From NCBI GenBank assembly GCA_015501595.1, contig JADNRX010000015.1, positions 339,187 to 403,186 on the forward strand: a stretch of 64,000 nucleotides of DNA, read 5' to 3'. The stretch is from Hymenopellis radicata. Lineage: Eukaryota; Basidiomycota; Agaricomycetes; Agaricales; Physalacriaceae. Positions 1 to 64,000 of the stretch are shown one piece after another (positions within the stretch are counted from its first letter, which is position 1; each line of letters opens with the position of its first letter). Under the pieces are notes generated by a model. The model made no database searches. It was given only the letters and a program-made list of their open reading frames with translations, and was not told the DNA's origin. The position numbers and the translations under genes are program-made.

Positions 1-88
1 CCAAGGTTTGTGCTATATGTTATCTCCAAATCAGTAGTACTTACATCGATTGTAGAAGGAGGAGGAGGAGGCAGCCAAGAAGAAGTAA
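1..88 (+). CDS. 3' terminal exon of an upstream gene (partial)
   Basis: A donor-like GTTTGT at position 6 and an acceptor TTGTAG ending at 55 frame a 50-nt intron. The exon that follows (56-88) reads KEEEEAAKKK and then TAA, a charged Lys/Glu tail seen on many ribosomal, translation and nucleolar proteins. The frame is inferred from the stop and the intron only, because the rest of the gene lies left of the window. The product cannot be named. It is convergent with the desaturase gene at 310. Confidence 0.4.
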
Positions 89-309
89 ATACGGTGTTCT
101 TGTTGCTATATTATGCCCTTTCCTCAGTATGCTCCCTACGCGTGCTATGCCTTATGTCAATGTGAGGAGTTGTCCGACGCAGTTTCTGTCCGAGTGCAAG
201 GTCTCCCAAGTTGTCTCTGATAATCCTTGATAATGATTGTCCGTTGGTATACTCTTGGTATATAGTAGGCATGCTCTAAGATAAGTAAGTTAGGCCTTCC
301 GGTGTTCTA

Positions 310-2072
310 TTAGTATGAATTTGCGGCCTTCTCGCTGGCTTTGATCTTTTTGTCTACCGCTTCTTTCGCCTCCGCCTTGGCCACCTCAGCAAACACCTTG
401 AGATGATGCGCCATTCCCGCAACCTCCTTCAGAAGACCCAGGACCTCCTGATTACCAGTCATGAACCCAAACTCGGCGTATGTCAATCCTTGTTCAGCCG
501 CAAACTCTTTCACCATGTCACTGGCTTTCCTGAGGTTGTGTCGTGGAACTCTAGGGAACAAATGGTGAGCAACTTGCAATTGCAGACCTCCATGAATAAA
601 CGCGATGGAATCCGGACAGTAAATGTCGGTCGTCGTTCGCATTTGACGGTGCGGCCATGACTCCGCAGGGCCAAGGTCTTCGGTCGACATTGAAAAATGG
701 GAAAGCACAATCTTGGCAACAGTCACCAACGTATCTTGACAAATTAGACAAGGAGACAAACCGTTATATGCAATGGGCTCGTTACAGCGTGGCTGACAAG
801 AACATACATTAATGCCTTCTGCCACGTTCCGCAGCCAACGAGGACTTGACTGAACCAAACCCAGAAACATGCGATCCCGAAAACTTCGAGGCCCCAAGCC
901 CAGCCATGTCCCCGCGCACGTTTGGTGTCAAATGCGCGGTTGAAGAGACTGACGTACGACAGGCGGTACAGATTAAATCGCCCAAACATCATAATGATGT
1001 AAAACAGCTTGTGCTGTATTGTGACGAGGAAGCGCGCTGCAGCATCGAACTCGAGGGTTTTCTTGTAATAGGAAGAGTAGAGGTTATTAAAGAAGACGGG
1101 CGAGACGGCAAAGAAGGGTAGGTGCGCAATGTCCGGGTCACTTTATCACTACGTCAGTCGACTGCGTTGAAGATGGCGGGTATACGCACTGTGTGGGGTG
1201 ATTAGTGACGACTAAGAGCCGAGACGCGTCAGTGGAACGTTAGGCGGGACTAGACAAGAGCTTACGGTGATGAATGTTATGGTTCTGGACCAAACTTGGT
1301 CAGGGATAATTCAATTGCACGAGAAGCAAAAGAGACTCACATCGACCCACCAGCCAACGCTTAAACCGCCAATAAAGTCGGCAACGAAGATAGAAATGAG
1401 CCTGTCAATATTCCAGTTTCCAGAGACGCCCATATGGCCGAGGTCGTGAACGAAGAACATGAGTTGGTGCCACAGCAACCCAAGTAGAACGGCGGATGAC
1501 ATGAACCAATTGTGGTAATAGGCAAAGGCTGAAGCGGCCCCAAGAAGAAGGTATCGAAAGACTTCGGGGCCATAACCGGTGAAGAAGGGGCACTTGTAGA
1601 GTCCGGCATCTATAACACGTTTGTGGAGTTGTCTGTACGCTGCTGCCTGGCGAACTTGAACCTCTTTATCCAAAGCCGGTACAGCGGGAGGAATGAGGTC
1701 TTCCATGGTAGGGGCGTTCTCCGCCCGGTTGATCTGCTGTAAAAGGGCGCGAGAGGGGTCCAGTGAAGCCTCTTTGAACCATTTGCCTTCACTATGGATC
1801 CACCCTGACATCACTGGGGGCAGCAGAGAGACCCACGGCGCGTCCTGCAACTTGCCGATGGAGTACTTGTGAACCATTGCGAGGGTAGCATCACAATGAT
1901 ATGCGTCGATCTCGTCAGTTGCATCCCGGCCGACAAAATGCAAGAGAGAAAGAGAGCCGCCGGGGTGAGCGTCAAGCCAGAACTTGGGGATGCGCAGAAC
2001 GTTGTCGCGGTAAACGATAATGTTCTGGCCAGCAAGAATGAGCGACGCGACCTCTTCGCGTGAGAGGGACAT
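310..2072 (-). CDS. Cytochrome b5-fused sphingolipid delta-8-type fatty acid desaturase
   Basis: Five exons (1341-2072, 1266-1284, 1190-1211, 762-1140, 310-711) join in phase to 517 residues. The N-terminal part is a cytochrome b5 domain with the haem-binding HPGG motif at residues 36-39. Histidine box 1, HDLGH, is at 209-213. Box 2, HNIHH, is at 246-250 and lies entirely in two microexons of 19 and 22 nt. Box 3, QVAHH, is at 430-434; the Q replacing the first His is the signature of front-end desaturases. Fungal proteins of this architecture desaturate the long-chain base of glucosylceramides in the ER membrane. The substrate is inferred from the family; delta-6/delta-5 acyl activity cannot be excluded from sequence. 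The C-terminal tail is Lys/Ala/Glu-rich. Confidence 0.9.
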
Positions 2073-2180
2073 GGTTGACCCAAAGAAGAAGGAACGGATG
2101 ACCTAAGCGTAGCATGAGTTCTTGGCGTGAGCCGTGACTGATCCTCGTTCCGTTACGACGACGACCGGTTCAAATATTCA

Positions 2181-3556
2181 ATGTCGCCAATAGCAATCGA
2201 CAACCCGTTCACTGACGCACCACCACCTCGCCCACCTCCAAAGTCGTCTAGAGCAAAGATGCCCGTATCCTCCACGCCGCTTGTCGACGCTGTCAAGGAT
2301 ACTGTCCACGTTCGAAACAACTCTACTTCCGAATATTCTCCTCGCCGTGTCAGCAGGAGCCATACAGCAGCGTAAGTTACATCTGATGGGTCAGTCGAAC
2401 CACTCTGACCTTTTTTTCTTGCAGCAATCCAGCACCCGCGCCAAAGCATCCGTCGATGGGTAGGCGATCGCACTCGCAGGACTCTGGCATTGCTCCGGAA
2501 AAGCCGCCCAAGTCGCGCTCAAAGTCGAAAAAGGTAAACTCTGCCCATGCCGACGTTATAGACCGCCTGGACTTTACTGGCGGCGGCCCCAGTACGTCTA
2601 ACCCCACACTCGCGATCGATGCGCTCAGCTGACTCACCCCTCACAGTGTTCCATCACGACGGCCCCTTCGATGCCTGCGCTCCTTCGCGCAACAAGCACC
2701 CTCGCAAGGCCCCAATGGCAGCCTGGTCTCCGGGCACAGACCGTGCTAATGGCCCATATCCTTCTGCAGACGCCTATGACGCCTTTTCTCCTTCCTACGA
2801 TCAGCCCTCCAAGAAAAAGGATGCTCTTGCAGAGGTGAACAGTTTCAAGGCACTGATTTACAATATCGTTACTTATTTTAACTGTAGGCGTGGGGCATTC
2901 ACGAGCCTGAGCCCTTTGAAGAGTTCTTTGCTGGAGGCGGAGCGCGCGGCGACACCCCTGCTAGCTCCATCTACAACGGCAGAGAAGGTTCTCGCCCCAC
3001 TGCCCCAAAGCGTACCAAGGAGGGGCACCTTGGTGATGACATGGCATCGAGATCCCGCGGAACTAGACGCAACATGCCCCCTCCCCAACCCATCTTTGTT
3101 CCAGATGCCCACCACGACGGTGTTTCCGGTTCACCTCCCGTCAGTTCGCCTGGACTACCAAAGCGATCCAAGTCGTTGATGCATCGCATCCGAAAGATGA
3201 GAGAGTCCCCCAATGTGCCTGTTGATGCGGCGGACTACGAGCAGCCACCGTCTCCATCATCACCCGGTGACCGTGGCGCTAGGCCCACCCATCGCACACA
3301 GAACTCATTCTTGGGTTTAGGCCGCTTTGCTAGCAACAGATCAGATGCTCCTTCCGAACCGTTCATTCTCGTCGACACCCATGCCAACAAAGACCTCAAC
3401 AAAGAGCTTCCCACGGTTCCGTCTTCGGGTGTTGATGTCCCCCACACTGGATACTTTGATGGAGGACACAACACTAGGAACCCTAGTGCATCTCCAGGCG
3501 GTCTAGGCAGAAAGACGAGCCTGATGAAGAAGATGAAGGGTGTTGTCCGACGGTAG
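2181..3556 (+). CDS. pal1: Pal1-family cell morphology protein
   Basis: Four exons (2181-2371, 2425-2591, 2647-2834, 2888-3556) give 404 residues in one frame. The family signature is clear around residues 106-130: a VIDRLDFTG stretch, then MFHHDGPFDAC and SRN, the conserved core of fungal Pal1. Pal1 in fission yeast sits at growing tips with endocytic patch proteins and is needed for cylindrical shape. The rest of this protein is Pro/Ser-rich and looks disordered, with a short aromatic-acidic patch after the core and a basic Lys/Arg C-terminus. The start ATG is only 108 bp from the divergent desaturase start, so the two may share a promoter. Confidence 0.85.
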
Positions 3557-3917
3557 ATGCATCTCCGAAGAAACCCGTCCTACGGCTTGAACATGCCTTC
3601 TTGGTCACCCCTGCTATTCTCATCTATCGACAACTTCCTTTCGTTGTAATTCCCGTGTACATGTTTCCCCTTTCTCGGTTTCCCATTTTCAGTACAGTAA
3701 TGTTTCGTTATCTACGTACAGACTGAGCCTTGTATTGTACTAGATCTTTTTTTGTATCCATCCTACATGTCAAATCCTATTTATTTACGATAAGCTTTAT
3801 CATTGCGACTCCGAGCAGATGACGGACGCGACCAACTCGGATCTATGATGATCGATGATTGCCGCCCGGTCTCTCATTCAGAAACTGTGACTCGTTCAAC
3901 GTTGAACTCACTCTTCC

Positions 3918-5653
3918 ATGGGTCTCTACCTCCTCGATTATGGCGCTGGCAATGTCCAGAGTCTGGCTAACACTCTGTCTACTTTGGGACACAAGTTCAC
4001 CTGGATATCCAGCCCAGAGGACTTCAAACTCGCCACCGTCAGCACAAATTCTCCTCTTAGCGATTCGGCGCTCAATTTTCTCTAGTCACTCGTGTTTCCC
4101 GGTGTAGGAGCATTTGAACTTGCTATTCAAAATCTTGCAACAAAAGGGCTTCTTGAGCCGTTACGAGAATACATCCTATCAGGTCGGCCTTACTTTGGAA
4201 TATGTATTGGCATGCAGGTTCTCTTCGAATCCTCTGCCGAGTCGCCTACTGCCCCTGGATTGGGAATCGTGCCTTCGCCCATAACGCGATTCGATGATGG
4301 GGATAAGGCCGTGCCTCATATGGGATGGAACGCATCGCAGCTCCTACACTCCGACGATCCAGAACAAATCCACGACTCGAAATATTACTACTTTGTCCAT
4401 TCATACTGTGCCAAATACGATCCGGAACGCTACCCAGCGGCTGCCCAATGGGCGTACACGACGACACAATACGGCCAGGAGCTCTTCATTTCGTCTATCC
4501 GCAAGGCGAATGTATTTGGGACTCAATTCCATCCGGAGAAGTCTGGCGCGGCAGGATTAGCTCTCCTCGATGCGTGGCTGCGAAAGCCAGAGTCAGCGCA
4601 CTCTTCGAGCCCTGGCGCTACGTCTATACCACCGATCTTGCCGCCGCCTGTTATTAGACCCAAACCCCAGCACCAGCTGACCAAACGCATTATCGCGTGC
4701 ATGGATGTCCGCGCAAACGATTCCGGAGATCTCGTCGTGACAAAAGGAGATCAATACGATGTACGCGAAAAGCACGCCTCCGATACTGTTACAGCTACGA
4801 CTGGGGGTGCCGTCCGCAACCTGGGAAAGCCCGTCACATTGGCAGAGCAGTACTACAAGGACGGCGCAGACGAACTCTGTCTACTGAACATCACGTCCTT
4901 CCGCCACTCGCCTCTCCGGGATCAGCCTATGCTCGCTGTCGTGCGCGCTGCAGCAGAACGCGTCTTCGTACCACTGACAATCGGTGGCGGCATCAAAGAC
5001 AGCGTCGACCCCGATGGGACGAAGCACCCCGCTCTAGAGGTGGCGGGGACATACTTCCGCGCGGGGCTGATAAAGTGAGCATCGGCAGCGAGGCGGTGAT
5101 TGCGGTAGAGCGGATGCACGCGAACGGGGGCAAGGGCGACGGGACTAGCGCTATTGAGACGATTGCGCATGCGTATGGGGTATCGGCTGTGGTGGTTTCT
5201 ATTGACCCCCGAAGGGTCTATGTCGATCCAGAGACGTACGAGGGGCCATACAAGGCCGAGCTTGTCTGCGGCGAGCCCGGATCAAGTGAGAGCGGCAAGG
5301 CGTGGTGGTACCAGTGCACGATTTCGGGGGGGCGAGAGGCGCGCGCGCTGTCTGTCGTCCAGCTCGCGAAGGGGGTGGAGCGCCTCGGTGCTGGGGAGCT
5401 CTTGGTGAACAGCATCGACCGGGACGGCTCGGGAGTGGGCTTCGATCTCGACTTGGTGCGGCTGATCAAGTCCGCTGTCAGGATACCCGTTGTTGCGAGC
5501 AGTGGCGCAGGGAGCAAGGAGCATTTCTTGGAGGTGTTCCAAAAGACGGATGTCGAGTCGGCGTTGGCTGCGGGTATCTTTCACCGCAAAGAGGTCGGTA
5601 TTGATGAGGTTAAGCAGTGTTTAGATGATAACAAGGTGATTGTTAGACGATAG
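3918..5653 (+). CDS. HIS7: Imidazole glycerol phosphate synthase, HisH-HisF fusion (one-base frameshift)
   Basis: This bifunctional enzyme makes IGP and AICAR in histidine biosynthesis. Exon 1 is 3918-4037 and a 48-nt intron follows. The N-terminal glutamine amidotransferase carries the nucleophile Cys80 (GICIGMQ) and His189/Glu191 (FHPEK). The cyclase half begins near residue 240 (KRIIACMD) and keeps the second catalytic Asp in NSIDRDG. At 5063-5066 a GGGG run breaks the frame: upstream reading stops at 5076-5078, while all of 5067-5653 stays open and conserved one frame away. No GT-AG intron explains this. A single missing G, probably a sequence error, fits best; a recent null mutation is the alternative. 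It is a convergent neighbour to nothing obvious; downstream 5654-6350 holds no clear gene. Confidence 0.92.
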
Positions 5654-6350
5654 AATACTTAGACTCGCTAGTACTGAAAATGTATATTCGACTGATTCGT
5701 ACAGACTGCTTTACGTAGCTAAGGACTTATATAAAGACTTGAGCGTACAGTCCTACGGCATGAATTATAATGAATTGAAGGTACCTGAGGGGGTAACGAC
5801 ATGTTGTAATTATGAAGTTGTACGGCTTGAAGGGTGTTGCGACGTACTTGAATAGAACAACCCTCCACCTTAAGATAGCCTTCCCAAAGCCACAATTAGC
5901 ACGACAGGCAAATATATCGAGATTACACCCACGTATGACAACCACACCTTCTTGAACATGCCGCTGACGCCCCAAATGTCTTGATACTATTCCTTTCTCT
6001 TCGCTTGCACTATCGCCCGATTCGTTCTTGTCATCTTCCATGGCTTGAGCAAACGGGAAACCCCGGTTATTGTAGTACTGTATTGTCAGGAAGACATCTC
6101 AATCCAAATGGTAGCATTCATACCGCAAACCTCTCTATCGCCGAAGCGCATACTCCCGCAGTCAGTCGATCCCCCCTCCATGGCGTGAACACAGACCTCG
6201 TATCGGGTAGGCGATTTGGAAGCCGCGAGTCCCTTGATCTGCTCCTCGCCAAGTCTGTCAGGATATCTCTTCTCCCGCGAAAACCTTTGAGATTACTTTC
6301 CCGCCTTCCCGCCAAACAGTCGGCCTGAACATGACCAATCGGCGTGTCGC
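5654..6350. other. Intergenic, no gene seen
   Basis: A/T-rich 3' flank of HIS7. Short open frames on both strands lack splice continuity or recognisable motifs. I see no RNA gene or repeat here. Confidence 0.4.
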
Positions 6351-6359
6351 AGATATGAA

Positions 6360-6801
6360 GCGGCTGTTGGACTTGAGTATTCCTCCGCTGATCTTGGTTG
6401 GATGGACCAGCTCGTGACAGTCCAAGTCCCGACCTCTTCTTCCAGTAAACTAGCGCATCAATCTGCACAGTGGACAGTGGTGCGATACTCATCTTTACCT
6501 CTTCCTCCTTTAAGCGCCCGATGACTTGAGTGGGCGGTCGTGGAGGTACGGTATTCCGCAGCCTAGAAATCTTAGGTGAGCGCAGGGACGAAGATATCAT
6601 TGTCGCAGGCAGCGTACGCGCGTCGTGGGGTGTACATATGTGTCGAGAATAACCTGGCCTTGGTAGTCGACGATAGAGACGCGGGATTGATAGGTGGCGA
6701 ACACGACTGCAAGGAATGGTTAGCCAGTGAGCGAAACAGTGAAGGACAACAACGTAGTACGCCAACATAGATGTGGTTCCACCGGGACCTACGCCGACAT
6801 T
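6360..6801 (-). pseudogene. Degraded REX4-like 3'-5' RNA exonuclease fragment
   Basis: The minus strand holds, in pieces, the N-terminal part of the DEDD exonuclease family that includes Rex4: a GVGPGGTTSM segment (about 6770-6801), then RVSIVDYQGQVILDTYVHP, and after a possible intron a YRTSTT segment near 6520-6545. These pieces lie in different frames. About 22 extra bases sit between the first two blocks, and the expected DCEM before the first block is missing. Downstream blocks of the family are not recognisable. I read it as a decayed copy; an intron-rich live gene with sequence errors is less likely. Confidence 0.5.
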
Positions 6802-7184
6802 CCGAAGATTTGCTTAGACATAAGGACGCGATGAGGGTGAGTCGTGAGGAGGTGTGTGTGAAGAGTATTAGCGGTAGCCTGACCGAGAGCGGGAAAGTAA
6901 GTGTAAACAGTGCAGTTTTTCCCCGCAGTTCTATGTGCTTCGCCTTGCCGAAAACGTGGCGGAGATCCATGCACCCTGGTCAAATAACCCGCGCGAAGCA
7001 AATTGGCAAGTGGCGAGCTCTCCGGCTCGAGTTCAGATCCCTGATTGGGGGAGGCCGACGGTCGACCTAACGCAGTTCCGCGAGCTAACAAGTTCTGTGG
7101 CTCACTGACATTTAGAGAGCGCCTGTGCCAAAAACAACGGTTCACACCAGCCCAGCGACTATAAATCACGAAAGGAACGGGCTC

Positions 7185-7820
7185 GGAAGAATGCACGCAA
7201 CTGCTGTGCCATACAACCGTCTTCGCACAGACAATATGGACGAGATGGCCCGGGTCGAGTTGATAAACGAGAACTCTGTGTGGTTTCACAACAAGTCTAT
7301 TTTCTACGCAAATGATCGACGTACCGCTTGCTGGGTCCTCAAAGGCAGCTCTCCAACTAGGGCGAGGGCGTCGCTTATGGTGGCAGAGTTCGTATCAGCA
7401 GATCATGGGTGGCTAGGGTCAAAGGATGGGTTGCGCGTCATTTGGCATCATGGGAAGAATCGAGACGGCTACTTCACGTGCGACGACGTACTCAAGCAAT
7501 TGGACATTGCCATTGACATCTTGAAGACAGTTTGTATATCACACCGTGCCCACCCGCCTTAAACGAGCTGAGGATGCTGTCTCTGCCCGAAAGATGCCCA
7601 AGAACACGGGAAAGAACTGGGGTATCGAAGAAGGATGCAGAGGGTTGGGTTCTCACGGACGAGTTCAGTGGAGTTCCGCTGAAAACAAACAAGGATCAAA
7701 ATGGCGCATATGGATATTTCCGCGACGGAACACCCCAGCAGTTCAATGATCTGTTGTGCGATGATGATGGCGATGACAGGCTCGTACTCGTTCTCGAGTG
7801 CGATCCAAGTGTCATGGGCT
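7185..7820 (+). pseudogene. Decayed DDE-type transposase fragment
   Basis: A frame with a FYANDRR block, then SLMVAEFVSADHGWL and GKNRDGYF (7270-7500) resembles the DDE-superfamily endonuclease proteins common in basidiomycete transposons. A later piece in a second frame reads RAEDAVSARKMPKN, and a third reads GVPLKTNKDQNGAYGYF then DGTPQQF. The blocks keep their usual order, but at least two frame changes separate them and the C-terminal part is gone. It is non-functional as seen. No terminal repeats were identified. Confidence 0.6.
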
Positions 7821-8118
7821 GATTTGCGGTCGGCAACGATGAAGAAGGACGGCTTTGACGATGAGTGTGCATGGGCCTTCTTGTTCCCGGCCAGCCTCCT
7901 GCTTCGTTTCCTTGGACTGTAACGTGGCTGCTGTCGGCCTGATAGCTCGGGACGAGTTCGGGAATGACTGGTCGACGAGCCAGTGGCGTCCAACTTCACC
8001 TTGGATTCATTGCCCGTCCTCATTCAGAGTAAGCTTGAGGCCATGTAGATCAATATCATTGTTTCTTCTTCATGATTTGGGAGGGCCGACAGTTACTACT
8101 GCTGTGCAGACATCGAAT

Positions 8119-8326
8119 CTAATCCCAGCCCATGCTGTAGTACGCGGCACGCGCGGCTTTCTCCTTGGCGATCTGCTTATTGCCACTGGAGCCCATACCC
8201 TTCGCGATTCCATTGACTAGTAGACGAACATTGAGAGTGATGAAGATTTGAGAAAGATTACTACTCACCGACACAAGTAACAGTCCACCTGCCTGCATGC
8301 GGCGGCCCAAGAAAGTCAGCTTTGTA
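8119..8326 (-). CDS. Small double-stranded RNA-binding domain protein (5' end unresolved)
   Basis: Two exons are supported (8269-8326 and 8119-8216) with a 52-nt intron. Together they read FLGPPHAGRWTV, then VNG, GSSGNKQIAKEKAARAAYY and MGW, then stop. The last part is the C-terminal half of a dsRBD: the KKxAK-type helix and the AA.A...M pattern bind dsRNA in this family. An acceptor TTTAG before 8326 implies at least one more upstream exon near 8330-8440, which I could not assign. Fungi carry many tiny dsRBD proteins of unknown role. It could also be a remnant, given its degraded surroundings. Confidence 0.5.
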
Positions 8327-8334
8327 CTAAACAT

Positions 8335-8963
8335 TAACTCCCCGTTGTGCAGCAGTCTGGTTGAATAGAGGCAAAAAGGCGAGTACGGCTGGTTAAGCTG
8401 GCAGAGCCATAGGATTCGGAGTCGCTGTTAAGATTATATTTTTGGGTGTTAGATTATTTAGAAATATGTACAACCGTAAGACAGCTGGCATACCTGGTGC
8501 GGACAGAGACTCGTTGGGGGTTCTGAATCTCACAGGAACTAAAACCTATCGCGAGGCGCTAAATGCCGAAAGATTGAATAGCGTATGTAGAGGCCTCCGA
8601 AGATCAGGTGGGGAGTGAAGGTTAGTTCAGATTTTGTTGTCCGTCGCCGCCTCGTGTTTGACGTGCAGAGTTGAGCAGCTGCCCGGGAAGAGCGCAGAAG
8701 ATGTAACCAGCATCAAATGAACACTGAGAATAGACAGGCCATGAAGATGGAGGTCAAAAGTTCAACAAGTTTGGCGATCGGCCCGGCATTCCGCTCTAAA
8801 CTTGACGTTACGTATCATCATCCTTCCTCCGACTCGTCCATATGATTGATTCCTACTCGGGCACTGTCATATCGCCCTTCTTCTATCCGCTCCGGCTACC
8901 TCTGATCCCGGTGCATACATAAAACTCGCATCCATTGTACATTAATGATTACATACCGGTAAC
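8335..8963. other. Intergenic / promoter region of the enoyl-CoA hydratase gene
   Basis: No gene seen apart from possible upstream exons of the dsRBD gene on the left. Its right end is the 5' flank of the gene starting at 8964, with a pyrimidine-rich stretch before the start codon. Confidence 0.35.
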
Positions 8964-10150
8964 ATGGACTACGCGACGCTCAACTTTAAGGAACTCATCC
9001 CTACGCTCGACGGGGCCGTGTTGGTGGTGACCTTGAATAGGTCGAAGCAGTGCGTATACTGTACGTCGAGTGTGCTAGTGCTGATATGATTTCGGTATAG
9101 GCGGAACACGTTCAGCACTGGGCTCGCGGACGAACTGGAGCGCGTATTCCAGCTTGCGGACGAGGACGACCGTGTGCGCGTGGTTATCACTACGGCGGCG
9201 CCTGATGCGCCCGCGTATTGCTCTGGCGTGCGTGTTTCTCGTGCACGCTTCAACTAACATAGTAGATTGAATTGAATCTTGTAGGCTGACTTGAGCGCGG
9301 GATGGGGCGGCCTGGGAGGCAAAGGATCGCCTTATGGTGTGTACTAGTACCTCCCTCATGTTCATAGCTCAACGAGGACGGCAGAGACCAGAGAGCCCGG
9401 CGGGAATGTGTCCCTGGCGGTATACAACTGCAGGAAGATCACCATCGCTGCAGTCAACGGGCATGCGGTTAGAAGCATCAGACTGATTCTCTCAACACTA
9501 ACCCGGACACACGACAGGCTGGCGTCGGCATGACAGGCATGCAGCTCCCCTACGACTTTCGCTTCGTCTGGGAGGGCGCAAAACTCGCATTCCCCTTCGT
9601 CCGCCGCGGGATCGCACCAGAAGGTCCGTACTCCTCATCTCTCCCTCCCTCCCTCACTCACACGCACACAAAACAGCCCTATCCTCATTCTTCCTCCCCT
9701 CCCTCCTCGGCATGTCCCGCGCCAAAGCGCTCTTCCTCTCCGGCACCGTCCTCGCCCCCAGCTCGCCCCTCCTCGCGGGGCTCTACCACTCCATCATCCC
9801 CAAGAAGGAGGACGTGTTCCCCAGCGTGCTGGCGTTCGCGCGGGAGCTCGCGGCAAACACGAGTCAGACGGCGGTGGCGATGACGAAAAGCTTGTTGGTG
9901 CATCCGCCTGTGTCGGGGAGCTTGGAGGAGGTGGTGGAGATGGAGTCGCGGACGCTGAGTATGTTGTCCAAGGAGGGCGATGCAAGGGAGGCGGGTAAGG
10001 CGTTTTTGGAGAAGAGGGCGCCGAGGATGGCGGATGGGTTGGGGGTGTTGGACAAAGCGGGGGAGTGGTATCCTTGGGTATGTTTCTCTTCAAGTGTGCT
10101 TTTTCGTTGATTGATTTTGTGTGTAGTGGAACCGACAGGCCAAGTTGTAG
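8964..10150 (+). CDS. Peroxisomal enoyl-CoA hydratase/isomerase (crotonase family)
   Basis: Seven exons (8964-9049, 9101-9227, 9285-9336, 9385-9467, 9518-9623, 9677-10077, 10127-10150) join to 292 residues. Crotonase features are present: the NRSKQRNTF block, the oxyanion-hole CSGADLS, the second oxyanion region NGHAAGVG, and a catalytic-type Glu151 in RRGIAPEA. The last 24-nt exon encodes WNRQAKL; the final AKL fits a type 1 peroxisomal targeting signal. The role inferred is beta-oxidation of unsaturated acyl-CoA in peroxisomes, as hydratase or delta3-delta2 isomerase; the two cannot be separated here. If the last intron (10078-10126) is kept, translation ends at 10110 without the signal. 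Confidence 0.85.
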
Positions 10151-10946
10151 GCTTTGTGTATATGAAACAATGGCGTTTTTGTGTCTCTTTTTTTGGGTAG
10201 ACGTGAAATGGCGGTTCTCTATTCGGCGCGCATTATATGCGGTGGATCACGAACCACATCAAACTTTCAGAGACATTCTTCCGCTACATTTCTTCCGTGT
10301 CACTAGAACTAGAAACCGACGCTACGAGAAGAGTCAGAGTACGCGCTCTCAGGCCATCGCGTCCTAAGACAACCTAGTGATGTTCAGCTTGGATCTTCCG
10401 ACACGCGCTACGATATCCCCTGGGCCTGTCCACCACTTAAAGCCAAGCCCTCGTGCGATAGATACGAACGATGGCCTGGGCGATAAAACAGCATTTCCGC
10501 GACCTCATAACCATAGGCGCGTAAAACTATCGAGCGCATGACGTCCATAGTTAAGAGAGCTGATGATTCGAGTTGGCCACAACTACATGAGACTATCCTT
10601 CGTACTATGGACCCTCCCACACAAACCTCTTTCATCTGAATGTTAGTTTGGTCAGGGTTTGGACCGCGCTGGCAAACATTTAATGTACATCCTTAGCTAG
10701 TGTTGTGAAACTGAGAATTACATGATATATTCATAGACCCAGAAGCCATGAAGGCATATAATCTCTGTCCGATTGTACTTGTATCGAGGCTCGCTGGGAC
10801 CACGGACAAATCGGTAAAAACCCTCAGACCGGGCGGGATTCGCCAACAACGTGGACGCCACAGCGATTCTCCCTTGCCAAGTTGATATTCCAACCATTAA
10901 AAAGAAGATGCATTCATAGAGATCCAGAGATGGATCCAGCTCTACT
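10151..10946. other. Intergenic, no gene seen
   Basis: 3' flank of the hydratase gene. Several short open frames on both strands have no motifs, splice continuity or repeats that I can support. Confidence 0.4.
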
Positions 10947-11024
10947 GACCACCGCAGGTCTCGAACCTGCAATCTCCTAATCACACCATCGTAGTCAGAC
11001 GCGATGCCATTTCGCCAGGCGGCC
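10947..11024 (-). tRNA. tRNA-Arg (ACG) with a 7-nt intron
   Basis: The minus strand folds as a cloverleaf: acceptor GGCCGCC pairs with GGTGGTC (two G-U), D stem GCGA/TCGC, anticodon stem TCTGA/TTAGG, T arm GCAGG-TTCGAGA-CCTGC. The loop starts CTACGA, giving anticodon ACG, and a 7-nt insert TGGTGTG sits after position 37, the canonical intron site. The total of 78 nt equals a 71-nt tRNA plus 7. The anticodon stem is weak (G-U pairs), so a tRNA scan should confirm function. Confidence 0.75.
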
Positions 11025-12202
11025 ATGTCGGTCACAACCCCGACGCCACACCGCCCCCGCTCAGGTTGCGAATATCCGTAATTGATGATGTGTGTTGAAA
11101 ATCATGGCTTCCGGGAGGCCTCCAAATCTGTAGATCTTAATCTTTACAGGTGTGGCACTAAAAACTAAAGTAGAACCAGCAATCATTTTCCAATACTAGT
11201 CAGACGCGATGCAGGCAGCAGGACTGGTGCCGCCAGACCCAAAACATCAATGATCGATCATCGCACTGCAAACTGTACTGCGCCACGCTAGTTTACTGCG
11301 GTAGTACTGTAATGTCGAACTGTGAACATTGAGGCAGCTATAGGGTGGTGAAGTAAACCCTAGGTTTCTATACACCTCGGGTTTACTGCAGTTCCCCGAT
11401 TCTTTCTCTCGAGAAAGAAAAGGGTTGGTGGAAACGCTATGTTACGTTTCCCCGCAAAGATTCCCGTTTTTTTGGCCACCCGGTTTGATCCGTTTCTCTT
11501 TTCACTTACAGTCACGTGGAGATGGATTATGTTCGCGCTGGTGGCGGGCTGCTGTCAAAAATTGTGTTTTAAATGTCTCTGCTCCGTCTTGACCCGCATA
11601 CTAGTTATCTTCCAGGCCGTGAAGGCCGTTATCCCCTGCGTTTCGCAGTCTGTGGCTGTACACCGGACCCGGGGTTTAACACTCCGCACGATGTCATGGA
11701 TCATTGGATGTACTCTCCTACACCTGTGGCAACTCTGACTAGAGGCTTCACTTGTGCTGATCCATGGCGAAATGGGTGGTTCTGACGAAGGTACTCATTG
11801 AACAACTTTGCAGATCTGCTTTCAATATGTACCCGTTGTTGACCACGTTGAAGCCATCATGCATCATGACTCATGACTCTGTGCTGGTCCGGGATCTGCA
11901 TGCATCTATATAGTGGGTCTGATTATTTGACTCAAGGTGAGCGGCCCTTGCTCATCATGGAACACCCGCTCGCACGAACCGTTCCTTTGCCAAAGCAGCT
12001 GTGCATAAGAGGCAACTGCTTGACGGATGTGACGTACCCGAGCATGGTGCGCCACACACGGCGGATGATTTTCCATTGTATTATGAGTCCAAATGGCAAT
12101 ATTGTGGTGCATATAGGAAATTGCAATAACATCAGTGCAAGGCGGACAGCATAGACACGGCAATGGGTATGACTGTTAAGAATCGGGGACTAGAAGCCAC
12201 CA
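11025..12202. other. Intergenic with a small repeat remnant
   Basis: No supported gene. A 14-nt piece of the neighbouring tRNA-Arg (agtcagacgcgatgc) recurs at 11200-11214. A remnant of the TAGGGTGG repeat family lies at 11343-11390. The rest shows only short unrelated open frames. Confidence 0.4.
11343..11390 (-). repeat. Truncated end of the TAGGGTGG repeat family
   Basis: Reads TAGGGTGGTGAAGTAAACC and then the complement of the distal end of the copy at 16168 (CCTAGG, TACACCTCGGGTTTACTGC). If this is the true far end of the element, the family has a terminal inverted repeat of about 19 bp beginning TAGGGTGGTG. The interior is missing. Unlike the three longer copies it is not just 3' of a tRNA. 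Confidence 0.5.
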
Positions 12203-12494
12203 GCTTCGCTTACGATAGTAACGGTATTGATACGGTATCGAAACCTCGGCCGAGGTATCAGTACAGTTTCGATACCAACACGTGACATATCCACGTGATG
12301 GCGCGCTGGCACTCAGGCAAGCAGAAAGTGGCGGGATAAGGGCGGGCGGAGGGGGCGGAGCGGTGCACCACATCACATGGTAAAAGCACGTGCCGGTAAC
12401 GAAACCGTTACTAACGGTTTCAAAACCAGGGCCTCCCGGGGGGTCAGTATCAATACTGTTACTAACCCCCCCGGAGGTTTACTGCGCAACCCTA
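12203..12494 (-). mobile_element. TAGGGTGG element, copy 1 (58 bp 3' of tRNA-Asp)
   Basis: About 290 bp, read on the minus strand from 12494: TAGGG, GCGCAGTAAACC, a GC-rich palindromic block around CCCCCCGGGAGGCC, several GTATCGAAAC / GTATTGATAC motifs and CACGTG sites. It aligns along its length with copies at 16168 and 53272. The left neighbour in the same orientation is tRNA-Asp, whose 3' base is at 12553, so 58 bp separate the two. No open reading frame: a non-autonomous element. Confidence 0.65.
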
Positions 12495-12552
12495 GGACTC
12501 CATTGTCGACGAACTGTGAACAAACAAAAATTTACCCCGCAACAACCCTTGA

Positions 12553-12646
12553 CTCTCTGACTGGGAGTCGAACCCAGCTTTCGCGCGTCTACGTACAGGG
12601 AATACATCATGACAGGCGCGTGTACTAACCGATATACTATCAGAGA
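12553..12646 (-). tRNA. tRNA-Asp (GTC) with a 22-nt intron
   Basis: Acceptor TCTCTGA pairs with TCAGAGA, discriminator G; D arm TAGTATATCGGTTAGTA; anticodon stem CGCGC/GCGCG with loop CTGTCA then C; T arm CTGGG-TTCGACT-CCCAG. A 22-nt intron follows position 37. The mature tRNA is 72 nt. The exonic sequence is identical or nearly so to the tRNA-Asp at 16009, while the intron differs. Confidence 0.85.
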
Positions 12647-12782
12647 CATACTCATTTGCTTGATTCAATAATCCTTATCACTCTGCCCACAAACACACTC
12701 GTAGCAATAACATGAAATCTATCTAAATCCTCGAGCCAACTTCAAGTTACCGTTGTAATGGGTGTATTCTCAAGTAGATGCC

Positions 12783-13959
12783 CTACTTGTTGATGCCCGC
12801 CATCGCGGCCAGCATTGCATCCCCAATCTTGGCCGGGCTGTCCGTCACAATCGCGCCCGCTTTTTCAAGGGCAGCCACCTTGTCCTTGGCGGCGCCCTTG
12901 CCCCCCGCGATAATCGCGCCCGCATGGCCCATCCGCCGCCCCGGGGGCGCAGTGCGGCCGGCAATGAACGCGACGACGGGCTTGTTCTGGGTGTTGTAAG
13001 CCGCAATGTATTCAGCGGCTTCTTCTTCCATCGAGCCGCCGATTTCTCCGATGAGTACGATACCTAAGGAGTGTGAGAAGGGGAAGAAGAAGAATGGGGA
13101 GAACTGACCTTTGGTGTTAGGGTCGTTCAAAAAGACCTTTACGACGTCGAGGTGCTGTGTACCCGGGAAGGGGTCCCCGCCGATTCCGACGCAGAGGGAC
13201 TGGCCCAAGCCGACTTGTGTAGTTTGCGCGACGGCTTCGTAGGTGAGTGTTCCGGACCGAGATACGATTCCTGTATACCTTGTTAGCTTGGGGGGGATAG
13301 TAAGAGTAGGAGGACACACCAATACTCCCAGGCATATGAATATGGCCAGGCATAATACCCATCTTACACCCGCGGGGGTTAATCACGCCAGGACAATTCG
13401 GACCTACAAGGCGACTCTTGCTCTGGCTCTTGAGCGCGTTCATCACCCGGATCTCGTCCGCCTGGGGGATGCCCTCAGTGATAGCGACAATCAAACCTAT
13501 CTCGTTCTCAATGGCTTCTATGATGGCATCGGCAGCGGAGGGCGGCGGGACGTAGAGCACGGTGGCGTCGGGCTGGGCTTCGCGGACGGCTTCGCGCACG
13601 GAGGCATAGACGGGGAGGCCGAGGTGGGTGGTGCCCGCTTTCTTGGGTGAGACGCCCCCGACGATGCGGGTTCCGTAGGCGAGCGCGGTCGAGGCGTGGA
13701 ATGTGCCCTAGGAGAAAATAAGCGAGCATTCAAGGAAGGATAGGATTACGCACGGTTTTTCCTGTAAAGCCCTGGATGAGAACCTTTGTGTCTGCATGTA
13801 CGAGCAGGTTGGAGATGGTGTCTTCGTAGCTTCTGCGGGCAGCGGTGTGGCTGAACGTCCGGCGTCCGGCTGGCATTGTGGGATTTAGCCGAGAACACGA
13901 GACGCGACAGGACGATACGCACCGAGTTTAGCAGCGTGAACCTGTGCGGCGCGATACAT
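12783..13959 (-). CDS. LSC1: Succinyl-CoA ligase (ADP/GDP-forming) alpha subunit, mitochondrial
   Basis: Five exons (13923-13959, 13754-13869, 13320-13707, 13109-13270, 12783-13063) give 327 residues. It is the alpha subunit of the TCA-cycle enzyme that makes succinate and ATP/GTP from succinyl-CoA. Visible family blocks: [14 protein letters not shown] (CoA site), [42 protein letters not shown], and [12 protein letters not shown] with the phosphorylated His near residue 281. The first exon supplies a basic, hydroxylated presequence ([12 protein letters not shown], then [12 protein letters not shown]) expected for mitochondrial import. An in-frame ATG inside intron 1 (about 13878) would give a shorter N-terminus; I prefer the spliced start because it yields a better presequence. 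Confidence 0.93.
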
Positions 13960-14573
13960 TACTTGTGGCGTGGCGGGTGGGGGACTCAAGACAACACCCG
14001 GGATAGCCCTCAGTGTTGGTGACTATTTGGCTGTGACGTCGACGCGTCTCCGCTGGATTTTCAGACTGAGAATGGCGCACCGTTGACTGACACCAATGCG
14101 CGGACGGCGCCCCGTCTGTATTCCGTTGCACCAATTCTAGACTTGCTACTCGTGGGAACCTCTCGCACATTTTTCGGTCGCTGTACTCACGACGTCAGCT
14201 GCTCGCCAAACCAATCGATTGCGAGGTATTTGTATACGCGTCGTGTCTTCCTGCAAACTACTACGACCTCTCTATCGCCGCTCTTCGTCCTTTCAAGACG
14301 CGCCACAATTGACTTGGACATTGACTGTTCAGCAACATACAGCATTGAGGCCAATCTATCATGGGACAGGTGCGGGATTACTATGAAGAGGACGGCACCT
14401 TGAATGGCTTCAAGATGAGCCACTGCCTGGTAGACATGACCTCTAACGACGTGTACAATTGAGTAGCCCGAATAGCAACAAGTCATCCTTCGCACAAGCC
14501 TCAAGTCAGTACCGGAAAATGCCGGAAAGTCGCGTTACCTCCTGTCACGCCTACATTTTTGCTCAACACCGTC
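13960..14573. other. Divergent intergenic region
   Basis: Lies between the start of LSC1 (-) and the S16-type gene (+). It probably holds both promoters. A 33-codon frame at 14361 and a minus-strand frame across it lack motifs and are not called. Confidence 0.4.
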
Positions 14574-15913
14574 ATGCCCATCCGGCTGCGGTTCGCCCTC
14601 CACGGGACGCGCAACAACCGCATCTTCCACCTCGTCGCCATCGACGCCCGCCACGCGCGCAACGCCGCCCCCGCAGAGCTCCTCGGCATCTACGACCCGC
14701 GCCTCCCCGCTACTATACACCCCGACGCCACACGCCGCACCCCAAATACCTACAACGTTAAAGAGAACCCTGCAAGGACAGTCAGGTGGAGCGTCGATAG
14801 AATCAGGTATTGGCTTTCGGTGGGCGCTGTTCCGAGTAAGAGTGTCGCGCGTCTCTTGGAGGCTGGAGGTATTTTGGGAAATGAAGGGAAGAGGATTGTT
14901 CCGGAGGGTGTTTCGATACACGCGTTGAATACAAAGTGTAGTCGCTGTGACGTTGACGGCCATGCCGTCCGCGACTGTGATCAGCTGCCTGAAAAGATTG
15001 TCAAAGTATGTATATTCTGTTCTTTTGTGATACACGTCCTAACATACACTCAAGCAACTAGCCACAAAACAGGAGGAGGCGGTGGAGGAGGAAGTGAAGG
15101 AGGAGAGAAAAGAACCACAAGGCGTGTTCGCCGACCTCCTCAAAGCATCCCGCGAATTCGCCGCCGCATCCTCCACCACACCCACCGCACCCCTCCCCGT
15201 CATCCAAGACCTCACCACCCCTTCCGAGCCCCGCCAATCCCTCCTCGCCGACATGGACATCGTCCCCCCCAGCCGCTCCCCCCTCGCCGGGTACACCATC
15301 GACTCCCTCTCCTCCATGTCCGAAGACGAGATCACCATGCTCTTCACCTTCTGGGAAGAATGGGAGGAGGCCCGCCTCGACCGCATCCGCGCGCGCCGCG
15401 AGTTCGAGAATGAGCAAGAAGACCTGGACGACGATCTCAGAGAGGCGCTCCAGCAAGAGTGGGACGACATGGGGCCCGAGCCCGATATCTTTGGCTATAA
15501 TCAGCTAGAGGATGAGAGTGATGCGTATGCCGGGGAGGGCGAGGGTGAAAGGTATCCGTTGTATGAGAAAAAGGTTGGTGTTTTCTCCTCCTGCCTTTTC
15601 ATGTGATGATGACGGTGTGTAGGACATTGAACGCGAATTCGAGAAAATACGCTATCAGACGACGCCCGCGCACAAGTTTGTGCCTAGTACGCTGAGCAGG
15701 GAGGAAAGCGGACGTCGCGAGAAGGAGTGGAAGGCACAACGCGAGGCCGTGTTTGTCGCGGGGAAAATCAGCGCTCTCAAGGCCCAGCCAGACTTGGTTG
15801 AGCCGTCGGACTTGGAGGCCCTGTTCAGAGACGTGAAGAAGGATGTGGATCTGGAGAAGGAAAGGGAGGCTGTTTTGGAGCATGTGGCAAAGGGGAGGAG
15901 CTTGAAGCGGTGA
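14574..15913 (+). CDS. MRPS16: Mitochondrial ribosomal protein bS16m with long C-terminal extension
   Basis: Exons 14574-15005, 15073-15573 and 15623-15913 join to 407 residues. Residues 1-105 are a bS16 domain: MPIRLRFALHGTRNN, HLVAIDARHARN, LLGIYDPR, then WSVDRIRYWLSVGA and SKSVARLL. This protein sits in the small mitochondrial subunit. Typical S16 proteins end near here. This one continues with a CCHC zinc-knuckle pattern (C-x2-C-x4-H-x4-C, about residues 123-136), then about 260 residues of acidic, helical, partly coiled-coil sequence rich in Glu/Arg. The zinc-knuckle part is continuous with S16 in exon 1, so the fusion is not just a splice guess; the junction to exons 2-3 is. Two genes fused by my model is the main alternative. 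Confidence 0.75.
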
Positions 15914-16008
15914 TTCTCGCAAGTTGGATAGCGATGTTTCTTTAATGCCCATGATTATGTGTGGTGTGTGTTTGGCGATCATGAGTATGCGTGGAGGGCC
16001 ATAAGTCA

Positions 16009-16109
16009 TCTCTGATAGTATATCGGTTAGTACACGCGCCTGTCATGACCCAAACACGATGATATACATCTTTGCGCGCGAAAGCTGGGTTCGACTCCCA
16101 GTCAGAGAG
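16009..16109 (+). tRNA. tRNA-Asp (GTC) with a 29-nt intron
   Basis: Same exonic sequence as the tRNA-Asp at 12553: acceptor TCTCTGA/TCAGAGA, D arm TAGTATATCGGTTAGTA, anticodon stem CGCGC/GCGCG, T arm CTGGG/CCCAG. The 29-nt intron after CTGTCA shares only its first bases with the other copy. It lies on the opposite strand to that copy, 3.4 kb away. Confidence 0.85.
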
Positions 16110-16167
16110 CTGCAATGTATTGTCCAGTAACTTTTTTCTTCGCTACAGGGAACGGATAGGGTTGCGC

Positions 16168-16461
16168 TAGGGTGGTGCAGTAAACCTCCGAGGGGTGGTA
16201 TTGATACCGACCCCCCGGGAGGCCTTAGTTTTGAAACAGTCGATACTGGCACGTGATTGTGACCACGTGATGTGGCGCAGCGGTGCGCCGCCCTCATCCC
16301 GCCCTTGTCCCGCCACTCTCAGCTTCTCTGAACACCAGTGCGCCATCACGTGAAATGATCACGTGCCGGTATCGAAACCTACCTCCCGACCCCCGACAGT
16401 TTCAATACCGTATCAATACCGTTAATAACCGCAGTAAACCCGAGGTGTATCAAAACCTAGG
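16168..16461 (+). mobile_element. TAGGGTGG element, copy 2 (58 bp 3' of tRNA-Asp)
   Basis: Starts TAGGGTGGTGCAGTAAACC and runs about 294 bp to CCTAGGG. Conserved blocks match copies 1 and 3: CCCCCCGGGAGGCC, CATCCCGCCCTTGTCCCGCCA, GCGCCATCACGTGAAATGATCACGTG, GTATCGAAAC, GTATCAATACCGTTA. Near its end it repeats the opening motif in direct orientation (GCAGTAAACC, CGAGG, TAT). No open frame. The tRNA-Asp 3' base is 16109, leaving a 58-bp gap. Confidence 0.7.
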
Positions 16462-16474
16462 GTTCCTCGAGCTG

Positions 16475-17110
16475 CTTATTATCCAGGTCCCACTGCCCAG
16501 GATTGGCGCTTCACTGTCACTGCATAGAGCATGCCACGAGTCTAAACCCGGGTCCGGCGGGTCGAGTTTGCGCAAGTTTGCATATCTGAAGTCCGGACTT
16601 GCGACTTGTCTCAAACTTGCGAGTCGCGGGTCTAAAACTCGCGAGTTTGCGAGTTTTTGACGAGTTTTGAGCCATAACCTACTGTACTATTACGACCGTT
16701 AGTTCACGTCACACGTCACAAGGCCGCCTTATCTCCTTATTGGATACCGGAAATCGCCTCCGATCACTTATCGGGCGTGGGAAGGTCGAAAAAAATAAAT
16801 ATTTGTGAACTTACGGTTGTAATAGTACAGTACTCATATCACCTCCAACTGAGGTTAAACTAATGCAAACATGATCTCTATAGCCTATTGCAGCTCTGTT
16901 AGATCATATTCATATGTATAACACAGTTTATATGCATAATATTACTGTAGACTTTTAATCAATTTGTCGGTCACGGGTCACAGGCGATCCGAAATCGACG
17001 AAAAGTCACAGGAGTCACACTAAAATTTGCGAAAAAGTCCTCGGCGGGGCCCCCGCCAGCCTCCCGCTGCAGCTCCGCCGCGGTGGACTAGGGGACTCTG
17101 ACCACACGCG
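16475..17110. repeat. Low-complexity stretch rich in GCGAGTTT / GAGTTTT repeats
   Basis: At 16560-16670 short direct and inverted copies of gcgagttt, acttgcgagt and cgggtctaaa cluster, much like the subterminal repeats of hAT-type MITEs. No clear terminal repeats or target duplications were found. The rest to 17110 is A/T-rich without a gene. Confidence 0.3.
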
Positions 17111-17173
17111 AGGGATGATGATGGGAAGACGCAGACGATTGTGGCTGTGCTACCATCTAAATGAACACTACTT

Positions 17174-17659
17174 CTACTTCCGGATCGGTGCACCATTCTG
17201 TACCCGACTCGATCTACTCTCTCTTCCAGCCTCTTTCCCCTGGTCTTCTTCTCCTTTGGGACTTTCCCCGCCTGGGCTACCTAGCCCATGTGCCCCCCCA
17301 AAACAAGGAGACGCCCTCGTCGACATCCACGCAATGTCAACCATGCTCACCTCCTCCTCATCTCCCAACTCATCCTCCTCCTCTTCGCTAGTATCATCAT
17401 CTTCCTCCACATCGCCAATAACATCACCCAAGTCCTCCGTCTCCGCTACGCCTTCCTCATGCTCTGCTAACTTAGTGCCGGGACGGGGAATGAAACGTCT
17501 TAGCCGCCGGGAACTAAACGTGCCCTCTGCTTCACGACCATCTTTGTACCGTATCGGGGAACCATCGAGATTTACCAGATAGTAAGAGTTTCGAATTCGA
17601 CTCTCCACGCGGTAGGGCGCTGACCATCTGACTAATAGCTTTTTTTCTGTCTTCATCAC
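17174..17659 (-). mobile_element. Ty3/gypsy retrotransposon pol remnant (integrase C-terminal end)
   Basis: The minus strand reads KLLVRWSAPYRVESR, then RNSYYLVNLDG, then GTFSSRRLRRFIPRP, the usual order at the C-terminal end of Ty3/gypsy polyproteins after the integrase core. An acidic tail follows. Protease, reverse transcriptase and integrase core are absent, so this is a 5'-truncated fragment. No LTR pair was found. Flanking TTTGGCAAA motifs at 17757-17790 resemble the repeat at 34.7-34.9 kb. Confidence 0.6.
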
Positions 17660-17855
17660 ACACCCTTTAATTCCCTTGTTTGCCTAACCTATAGTCCGAG
17701 GACAACACTCTGTTTGCCTAATAGTCAGCCCAACGACTACTAGTCGCCCTACACATATTTGGCAAATATGTTCTTCTTTGGCAAATAAAAATTCAAATAC
17801 TTAGGACTCAAGCACAACGGAACACTGTAAAAGAGATACTCAAGAGTGTTCGTAG

Positions 17856-17932
17856 AAGCATAGCAGGATTCGAACCTGCAGCATTCAGCATGCTTTACTT
17901 CAGAGCATTATGCCGCTGAACCACAGATGCTT
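17856..17932 (-). tRNA. tRNA-like sequence, isotype unclear
   Basis: Acceptor AAGCATC/TATGCTT pairs at six of seven positions, the D arm GTGGTTCAGCGGCATAAT and the T arm GCAGG-TTCGAAT-CCTGC are good. The anticodon arm is irregular: ATGCT/AGCAT encloses nine bases including GAA, and the variable region is ten bases. It is probably a tRNA pseudogene or tRNA-derived repeat. Confidence 0.4.
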
Positions 17933-18009
17933 GGCTGACCTCAACCCAGCAGCGTCATAGTACCTCGTTACCACGAGGTAGTGGCAAAAGTTGTCCCACA
18001 CTAGCCATA

Positions 18010-18085
18010 AAGCACACCCGTAGTCGAACCCGCGACCTCAGGTTAACTTGGTAGCGCACACTCGACCACTGAACCACAGGTGCTT
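18010..18085 (-). tRNA. Degenerate tRNA-like sequence
   Basis: Starts AAGCACCTGTGGTTCAGTGG, much like its neighbour at 17856, and ends near GTGTGCTT. The T stem is mispaired (GCGGG against ACGGG). Two related tRNA-like units in the same orientation 80 bp apart suggest a tRNA-derived repeat rather than working genes. Confidence 0.35.
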
Positions 18086-18238
18086 GTACATTGATGTGCC
18101 GGCACCTTGACTATACCTTCATCGTCACATTCACCTCAACTTCTGATACTCAGATATTCTTGTACTACTCTCCCGCAGTCTCAAAGAAACAAATTTAAAA
18201 AAAACATATATAATTCAATAAATGTTTGCCCAATATTT

Positions 18239-21200
18239 CTACTCTGTATCTGCATCCGCGTCATCTTCATCTTCACTGTCACCCTGCTCTTCCGCCTCAT
18301 TCGTTTCATTCCAGTCCTCCGCTTCGTCGACTTCAATCCCGCCAGCTTCCCATATCGCTCTGAAAGCGCCTACCAATGTGCGCTGTGTGGCGGCCTGCTG
18401 AGCTGCATATGCACGTATACCCTCCTTAATATCCGCACCAAGTTCCGTGTTCTCGCTCTCCCGGCGCGCATCCCACCAAATCGCTCTCTCCTCCAACGTC
18501 ACTGGTATGCGTCGCATCTCTTCCTCTAGTACGTTCACCTCTTCGGTCCAGCGATTCGATCTGGCCCTGCTCTTCAACCATTCCATGTGGCAGCCTGACT
18601 CAGTTAATCAATTAGTGTACCTGAAGAATTACAATCTTACCTTCGACCACATCAATACCGTGGCCCGTCTCATTCGCCCAAATCCACGACAACTCCGCCG
18701 CACCTTCACCCAACGGCATTAGCACATCAATATCAAAGCCACCCCCCGTCATGTTATTTACATCGGCCTGTCGCAGAGGTCGAAGCTCGACGGACCAAGC
18801 ACCACCCGGATCCAAGCGCTCGAGGGCCGGCGACAATGCCTATACTTGTCCGCGTTAAAATCCCGTCGAGCCTCAATGGTTTTGATAGAGCTTTGCGACC
18901 GTGTCAGGACAGCTTGGCCATCTGTCTCGTCGCGTCGAAAGGCTGCGTAGGTCCGCAGCCCACGCTCACAGTCCCGCATAGCATGGAGCGCATCGTTGCA
19001 TTGCGTTATACGGAGTTCCTTCTCCTTCGCCGGGAAACCTGGTGAACAAACCGTCTGTCGTACGTTCGCGTCAAAATCCGAAGGCATCCACAACTTCTGG
19101 TCCTCGACATCAATTGGCACCCTACGGGCAACCGTTTCGGCCGCCAACCGAGCAGCCACCCCAGGCATATAAACGAGCTGACTGCTTCGGAACAATCGGA
19201 TTTGCCTGGACAGTGCTTCGCGCTTCCTTTGTATATCGCTGGCTTGACCTTGGGTGAGTGTCCCTTCGCCGTCTGTTAGAAGTCGCAATTTTTGCCTAGG
19301 ATGACCGTCACTTGCACAGTTTCAACAACGCGTTAAGAAGGATGTGACGTACTGCTGCTGCTCGATCGAGAAACCCAATGCCAGACATCCAGTCGGCAAA
19401 GTATCGTGCAACCGCGGTGCACCCTGTTCAATGGCCAGACGCTCTGCCTCTCGCATTCGATAGCGTGCCTGGCCCTCCGTCTCATCTATGAGATAGTTAG
19501 CAGTCGAAAGATAGCGCGAAGTGTTACCTACGTTTTACGACCTGCGCATATGGATTCTCAATCTCTGCGTGATGCCTCTCGCGCTCCCACGCCTCAATTC
19601 CTTCCGTCCAACGAGAAACAGTGTCGGCGGGTAGATGATTGGTGAAATCCTCATGCAAGCCGACTTGCTTTAGACTCTGCTTGCGAGCTTTTACCAGCCG
19701 CTTCAAGGTGATCATTCCTGTACTCCGCAATCAGCTACGCAATTCCCTCAAGTAGAGGATACGGCACTTGCCCAAATTGATTAGTTTGCACCAGTTATGA
19801 AATTGAAACTGGTCATCCAGCGTATCCGCTCGCGATCCAGGTCCCATTTCCTTGATGCTAGCGGCGCACATTCGGACGAATGCCCAAACTCGCTCGATGG
19901 CTTCCCCATCAGTTCGTCCCATTCCAGGCTGAATTCCCATGGCGTACTCGACTTGACATTCAATTTGATGACAGGGAGCATGCGCTTTCGGAATCGCGGG
20001 CATCGTCTCCATGGTTTGCGGTAGCTGTAGTTCCTCGGGCAGAGTCTCCATGCGCGTCAGGAAATTCTTGATCCATTGACACGCTATGTCATACGAAAAG
20101 CAGACCTCTTTTAGCTCGTGGTCGTCACGCAGGGCTGTGCACGCCACGAAATCACTATTGCAAAACCTGATAGGCGTTCTTCAACGTTACGTAGATGTAT
20201 AACGCAAAAAATCATACCGTTCGCCCTTCTGCAAATTTCCCACGGACTGTGGAGACACCATTTCATGGCGCGAACACATGGCGGCGACCACGCCAGTGCA
20301 GCGTAGCCCCGTGTTATTCTTCGAATCGGCGTGGGCAATGGCCCTGAACCCGCTGCAAGTATTCATCTAGATGACACCCTCAACCCAAGCCTAGAGTCGC
20401 TGACAGCCATTGACTTACATCTTTCTGGCTCGCATTCTTCAATACGTGCAACCCGTAATCGCCTGCATCATCCAACATGAAGCCCGCGCCCGGATGTAGT
20501 GAAGGATCCGTTGCTTGATTGGATCGATGTAAATTGGTGAGGCGGAAACAGGCATCCAAAGAAATCGTCTTGCGGTAGATATACCTTAGGCCCATCAGTT
20601 AATCACTTCTCGTTCCATCAATGAATGTATAACTCACTGATTAACACGCTCTTTCCAGTCTGGCGGCAGATTCACGGACGGAATAGGACAAGCTGGACAT
20701 CTCAGGACGAGCTCCCCTGGCTCGAAATGACTGGCACCGTCCCTTTCACTGCCTTTGCCGCCACGCATCATGAACAGAAGATGTCGATACTGACGAATCA
20801 TGCGTAGGAACGGTTGATATCGCTTCTATAACCTCATTAGCATCAAGTAAAACGCGTAAAACTTGGCTACCTTGGGGACTTTGATTCCCAATGCATCGGT
20901 TAGATAAATCATCGACTTATAGAAGGCATACACCGACAGTTTCCCATTCAAGGTCAGAGCGTGGAATAGATCAAGAGCGTCCAGAGTTGCGCATGTAGCC
21001 GGCAGACGTACAGTCGCCGGATACCAACCAAACCGTAGCAATTGCTGCCGTCGCGGTACAGACTGTAAACAGTTGCAATACCGAACCGACACGTCGTGAA
21101 TGCCATTCGAATGGATGATGACTAGGCGCTCAGTCGTTCGCGGCATAAAACATTTCGAACCGTCCTCGTGGCCTAAATACACTCGCAGGCCCAGCCGCTG

Positions 21201-21957
21201 CAAGGGTATACGAACAAATTTCTCGCCATCCCATTTCTTCCACGGCAAATTTCAAAAATACATCCAGCAAAAGGGCGAGAAGCGTACCTGTATAATATGA
21301 AGGGGTTTCGTAGCATGTTCCGAAAGACAGCACGCCTTGCAAATGAGGCGGCTGGGAGCACATTTCCGACAGCGATACAGATCACTCTCGGGCTGCTTGC
21401 AGCCCGCACAAGCATCCGGAGGACAATTCCCCCGCCCCTTCAGCCTCAGCAGTTCGTACAGAAACTCCTGGGCGAAGTTATACGTTCCTCCGCGCCCTGC
21501 CCAAACATCCATGGCACGTCGCTAACGATATCATTGGTGCCAGTCAACAAAGAGGACTGAATCATACTCACTCGCCCAGGACGTCTCGTTGTCGGGAAAG
21601 CGTGTTTCGGCTTCTCTGGCTCCTTGGCAATCTCAGCGTCGCTGTCGCTGTCCACCCAATCAAGCACGACATCTGGCGCCGGTTCTTCTCCATCGCTCGA
21701 TTCCTCTATGACCGTCCAAGTCTCCCTGTACTTCGTGTTCACCTGGCTGCTAAAACTAGGCCAGCCTCCATGACCAGGTCACCCCATTCGTTCCGCTCAT
21801 ACTGAAGCGTCTCAATGGGCGCCGGATCGTCGTCGCTAGGTGTTCCGGGCGCTCTCGAGTAGCGAGGCCTTCGGCGTCCATGTTGTCCATAGGGCTTTGC
21901 TGGTTGAATATTCCTACGGCGGCGCAAACCATTTTGAAAAGATTTGGGGTTGAACAT
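18239..21957 (-). mobile_element. KDZ transposon: CxC2-type KDZ transposase gene
   Basis: Exon pieces over 3.7 kb follow the order of Kyakuja-Dileera-Zisupton transposases. The N-terminal part is Arg-rich then acidic (start ATG at 21957). Then comes the CxC2 cysteine cluster near 21330-21400 (CAGCK, YRCRKC, ICKACC, H). The segment LGLRVYLGH is at 21170-21200 and RLTNLHRS near 20540. The catalytic region follows: SYDIACQW, then MPAIPKAHAPCHQ, GRTDGEAIERVWAF and a DDQFQFHNWCK stretch (19790-20100). A helical C-terminus with WTEEV, EEEMRRI and WW ends at 18239. The element looks nearly complete, but near 21742 the frame changes without a clean intron. Terminal repeats were not found. Confidence 0.8.
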
Positions 21958-22109
21958 TGACCGGTCTCCAAAAGCGACAACCGGTGTACAAAAGCTCCAA
22001 ACCGATGACCGAGGGGAGATGCGGATATTACGTTGTGGCGTCGAGGAAGCGTATAAAAGGACGGTGATGGGTAGACGTCCACTTCCAGTCTTTAACGGCG
22101 ACCACCACC

Positions 22110-22827
22110 ATGTCCTTGATGTCGACACCCCGCACCTGGATGAAGCACCTAACGCCTGCTGAACGTGACGCAGAACTAGCCTATCGGCGGTCTGTCCTGA
22201 GGCTTCCGTGAGTCTTCATTCTTTGCCGTTAGACTGGCGTTCTAACTTACCTCCAGTCTCGATACACCGCGTCAAGATCACCCATACCCGGAATTCTTTA
22301 CCACTGGTGTTTACATGATATGGCACCAGTTTACCATGGCGGAGGAGGAGTACATCAACGCCTCGTTTCCCGACTTTGAGTTCTATGTTCGGAAGGCGCG
22401 CGCGGGCAAATGGCTGACTCTGTTCCTTCGGACCTTCCTCGCTCGCTTCCCAGAGCCTGACGGGACATCCGCGGTCAAAGGACTGGAGCGTAGGAAGGTT
22501 AGTTCATCACACAAATTGTTGTGATCCTCAATCTTACCTGACACTGTACAGACCATCGTCAAGATCTTTATTAACGCGTTAGCCGCGTCGTGGTCCACCG
22601 AGGAAGGCCGACCGCAGTTGAAGGATGGGCGCCTAGATGTTATGACAGTGCGCCTCGACATCCTTCATGAGTATGTCGATGATTTCGAGTTCTTTTTTCC
22701 CGTCATGAAGGAGAGTGGGCAGGCGAGAGACGTGATTAAAGACGCCGTAGTTGCTCCGGGGGCGGCCAAAGTAAAGTGTCAGGCCAAGAGCATGATGGAG
22801 GACTCTGTGCCGGCGGGTGTAGTGTAA
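22110..22827 (+). CDS. Hypothetical protein, 204 aa
   Basis: Exons 22110-22207, 22257-22497 and 22552-22827 join in phase. The start lies 152 bp from the KDZ start, in divergent orientation. The protein is a mixed helical sequence (WHQFTMAEEEYINASF, ARAGKWLTLFLRTFLARF) with no motif I recognise. It may travel with the KDZ element or be an independent gene; nothing in the sequence decides this. Confidence 0.55.
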
Positions 22828-23328
22828 TCTGACATGCATACGGTGTAGGCAGATGGGGGTAGGACGAAAGTGCTTGTGGCTGTGCCAAGGGTCTGACATG
22901 TGCGACATCTTACATCCGAATCCATCGACATTGTGTACAGCGGAACCTCTTGCCCCACGGGTTCGTATCTTAGACGTTTCGAACAATAACAATTCGCAAG
23001 AAGATTCTCATATAACGCCGTACAGTTGAACAAAACAGTAACCGAAGCACTAATGGTAAGCCGGACTCGTAAACGTAGCAATAAGGTCGTAAACAATAAC
23101 TAAGTGGTCGTCACGTCGTAAGTAACAAGGGCTGCAGTCCAGGGAATATCGTCAGTATATAGAAAATTGCAGAGGAAAATGCGAAGTCCGTGTGCAGAAA
23201 ATAAATAAGGTCACGACGACCTATGCAATAAGAAAGACAAAGAAACACCACGCAAACCAGAAACACCACGCAAACCACATTCATCGCACACAAACTCATA
23301 TCATCGATGGACTCCCCAGCTCCCCGAT
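22828..23328. other. Convergent intergenic region, no gene seen
   Basis: Lies between the 3' ends of two convergent genes. A direct repeat (aacaccacgcaaacca) occurs twice near 23244-23278. No other structure seen. Confidence 0.4.
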
Positions 23329-25779
23329 TCATCCTAGCGCCTCGAAGACGACGTCGACACACTTGTTCAGAATGTCAGCCTCCGCGCTCGCGTCAATCGT
23401 CTCCAGGGCCCGTACAACCGCTCTGTCCATTAGGGCATCAACACTAATATCCCGAGCAAGATCTTGATAAAAAGAAGCGGCAATTACCTTGTCGGCGTCA
23501 ACGTCGGGCTCATCGTCGTCGTAGCTCTCGCGCATTTCCACATCCCCTGGCATGTCCCATACGGGGCTCGCGCGCTCCTGACCAGCCAGGACTGGCGTAT
23601 CCTCCTCATAGAAAATGACCGGACCAGATCCAGCTCGAGCACGGCGCTTCCCTTTGCTGCTGTCGGCGTCGCGAGAGCTATCTCCGGGATAAACATCGAA
23701 CTCAAGCTTCCGGCCACGAGTTTTCCAATCAACACGACAGGCGGTATCGTATTGCAGGATCGTGGAGGCATCGAAACTGCCAAAGTCGAGGTCGTTGATG
23801 GTCTGAGACGAGGTCGGCGAACTTGTGGGTGTTTCCGAGCCTTTCCTGGCTACGATGCTCGATGGCGTGCCGGTCGGACTATTCCTAGGTGTAGGGTCGG
23901 TAGACGCCGCTATAGGAAACATAGCAGGCGGCGAGTCCGATGCAACCGAAACCTGCACTGGTGGCATGCCGGGGCCTACCAAGGATGGTGGTGGTGCTGA
24001 GAGGCTGCCGGAAGACGGGGGAGGTACCCAGTATGATCCCTCATGGCGAGGAGGAGAAGGAATGTGGGGGGAATCCTGGAGGGGCGGGCCAAGTCCAAGC
24101 GTCCTCCGTATTTCCTCATCAAAGGAGGCATCCTCCACGTCCATCGCCCGACGCTCATCTTCCCATTGTGTAAGCATGGGAGATTCCCTCCATCGAAGGA
24201 CGTCCCGATATTGAGCGATGATGTCGGCGAGGCTCGAACGAAAGTGGTTGACGGCGTCCTGTAGTTCGTCCAAGGCAGCATGCTCCCCCGCTGTGGAGTT
24301 TTGGTTGGCAGCTAGCTCATGCGAGAGGAAGCTGAGAGTGGCAGTGACAGCGGCGTTAGGCAGCGCACGCTTCAAAGAAGCGATAAGAACGCTGCGGTCG
24401 AATTCGCTGGCGGTAGGACCGGAGCCAGGAATGGGAGTAACGGTAGAACTTGGTCCAGGGACAGCGCTTGGAGTAGGTGGAGGGGCGCGAACACGGACAT
24501 TCCTGTCCGTGTCCAACGACGAAGAGGGCATGCGGTTACGGTACAGAGTCCGGCGCATGGCGTCCGACTCCAAGTTCTCCATCGGAAAATATGATGTTCG
24601 GCGGGCCTCACGCACAGGCTGCGCCCCACGAATAGGGTGTGCTCTACGGCGCCGTTCAAGTTCGCGGTTCAGAGCACGCCGTTCCGCACCAGTTACCCCA
24701 CTAGAACTGGGTAGGTCGGCATTGGAGATCCCAGCGGGGTCCGAGAAGCGAGTGATGTACGATGTGGAGGGTCTGTGGGTGGACGGAGAACCAGGCACAG
24801 CAACGGGAGCGGGGATTGGAAAGTCATTAAGCACAGTAGGAGCCGTAGAAGCAGTATCGTCGCTATCATCCTCAGGCTCAGGCGACAACGGCGCTGTGTA
24901 AGCACGAGTCTCGGAGGCTGGGGGCACAGGTGGCGGGGCATCAGGGTTAAGACGGGGAATGTCGAAAGTCGCCGGGTCCAGAGGGCGAGGCGCCGGTAAA
25001 CCCCAGCGTAGACGACGCTGCACGTGAAAGAAATGCATAACTTCAAGGAAGACCTGGAGCGAAAACAGAACCGTGAGACTAGAGCCAGTGCGAAATAATA
25101 AGCGACATACCCGATGGCGCCACTGCGTCTGCATTGCGTGGTCGGGATTCATGGGGATGGGCCAGAACCTGTCGATGTCCGCATTGATACGGTTCTCCTC
25201 GCGACGAACAACCCAAAAGTTCTGTGCGAGGGCAGCTCCGTCGTAAAGGTCTCCCCACTGAGCAGAGCAATTGTTCGCCGCTTGAAGTTGCTCGGGGGAA
25301 AAAAACTGCGAAAACGTTTCAGCGAAAGGTTCCACCTGATGAGAGGTGGTGGACCAACATTATAACCGATCTCAAAACGCTGTGCGGGCTAGTGCAAGAC
25401 ATCAGTGAACGGGGTGGTGATAAAGCAGGAGGAAACGACCTACAACGTCGACGAGTGGTGCTAGTTTGATGACGCCGTCGAACGGTTGCTGTTCAAGAGT
25501 GGACTCCATGAATTGCGTGTATTCCACGAAGCGCGCGTCCAGCACTAACGCACGATTTTGCCCAACACGGACGCGCAAAGAGGGAACAAGCATGTGTAAC
25601 GGTCGGGGACAATGTTGGGTGGGAAAGAAGTGGGAGGAAACAAAGACGAAAATATCGAGGGGGACTTGGGAGAGCTTTTCAAGGCATGGCGGGATCCACG
25701 GCGACGTGTGACGATGCCCGAGGATGAAATTGTGTGGCGTCTGGATCCAGGGCATTGGACGCCTTCTTGAGATGGTCAT
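23329..25779 (-). CDS. Hypothetical protein, about 772 aa, largely disordered
   Basis: Three exons (25411-25779, 25111-25335, 23329-25053) give 772 codons in phase. The first 200 residues look folded: LVPSLRVRVGQNRALVLDAR, then FAETFSQFF and NFWVVRREENRINAD. From about residue 230 the chain is Pro/Ser/Arg-rich and low in structure, ending with an acidic segment and a short helical C-terminus. A possible extra intron at 23462-23488 would remove nine residues. I do not recognise a family. It sits in an accessory block beside a KDZ element, and similar disordered orphan proteins are common in mushroom accessory DNA. Confidence 0.55.
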
Positions 25780-25799
25780 GCGGCGTGGGCGGGTGTTTC

Positions 25800-26489
25800 G
25801 GATTGGATGCCGCAGCGGATGTCGCTCATGGTTGGCTAGTCAAAGTCGACGAACACGTCCTCCACCTCAATAGCGAGGGTGGTCGTCTCGTCGTGCCCTG
25901 CAAAGTCCACGAACACGTCCACCACCTGGACGACACTTCAATGCACGCAAAGTCATGATAATGCGGGACTCACTTCAGAGCAAAACGCCGTGAAGCAAGC
26001 GCGCGGAAGGAAGACGACCGTACGTATGAGGCGTTGCGCGCGGAATTATGGGAGGCGGATGATTCGAGGGCGACAGGGAAGGCGTATTGGCGATCCAACC
26101 GGGTTTTCAGAGAGCAATCCAACCGGGTTTTCAGAGAGCAAGCAGGAAATGTGAGGGAAGTCGTCGTCAATCAGGATGGGACGTGGCAGGGCGAGGAAGA
26201 TAGAATAGCGTGTCAGGGCCTGAGTCCAGACCTGTCGTTCAATCCGAAGCGTCGGCTATTGCCGAAAGCATGTGCTTCGGCCAATTCCGAGGGAAGGGAA
26301 GCGGCGGTTATTCCCGAAAGCAGAGGACTGTCAGTGTCATGGATACACATACACGTTCCTCGCTTCACCCAACCCCGCCATCATGCAGTGTTTCTGGCTG
26401 TTTCTGGATGTCCGCGCGAGCTGGACTTGGAGACTTCCAAATCCGGTGGGTGAGTCCCGTTTCCTCTCTGACTCGCATACCGACGATTG
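25800..26489 (+). other. Unresolved open segment
   Basis: A plus-strand frame over 25970-26180 looks coding (AKRREASARKDD, TYEALRAELWEADD) but has no clear start and runs into less convincing sequence. Two near-copies of a GTCGACGAACACGTCC-type phrase lie at 25845-25930. The segment could be 5' exons of the gene at 26490 or part of another gene. Confidence 0.3.
26094..26141 (+). repeat. Perfect 24-bp tandem duplication
   Basis: Two identical 24-nt units starting tccaaccgggttttcagaga lie head to tail. The length keeps frame, adding eight residues to the possible coding segment there. Confidence 0.9.
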
Positions 26490-27310
26490 ATGTCCCTTCG
26501 TCCAGAGCACGATCATATTGTCCCTCTATACGATGGCCCCGTGCCTTGCTATGGCGCGACATTAGATGCACCCGATTTCGCCACCGTTATCCTCGCCAAG
26601 TTCGCACGTACCGACCGCGACTGCATCAGCCCCGCTCACCGCGCCCAAAAAGCCGTCTTTATGGAGATGGATGAACTTCCACCGGTTCTGTACGACAGGC
26701 AGTTGTTCTGCTATACACGTTTCTGCTTCTCGCAGGATGAACTGGACCGGTTGTCGACCTTTCGCCCTTGGTACTTAGCCGCGGAATTGGAGGGCCGTTT
26801 ATGGCGTTTCGGTCATGCTTTAAGCATGAATGGAACGAGAACATCGCTTCCATTAGCGAGAATGAGGCAGAGGTGAGTCGAACTTATCCTTCTCATTAGC
26901 GTCTACTCAACATTACCAGGCGCTTTTATTCCGGCTCAAGTTCAACCTTTTCGCAACGGCGCAGCGCACGGAGTCGTCCCCCCCATGGTTGTTTCTTCCT
27001 CCTGATAGTGCGGATCTCTGCGCTGATAGAGATGGGGAGTGGGAGCGGCTTGCGGGATACAATGATTTCAGGCGCGTCTGGGCCATGCGACGCGAAGTCT
27101 CTGACGCACATGCCCTGTAAGTACCAACGTTCTTCGTTGGACACCTCTAACATGTCAGTTTCCAGACTGCCAGAGGTGGGACAGTGGATCGCTGCCGTGG
27201 ATCGTCGCCATGATAGAGTGGAGAAGTATAAACAAGACGCGTATTGGCTGGGGAAGTTTATCTGCTGGTTGAAAGGGCCTGACTCTGAAAACGACGCGTC
27301 GCAACATTAG
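26490..27310 (+). CDS. Hypothetical protein, about 241 aa, with one-base frameshift
   Basis: Exons 26490-26872, 26920-27116 and 27166-27310. The first exon starts MSLRPEHDHIVPLYDG. Near 26789-26793 (gagggccgtt) the reading must shift by one base to continue as MAFRSCFKHEWN and on to the donor at 26873; adding one base there makes the whole exon chain divisible by three. The third exon uses the acceptor TTTCCAG at 27165, not the CAG nine bases earlier. Trp and charged residues are frequent (WLFLPPDSADLCADRDGEWERL). No known domain. Confidence 0.5.
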
Positions 27311-28360
27311 AAATCGAATATTGTATATGTAGTCTATGCAATGAATGTGCTCTACGTCAATCTAAAGGCGGGCAATAGGGTAGAACTTGAATGTACGCCT
27401 GGGTGTGACCAAGTCTCGGGTCACACTCCCGACGTCACCCTCCCGCCAATGTTGATGCTCTACCAGGCGGGTAGTAGTTTTATTGTCACCCGCGATACCT
27501 CGTACTGCGAGCTAAGAGCGGGTCTTTGGTCAGGGGCCAATATGAGAACCATAGGAGTTTTTGTCTGATAACATTAAGCAATGCTCCAAAGGATCTCATT
27601 AGCGCTTAATGACTACAACAAGTTCACAACCTTTTCAAGAAAATGCGAAGGACAAGGGACTTTTGTAACTTCAAGAGACAGGTTGATACATCGGGTAGGT
27701 AGTCTTACAGTACAATTTTACGTCGAGGAGATGGTAGATACTTCCAAGAATGAACACAGAGGTAGACTACTCGATAACAAATGCCAATGCGGCGAGCAAT
27801 TCCTCTACACGTCCCGGATCGGTCCCCAACCCAAGTGACAGAGCCACGCGTGCAGATATTTCAGGGCCAAGGAGACACGCTACGGCTATTGTTGAGCAAC
27901 GAAAGCGCGAACACCGAACCAGGCGTACCTGTCGTCGCCAAAAGGCTCATATTGACCATGTCATAAACACCAATGGCAGCAAAATCAGCTTCCAAGTCGG
28001 AGAGGCCCAAGACTCCCAACCAGAGGTGAACCTCCTGATCGACTCCTTTGTCGTTCAACACGAGTGGAGCCAAAGCAGGGCCGGTGTCGGTTAGTACTAA
28101 TGACATGTTAAGACGGTTCACGTAATTTGAAACAGTAAGACTAACCGATTCTGTTGTTGGAGTAGTGCAGATTAATGGCCTTTCGTTGCGCACTTATAAA
28201 TTTGCGTATGTTCTCCCGCGAATTGGCAAGTCGACTGACAGTGCGCACGTCCACCATGATGTAGAATGTAGGAAAGTCCGAATATGGACAAGAATACCTC
28301 GGTCCTGCCTACTTTGGGTTTCGAGAGTTGCCGTATGTTGGACTTGAACGCTTCACAATA
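27311..28360. other. No supported gene
   Basis: Two overlapping opposite-strand frames (27750-28094 plus, 114 codons; 27861-28104 minus) are both open, and neither has splice or domain support. The minus frame is hydrophobic and could be an exon. I cannot choose. Confidence 0.3.
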
Positions 28361-29060
28361 ATGCCCGGAGGTCGACCCCGAAAAATAGCTCATGGGGGTG
28401 GGAGACCGCCTTTGTACGTCTCTGAAGAGGATCGCCAAACAGCCCGAAGGAAAAGTAAAACAATGTGGTACCATCGTGCCGAGTACGTCCTCTCGTGATA
28501 GTCGGCGATGGTCCTCAGCTGAAAAGGTCGTATAGGGTTCATGAGCGCATTAAAAAGCAGATGCGTGAACGGTACTGGGACAAGAAGGGGCAAGATGACG
28601 CAGAGAGGAAAGAAGGGTCCATTCAGGAGGACGATCATGAACATCACGCGCAACGCGAGTGAGCGATCGCTAACCCGTTCTACTCACAATGGCCCTCTGA
28701 CAATGCCATAGCCAGGACGATTCACCGCCGTTAGCGCGAGCCCGAGCTGTCCTCAAAGAATTCTCGGATTATATTGGCCCAAGCCACGACAAATTCGTAG
28801 CTCATGCTATGGAAATGATTCGACGTGACTACCGACCAGGGGAAAGTTCTCCCATCTTGGACGACATTGAACAGCGAATTGCTGGCTGGGAGCAGATGAT
28901 TCACGGCATCCTAAATGAGCTCTTGAACACCGTTGGGGCCTGGGGCGCAGAGTATTTGGAAGTTCAGGGCATTCAGGAGGTTTTCCAGACGGTTGGAAGG
29001 AGAATCAACGACATCCACGTAGCACATCTTGAAGCCACTTTGAAATTTCCTGTAGATTAG
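28361..29060 (+). CDS. Hypothetical basic protein, 200 aa, AT-hook-like N-terminus
   Basis: Exons 28361-28482, 28527-28658 and 28712-29060 join exactly to 201 codons. The N-terminus MPGGRPRKIAHGGGRPP carries two GRP cores, one of them the GRPRK of AT hooks. A basic, helical stretch follows (EEDRQTARRKSKTMWYHR, ERIKKQMRERYWDKK). The C-terminal half is a helical domain (ARAVLKEFSDYIG, WEQMIHGILNELL, VFQTVGRRINDIH). DNA binding is a guess from the N-terminus only. Confidence 0.55.
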
Positions 29061-29226
29061 AGAGTATGATTCACATTACACTCAGTCAAGCCCCGGGAGC
29101 CAATTTTGGAAGACAATTGTAACATTTATTTGCACGTAAAGATTGGCACGTAAAGACAGACGATTCACAATACACGTAAGGACAGAAGAGGCAGGACGGC
29201 TCCCACACGACAACAAGAACAAGGAT

Positions 29227-30278
29227 CTAAGGAAGGAGCATGCATGCACCGCCCGCTAGGGCGGCCTCGACAACTTGTTTGCCGACGTCAGCACTGGGAA
29301 CGGACCGGAATACGGCGCCGCTGACGCCGATGCAGTTAGGAGAGGCGCGGTCCCTTGAAAATCCGTTAGATAGACCACCAAATATGATAACAAGCGATGA
29401 TACGGACCATCCTGCAATGATCCCGACGACGCGGCCCCTAGTGATAACGTAGTACGGACCAGGTGTGCCAGGAGAGGGGCGGGTATAATTATAGTTGGCG
29501 GGAAGAACTTGGAAGAACTGATAACCTGAACAACGGGAATTTGAGCATCGGTGTTGGAAGAGACAATAATAACCTACCGCCGTTAGTAGCGGGCTGGGCG
29601 GGAGCAGGCGTGACCGCCGTGGATGCGGGAGGTGAAGCCACAGCGGGCGCGGCAGACAAAGTAGTGGCGGGAGCAGCAGGTACAGCGCTAACAGCCTGAG
29701 TGCCGGGAGCTACCGGGGCCTGGCTTGCAGTGGCGACGGGAGTGGCGGCGGGGGTAGTCACGGACGTCTGGGTGGCGTACGCGGGTGGGACGGAAACTTG
29801 GGAGTACGTCAGTCGTCGAGAGTTGCATGAACTGGAAGAAGGGACATACAGACGCCGATGGAGCTAGATTGCCCTGAAACTGATCCGCTTTTAATTAGAA
29901 CGCGAGGCAAGATATCGGAGTCAACCTACCGGCGGGAGGGGTTGCGGACGCATTCGTGGCTGAAATGGATGAGCCAGAACACGAAACGCCGGGAAAAGAA
30001 TAGACTTGCCAGTTGGCGCTGCATTTTCTGTACAAAGGACGTCAGTGAAAGAGGACAGGAACTCAAACCACGGCGTGACATGCCTTCAAAGCGGGCTGTA
30101 GCGATTCCAATAAGGTCTGTGAGGAGACCCGCCTCTTGAGGGGTAAGCTGGATGTCGCGGAGGCGCTGGGCAATATCTAACATAGATTAATTAGTTACAG
30201 ACGCGTCGAGAAACCAAGGAAGCAGGTACGGAGGAGGTCGTCACTGTCGACGGGCTTGCTCGGGGTCATTTTGGCCAT
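29227..30278 (-). CDS. RNase H1 N-terminal (viroplasmin-like) domain protein, 227 aa
   Basis: Seven exons (30215-30278, 30069-30176, 30010-30027, 29930-29959, 29578-29796, 29408-29525, 29227-29353) sum to 228 codons. The C-terminal part has the fold signature seen in many mushroom proteins: YQFFQVLPANYNY, then GPYYVITRGRVVGII, W, and IGVSGAVFRSV. In RNase H1 this small domain binds RNA/DNA hybrids; the catalytic domain is absent here. The middle is Ala/Pro/Thr-rich linker. One intron starts with GC (GCAAGT at 30009) and exon 3 is only 18 nt, so the 5' half of the model is less certain. It is divergent from the gene at 30521 with 242 bp between starts. Confidence 0.7.
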
Positions 30279-30520
30279 ATTGCTGAAAGACGAGATGGTT
30301 GAATAAGAGTGAGAGGAGGTAAGGAACCGGTAGCGCAAAATCGACGTTTAAATACCCAAAGCGTGGGTTACAACTGTATAGTTGCGGCGTCCGTGCAACA
30401 AGGTTGTTCATCCTAGAATGGGTAAATGGGCTTCCGCTTTTAGAATATCCGTCGTGCAGAAAGAGTCAGAAACGGATCCGCTTGAGTGCCACGCGCAAGA
30501 GGGAACGACTACTAGAGGTC

Positions 30521-33500
30521 ATGGCGAAGAAAAGGAAAGAGAGAAAGTAAGTGTCGTAGAACATGTGAAAGGATTGCTTGCTAAGCAGCATATGATAGCA
30601 GTGACGAATCGGAGGTTTCCGAAAGCGACTCGGACTCTGGCAAGGTGTGGGTCCCAAAATTCCTCAAAGGTTGGCTTGGTGGCGAGGCCCGACAATACGC
30701 ATACGACAATCACGTCGCCGAATTCTGTCAACTCAACGCGAAGAGTGCCCACGACGGAACTGCGTATGCCACACGGGCCTCGAACGAGATGATGCTGCTT
30801 TTCGGCGAACTTGGTCCCTGGGGAGCGGATTCGAAGCTGTTGGAGCAGGAGATGGACGACGAGGACCTTGTGCCTTATGACGCCCCAGAGACTACGCAGG
30901 AGCGAGGAGCGCGGAAAGTGCGAATTATTTTGTTTGTTAGTGGCAGGCGACGCTGACTTGGAGTATTCTAGAACTCCAAGAATACGACACAGAGCCCTGG
31001 TGCTGAGGGCGCTGGACAGAGTGCTGAGGCTGACGGTCCTAGTGCGGACGCGTCAGGCGTGTCCCAGAAAGTAAGCACATTTTTTATACGGTGTTTATTA
31101 CGGGACTAATATTTTGGGCAGCGGGGTGGAGGACACGCACGAGGGACTAAGCGAAAGCATTCAGATGATGTGCAAGAGGAGTCTATCCAGTCCAAGGAAG
31201 CTAGAGCTTATAGGCGGGCTCATATTGAGCGCTTTCGTGTGGTTTGTCGCGTTGTCAATATTCAACAGGGACTATCTAACTGAACGTTGTAGAGCTACAC
31301 TAATTGGCTCCGATACCGCTACAAGAAGGATGAAGAGGGCGATACTGCGCGAGGGCGACATAAGCCCGGCAAGGCGGGGAAGACGTCTGTTAAGTCAAGC
31401 CCCTCGGACACATCGGGAGAGAATTTAGCGGTCCTGATGGTGCACGAACTCTTGGGGCTTGGTCGCGCGACCGTTCATGTTGCGCACCCCTTCCAACTAT
31501 GGGCGAAGGATCAGCCTGAGGAATTTCGGACCAGGTGGTTGAAGCGGTATAAGGCGGCGGGCAAACCTAGACACGGACGTGCGGGGGCCGAAATGCAATA
31601 CTACGCGCAAAAGTTCCACAAGTGCACGGAGGACGTTCAACAAACGTACATCGATAAATGTTCCGCGCTGAAGGAAGCCGCACACGCGAACAGAGAGAAA
31701 ATGTCGGAAATGGTGAACACGCGTTTGGATCCCGAGCGTGCAGCAGAGTACGCATGCGATTTATGCAGCTCTCACAGAACTGACTTTGCTCGTAGACTCC
31801 TCGCAAACATTCCTTTCATTTTGGACCCTTTCCTCACCTCCCTAAGCAACATGTTGCATGCAAAGGTGTCATTCTGCATGGGGGTACCAGATCCTACTGA
31901 TGGTGGACGACTCGTCATTCGAACGTACGTTTGTTTCTTTGCTATATGTGAAATCGATATTTAGTTTGGGAGTAGATTGGACCGGGGAGAAAACCATGAC
32001 CCCATTCCGGTTTCCTTCGGGAAGTCTCCCCTGTTCGCCAGGCATATCGACGCGTTCAAGGAATTTCTGGACGACGCTTATTGTACGTACTTAAGTTGTG
32101 CTTTAACTTCAAACTGACAGTGCTATTGTAGCACCGGCGGAATTGAGAGCTTGCGCCATTCCAGGAACGGTTCCGAAATCACCCAAGAAATCCGTACGGA
32201 GTACAGATGGTCAGATTGTCATCGTCGTACAGAATATGTCCATTCCGGCGGGCGAGAATTGGGCGAAGCGGAACTCGGGCGGCGATGAGTCCGACGACGA
32301 TTCGGGTAACGAGAACGAGAAGCGTCGCCGACGGCGAAAGGCTCGCGAGGAACGAGACAGACAGCGCGAAGAAGACGGTCCGCCTCCCAAGCGCCCTCGC
32401 GGTCGTCCGAGAAAGAATGTGAATATGAATGAGGAGGAGGAGAGCGATGTGGCTCCCAAGAAGAAGAAGTCGATGCCAGAGAAAGCAGCGAAGAAGGGTA
32501 GAAAGAAGGCACTGCCTTCGACAACGAGGACCTCCACAGCATCGGGTTCTGCCACATTGGTGGATGTATCATCGAGTCGCGGCCGGAAAAAAGCGCCACC
32601 TGCCACTTCCGCTCATCGGAAGCAACTGCTCAGTTTGGCGAAGCAGGTTCCCAGCCCAACGGGAGCGACGGACGAGGACGAGCAGGTCACTGCTCAGCCA
32701 CAACTCCGCCGACTACGCCGGGGTGCATCACGCGTACCTTCATCTCCTCCACCATCTCCTCCACCACCTCCACAATCCCCTTCTCCTCCACCCCCTTCTC
32801 CTCCACCATCTCATCCACCTAGACAGGCACGCCCGAGGCCAAAGCCAAACTTCAAGAAGAAGGATGATCGCCCACAGATCTTGGAAGGAATACCGGAGGA
32901 TGACCTGGTGGCAGATTCATTCAGCTTGGACGTTGACGAGTTTGAAGCCCCCACGACGAGGGTAGATGATGCTGATATGGACGACTTCATGGACACCTTC
33001 GATTTCTCGCCGATCATCAAGCCTGGTGAGAACCCTTTCGCCCGTACGAACGTTGGGCTGGAAGGCGCTGGCCTTGACGTGCGAAAGAAGACGGTGGAGG
33101 CTACCGACCGTGTTACGAGGTCTAGCCAGCGAAATCGCGTGCCGCCTACTGGCGACAAAAGGATCCAAGCAGAGGCTTCATCGTCACGACCGACGATTGC
33201 ATCTAGACGCGGAAAACCACCATCGACTCGCGCCGCCGTTGCTGCCCCTCCGTCACCACCGTTCAATCCATTTGACAAGTCGGGCTGGTCCGACTGGTTT
33301 GTGCTCTGTCATGACCAATTCGACAGCATTTCGTGGGATGACTGGCAGACAATGTTGAACTTGTGGACACGTGTTGAAGGGTTGGCACGTTTTCGGCTTG
33401 GAAACGTCGTCCTTGGGTACCGCTCAACGGATGAGAGACCGGCGGCGTTGACACAGTGGGTTAACATACGACGGGTTAAACCTATGGACATCGCCCGTAA

Positions 33501-33813
33501 GGATCTCAAGAAGTTTGCCACCGATTTCTGGCGATGGTGGGTGCATGTGCAGCCGGCTTGGAGGGATGTGGCGGGGTTGGATGGCCCGTTGACCGAGGAG
33601 CATCGCCCCGATCCAGCTGGGCGGGACTGGGGGGAGCTGCGCCAGGCGAAGGGTCGGAATGGCCTCGCTTCCGTAATCGCTTGTCTTCATTGGTGGGGCC
33701 GACACCATACGCTGACGAAGGGTCCTGACGCGCTGGGGAGACAATGGCGTGAAGCCGTGGCCGACGTCACTTATGTTTTGGAAGGGCTTCTGGCGGCGGG
33801 GTGGGAGGCGTAA
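30521..33813 (+). CDS. Hypothetical protein, 994 aa, AT-hook and polyproline linker
   Basis: Seven exons (30521-30546, 30599-30917, 30972-31070, 31122-31241, 31293-31924, 31976-32082, 32132-33813) give 995 codons in phase. The N-terminal half has a KVWVPKFLKGWLGGEARQY block and a conserved-looking helical region (VMVHELLGLG-like start, FQLWAKDQPEEFRTRW). Around residue 522 is a canonical AT hook (KRPRGRPRKN) amid Lys/Arg clusters that would serve as nuclear signals. At about 639-662 is a Pro/Ser run. The last 180 residues are Trp-rich (GWSDWFVLCHDQF, WRWWVHVQPAW, LHWWGRHH). I do not recognise the family; a nuclear, DNA-binding role is inferred from the hook. Confidence 0.65.
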
Positions 33814-34158
33814 TTTTGCTTGCGGCGTCTCGGACTCCTCGAACTGTTGGTATGGGTTGGTGATTCTCGAACTGTTTGTATGGTTGGTGATCTGCATCGA
33901 GGTTGGTGATTGGGATGAGGACAGGACTGTTCAGGACGACGATTTTACGACTTCAAATAACGACACACCTAGCCTTAACAATTACTTACGGATGGATACC
34001 TTAACGACTACTTACTGATACCTTAACGACTACGTACTGATACTACATACTTAAAACATCATTTACGATTGCAGCGTGACTTCGATTATTTAGTCTGGCT
34101 AATAAACTACAGTGGACTGCACGGAGGGTGAACACCTGTGAGCGTAATGAATTGACAA
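33814..34158. other. Intergenic
   Basis: 3' flank of the 994-aa gene with short repeats of gattctcgaactgtt (33851-33880) and of ttaacgactact plus tactgatacc (34000-34040). No gene. Confidence 0.4.
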
Positions 34159-34244
34159 GCCTGCTTGGCTCAGTTGGTAAGAGCACCGGATTCAGATGTT
34201 GCTCTGCATCTGGGGTGATGCGGGTTCGAGTCCCGCAGTAGGCA
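34159..34244 (+). tRNA. tRNA with 11-nt intron; anticodon read as CAG
   Basis: Acceptor GCCTGCT/AGTAGGC pairs fully with one G-U; D stem GCTC/GAGC; anticodon stem CCGGA/TCTGG; T arm GCGGG-TTCGAGT-CCCGC; discriminator A. The loop begins TTCAGA, so the anticodon by position is CAG (Leu), followed by an intron TGTTGCTCTGC that can pair with it. The variable region is short (class I), unlike a Leu tRNA, and the body resembles eukaryotic tRNA-Lys. The isotype is therefore uncertain. Confidence 0.7.
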
Positions 34245-34390
34245 TGACTCCAAAGTTCACATTTTTTTACAAAGTGTAATATGATCTTGATCTGAAAGTC
34301 TTTTTGCAAAGTGTAATAATTATTAACTACTGGAGACACTCTAACTGATGCTGCAACTTCAACCATCCAGCACTTGCCTTCAAGCATATA

Positions 34391-34630
34391 TAGTAATGTG
34401 GACTGTGGCACAGTGGCGAGCACCACCAATCCATTCCGGTCCTGTAATATGTGCCGTGGCGCAGTGGCAGGCACTGCCAATCCCTACCGGTCCTGACAGC
34501 TGGTGTGGCATTATATAAATGTGTGCTGTGGTGCAGTGGTGGGCACCGCCAATCCATTCCGGTCCTGTAATATGTGCTGTGGCGCAGTGGCGGGCACTGC
34601 CAATCCCTACCGGTGTGGCATTATATAATT
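34391..34630 (+). repeat. Tandem tRNA-like (A-box) repeat
   Basis: Four related units, arranged as two copies of a roughly 120-bp dimer. Each has TGTGGCGCAGTGG-type sequence, which fits the pol III A box, then GGGCACTGCCAATCC and ACCGGT. No B box follows. It looks like a fragment of a tRNA-derived SINE amplified in tandem. Confidence 0.55.
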
Positions 34631-34669
34631 AGTAACATGCCAAATAGTGGGTCCGTGAACAGTATAGTC

Positions 34670-34925
34670 AATAGACACATATTTGGCAAATTTGCCAAAT
34701 GCCTGCTTATCGACACAACAGTCAATGGGCATGATATTTGGCAAATGGAATATTATCGGCTAGCCCAGTTTCATGTATATGCTTTCATTAGGGAGCAGTA
34801 TTTAGTAGTAATTTGTCAAATAGATGCTGAGGCACGTTACTGATAATTTGCCAAACAGTGTCTATGGACTGACAGTCGTTGGATAACATGTTTGCCAAAC
34901 CAATGTTTGTCCTCAGACTAGGCTA
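34670..34925. repeat. TTTGGCAAA-motif repeat
   Basis: Seven forms of TTTGGCAAA or its complement TTTGCCAAA occur in 250 bp (for example 34681, 34737, 34888). The segment 34850-34925, inverted, resembles 17686-17780. It is probably part of an undefined transposon end. Confidence 0.45.
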
Positions 34926-35808
34926 TTTGGCACAAAACGTATTTTTGGCCTGCTCGAACTCGCCAATTTTGTCAAGGCGAGTATCCCTTCGGACAGATCG
35001 GGGGAGGTCCGGCAAACGTCTTGAAGAAGCAAAGTGGTCAACCGTCGTCGTCTCCGGAATAAATGTGCCCTGATCACGCTGAGAAGACGTGTCTGGATGG
35101 TTGGGCGACAGGTTCTGATCCTGCTCAGGCGGCGTCAATCCCCACAGAACGATATGGCGAGGAGCCTGAGCTCCTGTTCTCGCTGTAAGCTGATGCGAAA
35201 CTGGTTGATGAATTGCGATGGATGTAGGAATTGTCGGATCCGCAAGGCGCACGGCGATGGAACCATATTTGCCGGCAAACATCCAACAGGTACCGTCTCG
35301 TTCGTCTCGTTCTTTGAAAACGAGTTGGGCTGAGGTGAGCTGACGGGATCCATCGAAATCGCGTCCCGAACATAGGCTCAGGATATAGTGCCCATACCAA
35401 GGAACCGGCTCAACGGCGATGGAATATGAGGTCAGAGACATCACGACTTGAGCACCAGTGGTGATCTCCGCAAAGTCGCGCTCCGGGACGAGAAGTGGTG
35501 GGGGCATAGCTGCAGACCACGGGATTCGCGACAGCTAACATATACTATCTCAAAGACGATCGTCTCTCTAAATCAATGCAACTCACCACGTAAAAAGTCA
35601 GGAATATAAGACAGGCTGCCAACAAACATGTAATTGCGGCTGTACCAAGCAGGACTGTACATGACTGGAAATAAATTTGTGTCAAGAAAGTACAACCTCA
35701 ATGAATGGCCGCACTTACTACTCTGTATGGAGACCGCCACTTAGAAGACTGAGCTGGCCGTCGGAGAGTATCAGTGGACACCCAGTTTTGATGATGCTCA
35801 GCGTTCAT
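34923..35808 (-). CDS. Small membrane-anchored SUN-domain protein, C-terminally short
   Basis: Exons 35719-35808, 35587-35664 and 34923-35534 give 259 residues. Exon 2 encodes one hydrophobic helix (VLLGTAAITCLLAACLIFLTFYV). The SUN core follows: CWMFAGKYGSIAVRLADP, then APRHIVLWGL. SUN proteins span the inner nuclear membrane and bind KASH partners; fungi also have a shorter SUN-like family in the secretory pathway. The final SUN strand block with the usual SNWG and Cys residues is missing. The reading frame ends in unrelated sequence just where the TTTGGCAAA repeat begins, so the gene is probably truncated by an insertion. Confidence 0.65.
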
Positions 35809-36115
35809 AGGTTATAAGACAGCAGTGGCCGAGGTCGAGGTCAAGGTATAATCAGAAACGTGTAGGAGTGGCAAACGCGTGAAGCGATCGCGCACGTGAC
35901 CATATCTATTTTCAGCCGAAGCTAAGCTTTGTTTCGATCACTCATCGCCAAAGGCACTTTGTTCTTAATGGCCGCAGGCGTCAATATGCACGTGGATAAT
36001 TGCTCTTTACTTTCGCCATCTGGTTGCTCCGTCTCCAAATACAAATCTCTTGCGCCTCCGCTTCACTACAGCTGGTATCATTACTGTTCATGGGTGTGTA
36101 GTCTCCAATTCTCTA

Positions 36116-36397
36116 CCATTGCAATGCTAATGCAGTCGCGCCTGTAGTCAACCCCGGGAAAAGGAAACATTGCGATAGTTTCACTCCATCAAAGAAAGCA
36201 CGAGTGGCATCTTTACCGTCACCTCCGCCGACTACTCAGCGACACCATTGCAATGCTACTGCAGTCGCGCCTGCAGTGAACCCCGGGAAAAGGAAGCGCA
36301 CCGATACAGCCACAGGTGTCACTCCATCAAAGAAAGCTCGAGTGGTCTCTTCACCGTCACCTCCGCCGACTACTCAGCGACATCGGAAGAAACCGTC
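36116..36397 (+). repeat. In-frame duplication of a basic Pro/Ser segment
   Basis: Units at 36116-36244 (129 bp) and 36245-36397 (153 bp) are similar throughout; the second has a 24-bp insertion. Both lengths are multiples of three. Each encodes NPGKRK, TPSKKARV and SPPPTTQRH, so each adds a nuclear-localisation-like KKAR cluster. Confidence 0.8.
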
Positions 36398-39300
36398 TCG
36401 TAAGTCGCTGTCGTTTCGCTGGCCACTTTTCTTGAACTTTCACAGATATAACTTCGCGAAAGGATGCCAGCACATCTGATGAGAACACTGCTGAGAAATA
36501 CGCTGAGTTCACGTTCCGAGCGCAGGCCGCTCGAACAGTTCCCCCCACACCTGCATCTACACGGAAGCCTGTTCCTCGTATGTTTACTCTCCGCTCCTGC
36601 TGTTTGCTACCAGCGGGACTCACTTTCTCCTAAGAACAATACCTCAAGGGAGTATACGTCGACGAGGACCTGGAGATGGAGGAGATAGACGAGGATGCCG
36701 TCGATAATGGCACCAAGTCCGCTATAGAACAAGAAGGAGAGTATGCGCTGGGCGTTGAAGTCGACGAGGATCCGACGCTGGGCTCCGCAGAGGACGAATT
36801 TCAAAGTGGTACCTCCTATATGAATTTCCCGCAGAAGACCATGCCCAATCATCACCGGAGCTCTGGCATCGACGGCGAAGACGGAATCGCGTCTGCTGTG
36901 GAAGAGGTAGACGAAGACGAGATGCTGGGACATGAAGTTGACGAGGATGAGATGCTGGGCCCTGAGGTCGACGAGGACGAACTTCAAAGCGTCAGCTCGG
37001 ATGTGGACGAGGCGATCCCCCGAAGGGTTATAGTCGATTACGCCTCCGATTCTGACTTCGCCGACGACGAAGGCATCGAGTTCGACGTGGGAGAGGTGAT
37101 TGAGGAGATTGATGAGGATGCGTTTTGGGGGGCTGAGGTCGACGAGGACGAGCTTCAAAGCGTCAGCTCGGATGTGGACGAGGCGATCCCCCGAAGGGTT
37201 ATAGTCGATTACGCCTCCGATTCTGACATCGCCGACGATGAAGGCGTCGAGTCCGACATGGAAGAGGTTGATATACTGGGCTCTGAAGTTGACGAAGACG
37301 AGCTACTGGGCTCTGAAGTTGATGAGGATGAGATGCTGGGCACTGAGGTCGACGAGGACGAGCTTCAAAGCGTCAGCTCGGATGTGGACGAGGCGATCCC
37401 CCGAAGGGTTATCGTCGATTACGCCTCCGATTCTGATATCGCCGACGACGAAGGCATCGAGTTCGACGTGGGAGAGGTGATTGAGGAGATTGATGAGGAT
37501 GCGTTTTGGGGGGCTGAGGTCGACGAGGACGAGCTTCAAAGCGTCAGCTCGGATGTGGACGAGGCGATCCCCCGAAGGGTTATAGTCGATTACGCCTCCG
37601 ATTCTGACATCGCCGACGACGAAGGCATCGAGTTCGACGTGGGAGAGGTGATTGAGGAGATTGACGAGGATGCGTTTTGGGGGGCTGAGGTTAATGAGGA
37701 CGATATGTTGGGCGATGAAGTTGACGAGGACGAGCTTCAAAGCGTTAGCTCGGATGTGGACGAGGCGATCCCCCGAAGGGTTATGGTCGATTACGCCTCG
37801 GATTCTGACATCGCCGACGAAGGCATCGAGTTCGACGTGGGAGAGGTGATTGAGGAGATTGATGAGGATGCGTTTTGGGGGGCTGAGGTTAATGAGGACG
37901 ATATGTTGGGCGATGAAGTTGACGAGGACGATCTCCAGAGCACCACTTCCTCTATACCAGAGCAAGAGGCGTCGGTCATTTTCGAGCTGGGCCCCGAATC
38001 TGATGTGAGGATGGACGCAGATTCTGGTGAGGACTTCACAGCGGACCTGATGGACATGAGTTCTGCCTCTGACTCAGAAATGGACGATATCATCGACGGT
38101 CCGGTCCTTCTGCGTATTATGTCCTGCTCTGAGACTGACAAAATATCCTTTCAGATAATTCACGCCCTAGAGCCGGTCCGGCCAACATTGCTCGTCATGC
38201 GGGAGCCCGTCCACCCGCTCCCGTAAAGGAGCCTTCGCACCCACGTCAAATCCCTCATGGGCGTGCACAACCTGGGCCGAGTAAGACGCCCCCCCCTCCG
38301 CGTCGAACGGGTGAGTCCGCTCCCACAATTAATCATACCCCCCTTCATCGCGCACTGCGTGCTGAACCTCCACCAGGAAATATACAACCCCAACGTGATC
38401 CACACCCTCGGCTTGCTGGCCTGACTGCTACTATGCCAGCTCCACGTCAAGCTCGAGCCTTTCTAGCTGACAATGCGCCCACACAACCAGCGCGTCCCCA
38501 AGCTGGGAGAACAGCACCGCGTCAGACACGCCCTCCAGCTGCGTCTGTTAATACATCTGCTCGACCTCAAGCTCGAGTTCGAGCTAATAATCCGCCCGTC
38601 ACACAACCTTCACATATTCAAAACGCCCCACCACCCACACGCCCTCCAGCTGCGTCTGGTAATGGTCCAGTCCGACGAGAAGCCCGCTCTCAAGTTGATC
38701 CGCATAATACAGCACCGCCCTCTCGTCAACGTCACGCTCAGCCTGCGCCAGCTAACCATGCGCCGCAGCCACATCGAAGACACCCTCGAGACAACGATAC
38801 ACCCCCGCGTCAAGCCCAGCGTCAACCTTCTTCAAGTGCAACACCCCGTCAAGGGCGCCCTCCCGCCGTACAAGCTAACAACGTCGCGCCTCGTCAAGTC
38901 CAAGCCGCGTCAGGCACTAATATCCCACCGGCGCGTCAAAGACGAACTACTGGGAATTCTAGACAACCACCCGGCGCTCAGCCTGCTCCAGCTAGTCAAC
39001 CCGCTCCGTCCGTGCCGCGTAACGCGGTTCATGGCAACAGAGGACGTCCTCGGGGAGATGCTCCCCAGCCACAGAATGCTCCAGAGCCTGAAGCTAACCC
39101 TCAGCGGCGTAAAAAGACGCCAAAGCGTGTCATTCGCTTCAGTCAAGTTCCTGCACAAGTACAACCGGTATGTCTTCTCTTTGAAACGTTACATCCCACT
39201 CAAGATCAAACAGGATGTTTTGGGAAAACAGAAAGATCCTGTTCTAGTGCTAAGGGTATGTTCTGGTCATCGATAATGGTACTGTTTTGACGTATTGTTC

Positions 39301-40180
39301 TGCAGGAGAAGGTTCGGGATGTTCTGAGTAGCTTCCCAGAGTCGGAGGCTAGCTATACCCAAGTTGAGAGGTTCAAAGCTCGGCCGCTCTCTCGAAATGG
39401 CCCAGCGGGACAACGACGGGATTACGATTTAGTAGGAGACCTTGGCACGGCTTGGAACAAACAACTCATCGGGCTTCTTGTGGAGGAGGCAAAGCGAGAT
39501 CCCGTAGTTTGTCAGTTCGCAGCCTCGGATATTCTGCACGCGGTGAAGACAAATTTCCGCTATACGCGAAATGCGTTCAAAAAGCGGTTGTACCCCGAAA
39601 CCGACGCTCCCCCCCCTCCCGAGACTGTCAGAGCGAAGCAAGTAGCCCTGAATGCGTACAATCGGCGGAAGAAGGCGAGTTCTCCTCGTAGCTTGATTCC
39701 CACGGAGCGTTAATATCTCTTCAGCGACACGAATACCGCATGCGAGGATTGTGGTATTTCAAAAATGTCGACGATAGCGTCAAAAGGAACTATGACCTCA
39801 TGGACAGCATGGACACGACCGCTCACAGTGACGATGAGGAGGATGGGAAAGGGTGTTATGTTGCAAAACACCCGGTGTGGCGCACTAAAAATCCCATCAT
39901 TCAAGATTTCTTTAGGACTCCCGATATCCTTTTCTTCTCTAGGCGCTTTCATGGTGACGACTTCAAGCATCAGAAGCAAGGACCATTACCGTCTATCCGA
40001 ACCCATCCTGACATCGTGGACGAACAGGCTAGACCGCCATCCGGTCTACCACGTAACTTTTATGATGAACGATGGTTGAAGAAGTTCGAACATAGGAACC
40101 CTCTCCTTGCTACCCAGCTTGATATCCAACCGGCGCTCGATTTGAAGGACCTCGTGTTTTCGAAGCGCGTTGACCGGTGA
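36117..40180 (+). CDS. Large low-complexity protein with acidic tandem repeats (5' end unresolved)
   Basis: From 36117 the exons are: to 36399, 36446-36577, 36635-38113, 38155-39167, 39214-39255, 39306-39674 and 39725-40180, about 1,250 residues, all in phase. Exon 3 has about five copies of a 55-58-residue acidic unit (VDEDELQSVSSDVDEAIP, VDYASDSD, EEIDEDAFWGAEV). Exon 4 is Pro/Arg/Gln-rich with repeats of RPPAASVN type. The C-terminal 290 residues look folded (GDLGTAWNKQLIGLLVEEAK, YRMRGLWYFKNVDDS, VWRTKNPIIQDFF). The last intron starts with GC. The first coding exon is upstream near 35960-36110 but I could not fix it. Function unknown; a chromatin or nuclear role is inferred only from charge. 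Confidence 0.6.
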
Positions 40181-40443
40181 AGTCCTATCACTAGCCTCAT
40201 GCCTCTCTACTTAACTTTTAGCAGGCTTCGTAATAAGGTCCTTTATTCGGACATTGGGGCCGAAAGGCAAATCGGCCAATAAGTCGACTCGGAGTACAGA
40301 CATTTTGAGTTCTGGATAGTGGCGTTCAAGTTGCTTACGATTGTGATTGATTTTCACGACTTTGTATGTTCAAGTATCAATATGCATAGATATATACTGC
40401 TGTTTCGGCGATGTAATGCTCAGTTATCGGTGCAGAACCGCAG

Positions 40444-43400
40444 ATGGTCGAAGAAGACGGAGAGAATGGTGGTCAGAAGCAAGTGAATAAAAGTTCCGTG
40501 GGCGGGGCGTCACCAGTGATGAATACCCCTGCCGATGCACATTCGGATAGACCCGAATGTGCATCGGCATTGCAGGACAAATCTGGCACTTTCGCCTTAG
40601 GTAATGCTTTCCTCCTTGTTTTAGACCATCACGTCTGTAAACGCGTCAATGTAAGTGCTCACATCGATAGTATACACCGCTTTCTCTCAATATTGTTCTC
40701 AGATGTCTGCTGTTGCCAAGTTCCTCGATCTTGAAGCATTGGATGAGGAGTTTGAGGATGACGACGCCAACTTGGGCGATGAAGATGTGTTTGAAGGTCC
40801 GCGATGCGCAGCTACAGCTATAGCAAGATACTGACCACTTACAGACTTCATTGCAGCCGATGAAAACATTTCATCTTCCGCCCCAGCCCAAGTGCTACCT
40901 GCTTCAACGGGTTTGTTCGGTGCCAAAGGCCGTCTCTTCCGTCAATTCGCAGCAATCGAGGACCATTATGACTCTTCGACTTCTTCCCTTCCATCGGCAC
41001 ATACCCAAGACGAATCTGACCCCAATCCACGCGAAACTCCCAATGACCCAGACGGCGACGATCCCATTGATCATCACTGGACGGACACTACTCGTATATG
41101 CGACGACATATCTGCGTTGGCCGAAAACGCTGTAAAGCTTACTTACACCTTGCTGTTATATTCCTTTAACCAGGTATGGCTTCTCACCTTTGCCTGTATA
41201 TACTCTTCTAACTATTCATTCAGTCGGGAACAGCGAGGAACGTTCAACACCGGTTGATTGCCCTACGCGACGAAGCTCAAGAGAAGGCCTTCGACGTTGT
41301 AGACAGCTGGCTTATTAAGATAGCTCAGCGAACCAAACTATATATCCTTTTGGATTTACATCCTCCCCGTCACTCACCGCGCGACACATATTCCATCTCC
41401 CAATTCGAACAGTTCCTACACAGTCATTTCCCTTCCATTAATACATCGTCCCGTCTCGCTATCAACGACCTGCATGAAAAACAAGCCGCGCTGCGATGCA
41501 GAACCCCCTCCTACACTAACTGGGCAGCCAAGTGGGTCACCATTCGTGCAGGGAAGTACGATGGCGATGTGGGCTTCGCTATAACCGGCGATTCATACTA
41601 CGATGTGTTGATTCTACCTCGGATAGACGCATCAGAATACACCACCGTCCTGAACTCGAACGGAAAGCGTATCAGGACGTCATTTCACCACCGTCCGTCT
41701 CCTTCCTTATTGCAGTACGAGGGCCTCAGCCTCAAACGGCACATAAAAGGCCCCTCCATCATGTCATACACCGAGCGAGGCTTCGTCGACTCCGTCTACG
41801 CGATATATGACTCTTTGCCCAACAAACGATTTCTAGACGATCTGCAAGTCGTCAAATGTCGCCGAGAAACGCTGTGTGAAGCATTGCACATCCACCCGCA
41901 TTCGCATGCTCTTTTCCTCCAGTCGACCTCCCAGTATATACACCGCCCTAACATTCCCTATCCCGCCGCGTGGCGTTTATTCAAAAACGACCTCGTGGAG
42001 TTCCCCACCTCCGCTGTAGCTGATGAAGAGGAAGAACCCGACGATCCATTGCCGACATCACCAATTACTCTGAGGGGCAGAATATTCGATATCTACGAGG
42101 ACACAGTGGAAATCGAACTTGAACCTCAGTTCGAGGACTGGTCGATGATGGAAGTATGGTCGAATAAAGTCGTAAAGTGCCTCGACCTCAATGAGTTTGT
42201 GACTGTACAGCTGTCCGAAGAGAAGGTGATTGGTGGCTGGATAATGGCCAAGTCCCCTCGTACCATGGATATCTTTCTCCAAGACAGCTTTCAAGACACG
42301 TATATTGCCAAGGTACGTCCCATGTCGTACAATTCATCGAAGACGTCCCTACTAACATAATTCTAGATGATGACAGCCTATCGCAATGCATGTCGACGTG
42401 TCGAACACTCAGACGACTTACGATACGCGGTCGGCCTGAGAACTGGACAGTCCCCAGAAAAGCACCCACAAGTCAACCCGGATATGTTGCCCTCACCTTT
42501 ACCAAAACCCGTGCATTCATCATCCTACTATACAGGCTCCGCCCCTTGGCTCGGTACAAACATCGTTATTACGCACGGTATTCATAAAGGTCGGCGGGCG
42601 AACGTTGTTGACGTGGAGCTGTCGGAGAAAGACGACAGTGGTCTTCTGATTCAATGTGTACTATACGGTCAGACTACTCAGGGATCACCCACTTTGTCCA
42701 TCGGTTACACTCACGTCGTCGATGAACGGTAAGTTAGTAACTGATTCATCGTGTTTGGCGGCTGACGGTGTGCAGGACAGGGTGGCCCCTCCGCGTAGCT
42801 TTGCCTTTGAGTAACGCCCAAAGCGATCGCGGCTTCAGAGGCAACGAACCTTATTTTGTGCGTGAAATCAAGACCAGCTGGCAAACACGCATCGATTCCC
42901 GTCCTCCCCCAACTATCAGTTCGGACCTCAACTCTCCCCTTGACGCCTCTGACGTCCATTGGCTACTTTTACCTTGCCTCATCGATCGAGACGTCGAAGT
43001 CGTTTGGACAAACTCAAAAGCAAAACGCCCACGGCCTTTCGTAGTGAGACCTGTTCGTTACGGCTCCTCCGTGGAAGTGCGCATTCGAGAGAAGGCCGGT
43101 TGTAACGGCAAAGCAGTACCAGCCACTAACTTGTCGCCTAAACATCCCGGCCGGAAAGCAGACAAACTCAACCGATGGATGTGCATCCGGGGTTATTACA
43201 AGGGAACATTCTGGCGCGGCCTTCAGTTCCACAGTGCAGCTTCGGCTGGTGTCGACAACGATAAGGTGATTCGAAAGGCACAGTGGTCTGCTTTTCAAGT
43301 TGAAGTGGTCCCGGGCGAGAAAGACCGGGATCTTAACGTGCAGGAGCTTATTCTCGACGAGGATCTAGTGGCACTAGTCGATTCTATGCACGAACGTTCG

Positions 43401-43487
43401 CTAAACGAAGAGTACGGAACGCGTCGGGTAGGTACACAGGTCAAGGTAGATGATCCGTTCTTGATTAGTGTAGATGACTTGGCATAA
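40444..43487 (+). CDS. KOW-motif (Spt5-like) protein, about 930 aa
   Basis: Exons 40444-40650, 40703-40796, 40845-41173, 41224-42312, 42367-42728 and 42776-43487 keep phase. The second exon begins MSAVAKFLDLEALDEEFEDDD, an acidic start like Spt5. Around residues 315-345 a KOW motif is visible (VTIRAGKYDGDVGFAI then VLILPRI); a second KOW-like segment is GSAPWLGTNIVITHGIHKGRRANVV. Spt5 contacts RNA polymerase II through such domains; here the NGN domain is not obvious, so this may be one of the diverged Spt5-like proteins expanded in mushrooms. Translation may instead start at 40703. The first exon contains the hairpin at 40530. Confidence 0.65.
40530..40569. repeat. 17-bp perfect inverted repeat inside an exon
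   Basis: TGCCGATGCACATTCGG (40530-40546) and its exact complement CCGAATGTGCATCGGCA (40553-40569) are separated by six bases. The arm core CGATGCACATTCGGA is shared with the larger hairpin at 48606. Confidence 0.95.
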
Positions 43488-43668
43488 GTCGCATGTAACA
43501 TTTTTCGTATACTATAATACAACCATTTCGACTCAGCTATCTATCCTCTTTGCCGCGCCATGTGGCGGTCCATCGGAAGCATACGTTGAGTTCGAAGTCG
43601 CCTTTAGTGTCATTGCATTAACGTTTCTGAAATTGGAATCAATGAATTCTATAAGAAAAGTACTACTT
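43488..43668. other. Convergent 3' flanks
   Basis: Short A/T-rich gap between two convergent genes. Nothing else seen. Confidence 0.4.
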
Positions 43669-45009
43669 CTAGTCAGATATCAAGAGGGCCTCTTTCTGGA
43701 TGAGGCGCGACTCTGTCACAGCCTCCGGACGTGGCCCCAGTCCAAAAATAGTTTGTCCCGCCATGGCCACAAGATCGACTTCACCATCTATCCTCAGCAG
43801 GTTGGTAAGCCTCATACCAACAAGCTTCAGTACACGCCTTTTTATCAACACGCTTTCGGGAACACCATCCCGCCTGGCATCTCCCGTTAAAAGATCGATT
43901 TCTGTAAGTAGTCGAGTCAGGCCGAGCCTCGCTTTCTTGAGGTCGAAAAGTGCACGGGACAGGCGGATCCGCGTGTCAACAAGGATATCGAAGCAAGCCG
44001 TCGACCGTGCATACCACCATTTCCAGGGGAAATAGCCGCTTTTCCTAGCGGAAATCTCGATGCAGATACCGGAGTATGTAGCGTCGACAGCACCGATAAC
44101 AAGATCCAATTGCTCTCGGGCAATGATTCCAGAGCTTGTTGCCTTGTTCATGGCATCTGCGATGTTTAGGGCTCGATCTGGGCGCGTCAAGGTGGCAGAG
44201 AACTGCAGCGTGTACGGATCCACCTCATGGTAGGAGATGAGAAGACTATTGGAATGAATCAGGTTGACGACGGGCCATGACAAGGGATGATGACCCACAA
44301 ATCTAGCTCGTCGCGCATGGTCGTGACAAAAACTTCCAAGTCTAATACGGCCGCCCAGCTAGCCACGTCTAGGAAATCTACCCGACCCTGAAGTTCATCA
44401 CCTTCAGGGTCGCGAAGGGTATAGCAGTCAGACCAGTCAAGTCGGATTTGACGCGTGTTATATTCCCGTGAGACATCCCAGCTAATTCTGCCAGCACGGA
44501 AGCCCCCCAGCCCTCGTTTCTTTCAAGAGGGTCAATATCCTTGATCAACGCTTCACGTGTCGTGCAGAGTCCGAAGAAGTTGCGATTTTTGATCAGAGCC
44601 ACCTTGCAGATTGGGGGCTCAGCCGGCGCGTAGAGCGCAAACACGACAGTCGACACGAGTCCCAGAGTAATCATAATGCCGACGACCATTCTTCTGAAAG
44701 GATGCCTCTTGTCAGATGATGATGATTCAGATGAATGGTCGGGTGATTCGTTGGATATGAGTGCATGATCCGCGGGCGGGCACGAATGGTCGGCTGTACG
44801 AGAATGGGCGGCAATTCTGGAGAATACGAAAGAGATGACGCCTTCCCAGAATTGAGGGTCGAGGCCGTACGAGGTTATTAAGCCACAGATGGAATTGTAG
44901 AGAACTGTGTTACAAGTGAGAAAAATATCATCTGGAGAAGAGAGAACACACCACTCATCCAACTCATCATTTTGAAAATAGTCTTGATGGTGGTAGGTAC
45001 CTTACTCAT
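43669..45009 (-). CDS. Single-pass membrane protein, 413 aa, with one-base frameshift
   Basis: Exons 44952-45009, 44299-44904 and 43669-44245. A 47-nt first intron and a second intron at 44246-44298 join in phase only if one C is added to the CCCCCC run at 44503-44508; then 414 codons result. Features: a Ser/Asp-rich N-terminal region, one transmembrane helix (MVVGIMITLGLVSTVVFAL), and a large C-terminal domain (ELQGRVDFLDVASWAAVL, ISYHEVDPYTLQFSAT, LDLVIGAVDATYSGICIEIS). No family recognised. The start is 143 bp from the divergent gene at 45153. Confidence 0.55.
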
Positions 45010-45152
45010 GTTGGTGGGTGGCTTTGAACTCGTTTGTGATCAAGAGACGCTGTCAGCCGATCGGCCAAGACAAGGCATCACGTGCGCGCGAATGTGGACG
45101 CGTGCGATCATTCAGGGTTAAAACTCCCACATCCGTTTCCTTTCAGTCACCC
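45010..45152. promoter_or_regulatory. Shared divergent promoter region
   Basis: Only 143 bp separate the start codons of the minus-strand membrane protein and the plus-strand WD-type protein, so both promoters must overlap here. It contains gcatcacgtgcgcgc, a CACGTG E-box. No TATA box stands out. Confidence 0.4.
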
Positions 45153-46466
45153 ATGGACGCATCCAAAATCCGTTATTTCGCAGAAAAACGTCTTAAATCT
45201 GCCCTTACTGTCTCCATCGGGGCTTTCTCTGATGAATGCACCTATCTGGCTCTTGCGCGAGGGCCACGAATCACTATAGTGGCAACCTCTGATGCTCTAT
45301 GCGATCCTATCTATTACCAAGACGCCGATTCGGACGTCACGGCGCTGCTCTGGCTATCCGACAACATTCTCATTGCGGGGTACGCTAGTGGAAACTTCGT
45401 TACGACACGAATCACCTACACATACGTGCGTGGCAGCCAGTAGGAAAACACATGGTCTGATAGGTTCACAGCATCGGGTCCAAGGGGAGGCCTTTGGTCT
45501 CCGCGCCTTTCCTAATAGCAGTATCGTCGCCATGCTCAAAGGATCGTCCCGAAATAGGTTGGTTTTGGCCAGTGAAAGCAATGTGCAGTTATGGCGTTCG
45601 ACTTGGATCTCTCGGCTTGAATCTGGTTTACCAAGGTGGATCTTCGACAAGCAGTTGACGCTATCCACCAATCAGCCGGTCTTGGCACTATCGTGGTCCT
45701 ATCGCAGCCCAAAGGACCTGTTCATAGTCCATCCGCAAGGCATCATGTAGGCAGCTGCTCTCTCCGTATGCGAAATCTTACTGATCGAATCCCCTCCAGG
45801 GAGTGGGATGTCAGACATAATAAGCAGTCCGAGATCTTCAAACGACCTTCGAATAGCGAAATGTAAGTGATTGCAGCCTGATTTGTGACACATTTGTGCT
45901 AAGCCGCCGGTTTGTCAGCCTTCGGATCTCATGGGACGGTCGACGAGTAATACTGGTAGTTCACCAGGCTGAATGCCGCACTTTCAAGTGCCTGGACATC
46001 TTCACGGGAATTTGGACGCACTTTTCGGCGCCGGACCTGGACAATCAGGAAGCAAAGACAAATGACAAGGTTGAGGTTACCTTTACCCACGACGATAAGC
46101 TGCTCCTGCTTGGAACCTCGGGCTCCGAGCGCCTGATACTGTGGGATCTCACGGCGAGTGACCAAGAGGTTCTGAAAATTATTCATGACTGGACTCCGGG
46201 GGAGGACGCCACTTTATTGATGATTCCTGTGCGTGGCCTTGGAGGATGCTGTTCATTGAAGACTGACTTTGGCTACATAGGCATATCCTAGGGTTGGCCT
46301 ATGGAGGACTGTGCATACTTTTGCGTCTATCCGAGGGTCCAGGACAATGGTTTGGGAAGCATCGGAATCAAAGATTGGGCTGCGAGGAACCCTTGTTCTT
46401 CTTTCCTTATGCAGTCTTTGCATGCTATGCGTATGGTACGTAGCATCTGTTAATATGGAACTTTGA
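45153..46466 (+). CDS. WD40-like beta-propeller protein
   Basis: Exons start at 45153-45425 and 45472 onward, with three further short introns (after about 45748, 45859 and 46229). Repeat-like blocks include FSDECTYLALARGPRITIV, ALLWLSDNILIAGYASG, LVLASESNVQLWRS, ISWDGRRVILVVHQ and FTHDDKLLLLGTSGSERLILWDL. These follow the WD/propeller pattern, though few repeats end in a strict WD. The last exon (46281-46466) adds a hydrophobic segment. The partner or pathway is unknown. Confidence 0.55.
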
Positions 46467-46819
46467 AGAAGCCTTACAGTTCATGGCAGGCTCGGCCTTA
46501 CATTGGCATGGAGGGCGAATGGGTTAGATAATTCAGAGTTCTCGTAATACACAATGAGGCTGTAATAAATGTATACTACGTTGTCTACGCTGGTCTGTAT
46601 GTATGAAAACCGCAATCTTCATAATTTCATAGCGACTCGGGCGGTCGAAATCAAGGTGCGGCTTATTTCGAAAGGCAGGGCTCTCATTCAACTTTCCGGA
46701 TTTCTGTCAGTTCGACGACGCCGTTATACGTAATCGGAGGTATTAATCATCTCTCGCATTCCTTTCAAGACATTCCTTTCAGCTCACTTCTGAACCACAC
46801 CAGAGATATCTCAACGGCA
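46467..46819. other. Intergenic, no gene seen
   Basis: Gap between two plus-strand genes with no structure noted beyond the MYND gene 5' flank. Confidence 0.4.
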
Positions 46820-48330
46820 ATGACAGAGGTGCGATAGATTCTTGCAACTTCATGGACAACATAGCTGATAGTATTCCTTAGCGCCGCATCCAGCGTTTCG
46901 AACGCGTGGCGTTGAAAGATATTCCGTCCTCGTTTCTGCCCCTCTATGTTAGAGGGGGCGACATTAGCGACTACGTGTTGCTTATCAATATGCACATGTC
47001 CTTGGCCCATATTCCTACCCGACACTCAGCGCGATTCACTGTGGAGGTTGACGTGGCCTGGCAATGTCTTCTGCGCGCCGGACACATAAAGTTTGTCGAC
47101 CGCCAGTCAGCAAATGATGTGCTCTCCCCACAACTCATCTCATGGTGCCTTTACTTCCTCGAGGTCGTTCCGTGGGAAACCATCCATAGCGACGTTGATT
47201 GGCCCGACGTCGATCACCCATTCCTTCTGCTACCATGGCTGCTTTGCGAACACAAAGTGATGATGACATTGATGTGTCTTCCATCCAACACCTCCAACAA
47301 TTCACCCCTGCAGAAGACCGCTTCCGCTATGCTCAGGATCTCAGTCCAAGCGGCACTCTTATACCGGACGGATATGTCTGGCGTCTTTGAAAACATCGAA
47401 GACATCTTTCGCACCCTGTATTCCGTCTATCCCAAGCACTACGTGGAATCTGCTATTACGCAGGCCGCTGACGGCGTCACGGAGAAACAAGTAAAGGCCT
47501 TGGCCACTCGGCTTGCTAGCTATGTTATCGACAAGCCTGACAACCTCCCTATTGAACGCGTTCTTCAGATGATTACGCGCCTCAGCAGAAGGTCCACCCA
47601 CATAGACAACCTCTGTCGGGAAGCCGACACACCTCGATGGGCGGCTCACGCTCTCCGCGTCGCTGCGCAACGTCCAGTTTGTCGCACTAACGAGCATGAA
47701 TGTACGGTGCTTGTTGTGAGCGCGTCGGCGGCGTACCTGTCTTGGCTCTTCGCATCCCAGCCACAGACCGGCAAACTGGTACAAGAAGCCTTGAAGAACA
47801 AACTCCTCCATGCCCTATTCAGGTGCCTCAATTATGAGAAGAGGCTGTGGGCGACGCGCGAGGGGGCGTTACCTGTTACCACCCTTCTGAAATACTTGGC
47901 GATTCGAATCGCCGCCTGCCCGACGACAGGCCGGAAGGCGAAAGTTGCCCTCAGGCGCGTCAAAATGGAAGGGAAACATTCAGAGGCGCGTACGATCAGA
48001 CCATCTGAGGCAGTCTCTACCCAGGTGCGATCCGAAGCAGACGACGTTTACGTGGATCTCTGGATACGCTGGGAGTTGGTAGTCGACGCCATCAGGGATC
48101 CGGATATGGAAGAGGAATCATGCGCCAATCTTCAGGTAGGTCATGGATGTCGAATTGAACGGGGATTGAATGGGAATTTGCAGTGCACGATTCGTGGACG
48201 CTCGCAGTTGAAAATATGCAGTGGCTGTTGGGACTTGCGCGTATGCTCGAGGGAATGTTATCGGAAGGTGTGGAAGCAAGGCCATGCCAAGGAATGCTGT
48301 CGCAAAGATTTAGAGATGTCGAAAGACTAG
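46820..48330 (+). CDS. MYND-type zinc finger protein, 469 aa
   Basis: Exons 46820-46828 (nine bases: MTE), 46882-48135 and 48184-48330. The C-terminus is a MYND finger: CTIRGRSQLKICSGC, then VCSRECYRKVWKQGHAKECC, with the Cys/His spacing of the family. MYND domains bind proline-rich peptides in regulators. The body is helical and repeat-like (ARM/HEAT-type helices), similar to many mushroom MYND proteins. The last intron is a multiple of three (48 nt); keeping it would insert 16 residues just before the finger. Confidence 0.75.
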
Positions 48331-48605
48331 TCCTATCAAGTATAAGTTACTATCGATGGAGTTAAATGTATTAGAATTGACCTTTTGGATCTGAAGACGT
48401 CTCTTGCTGTAAGATTATCGTTCGAAGGCATGTGTCGACCCCATGGGCGGCATCTACACCGCCTCAACTTCGAAGATGATTGCAGTCTACAAGAGATCGA
48501 GTTAGCCACATAGAATACAAGAGCGAGACACTCACCCACCAAGTGAGTATGCGCTTCTCCGACCGACACCACCACTACATGTTATCATGGTGTGGAGCAA
48601 GGCTG

Positions 48606-48742
48606 AAAAAGCTGTGCAGGCGCTGGAGCCGCATTGATCCAGAGGGCCAACGATGCACATTCGGAACTTCCGGCTGTGGATCTCCGAATGTGCATCGTTG
48701 GCCCTCTGGATCAATGCGGCTCCAGCGCCTGCACAGCTTTTT
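48606..48742. repeat. Perfect 60-bp inverted repeat with 17-bp loop
   Basis: 48606-48665 and 48683-48742 are exact reverse complements. Flanking gcaag / cttgc extend the pairing with mismatches. Transcribed in either direction it would form a long hairpin RNA. The inner arm carries the 15-mer CGATGCACATTCGGA also found in the hairpin at 40530. Confidence 0.97.
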
Positions 48743-48831
48743 CTGGCTTGCTCAGAGCCATCACCAACCCCAAGCGCCGTCCCGTAAGTTGCATCCACAG
48801 TATGTGACTGAGCGCTAATGTCATTTCAGTA

Positions 48832-49144
48832 GCGACCATTTCCACTCGCCAGTCAGCCTACCGCTACCCAATTTCTCGACCCGATGCAATCAGCGACGAT
48901 TCCGAAGAGGAGCGATGGACTCCGCTCGTCCGCAGAGTAATGAGCGAGGGATCTGGCGATGATGAAGACGACGAAGAGGAGTTCGTTGGCGGTGATGCGT
49001 TGGCGGTGATGGTTATCTGGTCGATGAAGACCGTGGTCGTTCTGCTCGGCGGATTGGTTTGAAGAACAAGGTTGAGCTGCAGAGCTTCGCTGTTGATGGT
49101 TTGGATGTCGAAATGAAGTCGAATCAAGCGCGTGAGACCGTGTA
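48832..49144 (+). CDS. 3' end of a hypothetical gene, frameshifted
   Basis: After an acceptor (TTTCAG, about 48829) a frame reads STRQSAYRYPISRPDA, SDDSEEERWTPLVRR, DDEDDEEEFVGGD; a one-base shift near 49000 is needed to continue as GYLVDEDRGRSARRIGLKN and to stop at 49142-49144. Upstream exons would have to lie in or beside the 60-bp inverted repeat. Acidic, no known domain. Confidence 0.35.
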
Positions 49145-49365
49145 AACTGGTATGTGCCCGTATATCTTATCCTGAAATGTGAAATATTTTCTGCTTCCTT
49201 CAAGCCGTACATGCTTCAACTTGGACTAAACCCAGTGTATAATTTTCGTCGGACTACGCGCAACCCACTGGACAGACTGTACAGATCAACGCGACAATTA
49301 CATCGTACGCTATCACGACTACTAGCACTAGTAGTAAATATCATGTTCATTCACCGCATTTGTGC

Positions 49366-50223
49366 TCAATCGGCAGGATATCGGCGAGCCGTCCCTATAG
49401 TGATGAACTGTGCCGCTAACTCGCGAATGCGCAATGTGTATGTCCCTTCCTGATCCTGAACCCACGGACCCGCTTTGTAGGTCGTTCCAACCGTAACAGG
49501 CGTCCAGTGAGGAGCATCGGAACGATATTCCCAGATGGATACCTCTGTGGCCTTGCCATGCCACACCAGGAACGTCACCGCAATGGGCCGCACGCCGCCG
49601 TCGTTCAATTGAGGAGGGGGTGGTGCTATTATACTGACGTTGGGTTTCTTACTATCAGGGATTTTCAAGATGTACGACAAGACATCCGCATTCATGTTTT
49701 TGACGGGTATGCGCTTGACGCACCTGTCAACGCTCCTGGTCAGCGAAGTAACTATCTGAGCTTTGCTGAATCACTCACGCTTCTTTAAAGATATCGTCAC
49801 CTGTCCCTTCCTTTTTAGGATGTCCAGTCTGGTCAGCACGAAGTTTGCGTTGAGTGGCGTGTCTCATGAGCACCTTAGTCGCGCTAGCAGCAAGGAAAAC
49901 GTTAGCCCACATGCGCGGCGTAAGGTGCAGAGCTACCTAGCCATTCTCTCGAGAGGACCGGGTGTCATCATGGGTGGAGGCCTAGCGAGGCTGAGGGGCG
50001 GTATGATGAGACTGGTGAAACATGGTTAGATTAGGATAAGCAGTGGTGAGACAACCCGCCTTTGGCTTCTTTCAAGAGAGGTGGTTCGTCGATTCTCAAG
50101 CAAAGGTAGGTTGGGAGTGGCGCGGATGCTGGGTAGTACGGTATAGGATTGCCCGTGGACGCAGTCAAAGGTAACATAAAAGGAATCCTCGCCAGGAGTG
50201 AACTCGAGAACCTCGTCGGCCAT
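49366..50223 (-). CDS. Hypothetical protein, exon structure unresolved
   Basis: Two segments look coding: 50026-50223 starting MADEVLEFTPGEDSFYV, and 49366-49695 containing VAVTFLVWHGKATEVSIWEY-like beta sequence (PIAVTFLVWHGKATEVSI) and ending GTYTLRIRELAAQF. A third possible exon (TPLNANFVLTRLDILKRK) lies at 49790-49870. I could not join them in one phase. Family unknown. Confidence 0.4.
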
Positions 50224-50317
50224 TATGTCACGTTAATACGAAGAGTTGGGTGGCAAACGCAGATGAAAGCAGGATGAAAGCGAAGCAAATCACAGCTTTA
50301 TCTCGCTTAGCTCCTTA

Positions 50318-52989
50318 ATGGCCGATGAATCGATCATGCAACGCGTTGACCACGCGTCGATCAGCGTTTATCGGCCTAAAAGGGATGCACTGTCACTCTT
50401 ACCATTAACATCGCCAAAACTTCGCCGGTACAGCTGGACGCAAGTCGAAATTGGAGTGCTTTTCATGAGGCCATGCGAGTGTACCCGCCGACACCGTAAG
50501 TCATAAAGGCCTTTGCCGAAAGGACCTTCGGGCCTAATACTTAAACTTTGCCCCGCCAACAGACCCATCCCTGTAACCGTCTCTGAAGCTGATCATATGT
50601 CTGGTGAGCTATTCTCACAATTTTGAAACCCACACTTCACCTTTATATGCTCAGCTCGATTCCAAAGAAATAGCAGGAACCCCACTGTCTCTACCGACGA
50701 GATCTCCGGTATCGCCACTGAAGTAACGCAACATGTTCTTGCGACCCACGATGCTCAGCGCAAGAAAGAAATGACGAACTTGAAGAGCGACTTCAAGCAC
50801 CTCCAGGCCAGTTGTTCTTCGTATGCTGTTCGGTACAACTCAAACCCCAACAGGGCTCCGTCGCATCGAAGGAGGACCTGGAACAATTGAACGTTACGGT
50901 AGACCAGAGGTTCGCTGCTTTGGACAAAAAATACGAGCGTTGGTGTGAAGGTACAAGGAAAATTGTGGCTGATACGAACACAAAGGTGGACAACTTGGAA
51001 GATGAACATTCAGAAACTCGGAGGGCTCAACATGAGCTCAAGAACGGCCTTGTTACTGTTCAAAGGGACCATGCAAAGGCGATCGTTACTCAACGTAAGT
51101 GAAGCCCATATGGCCCTGTGCTTTAATGCTTGAAGATTCTACGCAGGTGTGATCCAAGAGGACAATCACCGTATGCATGCGGAAACAATAGTATATGTCG
51201 ATGGCCGCATCGAAGAAGTTTCAGAGGACAGTCGCCGTATGCATGCAGAAGCAACAGTTTATGTCGATGGACGCGTTGGAGAAGTTTCAGAAGATGTGAA
51301 CCGAATCTTACAAAATGGATATGCGTCTTCCTCGTCGAACGGTCAGCATGAGCGGATGTACGGTTTCGATCATGGGCCGGCTACTGACACTGCTGTCAAT
51401 AATACGTTCGCAAGCGAGCTCGGAAATTGGACGACACTTCCGAACGATTCAAGGGATGCTGGTCATAAAGTCAGTCTTTTGTACATTGCTCGAACATTAT
51501 TAATCTGACTCTCCACCAGGTCAACGGCAAATCTATCTCTCAACTATGTACAGAGCTACTCGTTGATGTCGAGGACCAACTAGAGCCCCAGAATCACATA
51601 CGGCCTGTCGACTACTCGAAGCAAGACGTCCAAAGCCCCATGCTGTCCGCAGATGAAACGGCTGCATCAGTCACGGAGTCGCTTCAGGCGGCTCCCATCG
51701 ATAAAGCGGATTATCCCTCCCCAGACGAAGGAGAGGAGGATGGATTGGATGCGCTTAGCGACATAGAGACGCGGAGCACCATGGCGGCTGTTGTTTCAAC
51801 AGGTTGGGATGAGGACGAGATAGGATTGGAGTCTTGTCGGGGTAGTACGCCATCACTGTCCATGGCCGAAGAGGACCTCAGTCTCTCTCCATTGGATGAA
51901 GGTCTGTCAGCGCCAGTCAACGAACAGGCACAGCCTTCTGCAGACCTGCCGATGGTGCTTCAGTGCTTGGAATCCGGGCATACGGGTGGTATCGATACAG
52001 AGGCGGTTCCCATCGATAACGCGGACTATCCCTCCCCAGACGAGGGAGAGGAGGATGGATTGGATGCGCTTAGTGACGGAGAGACGCGGAGCACCACGGC
52101 GGCTGTTGTTTCAACAGGTCGGGATGAGGACGAGATAGGATTGGAGTCTTGTCGGGGTAGTACGCCATCACTGTCCATGGCCGAAGAGGACCTCGGTCTC
52201 TCTCCATTGGACGAAGGTCTGTCAGCGCCAGTCAACGAACAGGCACAGCCTTCTGCAGACCTGCCGATGGTGCTTCAGTGCTTGGAATCCGGGCATACGG
52301 GTGGTATCGATACAGAGGCGGTTCCCATCGATAACGCGGACTATCCCTCCCCAGACGAGGGAGAGGAGGATGGATTGGATGCGCTTAGTGACGGAGAGAC
52401 GCGGAGCACCACGGCGGCTGTTGTTTCAACAGGTCGGGATGAGGACGAGATAGGATTGGAGTCTTGTCGGGGTAGTACGCCATCACTGTCCATGGCCGAA
52501 GAGGACCTCGGTCTCTCTCCATTGGACGAAGGTCTGTCAGCGCCAGTCAACGAACAGGCACAGCCTTCTGCAGACCTGCCGATGGTGCTTCAGTGCTTGG
52601 AATCCGGGCATACAGGAGGTATCGATACAGAGGGCACGTCCATTGGTATCGTCGAGATTAGCGACGATTGTACGTCGGCCGTGGATCAAGACTCCTTTGC
52701 CGCCTGGCTGAACAGAATATACCCTTCGTCCATGATGGTCAGTGAGAGAGCGCTGGCTGTGGACCTCCGACGAACTACCAATCTGGTAGATCCTGGCCAC
52801 CTAAGTATGATCATTGAAGTCTTGTGCCGGATGATACCTTACACAGCGTTGGGGACATATGTCCTTCTTTTCTTTGGTACATTGGTGATCTTCATTATAG
52901 TTTTTCGCCATTGTCCCTCTGGCTTTTCCCCGCAGCCATATGAGGCAGACCCGAACCTCATTCAGACATCATTCTTTCAATATCTATGA
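50318..52989 (+). CDS. Coiled-coil, tail-anchored protein with 105-residue tandem repeats
   Basis: The N-terminal exon starts MADESIMQRVDHAS (50318). Several exons to 51500 encode coiled coil (KEDLEQLNVTVDQRF, LDKKYERW, SETRRAQHELKNGL) and a 23-residue duplication (MHAETIVYVDGRIEEVSED, MHAEATVYVDGRVGEVSED). From 51694 an acidic 105-residue unit is repeated three times. The C-terminus has one hydrophobic helix (ALGTYVLLFFGTLVIFIIVF) followed by 27 residues. This layout suggests a membrane-tethered coiled-coil protein such as a Golgi or nuclear-envelope tether; this is inference. Splice sites at 50496-50563 and 50780-50865 are uncertain. Confidence 0.55.
51694..52638 (+). repeat. Three 315-bp tandem repeats in coding sequence
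   Basis: Period 315 bp (105 codons): cccatcgataa recurs at 51694, 52009 and 52324. Copies 2 and 3 are nearly identical at DNA level, copy 1 differs at a few sites, and a partial fourth unit follows. This indicates recent unequal exchange. Confidence 0.95.
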
Positions 52990-53134
52990 GTAGCAATAGA
53001 ATGACTGAATATACTGTACCTTTTATATCCAACTCTCAAACCTAATGTAAGTTCTGAGTGAATTATTGTTTTTTTTTTTGGTGAAATGCCTTCCGCCTAA
53101 GGCGCCTAGAAGGGCGGGTCCAGCTACATTACAA

Positions 53135-53215
53135 GGACGTGTAGCCAAGTGGTTAGAGTACCTTCATGCACATATACATATTGGCCTGTTACGGGTTCGA
53201 GTCCCGTATGTGCAG
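53135..53215 (+). tRNA. tRNA-like sequence with intact T arm
   Basis: A D arm (TAGCCAAGTGGTTAGAG) and T arm (ACGGG-TTCGAGT-CCCGT) are well formed and 81 bp span the whole. The acceptor ends do not pair (GGACGTG against ATGTGCA) and no good anticodon stem is seen. It is probably a decayed tRNA gene. Confidence 0.4.
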
Positions 53216-53271
53216 TGTGCAACATTTTCACCTTTTTATTTAAATACAGTTACCGTGTTTGCTTTTTACTT

Positions 53272-53528
53272 TAGGGTGGCACAGTAAACCTCCCGGGGGT
53301 GCTAGTAACGGTATCAATACCGACCCCTGGGAGGCCCTAGTTTCGATACCGTTAGTAATGGCTTCGATACCGGCATGTGTTTTGGACACATGATGTGGCA
53401 CAGCGGCTTGCCGCCCCCATCCCGCCCTTGTCCCACCAATCTTAGCCTCTCTAAGCACCAGCGCGCCGTCACGTGAAATGATCACGTATCGGTATCGAAA
53501 CTGTACTGATACCTCGGCTGAGGTTTCA
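53272..53528 (+). mobile_element. TAGGGTGG element, copy 3 (56 bp 3' of tRNA-like sequence; truncated by satellite)
   Basis: Starts TAGGGTGGCACAGTAAACC and aligns with copies 1 and 2 through GACCCCTGGGAGGCC, CATCCCGCCCTTGTCCC, CGTCACGTGAAATGATCACGT and ACCTCGGCTGAGGTTTCAAT. At 53529 homology stops and the satellite begins, so its distal 40-60 bp are missing. Confidence 0.65.
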
Positions 53529-54279
53529 ATATCTCACAGATATCCACGGGTTGTCCGACATGTCTCCTGGAGTTTACAGGATCTGTCTAGATATCCCCGC
53601 AGTGCCCCAGATATCTCATGGATATCCTCGCAGTGCTCCGGATATCCACATGGATATCTTGCGCTAGTCTTGGATATCCGCGCAGTGCTCTGGATATCTC
53701 ACAGATATCCACGGGTTGTCCGACACGTCTCCTGGAGTTTACAGGATCTGTCTAGACATCCCAGCAATGCCCCAGATATCCACATGGATATCCCCGCGTT
53801 AGTTTGGGATATCCGCGCAGTGCTCTCGATATCTCACGGATATCCACGGGTTGTCCAACACGTCTCCTGGAGTTTACAGAATCTGTCTAGATATCTCGGC
53901 AGTGCCCCAGATATCTCATGGATATCCTCGCAGTGCTCCGGATATCCACATGGATATCTTGCGCTAGTCTTGGATATCCGCGCAGTGCTCTGGATATCTC
54001 ACAGATATCCACGGGTTGTCCGACACGTCTCCTGGAGTTTACAGGATCTGTCTAGACATCCCAGCAATGCCCCAGATATCCACATGGATATCCCCGCGTT
54101 AGTTTTGGATATCCGCGCAGTGCTCTGGATATCTCACGGATATCCACAGGTTGTCCGACACGTCTCCTGGAGTTTACAGGATCTGTCTAGACATCCCAGC
54201 AATGCCCCGGATATCCACATGGATATCCCCGCGTTAGTTTTGGATATCCGCGCAGTGCTCTGGATATCTCACGGATATC
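53529..54279 (+). repeat. GATATCC satellite array, block A
   Basis: Tandem monomers of about 165 bp and a shorter class of about 135 bp that lacks the segment around ccagatatctcatggatatcctcgc. Each contains several ggatatcc palindromes plus the phrases cacgggttgtccgacacgt and cctggagtttacaggatctg. No coding constraint is evident. Confidence 0.95.
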
Positions 54280-55361
54280 TAGTCATGTCCACGAGTGTCG
54301 GGTGTTTGCGGGTACTCGTGGGTGCACCCGCACTCAGCACCCGGGTACCGAGTGTTTACCTAACACGGGTGGGGTGTCACCGCGGGTGTCCACCCGAGTG
54401 CGGGTGTCAGTCTCTGGGCCACGAGTACCCGCCGGCAGACACCCGGGTGGGCACTCATATTTTTTTCGCATTTTTTCAGATTTTATTTTAATTTTTTAAC
54501 GGTGAAGAACAAGGAGAAACAACGTGCGCGAGGATTTCTCGCGATCCGGCAGATCGGGCCGAGAGCCGAAAGGCTGCGTAAGCGTACGATCGGGTGTTTC
54601 TCTCTAGCTCTTACCACCACTTCTGCCACCACGACCCGTCACTCGACTTTGAGTCGGCGACGAAGACAGCGGCGCTCGACTCTGGGTCGGCGTCTGCACG
54701 CTAGGAGAACGACTCTACGTCGTCTCCATGGAGACAGACCTCCAACAAGGACGCGTAAGCCCTCCGAGCAGGCAGCAGACGTCGAATGACGATGACCACG
54801 GCCATCAAGAGGCCACAGGACGATGGGATGGGCCTCTGTCCTGCCGTAGCGCAGGCTTACAGAGCGGCAGAGGCAGGATTACGAGCGCGCGGCGCGTCTG
54901 CTGACGACGCCGCGCGAACAGGTGCGTTTTAATGTATTTTATTGTTCAACGTGCGATGACGGACTGAGACAGTGACAAAATAAGGAGGAGCCGGATTGGA
55001 GTGAGAGAACGACGCGACAAGTCTTCAACGAGGCGACCGCTGCCACCTGCGCCACCAACCCCCACATCACCCCACCACCATTACCACACCATACCCACCA
55101 CCAGTCTCATGAAGAGCTGAGTGTCCCCGTGCCATTGCCCGGGGATGCTCGCTGTTCATGAATATAGGTGGGTGTACACGAGTAGACCCGCCACCCTACT
55201 CGAGTGTCGGTGCACTCGTGTGTGCAAGACACCCGCGAGTGGGTGTCACATTCGAGTGGAGTACTCGGGTGTTGCGCGAGTGCGGGTGTCCGGCTCAGAG
55301 CCGCGAGTGACCCGCCTCGCGAATGCGAGTGCACTCGGGTACCCACTCGTGGACATGTCTA
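54280..55361. mobile_element. 1082-bp non-autonomous element with hAT-like ends
   Basis: Ends are inverted: TAGTCATGTCCACGAGTG on the left, and the complement of the right end reads TAGACATGTCCACGAGTG (one mismatch in 18). Both sides are flanked by CGGATATC, an 8-bp target duplication (54272-54279 and 55362-55369). Subterminal regions are full of CGGGTGT / ACTCG repeats. Eight-base duplications and TAG-type ends are typical of the hAT superfamily. The interior has no convincing transposase. Confidence 0.8.
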
Positions 55362-58300
55362 CGGATATCCACGGGTTGTCCAACACGTCTCCTGGAGTTT
55401 ACAGGATCTGTCTAGATATCTCAGCAGTGCCCCAGATATCTCATGGATATCCTCGCAGTGCTCCGGATATCCTCATGGATATCCCCGCGTTAGTTTTGGA
55501 TATCCGCGCAGTGCTCTGGATATCTCACGGATATCCACAGGTTGTCCGACACGTCTCCTGGAGTTTACAGAATCTGTCTAGATATCCCAGCAGTGCCCCA
55601 GATATCTCATGGATATCCTCGCAGTGCTCCGGATATCCACATGGATATTCCCGCGCTAGTCTTGGATATCCGCGCAGTGCTCTGGATATCTCACAGATAT
55701 CCACGGGTTGTCCGACACATCTCCTGGAGTTTACAGGATCTGTCTAGATATCCCAGCAGTGCCCCAGATATCTCATGGATATCCTCGCAGTGCTCCGGAT
55801 ATCCACATGGATATCTTGCGCTAGTCTTGGATATCCGCGCAGTGCTCTGGATATCTCACAGATATCCACGGGTTGTCCGACACATCTCCTGGAGTTTACA
55901 GGATCTGTCTAGATATCCCAGCAGTGCCCCAGATATCTCATGGATATCCTCGCAGTGCTCCGGATATCCACATGGATATCTTGCGCTAGTCTTGGATATC
56001 CGCGCAGTGCTCTGGATATCTCACAGATATCCACGGGTTGTCCGACACGTCTCCTGGAGTTTACAGGATCTGTCTAGATATCCCCGCAGTGCCTCGGATA
56101 TCCACATGGATATCCCCGCGTTAGTTTTGGATATCCGCACAGTGCTCTGGATATCTCATAGATATCCACGGGTTGTCCGACACGTCTCCTGGAGTTTACA
56201 GGATCTGTGTAGATATCCCAGCAGTGCCCCAGATATCTCATGGATATCCCCGCAGTGCTCCGGATATCCACATGGATATCCCCGCATTAGTTTTGGATAT
56301 CCCCGCAGTGCTCTGGATATCTCACGGATATCCACGGGTTGTGCGACACATCTCCTGGAGTTTACAGGATCTGTCTAGATATCCCAGCAGTGTCCCAGAT
56401 ATCTCATGGATATCCTCGCAGTGCTCCGGATATCCACATGGATATCTTGCGCTAGTCTTGGATATCCGCGCAGTGCTCTGGATATCTCACAGATATCCAC
56501 GGGTTGTCCGACACATCTCCTGGAGTTTACAGGATCTGTCTAGATATCCCAGCAGTGCCCCAGATATCTCATGGATATCCTCGCAGTGCTCCGGATATCC
56601 ACATGGATATTCCCGCGCTAGTCTTGGATATCCGCGCAGTGCTCTGGATATCTCACAGATATCCACGGGTTGTCCGACACATCTCCTGGAGTTTACAGGA
56701 TCTGTCTAGATATCCCAGCAGTGCCCCAGATATCTCATGGATATCCTCGCAGTGCTCCGGATATCCACATGGATATCTTGCGCTAGTCTTGGATATCCGC
56801 GCAGTGCTCTGGATATCTCACAGATATCCACGGGTTGTCCGACACATCTCCTGGAGTTTACAGAATCTGTCTAGATATCCCAGCAGTGCCCCAGATATCT
56901 CATGGATATCCTCGCAGTGCTCCGGATATCCACATGGATATCTTGCGCTAGTCTTGGATATCCGCGCAGTGCTCTGGATATCTCACAGATATCCACGGGT
57001 TGTCCGACACATCTCCTGGAGTTTACAGGATCTGTCTAGATATCCCAGCAGTGCCCCAGATATCTCATGGATATCCTCGCAGTGCTCCGGATATCCACAT
57101 GGATATCTTGCGCTAGTCTTGGATATCCGCGCAGTGCTCTGGATATCTCACAGATATCCACGGGTTGTCCACATGTCTCCTGCAGTTTACAGGATCTGTC
57201 TAGATATCCCGCAGTGCCTCGGATATCCACATGGATATCCCCGCGTTAGTTTTGGATATCCGCACAGTGCTCTGGATATCTCATAGATATCCACGGGTTG
57301 TCCAACACGTCTCCTGGAGTTTACAGGATCTGTGTAGATATCCCAGCAGTGCCCCAGATATCTCATGGATATCCCCGCAGTGCTCCGGATATCCACATGG
57401 ATATCCCCGCATTAGTTTTAGATATCCCGCAGTGCTCTGGATATCTCACGGATATCCACGGGTTGTGCGACACATCTCCTGGAGTTTACAGGATCTGTCT
57501 AGATATCCCAGCAGTGCCCCAGATATCTCATGGATATCCTCGCAGTGCTCCGGATATCCACATGGATATCTTGCGCTAGTCTTGGATATCCGCGCAGTGC
57601 TCTGGATATCTCACAGATATCCACGGGTTGTCCGACACATCTCCTGGAGTTTACAGGATCTGTCTAGATATCCCAGCAGTGCCCCAGATATCTCATGGAT
57701 ATCCTCGCAGTGCTCCGGATATCCACATGGATATTCCCGCGCTAGTCTTGGATATCCGCGCAGTGCTCTGGATATCTCACAGATATCCACGGGTTGTCCG
57801 ACACATCTCCTGGAGTTTACAGGATCTGTCTAGATATCCCAGCAGTGCCCCAGATATCTCATGGATATCCTCGCAGTGCTCCGGATATCCACATGGATAT
57901 CTTGCGCTAGTCTTGGATATCCGCGCAGTGCTCTGGATATCTCACAGATATCCACGGGTTGTCCGACACATCTCCTGGAGTTTACAGGATCTGTCTAGAT
58001 ATCCCAGCAGTGCCCCAGATATCTCATGGATATCCTCGCAGTGCTCCGGATATCCACATGGATATCTTGCGCTAGTCTTGGATATCCGCGCAGTGCTCTG
58101 GATATCTCACAGATATCCACGGGTTGTCCGACACGTCTCCTGGAGTTTACAGGATCTGTCTAGATATCCCCGCAGTGCCTCGGATATCCACATGGATATC
58201 CCCGCGTTAGTTTTGGATATCCGCACAGTGCTCTGGATATCTCATAGATATCCACGGGTTGTCCGACACGTCTCCTGGAGTTTACAGGATCTGTGTAGAT

Positions 58301-60311
58301 ATCCCAGCAGTGCCCCAGATATCTCATGGATATCCCCGCAGTGCTCCGGATATCCACATGGATATCCCCGCATTAGTTTTAGATATCCCGCAGTGCTCTG
58401 GATATCTGGATATCCACGGGTTGTCCGACACGTCTCCTGGAGTTTACAGGATCTGTCTAGATATCCCAGCAGTGCCCCAGATATCTCATGGATATCCTCG
58501 CAGTGCCCCGGATATCCATATGGATATCCCCGCGTTAGTTTTGGATATCCGCGCAGTGCTCTGGACATCTCAGGGATATCCATGGGTTGTCCGACACGTC
58601 TCCTGGAGTTTACAGGATCTGTCTAGATATCCCAGCAGTGCCCCAGATATCTCATGGATATCCTCGCAGTGCCCCGGATATCCACATGGATATCCCCGCA
58701 TTAGTTTTGGATATCCCCGCAGTGCTCTGGATATCTCACGGATATCCACGGGTTGTCCAACACGTCTCCTGGAGTTTACAGAATCTGTCTAGATATCCCC
58801 GCAGTGCTCCGGATATCCACATGGATATCCCCGCATTAGTTTTGGATATCCCCGCAGTGCTCTGGATATCTCACGGATATCCACGGGTTGTGCGACACAT
58901 CTCCTGGAGTTTACAGGATCTGTCTAGATATCCCAGCAGTGCCCCAGATATCTCATGGATATCCTCGCAGTGCCCCGGATATCCATATGGATATCCCCGC
59001 GTTAGTTTTGGATATCCGCGCAGTGCTCTGGACATCTCAGGGATATCCATGGGTTGTCCGACACGTCTCCTGGAGTTTACAGGATCTGTCTAGATATCCC
59101 AGCAGTGCCCCAGATATCTCATGGATATCCTCGCAGTGCCCCGGATATCCACATGAATATCCCCGCATTAGTTTTGGATATCCCCGCAGTGCTCTGGATA
59201 TCTCACGGATATCCACGGGTTGTCCAACACGTCTCCTGGAGTTTACAGAATCTGTCTAGATATCCCAGCAATGCCCCGGATATCCATATGGATATCCCCG
59301 CATCAGTTTTGGATATCCATGCACTGCTCTGGATATCTCACGGATATCCACGGGTTGTGCGACACATCTCCTGGAGTTTACAGGATCTGTCTAGATATCC
59401 CAGCAGTGCCCCAGATATCTCATGGATATCCTCGCAGTGCTCCAGATATCCACATGGATATCCCCGCATTAGTTTTGGATATCCCCGCAGTGCTCTGGAT
59501 ATCTCACGGATATCCACGGGTTGTCCGACACGTCTCCTGGAGTTTACAGAATCTGTCTAGATATCCCAGCAATGCCCCGGATATCCATATGGATATCCCC
59601 GCATCAGTTTTGGATATCCATGCACTGCTCTGGATATCTCACGGATATCCACGGGTTGTCCGACACGTCTCCTGGAGTTTACAGGATCTGTCTAGATATC
59701 CCAGCAGTGCCCCAGATATCTCATGGATATCCTCGCAGTGCCCCGGATATCCACATGGATATCCCCGCATTAGTTTTGGATATCCCCGCAGTGCTCTGGA
59801 TATCTCATGGATATCCACGGGTTGTCCAACACGTCTCCTGGAGTTTACAGAATCTGTCTAGATATCCCAGCAATGCCCCGGATATCCATATGGATATCCC
59901 CGCATCAGTTTTGGATATCCATGCACTGCTCTGGATATCTCACGGATATCCACGGGTTGTGCGACACATCTCCTGGAGTTTACAGGATCTGTCTAGATAT
60001 CCCAGCAGTGCCCCAGATATCTCATGGATATCCTCGCAGTGCTCCAGATATCCACATGGATATCCCCGCATTAGTTTTGGATATCCCCGCAGTGCTCTGG
60101 ATATCTCACGGATATCCACGGGTTGTCCGACACGTCTCCTGGAGTTTACAGAATCTGTCTAGATATCCCAGCAATGCCCCGGATATCCATATGGATATCC
60201 CCGCATCAGTTTTGGATATCCATGCACTGCTCTGGATATCTCACGGATATCCACGGGTTGTGCGACACATCTCCTGGAGTTTACAGGATCTGTCTAGATA
60301 TCCCCGCAGTG
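55362..60311 (+). repeat. GATATCC satellite array, block B
   Basis: About 5 kb of the same monomers. Variants form sub-blocks: ttgcgctagtcttgg with cacagatatcc dominates 55.6-58.2 kb, ccccgcattagttttgg and catcagttttggatatccat dominate after 58.7 kb. From about 59220 to 60300 a 301-bp dimer (166 + 135 bp) repeats with regular period (starts at 59220, 59521, 59822, 60122). Confidence 0.95.
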
Positions 60312-60737
60312 TAGAGATCACCACGAGTCCTGACTCGAGTCGATTCGTGACTCATCAGGCGAGTACTCATGGGGGTCAAAAGCTGTTCATGACTCGTGCA
60401 TGACTTGAGTCTCCCCGACTCACGAGTCGAGTCGAGTCGAGTATTTGACCCTGCGAGTCCGAGTTGATTCGCGAGTACTCTCCAAACTCATCTAGTATAT
60501 TGCTGTAGTTAAACCTTATTTAAGCTATTTAGCAGGTATTTTCATTGATTCATGTGTTCATGCACGAGTCAACACGAGTCAGGACACAAGTCAGATATTC
60601 GCCTTAGGCTGTTCATGACTCTTGCCTAACTCGAGTCCCCCTGACTCACGAGTCGAGTCGAGTCGAGTATTTGACCCTGCGAGTCCGAGTTGATTCGCGA
60701 GTACTCTCCAGACTCATGCGACTCGTGGTGATCTCTA
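60312..60737. mobile_element. 426-bp hAT-like MITE inserted in the satellite
   Basis: A perfect 18-bp terminal inverted repeat TAGAGATCACCACGAGTC and an 8-bp target duplication CCGCAGTG (60304-60311 and 60738-60745), which is satellite sequence. Inside, two long similar segments (gactcacgagtcgagtcgag to gcgagtactctcca) form subterminal repeats. No open frame; non-autonomous. Confidence 0.9.
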
Positions 60738-63700
60738 CCGCAGTGCCTCGGATATCCACATGGATATCCCCGCGTTAGTTTTGGATATCCGCACAGTGCT
60801 CTGGATATCTCAGGGATATCCACGGGTTGTCCGACACGTCTCCTGGAGTTTACAGGATCTGTCTAGATATCCCAGCAGTGCCCCAGATATCTCATGGATA
60901 TCCTCACAGTGCCCCGGATATCCACATGGATATCCCCGCGTTAGTTTTGGATATCCGCGCAGTGCTCTGGATATCTCACGGATATCCACGGGTTGTCCGA
61001 CACATCTCCTGGAGTTTACAGGATCTGTCTAGATATCCCCGCAGTGCCTCGGATATCCACATGGATATCCCCGCGTTAGTTTTGGATATCCGCACAGTGC
61101 TCTGGATATCTCATAGATATCCACGGGTTGTCCGACACGTCTCCTGGAGTTTACAGGATCTGTGTAGATATCCCAGCAGTGCCCCAGATATCTCATGGAT
61201 ATCCCGCAGTGCTCCGGATATCCACATGGATATCCCCGCATTAGTTTTGGATATCCCCGCAGTGCTCTGGATATCTCACGGATATCCACGGGTTGTCCAA
61301 CACGTCTCCTGGAGTTTACAGAATCTGTCTAGATATCCCAGCAATGCCCGGATATCCATATGGATATCCCGCATCAGTTTTGGATATCCATGCACTGCTC
61401 TGGATATCTCACGGATATCCACGGGTTGTCCGACACGTCTCCTGGAGTTTACAGGATCTGTCTAGATATCCCAGCAGTGCCCCAGATATCTCATGGATAT
61501 CCTCGCAGTGCCCCGGATATCCACATGGATATCCCCGCATTAGTTTTGGATATCCCGCAGTGCTCTGGATATCTCATGGATATCCACGGGTTGTCCAACA
61601 CGTCTCCTGGAGTTTACAGAATCTGTCTAGATATCCCAGCAATGCCCCGGATATCCATATGGATATCCCCGCATCAGTTTTGGATATCCATGCACTGCTC
61701 TGGATATCTCACGGATATCCACGGGTTGTGCGACACATCTCCTGGAGTTTACAGGATCTGTGTAGATATCCCAGCAGTGCCCAGATATCTCATGGATATC
61801 CTCGCAGTGCCCGGATATCCACATGGATATCCCCGCGTTAGTTTTGGATATCCGCGCAGTGCTCTGGATATCTTAGGGATATCCACGGGTTGTCCGACAC
61901 GTCTCCTGGAGTTTACAGGATCTGTCTAGATATCCCAGCAGTGCCCCAGATATCTCATGGATATCCTCACAGTGCCCCGGATATCCACATGGATATCCCG
62001 CGTTAGTTTTGGATATCCGCGCAGTGCTCTGGATATCTCATGGATATCCACGGGTTGTCCAACACGTCTCCTGGAGTTTACAGAATCTGTCTAGATATCC
62101 CAGCAATGCCCCGGATATCCATATGGATATCCCCGCATCAGTTTTGGATATCCATGCACTGCTCTGGATATCTCACGGATATCCACGGGTTGTGCGACAC
62201 ATCTCCTGGAGTTTACAGGATCTGTGTAGATATCCCAGCAGTGCCCCAGATATCTCATGGATATCCTCGCAGTGCCCGGATATCCACATGGATATCCCGC
62301 GTTAGTTTTGGATATCCGCGCAGTGCTCTGGATATCTTAGGGATATCCACGGGTTGTCCGACACGTCTCCTGGAGTTTACAGGATCTGTCTAGATATCCC
62401 AGCAGTGCCCCAGATATCTCATGGATATCCTCACAGTGCCCCGGATATCCACATGGATATCCCCGCATTAGTTTTGGATATCCCCGCAGTGCTCTGGATA
62501 TCTCACGGATATCCACGGGTTGTCCGACACGTCTCCTGGAGTTTACAGAATCTGTCTAGATATCCCAGCAATGCCCCGGATATCCATATGGATATCCCCG
62601 CATCAGTTTTGGATATCCATGCACTGCTCTGGATATCTCACGGATATCCACGGGTTGTGCGACACATCTCCTGGAGTTTACAGGATCTGTCTAGATATCC
62701 CAGCAGTGCCCCAGATATCTCATGGATATCCTCGCAGTGCTCCAGATATCCACATGGATATCCCCGCGTTAGTTTTGGATATCCGCGCAGTGCTCTGGAT
62801 ATCTCAGGGATATCCACGGGTTGTCCGACACGTCTCCTGGAGTTTACAGGATCTGTCTAGATATCCCAGCAGTGCCCCAGATATCTCATGGATATCCTCA
62901 CAGTGCCCCGGATATCCACATGGATATCCCCGCGTTAGTTTTGGATATCCGCGCAGTGCTCTGGATATCTCACGGATATCCACGGGTTGTCCGACACATC
63001 TCCTGGAGTTTACAGGATCTGTCTAGACATCCCAGCAATGCCCCGGATATCCACATGGATATCCCCACGTTAGTTTTGGATATCCGCGCAGTGCTCTGGA
63101 TATCTCACAGATATCCACGGGTTGTGCGACACATCTCCTGGAGTTTACAGGATCTGTGTAGATATCCCAGCAGTGCCCCAGATATCTCATGGATATCCTC
63201 GCAGTGCCCCGGATATCCACATGGATATCCCCGCGTTAGTTTTGGATATCCGCGCAGTGCTCTGGATATCTCACGGATATCCACGGGTTGTCCGACACGT
63301 CTCCTGGAGTTTACAGATCTGTCTAGATATCCCAGCAGTGCCCCAGATATCCATGGATATCCCCGCAGATGCCCCGGATATCCACATGGATATCCCCGCG
63401 TTAGTTTTGGATATCCGCGCAGTGCTCTGGATATCTCAGGATATCCACGGGTTGTCGACACGTCTCCTGGAGTTTACAGGATCTGTCTAGATATCCAGCA
63501 GTGCCCAGATATCTCATGGATATCCTCGCAGTGCCCCGGATATCCACATGGATATCCCGCGTTAGTTTTGGATATCGCGCAGTGCTCTGGATATCTCACG
63601 GATATCCACGGGTTATCCGACACGTCTCCTGGAGTTTACAGGATCTGTCTAGATATCCCAGCAGTGCCCAGATATCTCATGGATATCCTCAGTGCCCCGG

Positions 63701-64000
63701 ATATCACATGGATATCCCCGCGTTAGTTTTGGATATCCGCGCAGTGCTCTGGATATCTCACGGATATCCACGGGTTGTCCGACACGTCTCCTGGAGTTTA
63801 CAGATCTGTCTAGATATCCCAGCAGTGCTCCAGATATCTCATGGATATCCTCGCAGTGCCCACGGATATCCACATGGATATCCCACGTTAGTTTTGGATA
63901 TCCGCGCAGTGCTCTGGATATCTCACAGATATCCACGGGTTGTCCGACACGCTCCTGGAGTTTACAGGATCTGTCTAGATATCCCAGCAGTGCCCCAGAT
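60738..64000 (+). repeat. GATATCC satellite array, block C (continues past the window)
   Basis: Same monomer family up to the last base. Compared with blocks A and B, many monomers here lack one base in C or G runs (tatcccgc for tatccccgc, gtgcccag for gtgccccag), increasingly after 63.3 kb. Confidence 0.95.

Follow-up and report, generated by a model that had tools for sequence, protein, structure and literature searches.

Short inverted-repeat elements, probably mobilised by a hAT-type transposase, lie behind tRNA and U6 genes in one orientation in Hymenopellis radicata

The window, a stretch of 64 kb from Hymenopellis radicata, a fungus described as degrading decayed wood (PMC8480192), carries three copies of a short non-coding element. 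They begin at 12494 (-), 16168 (+) and 53272 (+), where a sequence-only reading of this DNA had placed them, and alignment reveals damage in all three. Copy 1 starts 58 bp past an intron-containing tRNA-Asp(gtc) gene (12553..12646, -) and spans 12494 to 11341 on the minus strand. From sequence and alignment, it consists of a 5′ portion (12217..12494, -) and a 3′ terminal portion (11341..11390, -) with the 3′ inverted repeat TAGGGTGGTGAAGTAAACCC (plus-strand reading), separated by ~0.8 kb of unrelated DNA close to the 3′ end (11391..12216, -, approximate boundaries). A 124-aa ORF from this foreign DNA gave no Pfam match at E ≤ 0.1, and copy 1 has no clear target duplication (four mismatches). 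Copy 2 (16168..16464, +), which lacks its last ~15 bases, lies 57 bp past a second intron-containing tRNA-Asp(gtc) gene (16009..16110, +), and directly 5′ of it stands a TAGGGTTGCGC fragment (16157..16167, +), perhaps the remaining 5′ tip of an older element of family A or C as defined below. Both tRNA-Asp genes were called by ARAGORN with introns allowed and were missed by its default setting and by Rfam. Copy 3 (53272..53530, +) begins ~57 bp, by eye, past a tRNA-like sequence (~53138..53214, +, boundaries by eye) whose B-box motif (53194-53203, +) ends 68 bp upstream of the element, and which neither ARAGORN with introns allowed nor Rfam called. Its 3′ end is lost at ~53530, where it adjoins a satellite-like array with 166/135-bp spacing (53589-64000, +). 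The distances first given were 58, 58 and 56 bp, of which the value for copy 1 holds and the other two shift slightly; the common start first given, TAGGGTGG, is not shared by copy 1, which starts TAGGGTTG. A protein encoded at 46882-48327 gave two matches, both in Hymenopellis radicata (50% and 47% identity). The window also contains a KDZ transposase remnant with three stops (19794-20381, -), found with an identical score in two other contigs, and an inverted repeat (48595-48753) with 71-nt arms that are 97% complementary and 17 nt apart.

The search space was the window's own assembly, 75.5 Mb in 1405 contigs. Copy 3 as query returned 47 matches, the best 40 of 184 candidates being scored. 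The end pattern of these elements, which we call family A, has 336 genome matches at one mismatch or fewer (179 + 157), against a single match for the reversed-pattern control; together with an association with tRNA genes at dozens of other loci, this excludes chance. The 5′ end is TAGGGTGG(C/T)GCAGTAAACCTCC and the 3′ end, in inward reading, TAGGGTGGTGAAGTAAACCC. One exact 5′ form has 90 genome matches and one exact 3′ form has 87; a variant of the 3′ form has 56, at least two of which (C47 and C485) are 5′ ends. A sample of 100 loci plus the window, merged into 75 segments of 286 kb, yielded 93 rows, one of which, an unoriented pair and left out, proved to be a family C element. The 5′ end is missing from nine of the 92 oriented rows and the 3′ end from 12, leaving 83 5′ ends and 80 3′ ends for the counts below. 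Family A elements are non-coding, with a median length of ~332 bp over 71 pairs (300-345 bp in 56 of them) rather than the ~290 bp first estimated, and are closed by inverted repeats of ~19 bp (TAGGGTGGYGMAGTAAACC).

A perfect 8-bp target duplication (TSD) flanks 50 of the 71 family A pairs, compared with none of 4970 cross-pair controls; the remainder have one mismatch (four pairs), two (two pairs) or three or more (15 pairs), and the 71 include a few likely mis-pairings or remnants, such as C860:1483, counted as misses. In two of six position/base tests the duplicated sequences show a preference: position 2 is T in 25 of 50 (p=0.002; 15-16 in shifted controls) and position 7 is A in 22 of 50 (p=0.0008; 7-9 in shifted controls), the two occurring jointly in 10 of 50, with 3.4 expected, which amounts to a weak nTnnnnAn motif. 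Family A is not alone. When the fetched segments were scanned for TAGGG...CCCTA pairs, under the built-in condition of an 8-bp duplication containing no more than one mismatch, 66 pairs were recovered. Family A accounts for 54 of them; the remaining 12 comprise six of family B, five of family C and one of a further type. The family B end TAGGGTMGTGGAAAYAACC has 90 genome matches and the family C end TAGGGTTGCGCAGKATA has 87, with none in either control. All three families start with TAGGG at both ends, have the core TAGGGTNGYG in common and are placed behind genes in the same manner.

Of the 83 family A 5′ ends, 45 are found no more than 150 bp downstream of a tRNA called by ARAGORN, at 44 distinct genes (two 5′ ends share one tRNA on C518), and tRNA and element have the same orientation in every one of the 45; random placement would give ~0.08 of 83 ends, taking an assumed 1000 tRNA genes genome-wide. 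No tRNA lies within 150 bp of any of the 80 3′ ends, and within 600 bp there are only two, one 315 bp away in the same orientation and one 524 bp away in the opposite one. Across the fetched loci, wherever an element end stands within 150 bp downstream of a tRNA, the direction is the same (50/50), and a forward B-box motif occurs within 135 bp upstream of 30 of the 71 family A pairs and downstream of none. The remaining 5′ ends comprise six with a B-box motif 50-125 bp upstream, two behind U6 or U5, 14 that follow another element of family A, B or C in a stack, six by a shared repeat (assigned by hand) and 10 others, three of which (C861, C819 and C741) have a tRNA-like appearance, by eye only. 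At L014 and L015, another sequence common to both, GTACAGTA near the sequence end, lies upstream of the element, and at L015 a tRNA-Asp stands 311 bp away by eye.

A census taken from the side of the genes gave the same picture. Among the best 63 of 2877 Rfam tRNA candidates, chosen regardless of elements, 14 have a family A 5′ end within 300 bp and at least 19 have one of family A, B or C. All 19 of these ends are downstream, in the same orientation and 24-80 bp away, and among the ends listed for the 63 tRNAs none is upstream, reversed or 3′-end first. The genome-wide comparison of distance and orientation that had been proposed for the three window copies reveals strong enrichment. What it does not bear out is a near-fixed distance: over the 45 family A 5′ ends the median is 58 bp, with an interquartile range of 43-68 and a full range of 12-133 bp, so the 56-58 bp seen in the window is the median of a spread, and the supposed ruler is a distance window. 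The proposal of Pol III-directed insertion survives in a modified form, as an orientation-specific preference for a certain distance 3′ of tRNA genes that extends to U6.

The elements also lie behind genes other than those for tRNA. U6 is transcribed by Pol III, and two of six U6 matches have an element downstream: a family A 5′ end 52 bp behind the match on C358 (L067), which at 40.4 bits is below the Rfam cut-off of 44 bits, and a family C 5′ end 27 bp behind the one on C553. This search scored 47 of 4261 candidates at E up to 0.1, and five of the six matches are above the cut-off. A third match, on C1184, has a family C 3′ end ~0.6 kb downstream, and none of the listed ends is near the other three. 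Four of the six span 134-161 bp against the usual ~105 (L067:1329-1462(-), and those on C553, C1040 and C1184), consistent with U6 genes containing introns. A family A remnant also begins 30 bp past a U5 gene (L010:930-1047, +). U5 is usually a Pol II product, and the run of nine T that follows this gene is what one would look for behind a Pol III unit, not behind a Pol II one; that this U5 is transcribed by Pol III is a guess, and our literature search found no Pol III-transcribed U5 in fungi. Six further insertions lie behind a repeat of ~0.7 kb, in one orientation and, by eye, no more than ~60 bp apart when mapped onto the repeat, at L011, L027, L025, L093 and L095 (C515, C613, C752, C574 and C1295); the two on C1295 are in near-identical inverted copies and may be non-independent. 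Rfam named nothing in this repeat, giving one chance-level match (L095, E 0.99), and the repeat is possibly an unannotated Pol III unit.

Several genes have received more than one element. For 16 stacks located behind tRNAs, the length of the proximal element was subtracted together with that of one assumed duplication, which places the distal element originally at 21-131 bp (median 68.5), and at 46-77 bp in 12 of the 16. The simplest reading of the stacks is that one gene was struck repeatedly within the same window of distance. Over all families, listed ends no more than 80 bp apart form 30 same-orientation pairs (a few loci counted twice), two tail-to-tail pairs and no head-to-head pair, and in the stack on C58 the distal element is reversed. 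A run of four T separates gene and element in 49 of 50 cases, and in 44 cases the median from the end of that run to the element is 35.5 bp. The distance has a standard deviation of 21.9 bp when counted from the 3′ end of the gene and of 23.5 bp when counted from its 5′ end; counted from the terminator it is 19.3 bp, only a little tighter than from the gene end. These spreads do not discriminate between B-box-bound TFIIIC and terminating Pol III as the anchor.

The elements have inverted ends and 8-bp duplications, share a bias of position and orientation, and have struck many genes, some of them repeatedly. We consider it highly probable that they are non-autonomous TIR DNA transposons (MITEs), likely hAT-mobilised, that prefer to insert ~30-80 bp behind Pol III units. 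A hAT-type transposase, which our searches did not locate, would most likely mobilise them, and insertion would occur ~30-80 bp behind a tRNA or U6 gene, beyond the T-run terminator, so that the element's 5′ end faces the gene. The transposase, or its complex with the element ends, may be tethered by a factor residing on Pol III genes, the likeliest candidates being B-box-bound TFIIIC and the terminating polymerase itself, and the enzyme so held would join one element end on the gene side. Some observations sit less easily with such a model: the distance is broad (12-133 bp), 21 of the 71 pairs are without a perfect duplication, one target is U5, six of the 83 5′ ends lie by an unnamed repeat and 10 have no categorised target, and the two tail-to-tail neighbour pairs depart from the single orientation.

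The TIRs of hAT transposons are short and imperfect with a YARNG-type start, and the TAGGG ends are hAT-like. Membership is assigned from the ends and TSDs only: these ends, the 8-bp duplications and the weak nTnnnnAn motif, which resembles the target preference reported for Hermes (PMC10368747), fit hAT transposons. A search for an autonomous partner with the same ends, suggested at the outset, used hAT and KDZ models and the long TIR pairs, and found none. The hAT dimerisation domain PF05699 has 70 matches in the genome; 61 of these places were compared with the listed family A pairs (the other nine are within 176 bp of a compared one), and none falls inside a pair, nor, by eye, inside a pair on the seven contigs where such a match and B or C ends occur together. 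A search with PF14372 returned nothing, as did its controls, so this result proves little. Five ORFs from long TIR pairs had no Pfam match at E ≤ 0.1, and no coding partner was found in the long pairs read; a coding copy may lie in the 5.8-kb pair on C358 or the 11.3-kb pair on C1240 (both family A) or in the 3.4-kb pair on C1074 (family C). KDZ proteins, with at least 166 genome matches, are abundant, and among the matches listed none was seen by eye inside a listed TIR pair.

That abundance lends some weight to a mobilising enzyme from the KDZ, P or Mutator-like superfamily instead of hAT, and KDZ elements also duplicate 8 bp of target. P and MuDR, for their part, are among the superfamilies with duplications of 4-10 bp described in PMC3706591. 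We nevertheless find a non-hAT enzyme rather unlikely, if still worth considering, since the TAGGG ends and the nTnnnnAn-like bias fit hAT and the genome has its 70 hAT dimerisation-domain matches; neither PF05699 nor, by eye among the matches listed, KDZ falls inside a listed TIR pair.

A different objection is that insertion is unspecific, and that open chromatin and selection have left survivors mainly near tRNA genes. Few nucleosomes and no coding sequence are expected directly behind tRNA genes, and our data come from one genome, in which selection after insertion is not fully separable from targeting. Openness, however, gives neither an orientation nor a side bias, and this counts against unspecific insertion, given that all 50 orientations agree and that the upstream side is empty among the listed ends of the census (19 of 19 downstream). 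Stacked copies, moreover, return near the same window once the newer element is subtracted. We regard survival alone as improbable.

It is very improbable that the short elements are moved by a Dada transposase, even though Dada is a superfamily of DNA transposons of small RNA genes and occurs in the mushroom Laccaria bicolor (PMC3706591). The Dada families described there are devoid of terminal inverted repeats, duplicate 6-7 bp of target and settle within the gene, and we rejected membership on all three of these defining features, the elements here having ~19-bp TIRs, 8-bp TSDs and sites 12-133 bp outside genes. Least credible of all is that the copies are duplicated tRNA-plus-element blocks, a possibility raised by the sequence-only reading: sequence upstream of the tRNA is indeed common to C256/C858, C113/C193, C444/C572 and C188/C1, but the distances differ within those pairs (74/54, 38/67, 35/61 and 34/61), as do the TSDs in the two pairs of which both members have a perfect one, the targets span 29 anticodon labels (17 isotype labels, one a doubtful 'Stop' call), and the gene-to-element sequences show only three inter-locus matches, of 15-22 bp. 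Differing distances, TSDs and anticodons exclude block duplication as the general cause, and it could account for a few copies, such as those in the near-identical C1295 repeats.

Beyond a probable preference of hAT-like MITEs for Pol III units, a stronger reading, to which we would give an even chance, is that a hAT-type cut-and-paste transposase has evolved Pol III tethering and docks behind the terminator in one orientation, its landing sites thus marking Pol III genes; that it reads a transcription unit rather than a target sequence, hitting one gene repeatedly; and that a gene hitherto unannotated, within the ~0.7-kb repeat, is among those so marked, as a Pol III-type U5 may be. Such an enzyme would show, in nature, a DNA transposase whose choice of site a host complex might direct. 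It also raises the questions of what part of the Pol III machinery does the holding and why the same end always leads.

Compared with known systems, the elements combine familiar parts. With hAT transposons and their MITEs (Hermes, Ac/Ds) they share short TIRs and 8-bp TSDs, and they have a weak tendency towards the nTnnnnAn preference of Hermes (PMC10368747). The differences are the targeting of Pol III genes here and a coding partner that was not found. TRE, yeast Ty and Dada elements had been drawn on as parallels, and TRE and Ty are excluded as relatives, since inverted ends and 8-bp duplications show that family A belongs to neither. We know of no described hAT transposon that targets Pol III genes, and titles and opening lines of abstracts in the literature (subscription papers and Repbase lying outside this scope) gave no inverted-repeat DNA element downstream of tRNA genes, the closest being Dada (PMC3706591) and the retroelements reviewed in PMC5911963. 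TRE3 of Dictyostelium, inserting 40-150 bp downstream of tRNA genes in the same transcriptional orientation (PMC5911963), resembles family A in its working and not in membership. It has a reverse transcriptase and an oligo(A) tail, and a TRE3-like retrotransposon was rejected for a non-coding element of ~332 bp closed by an inverted repeat with 8-bp TSDs. Ty1 and Ty3, which insert upstream, share the targeting of Pol III genes and are LTR retrotransposons, unlike the TIR DNA elements described here. Skipper-2, another LTR retrotransposon that targets Pol III genes, lies 8-23 bp downstream in D. discoideum (PMC5911963). Dada is alike in comprising DNA elements that target tRNA and snRNA genes, also in a mushroom host (PMC3706591), and differs in having only sub-terminal repeats and a strict site in one gene type, in contrast to positions outside genes of many anticodons. 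Retroelements are known to target Pol III genes, and Dada does so within the genes themselves; inverted-repeat DNA elements settling in a fixed orientation behind tRNA and U6 genes would, if our reading is right, represent a separate invention of the safe-haven strategy.
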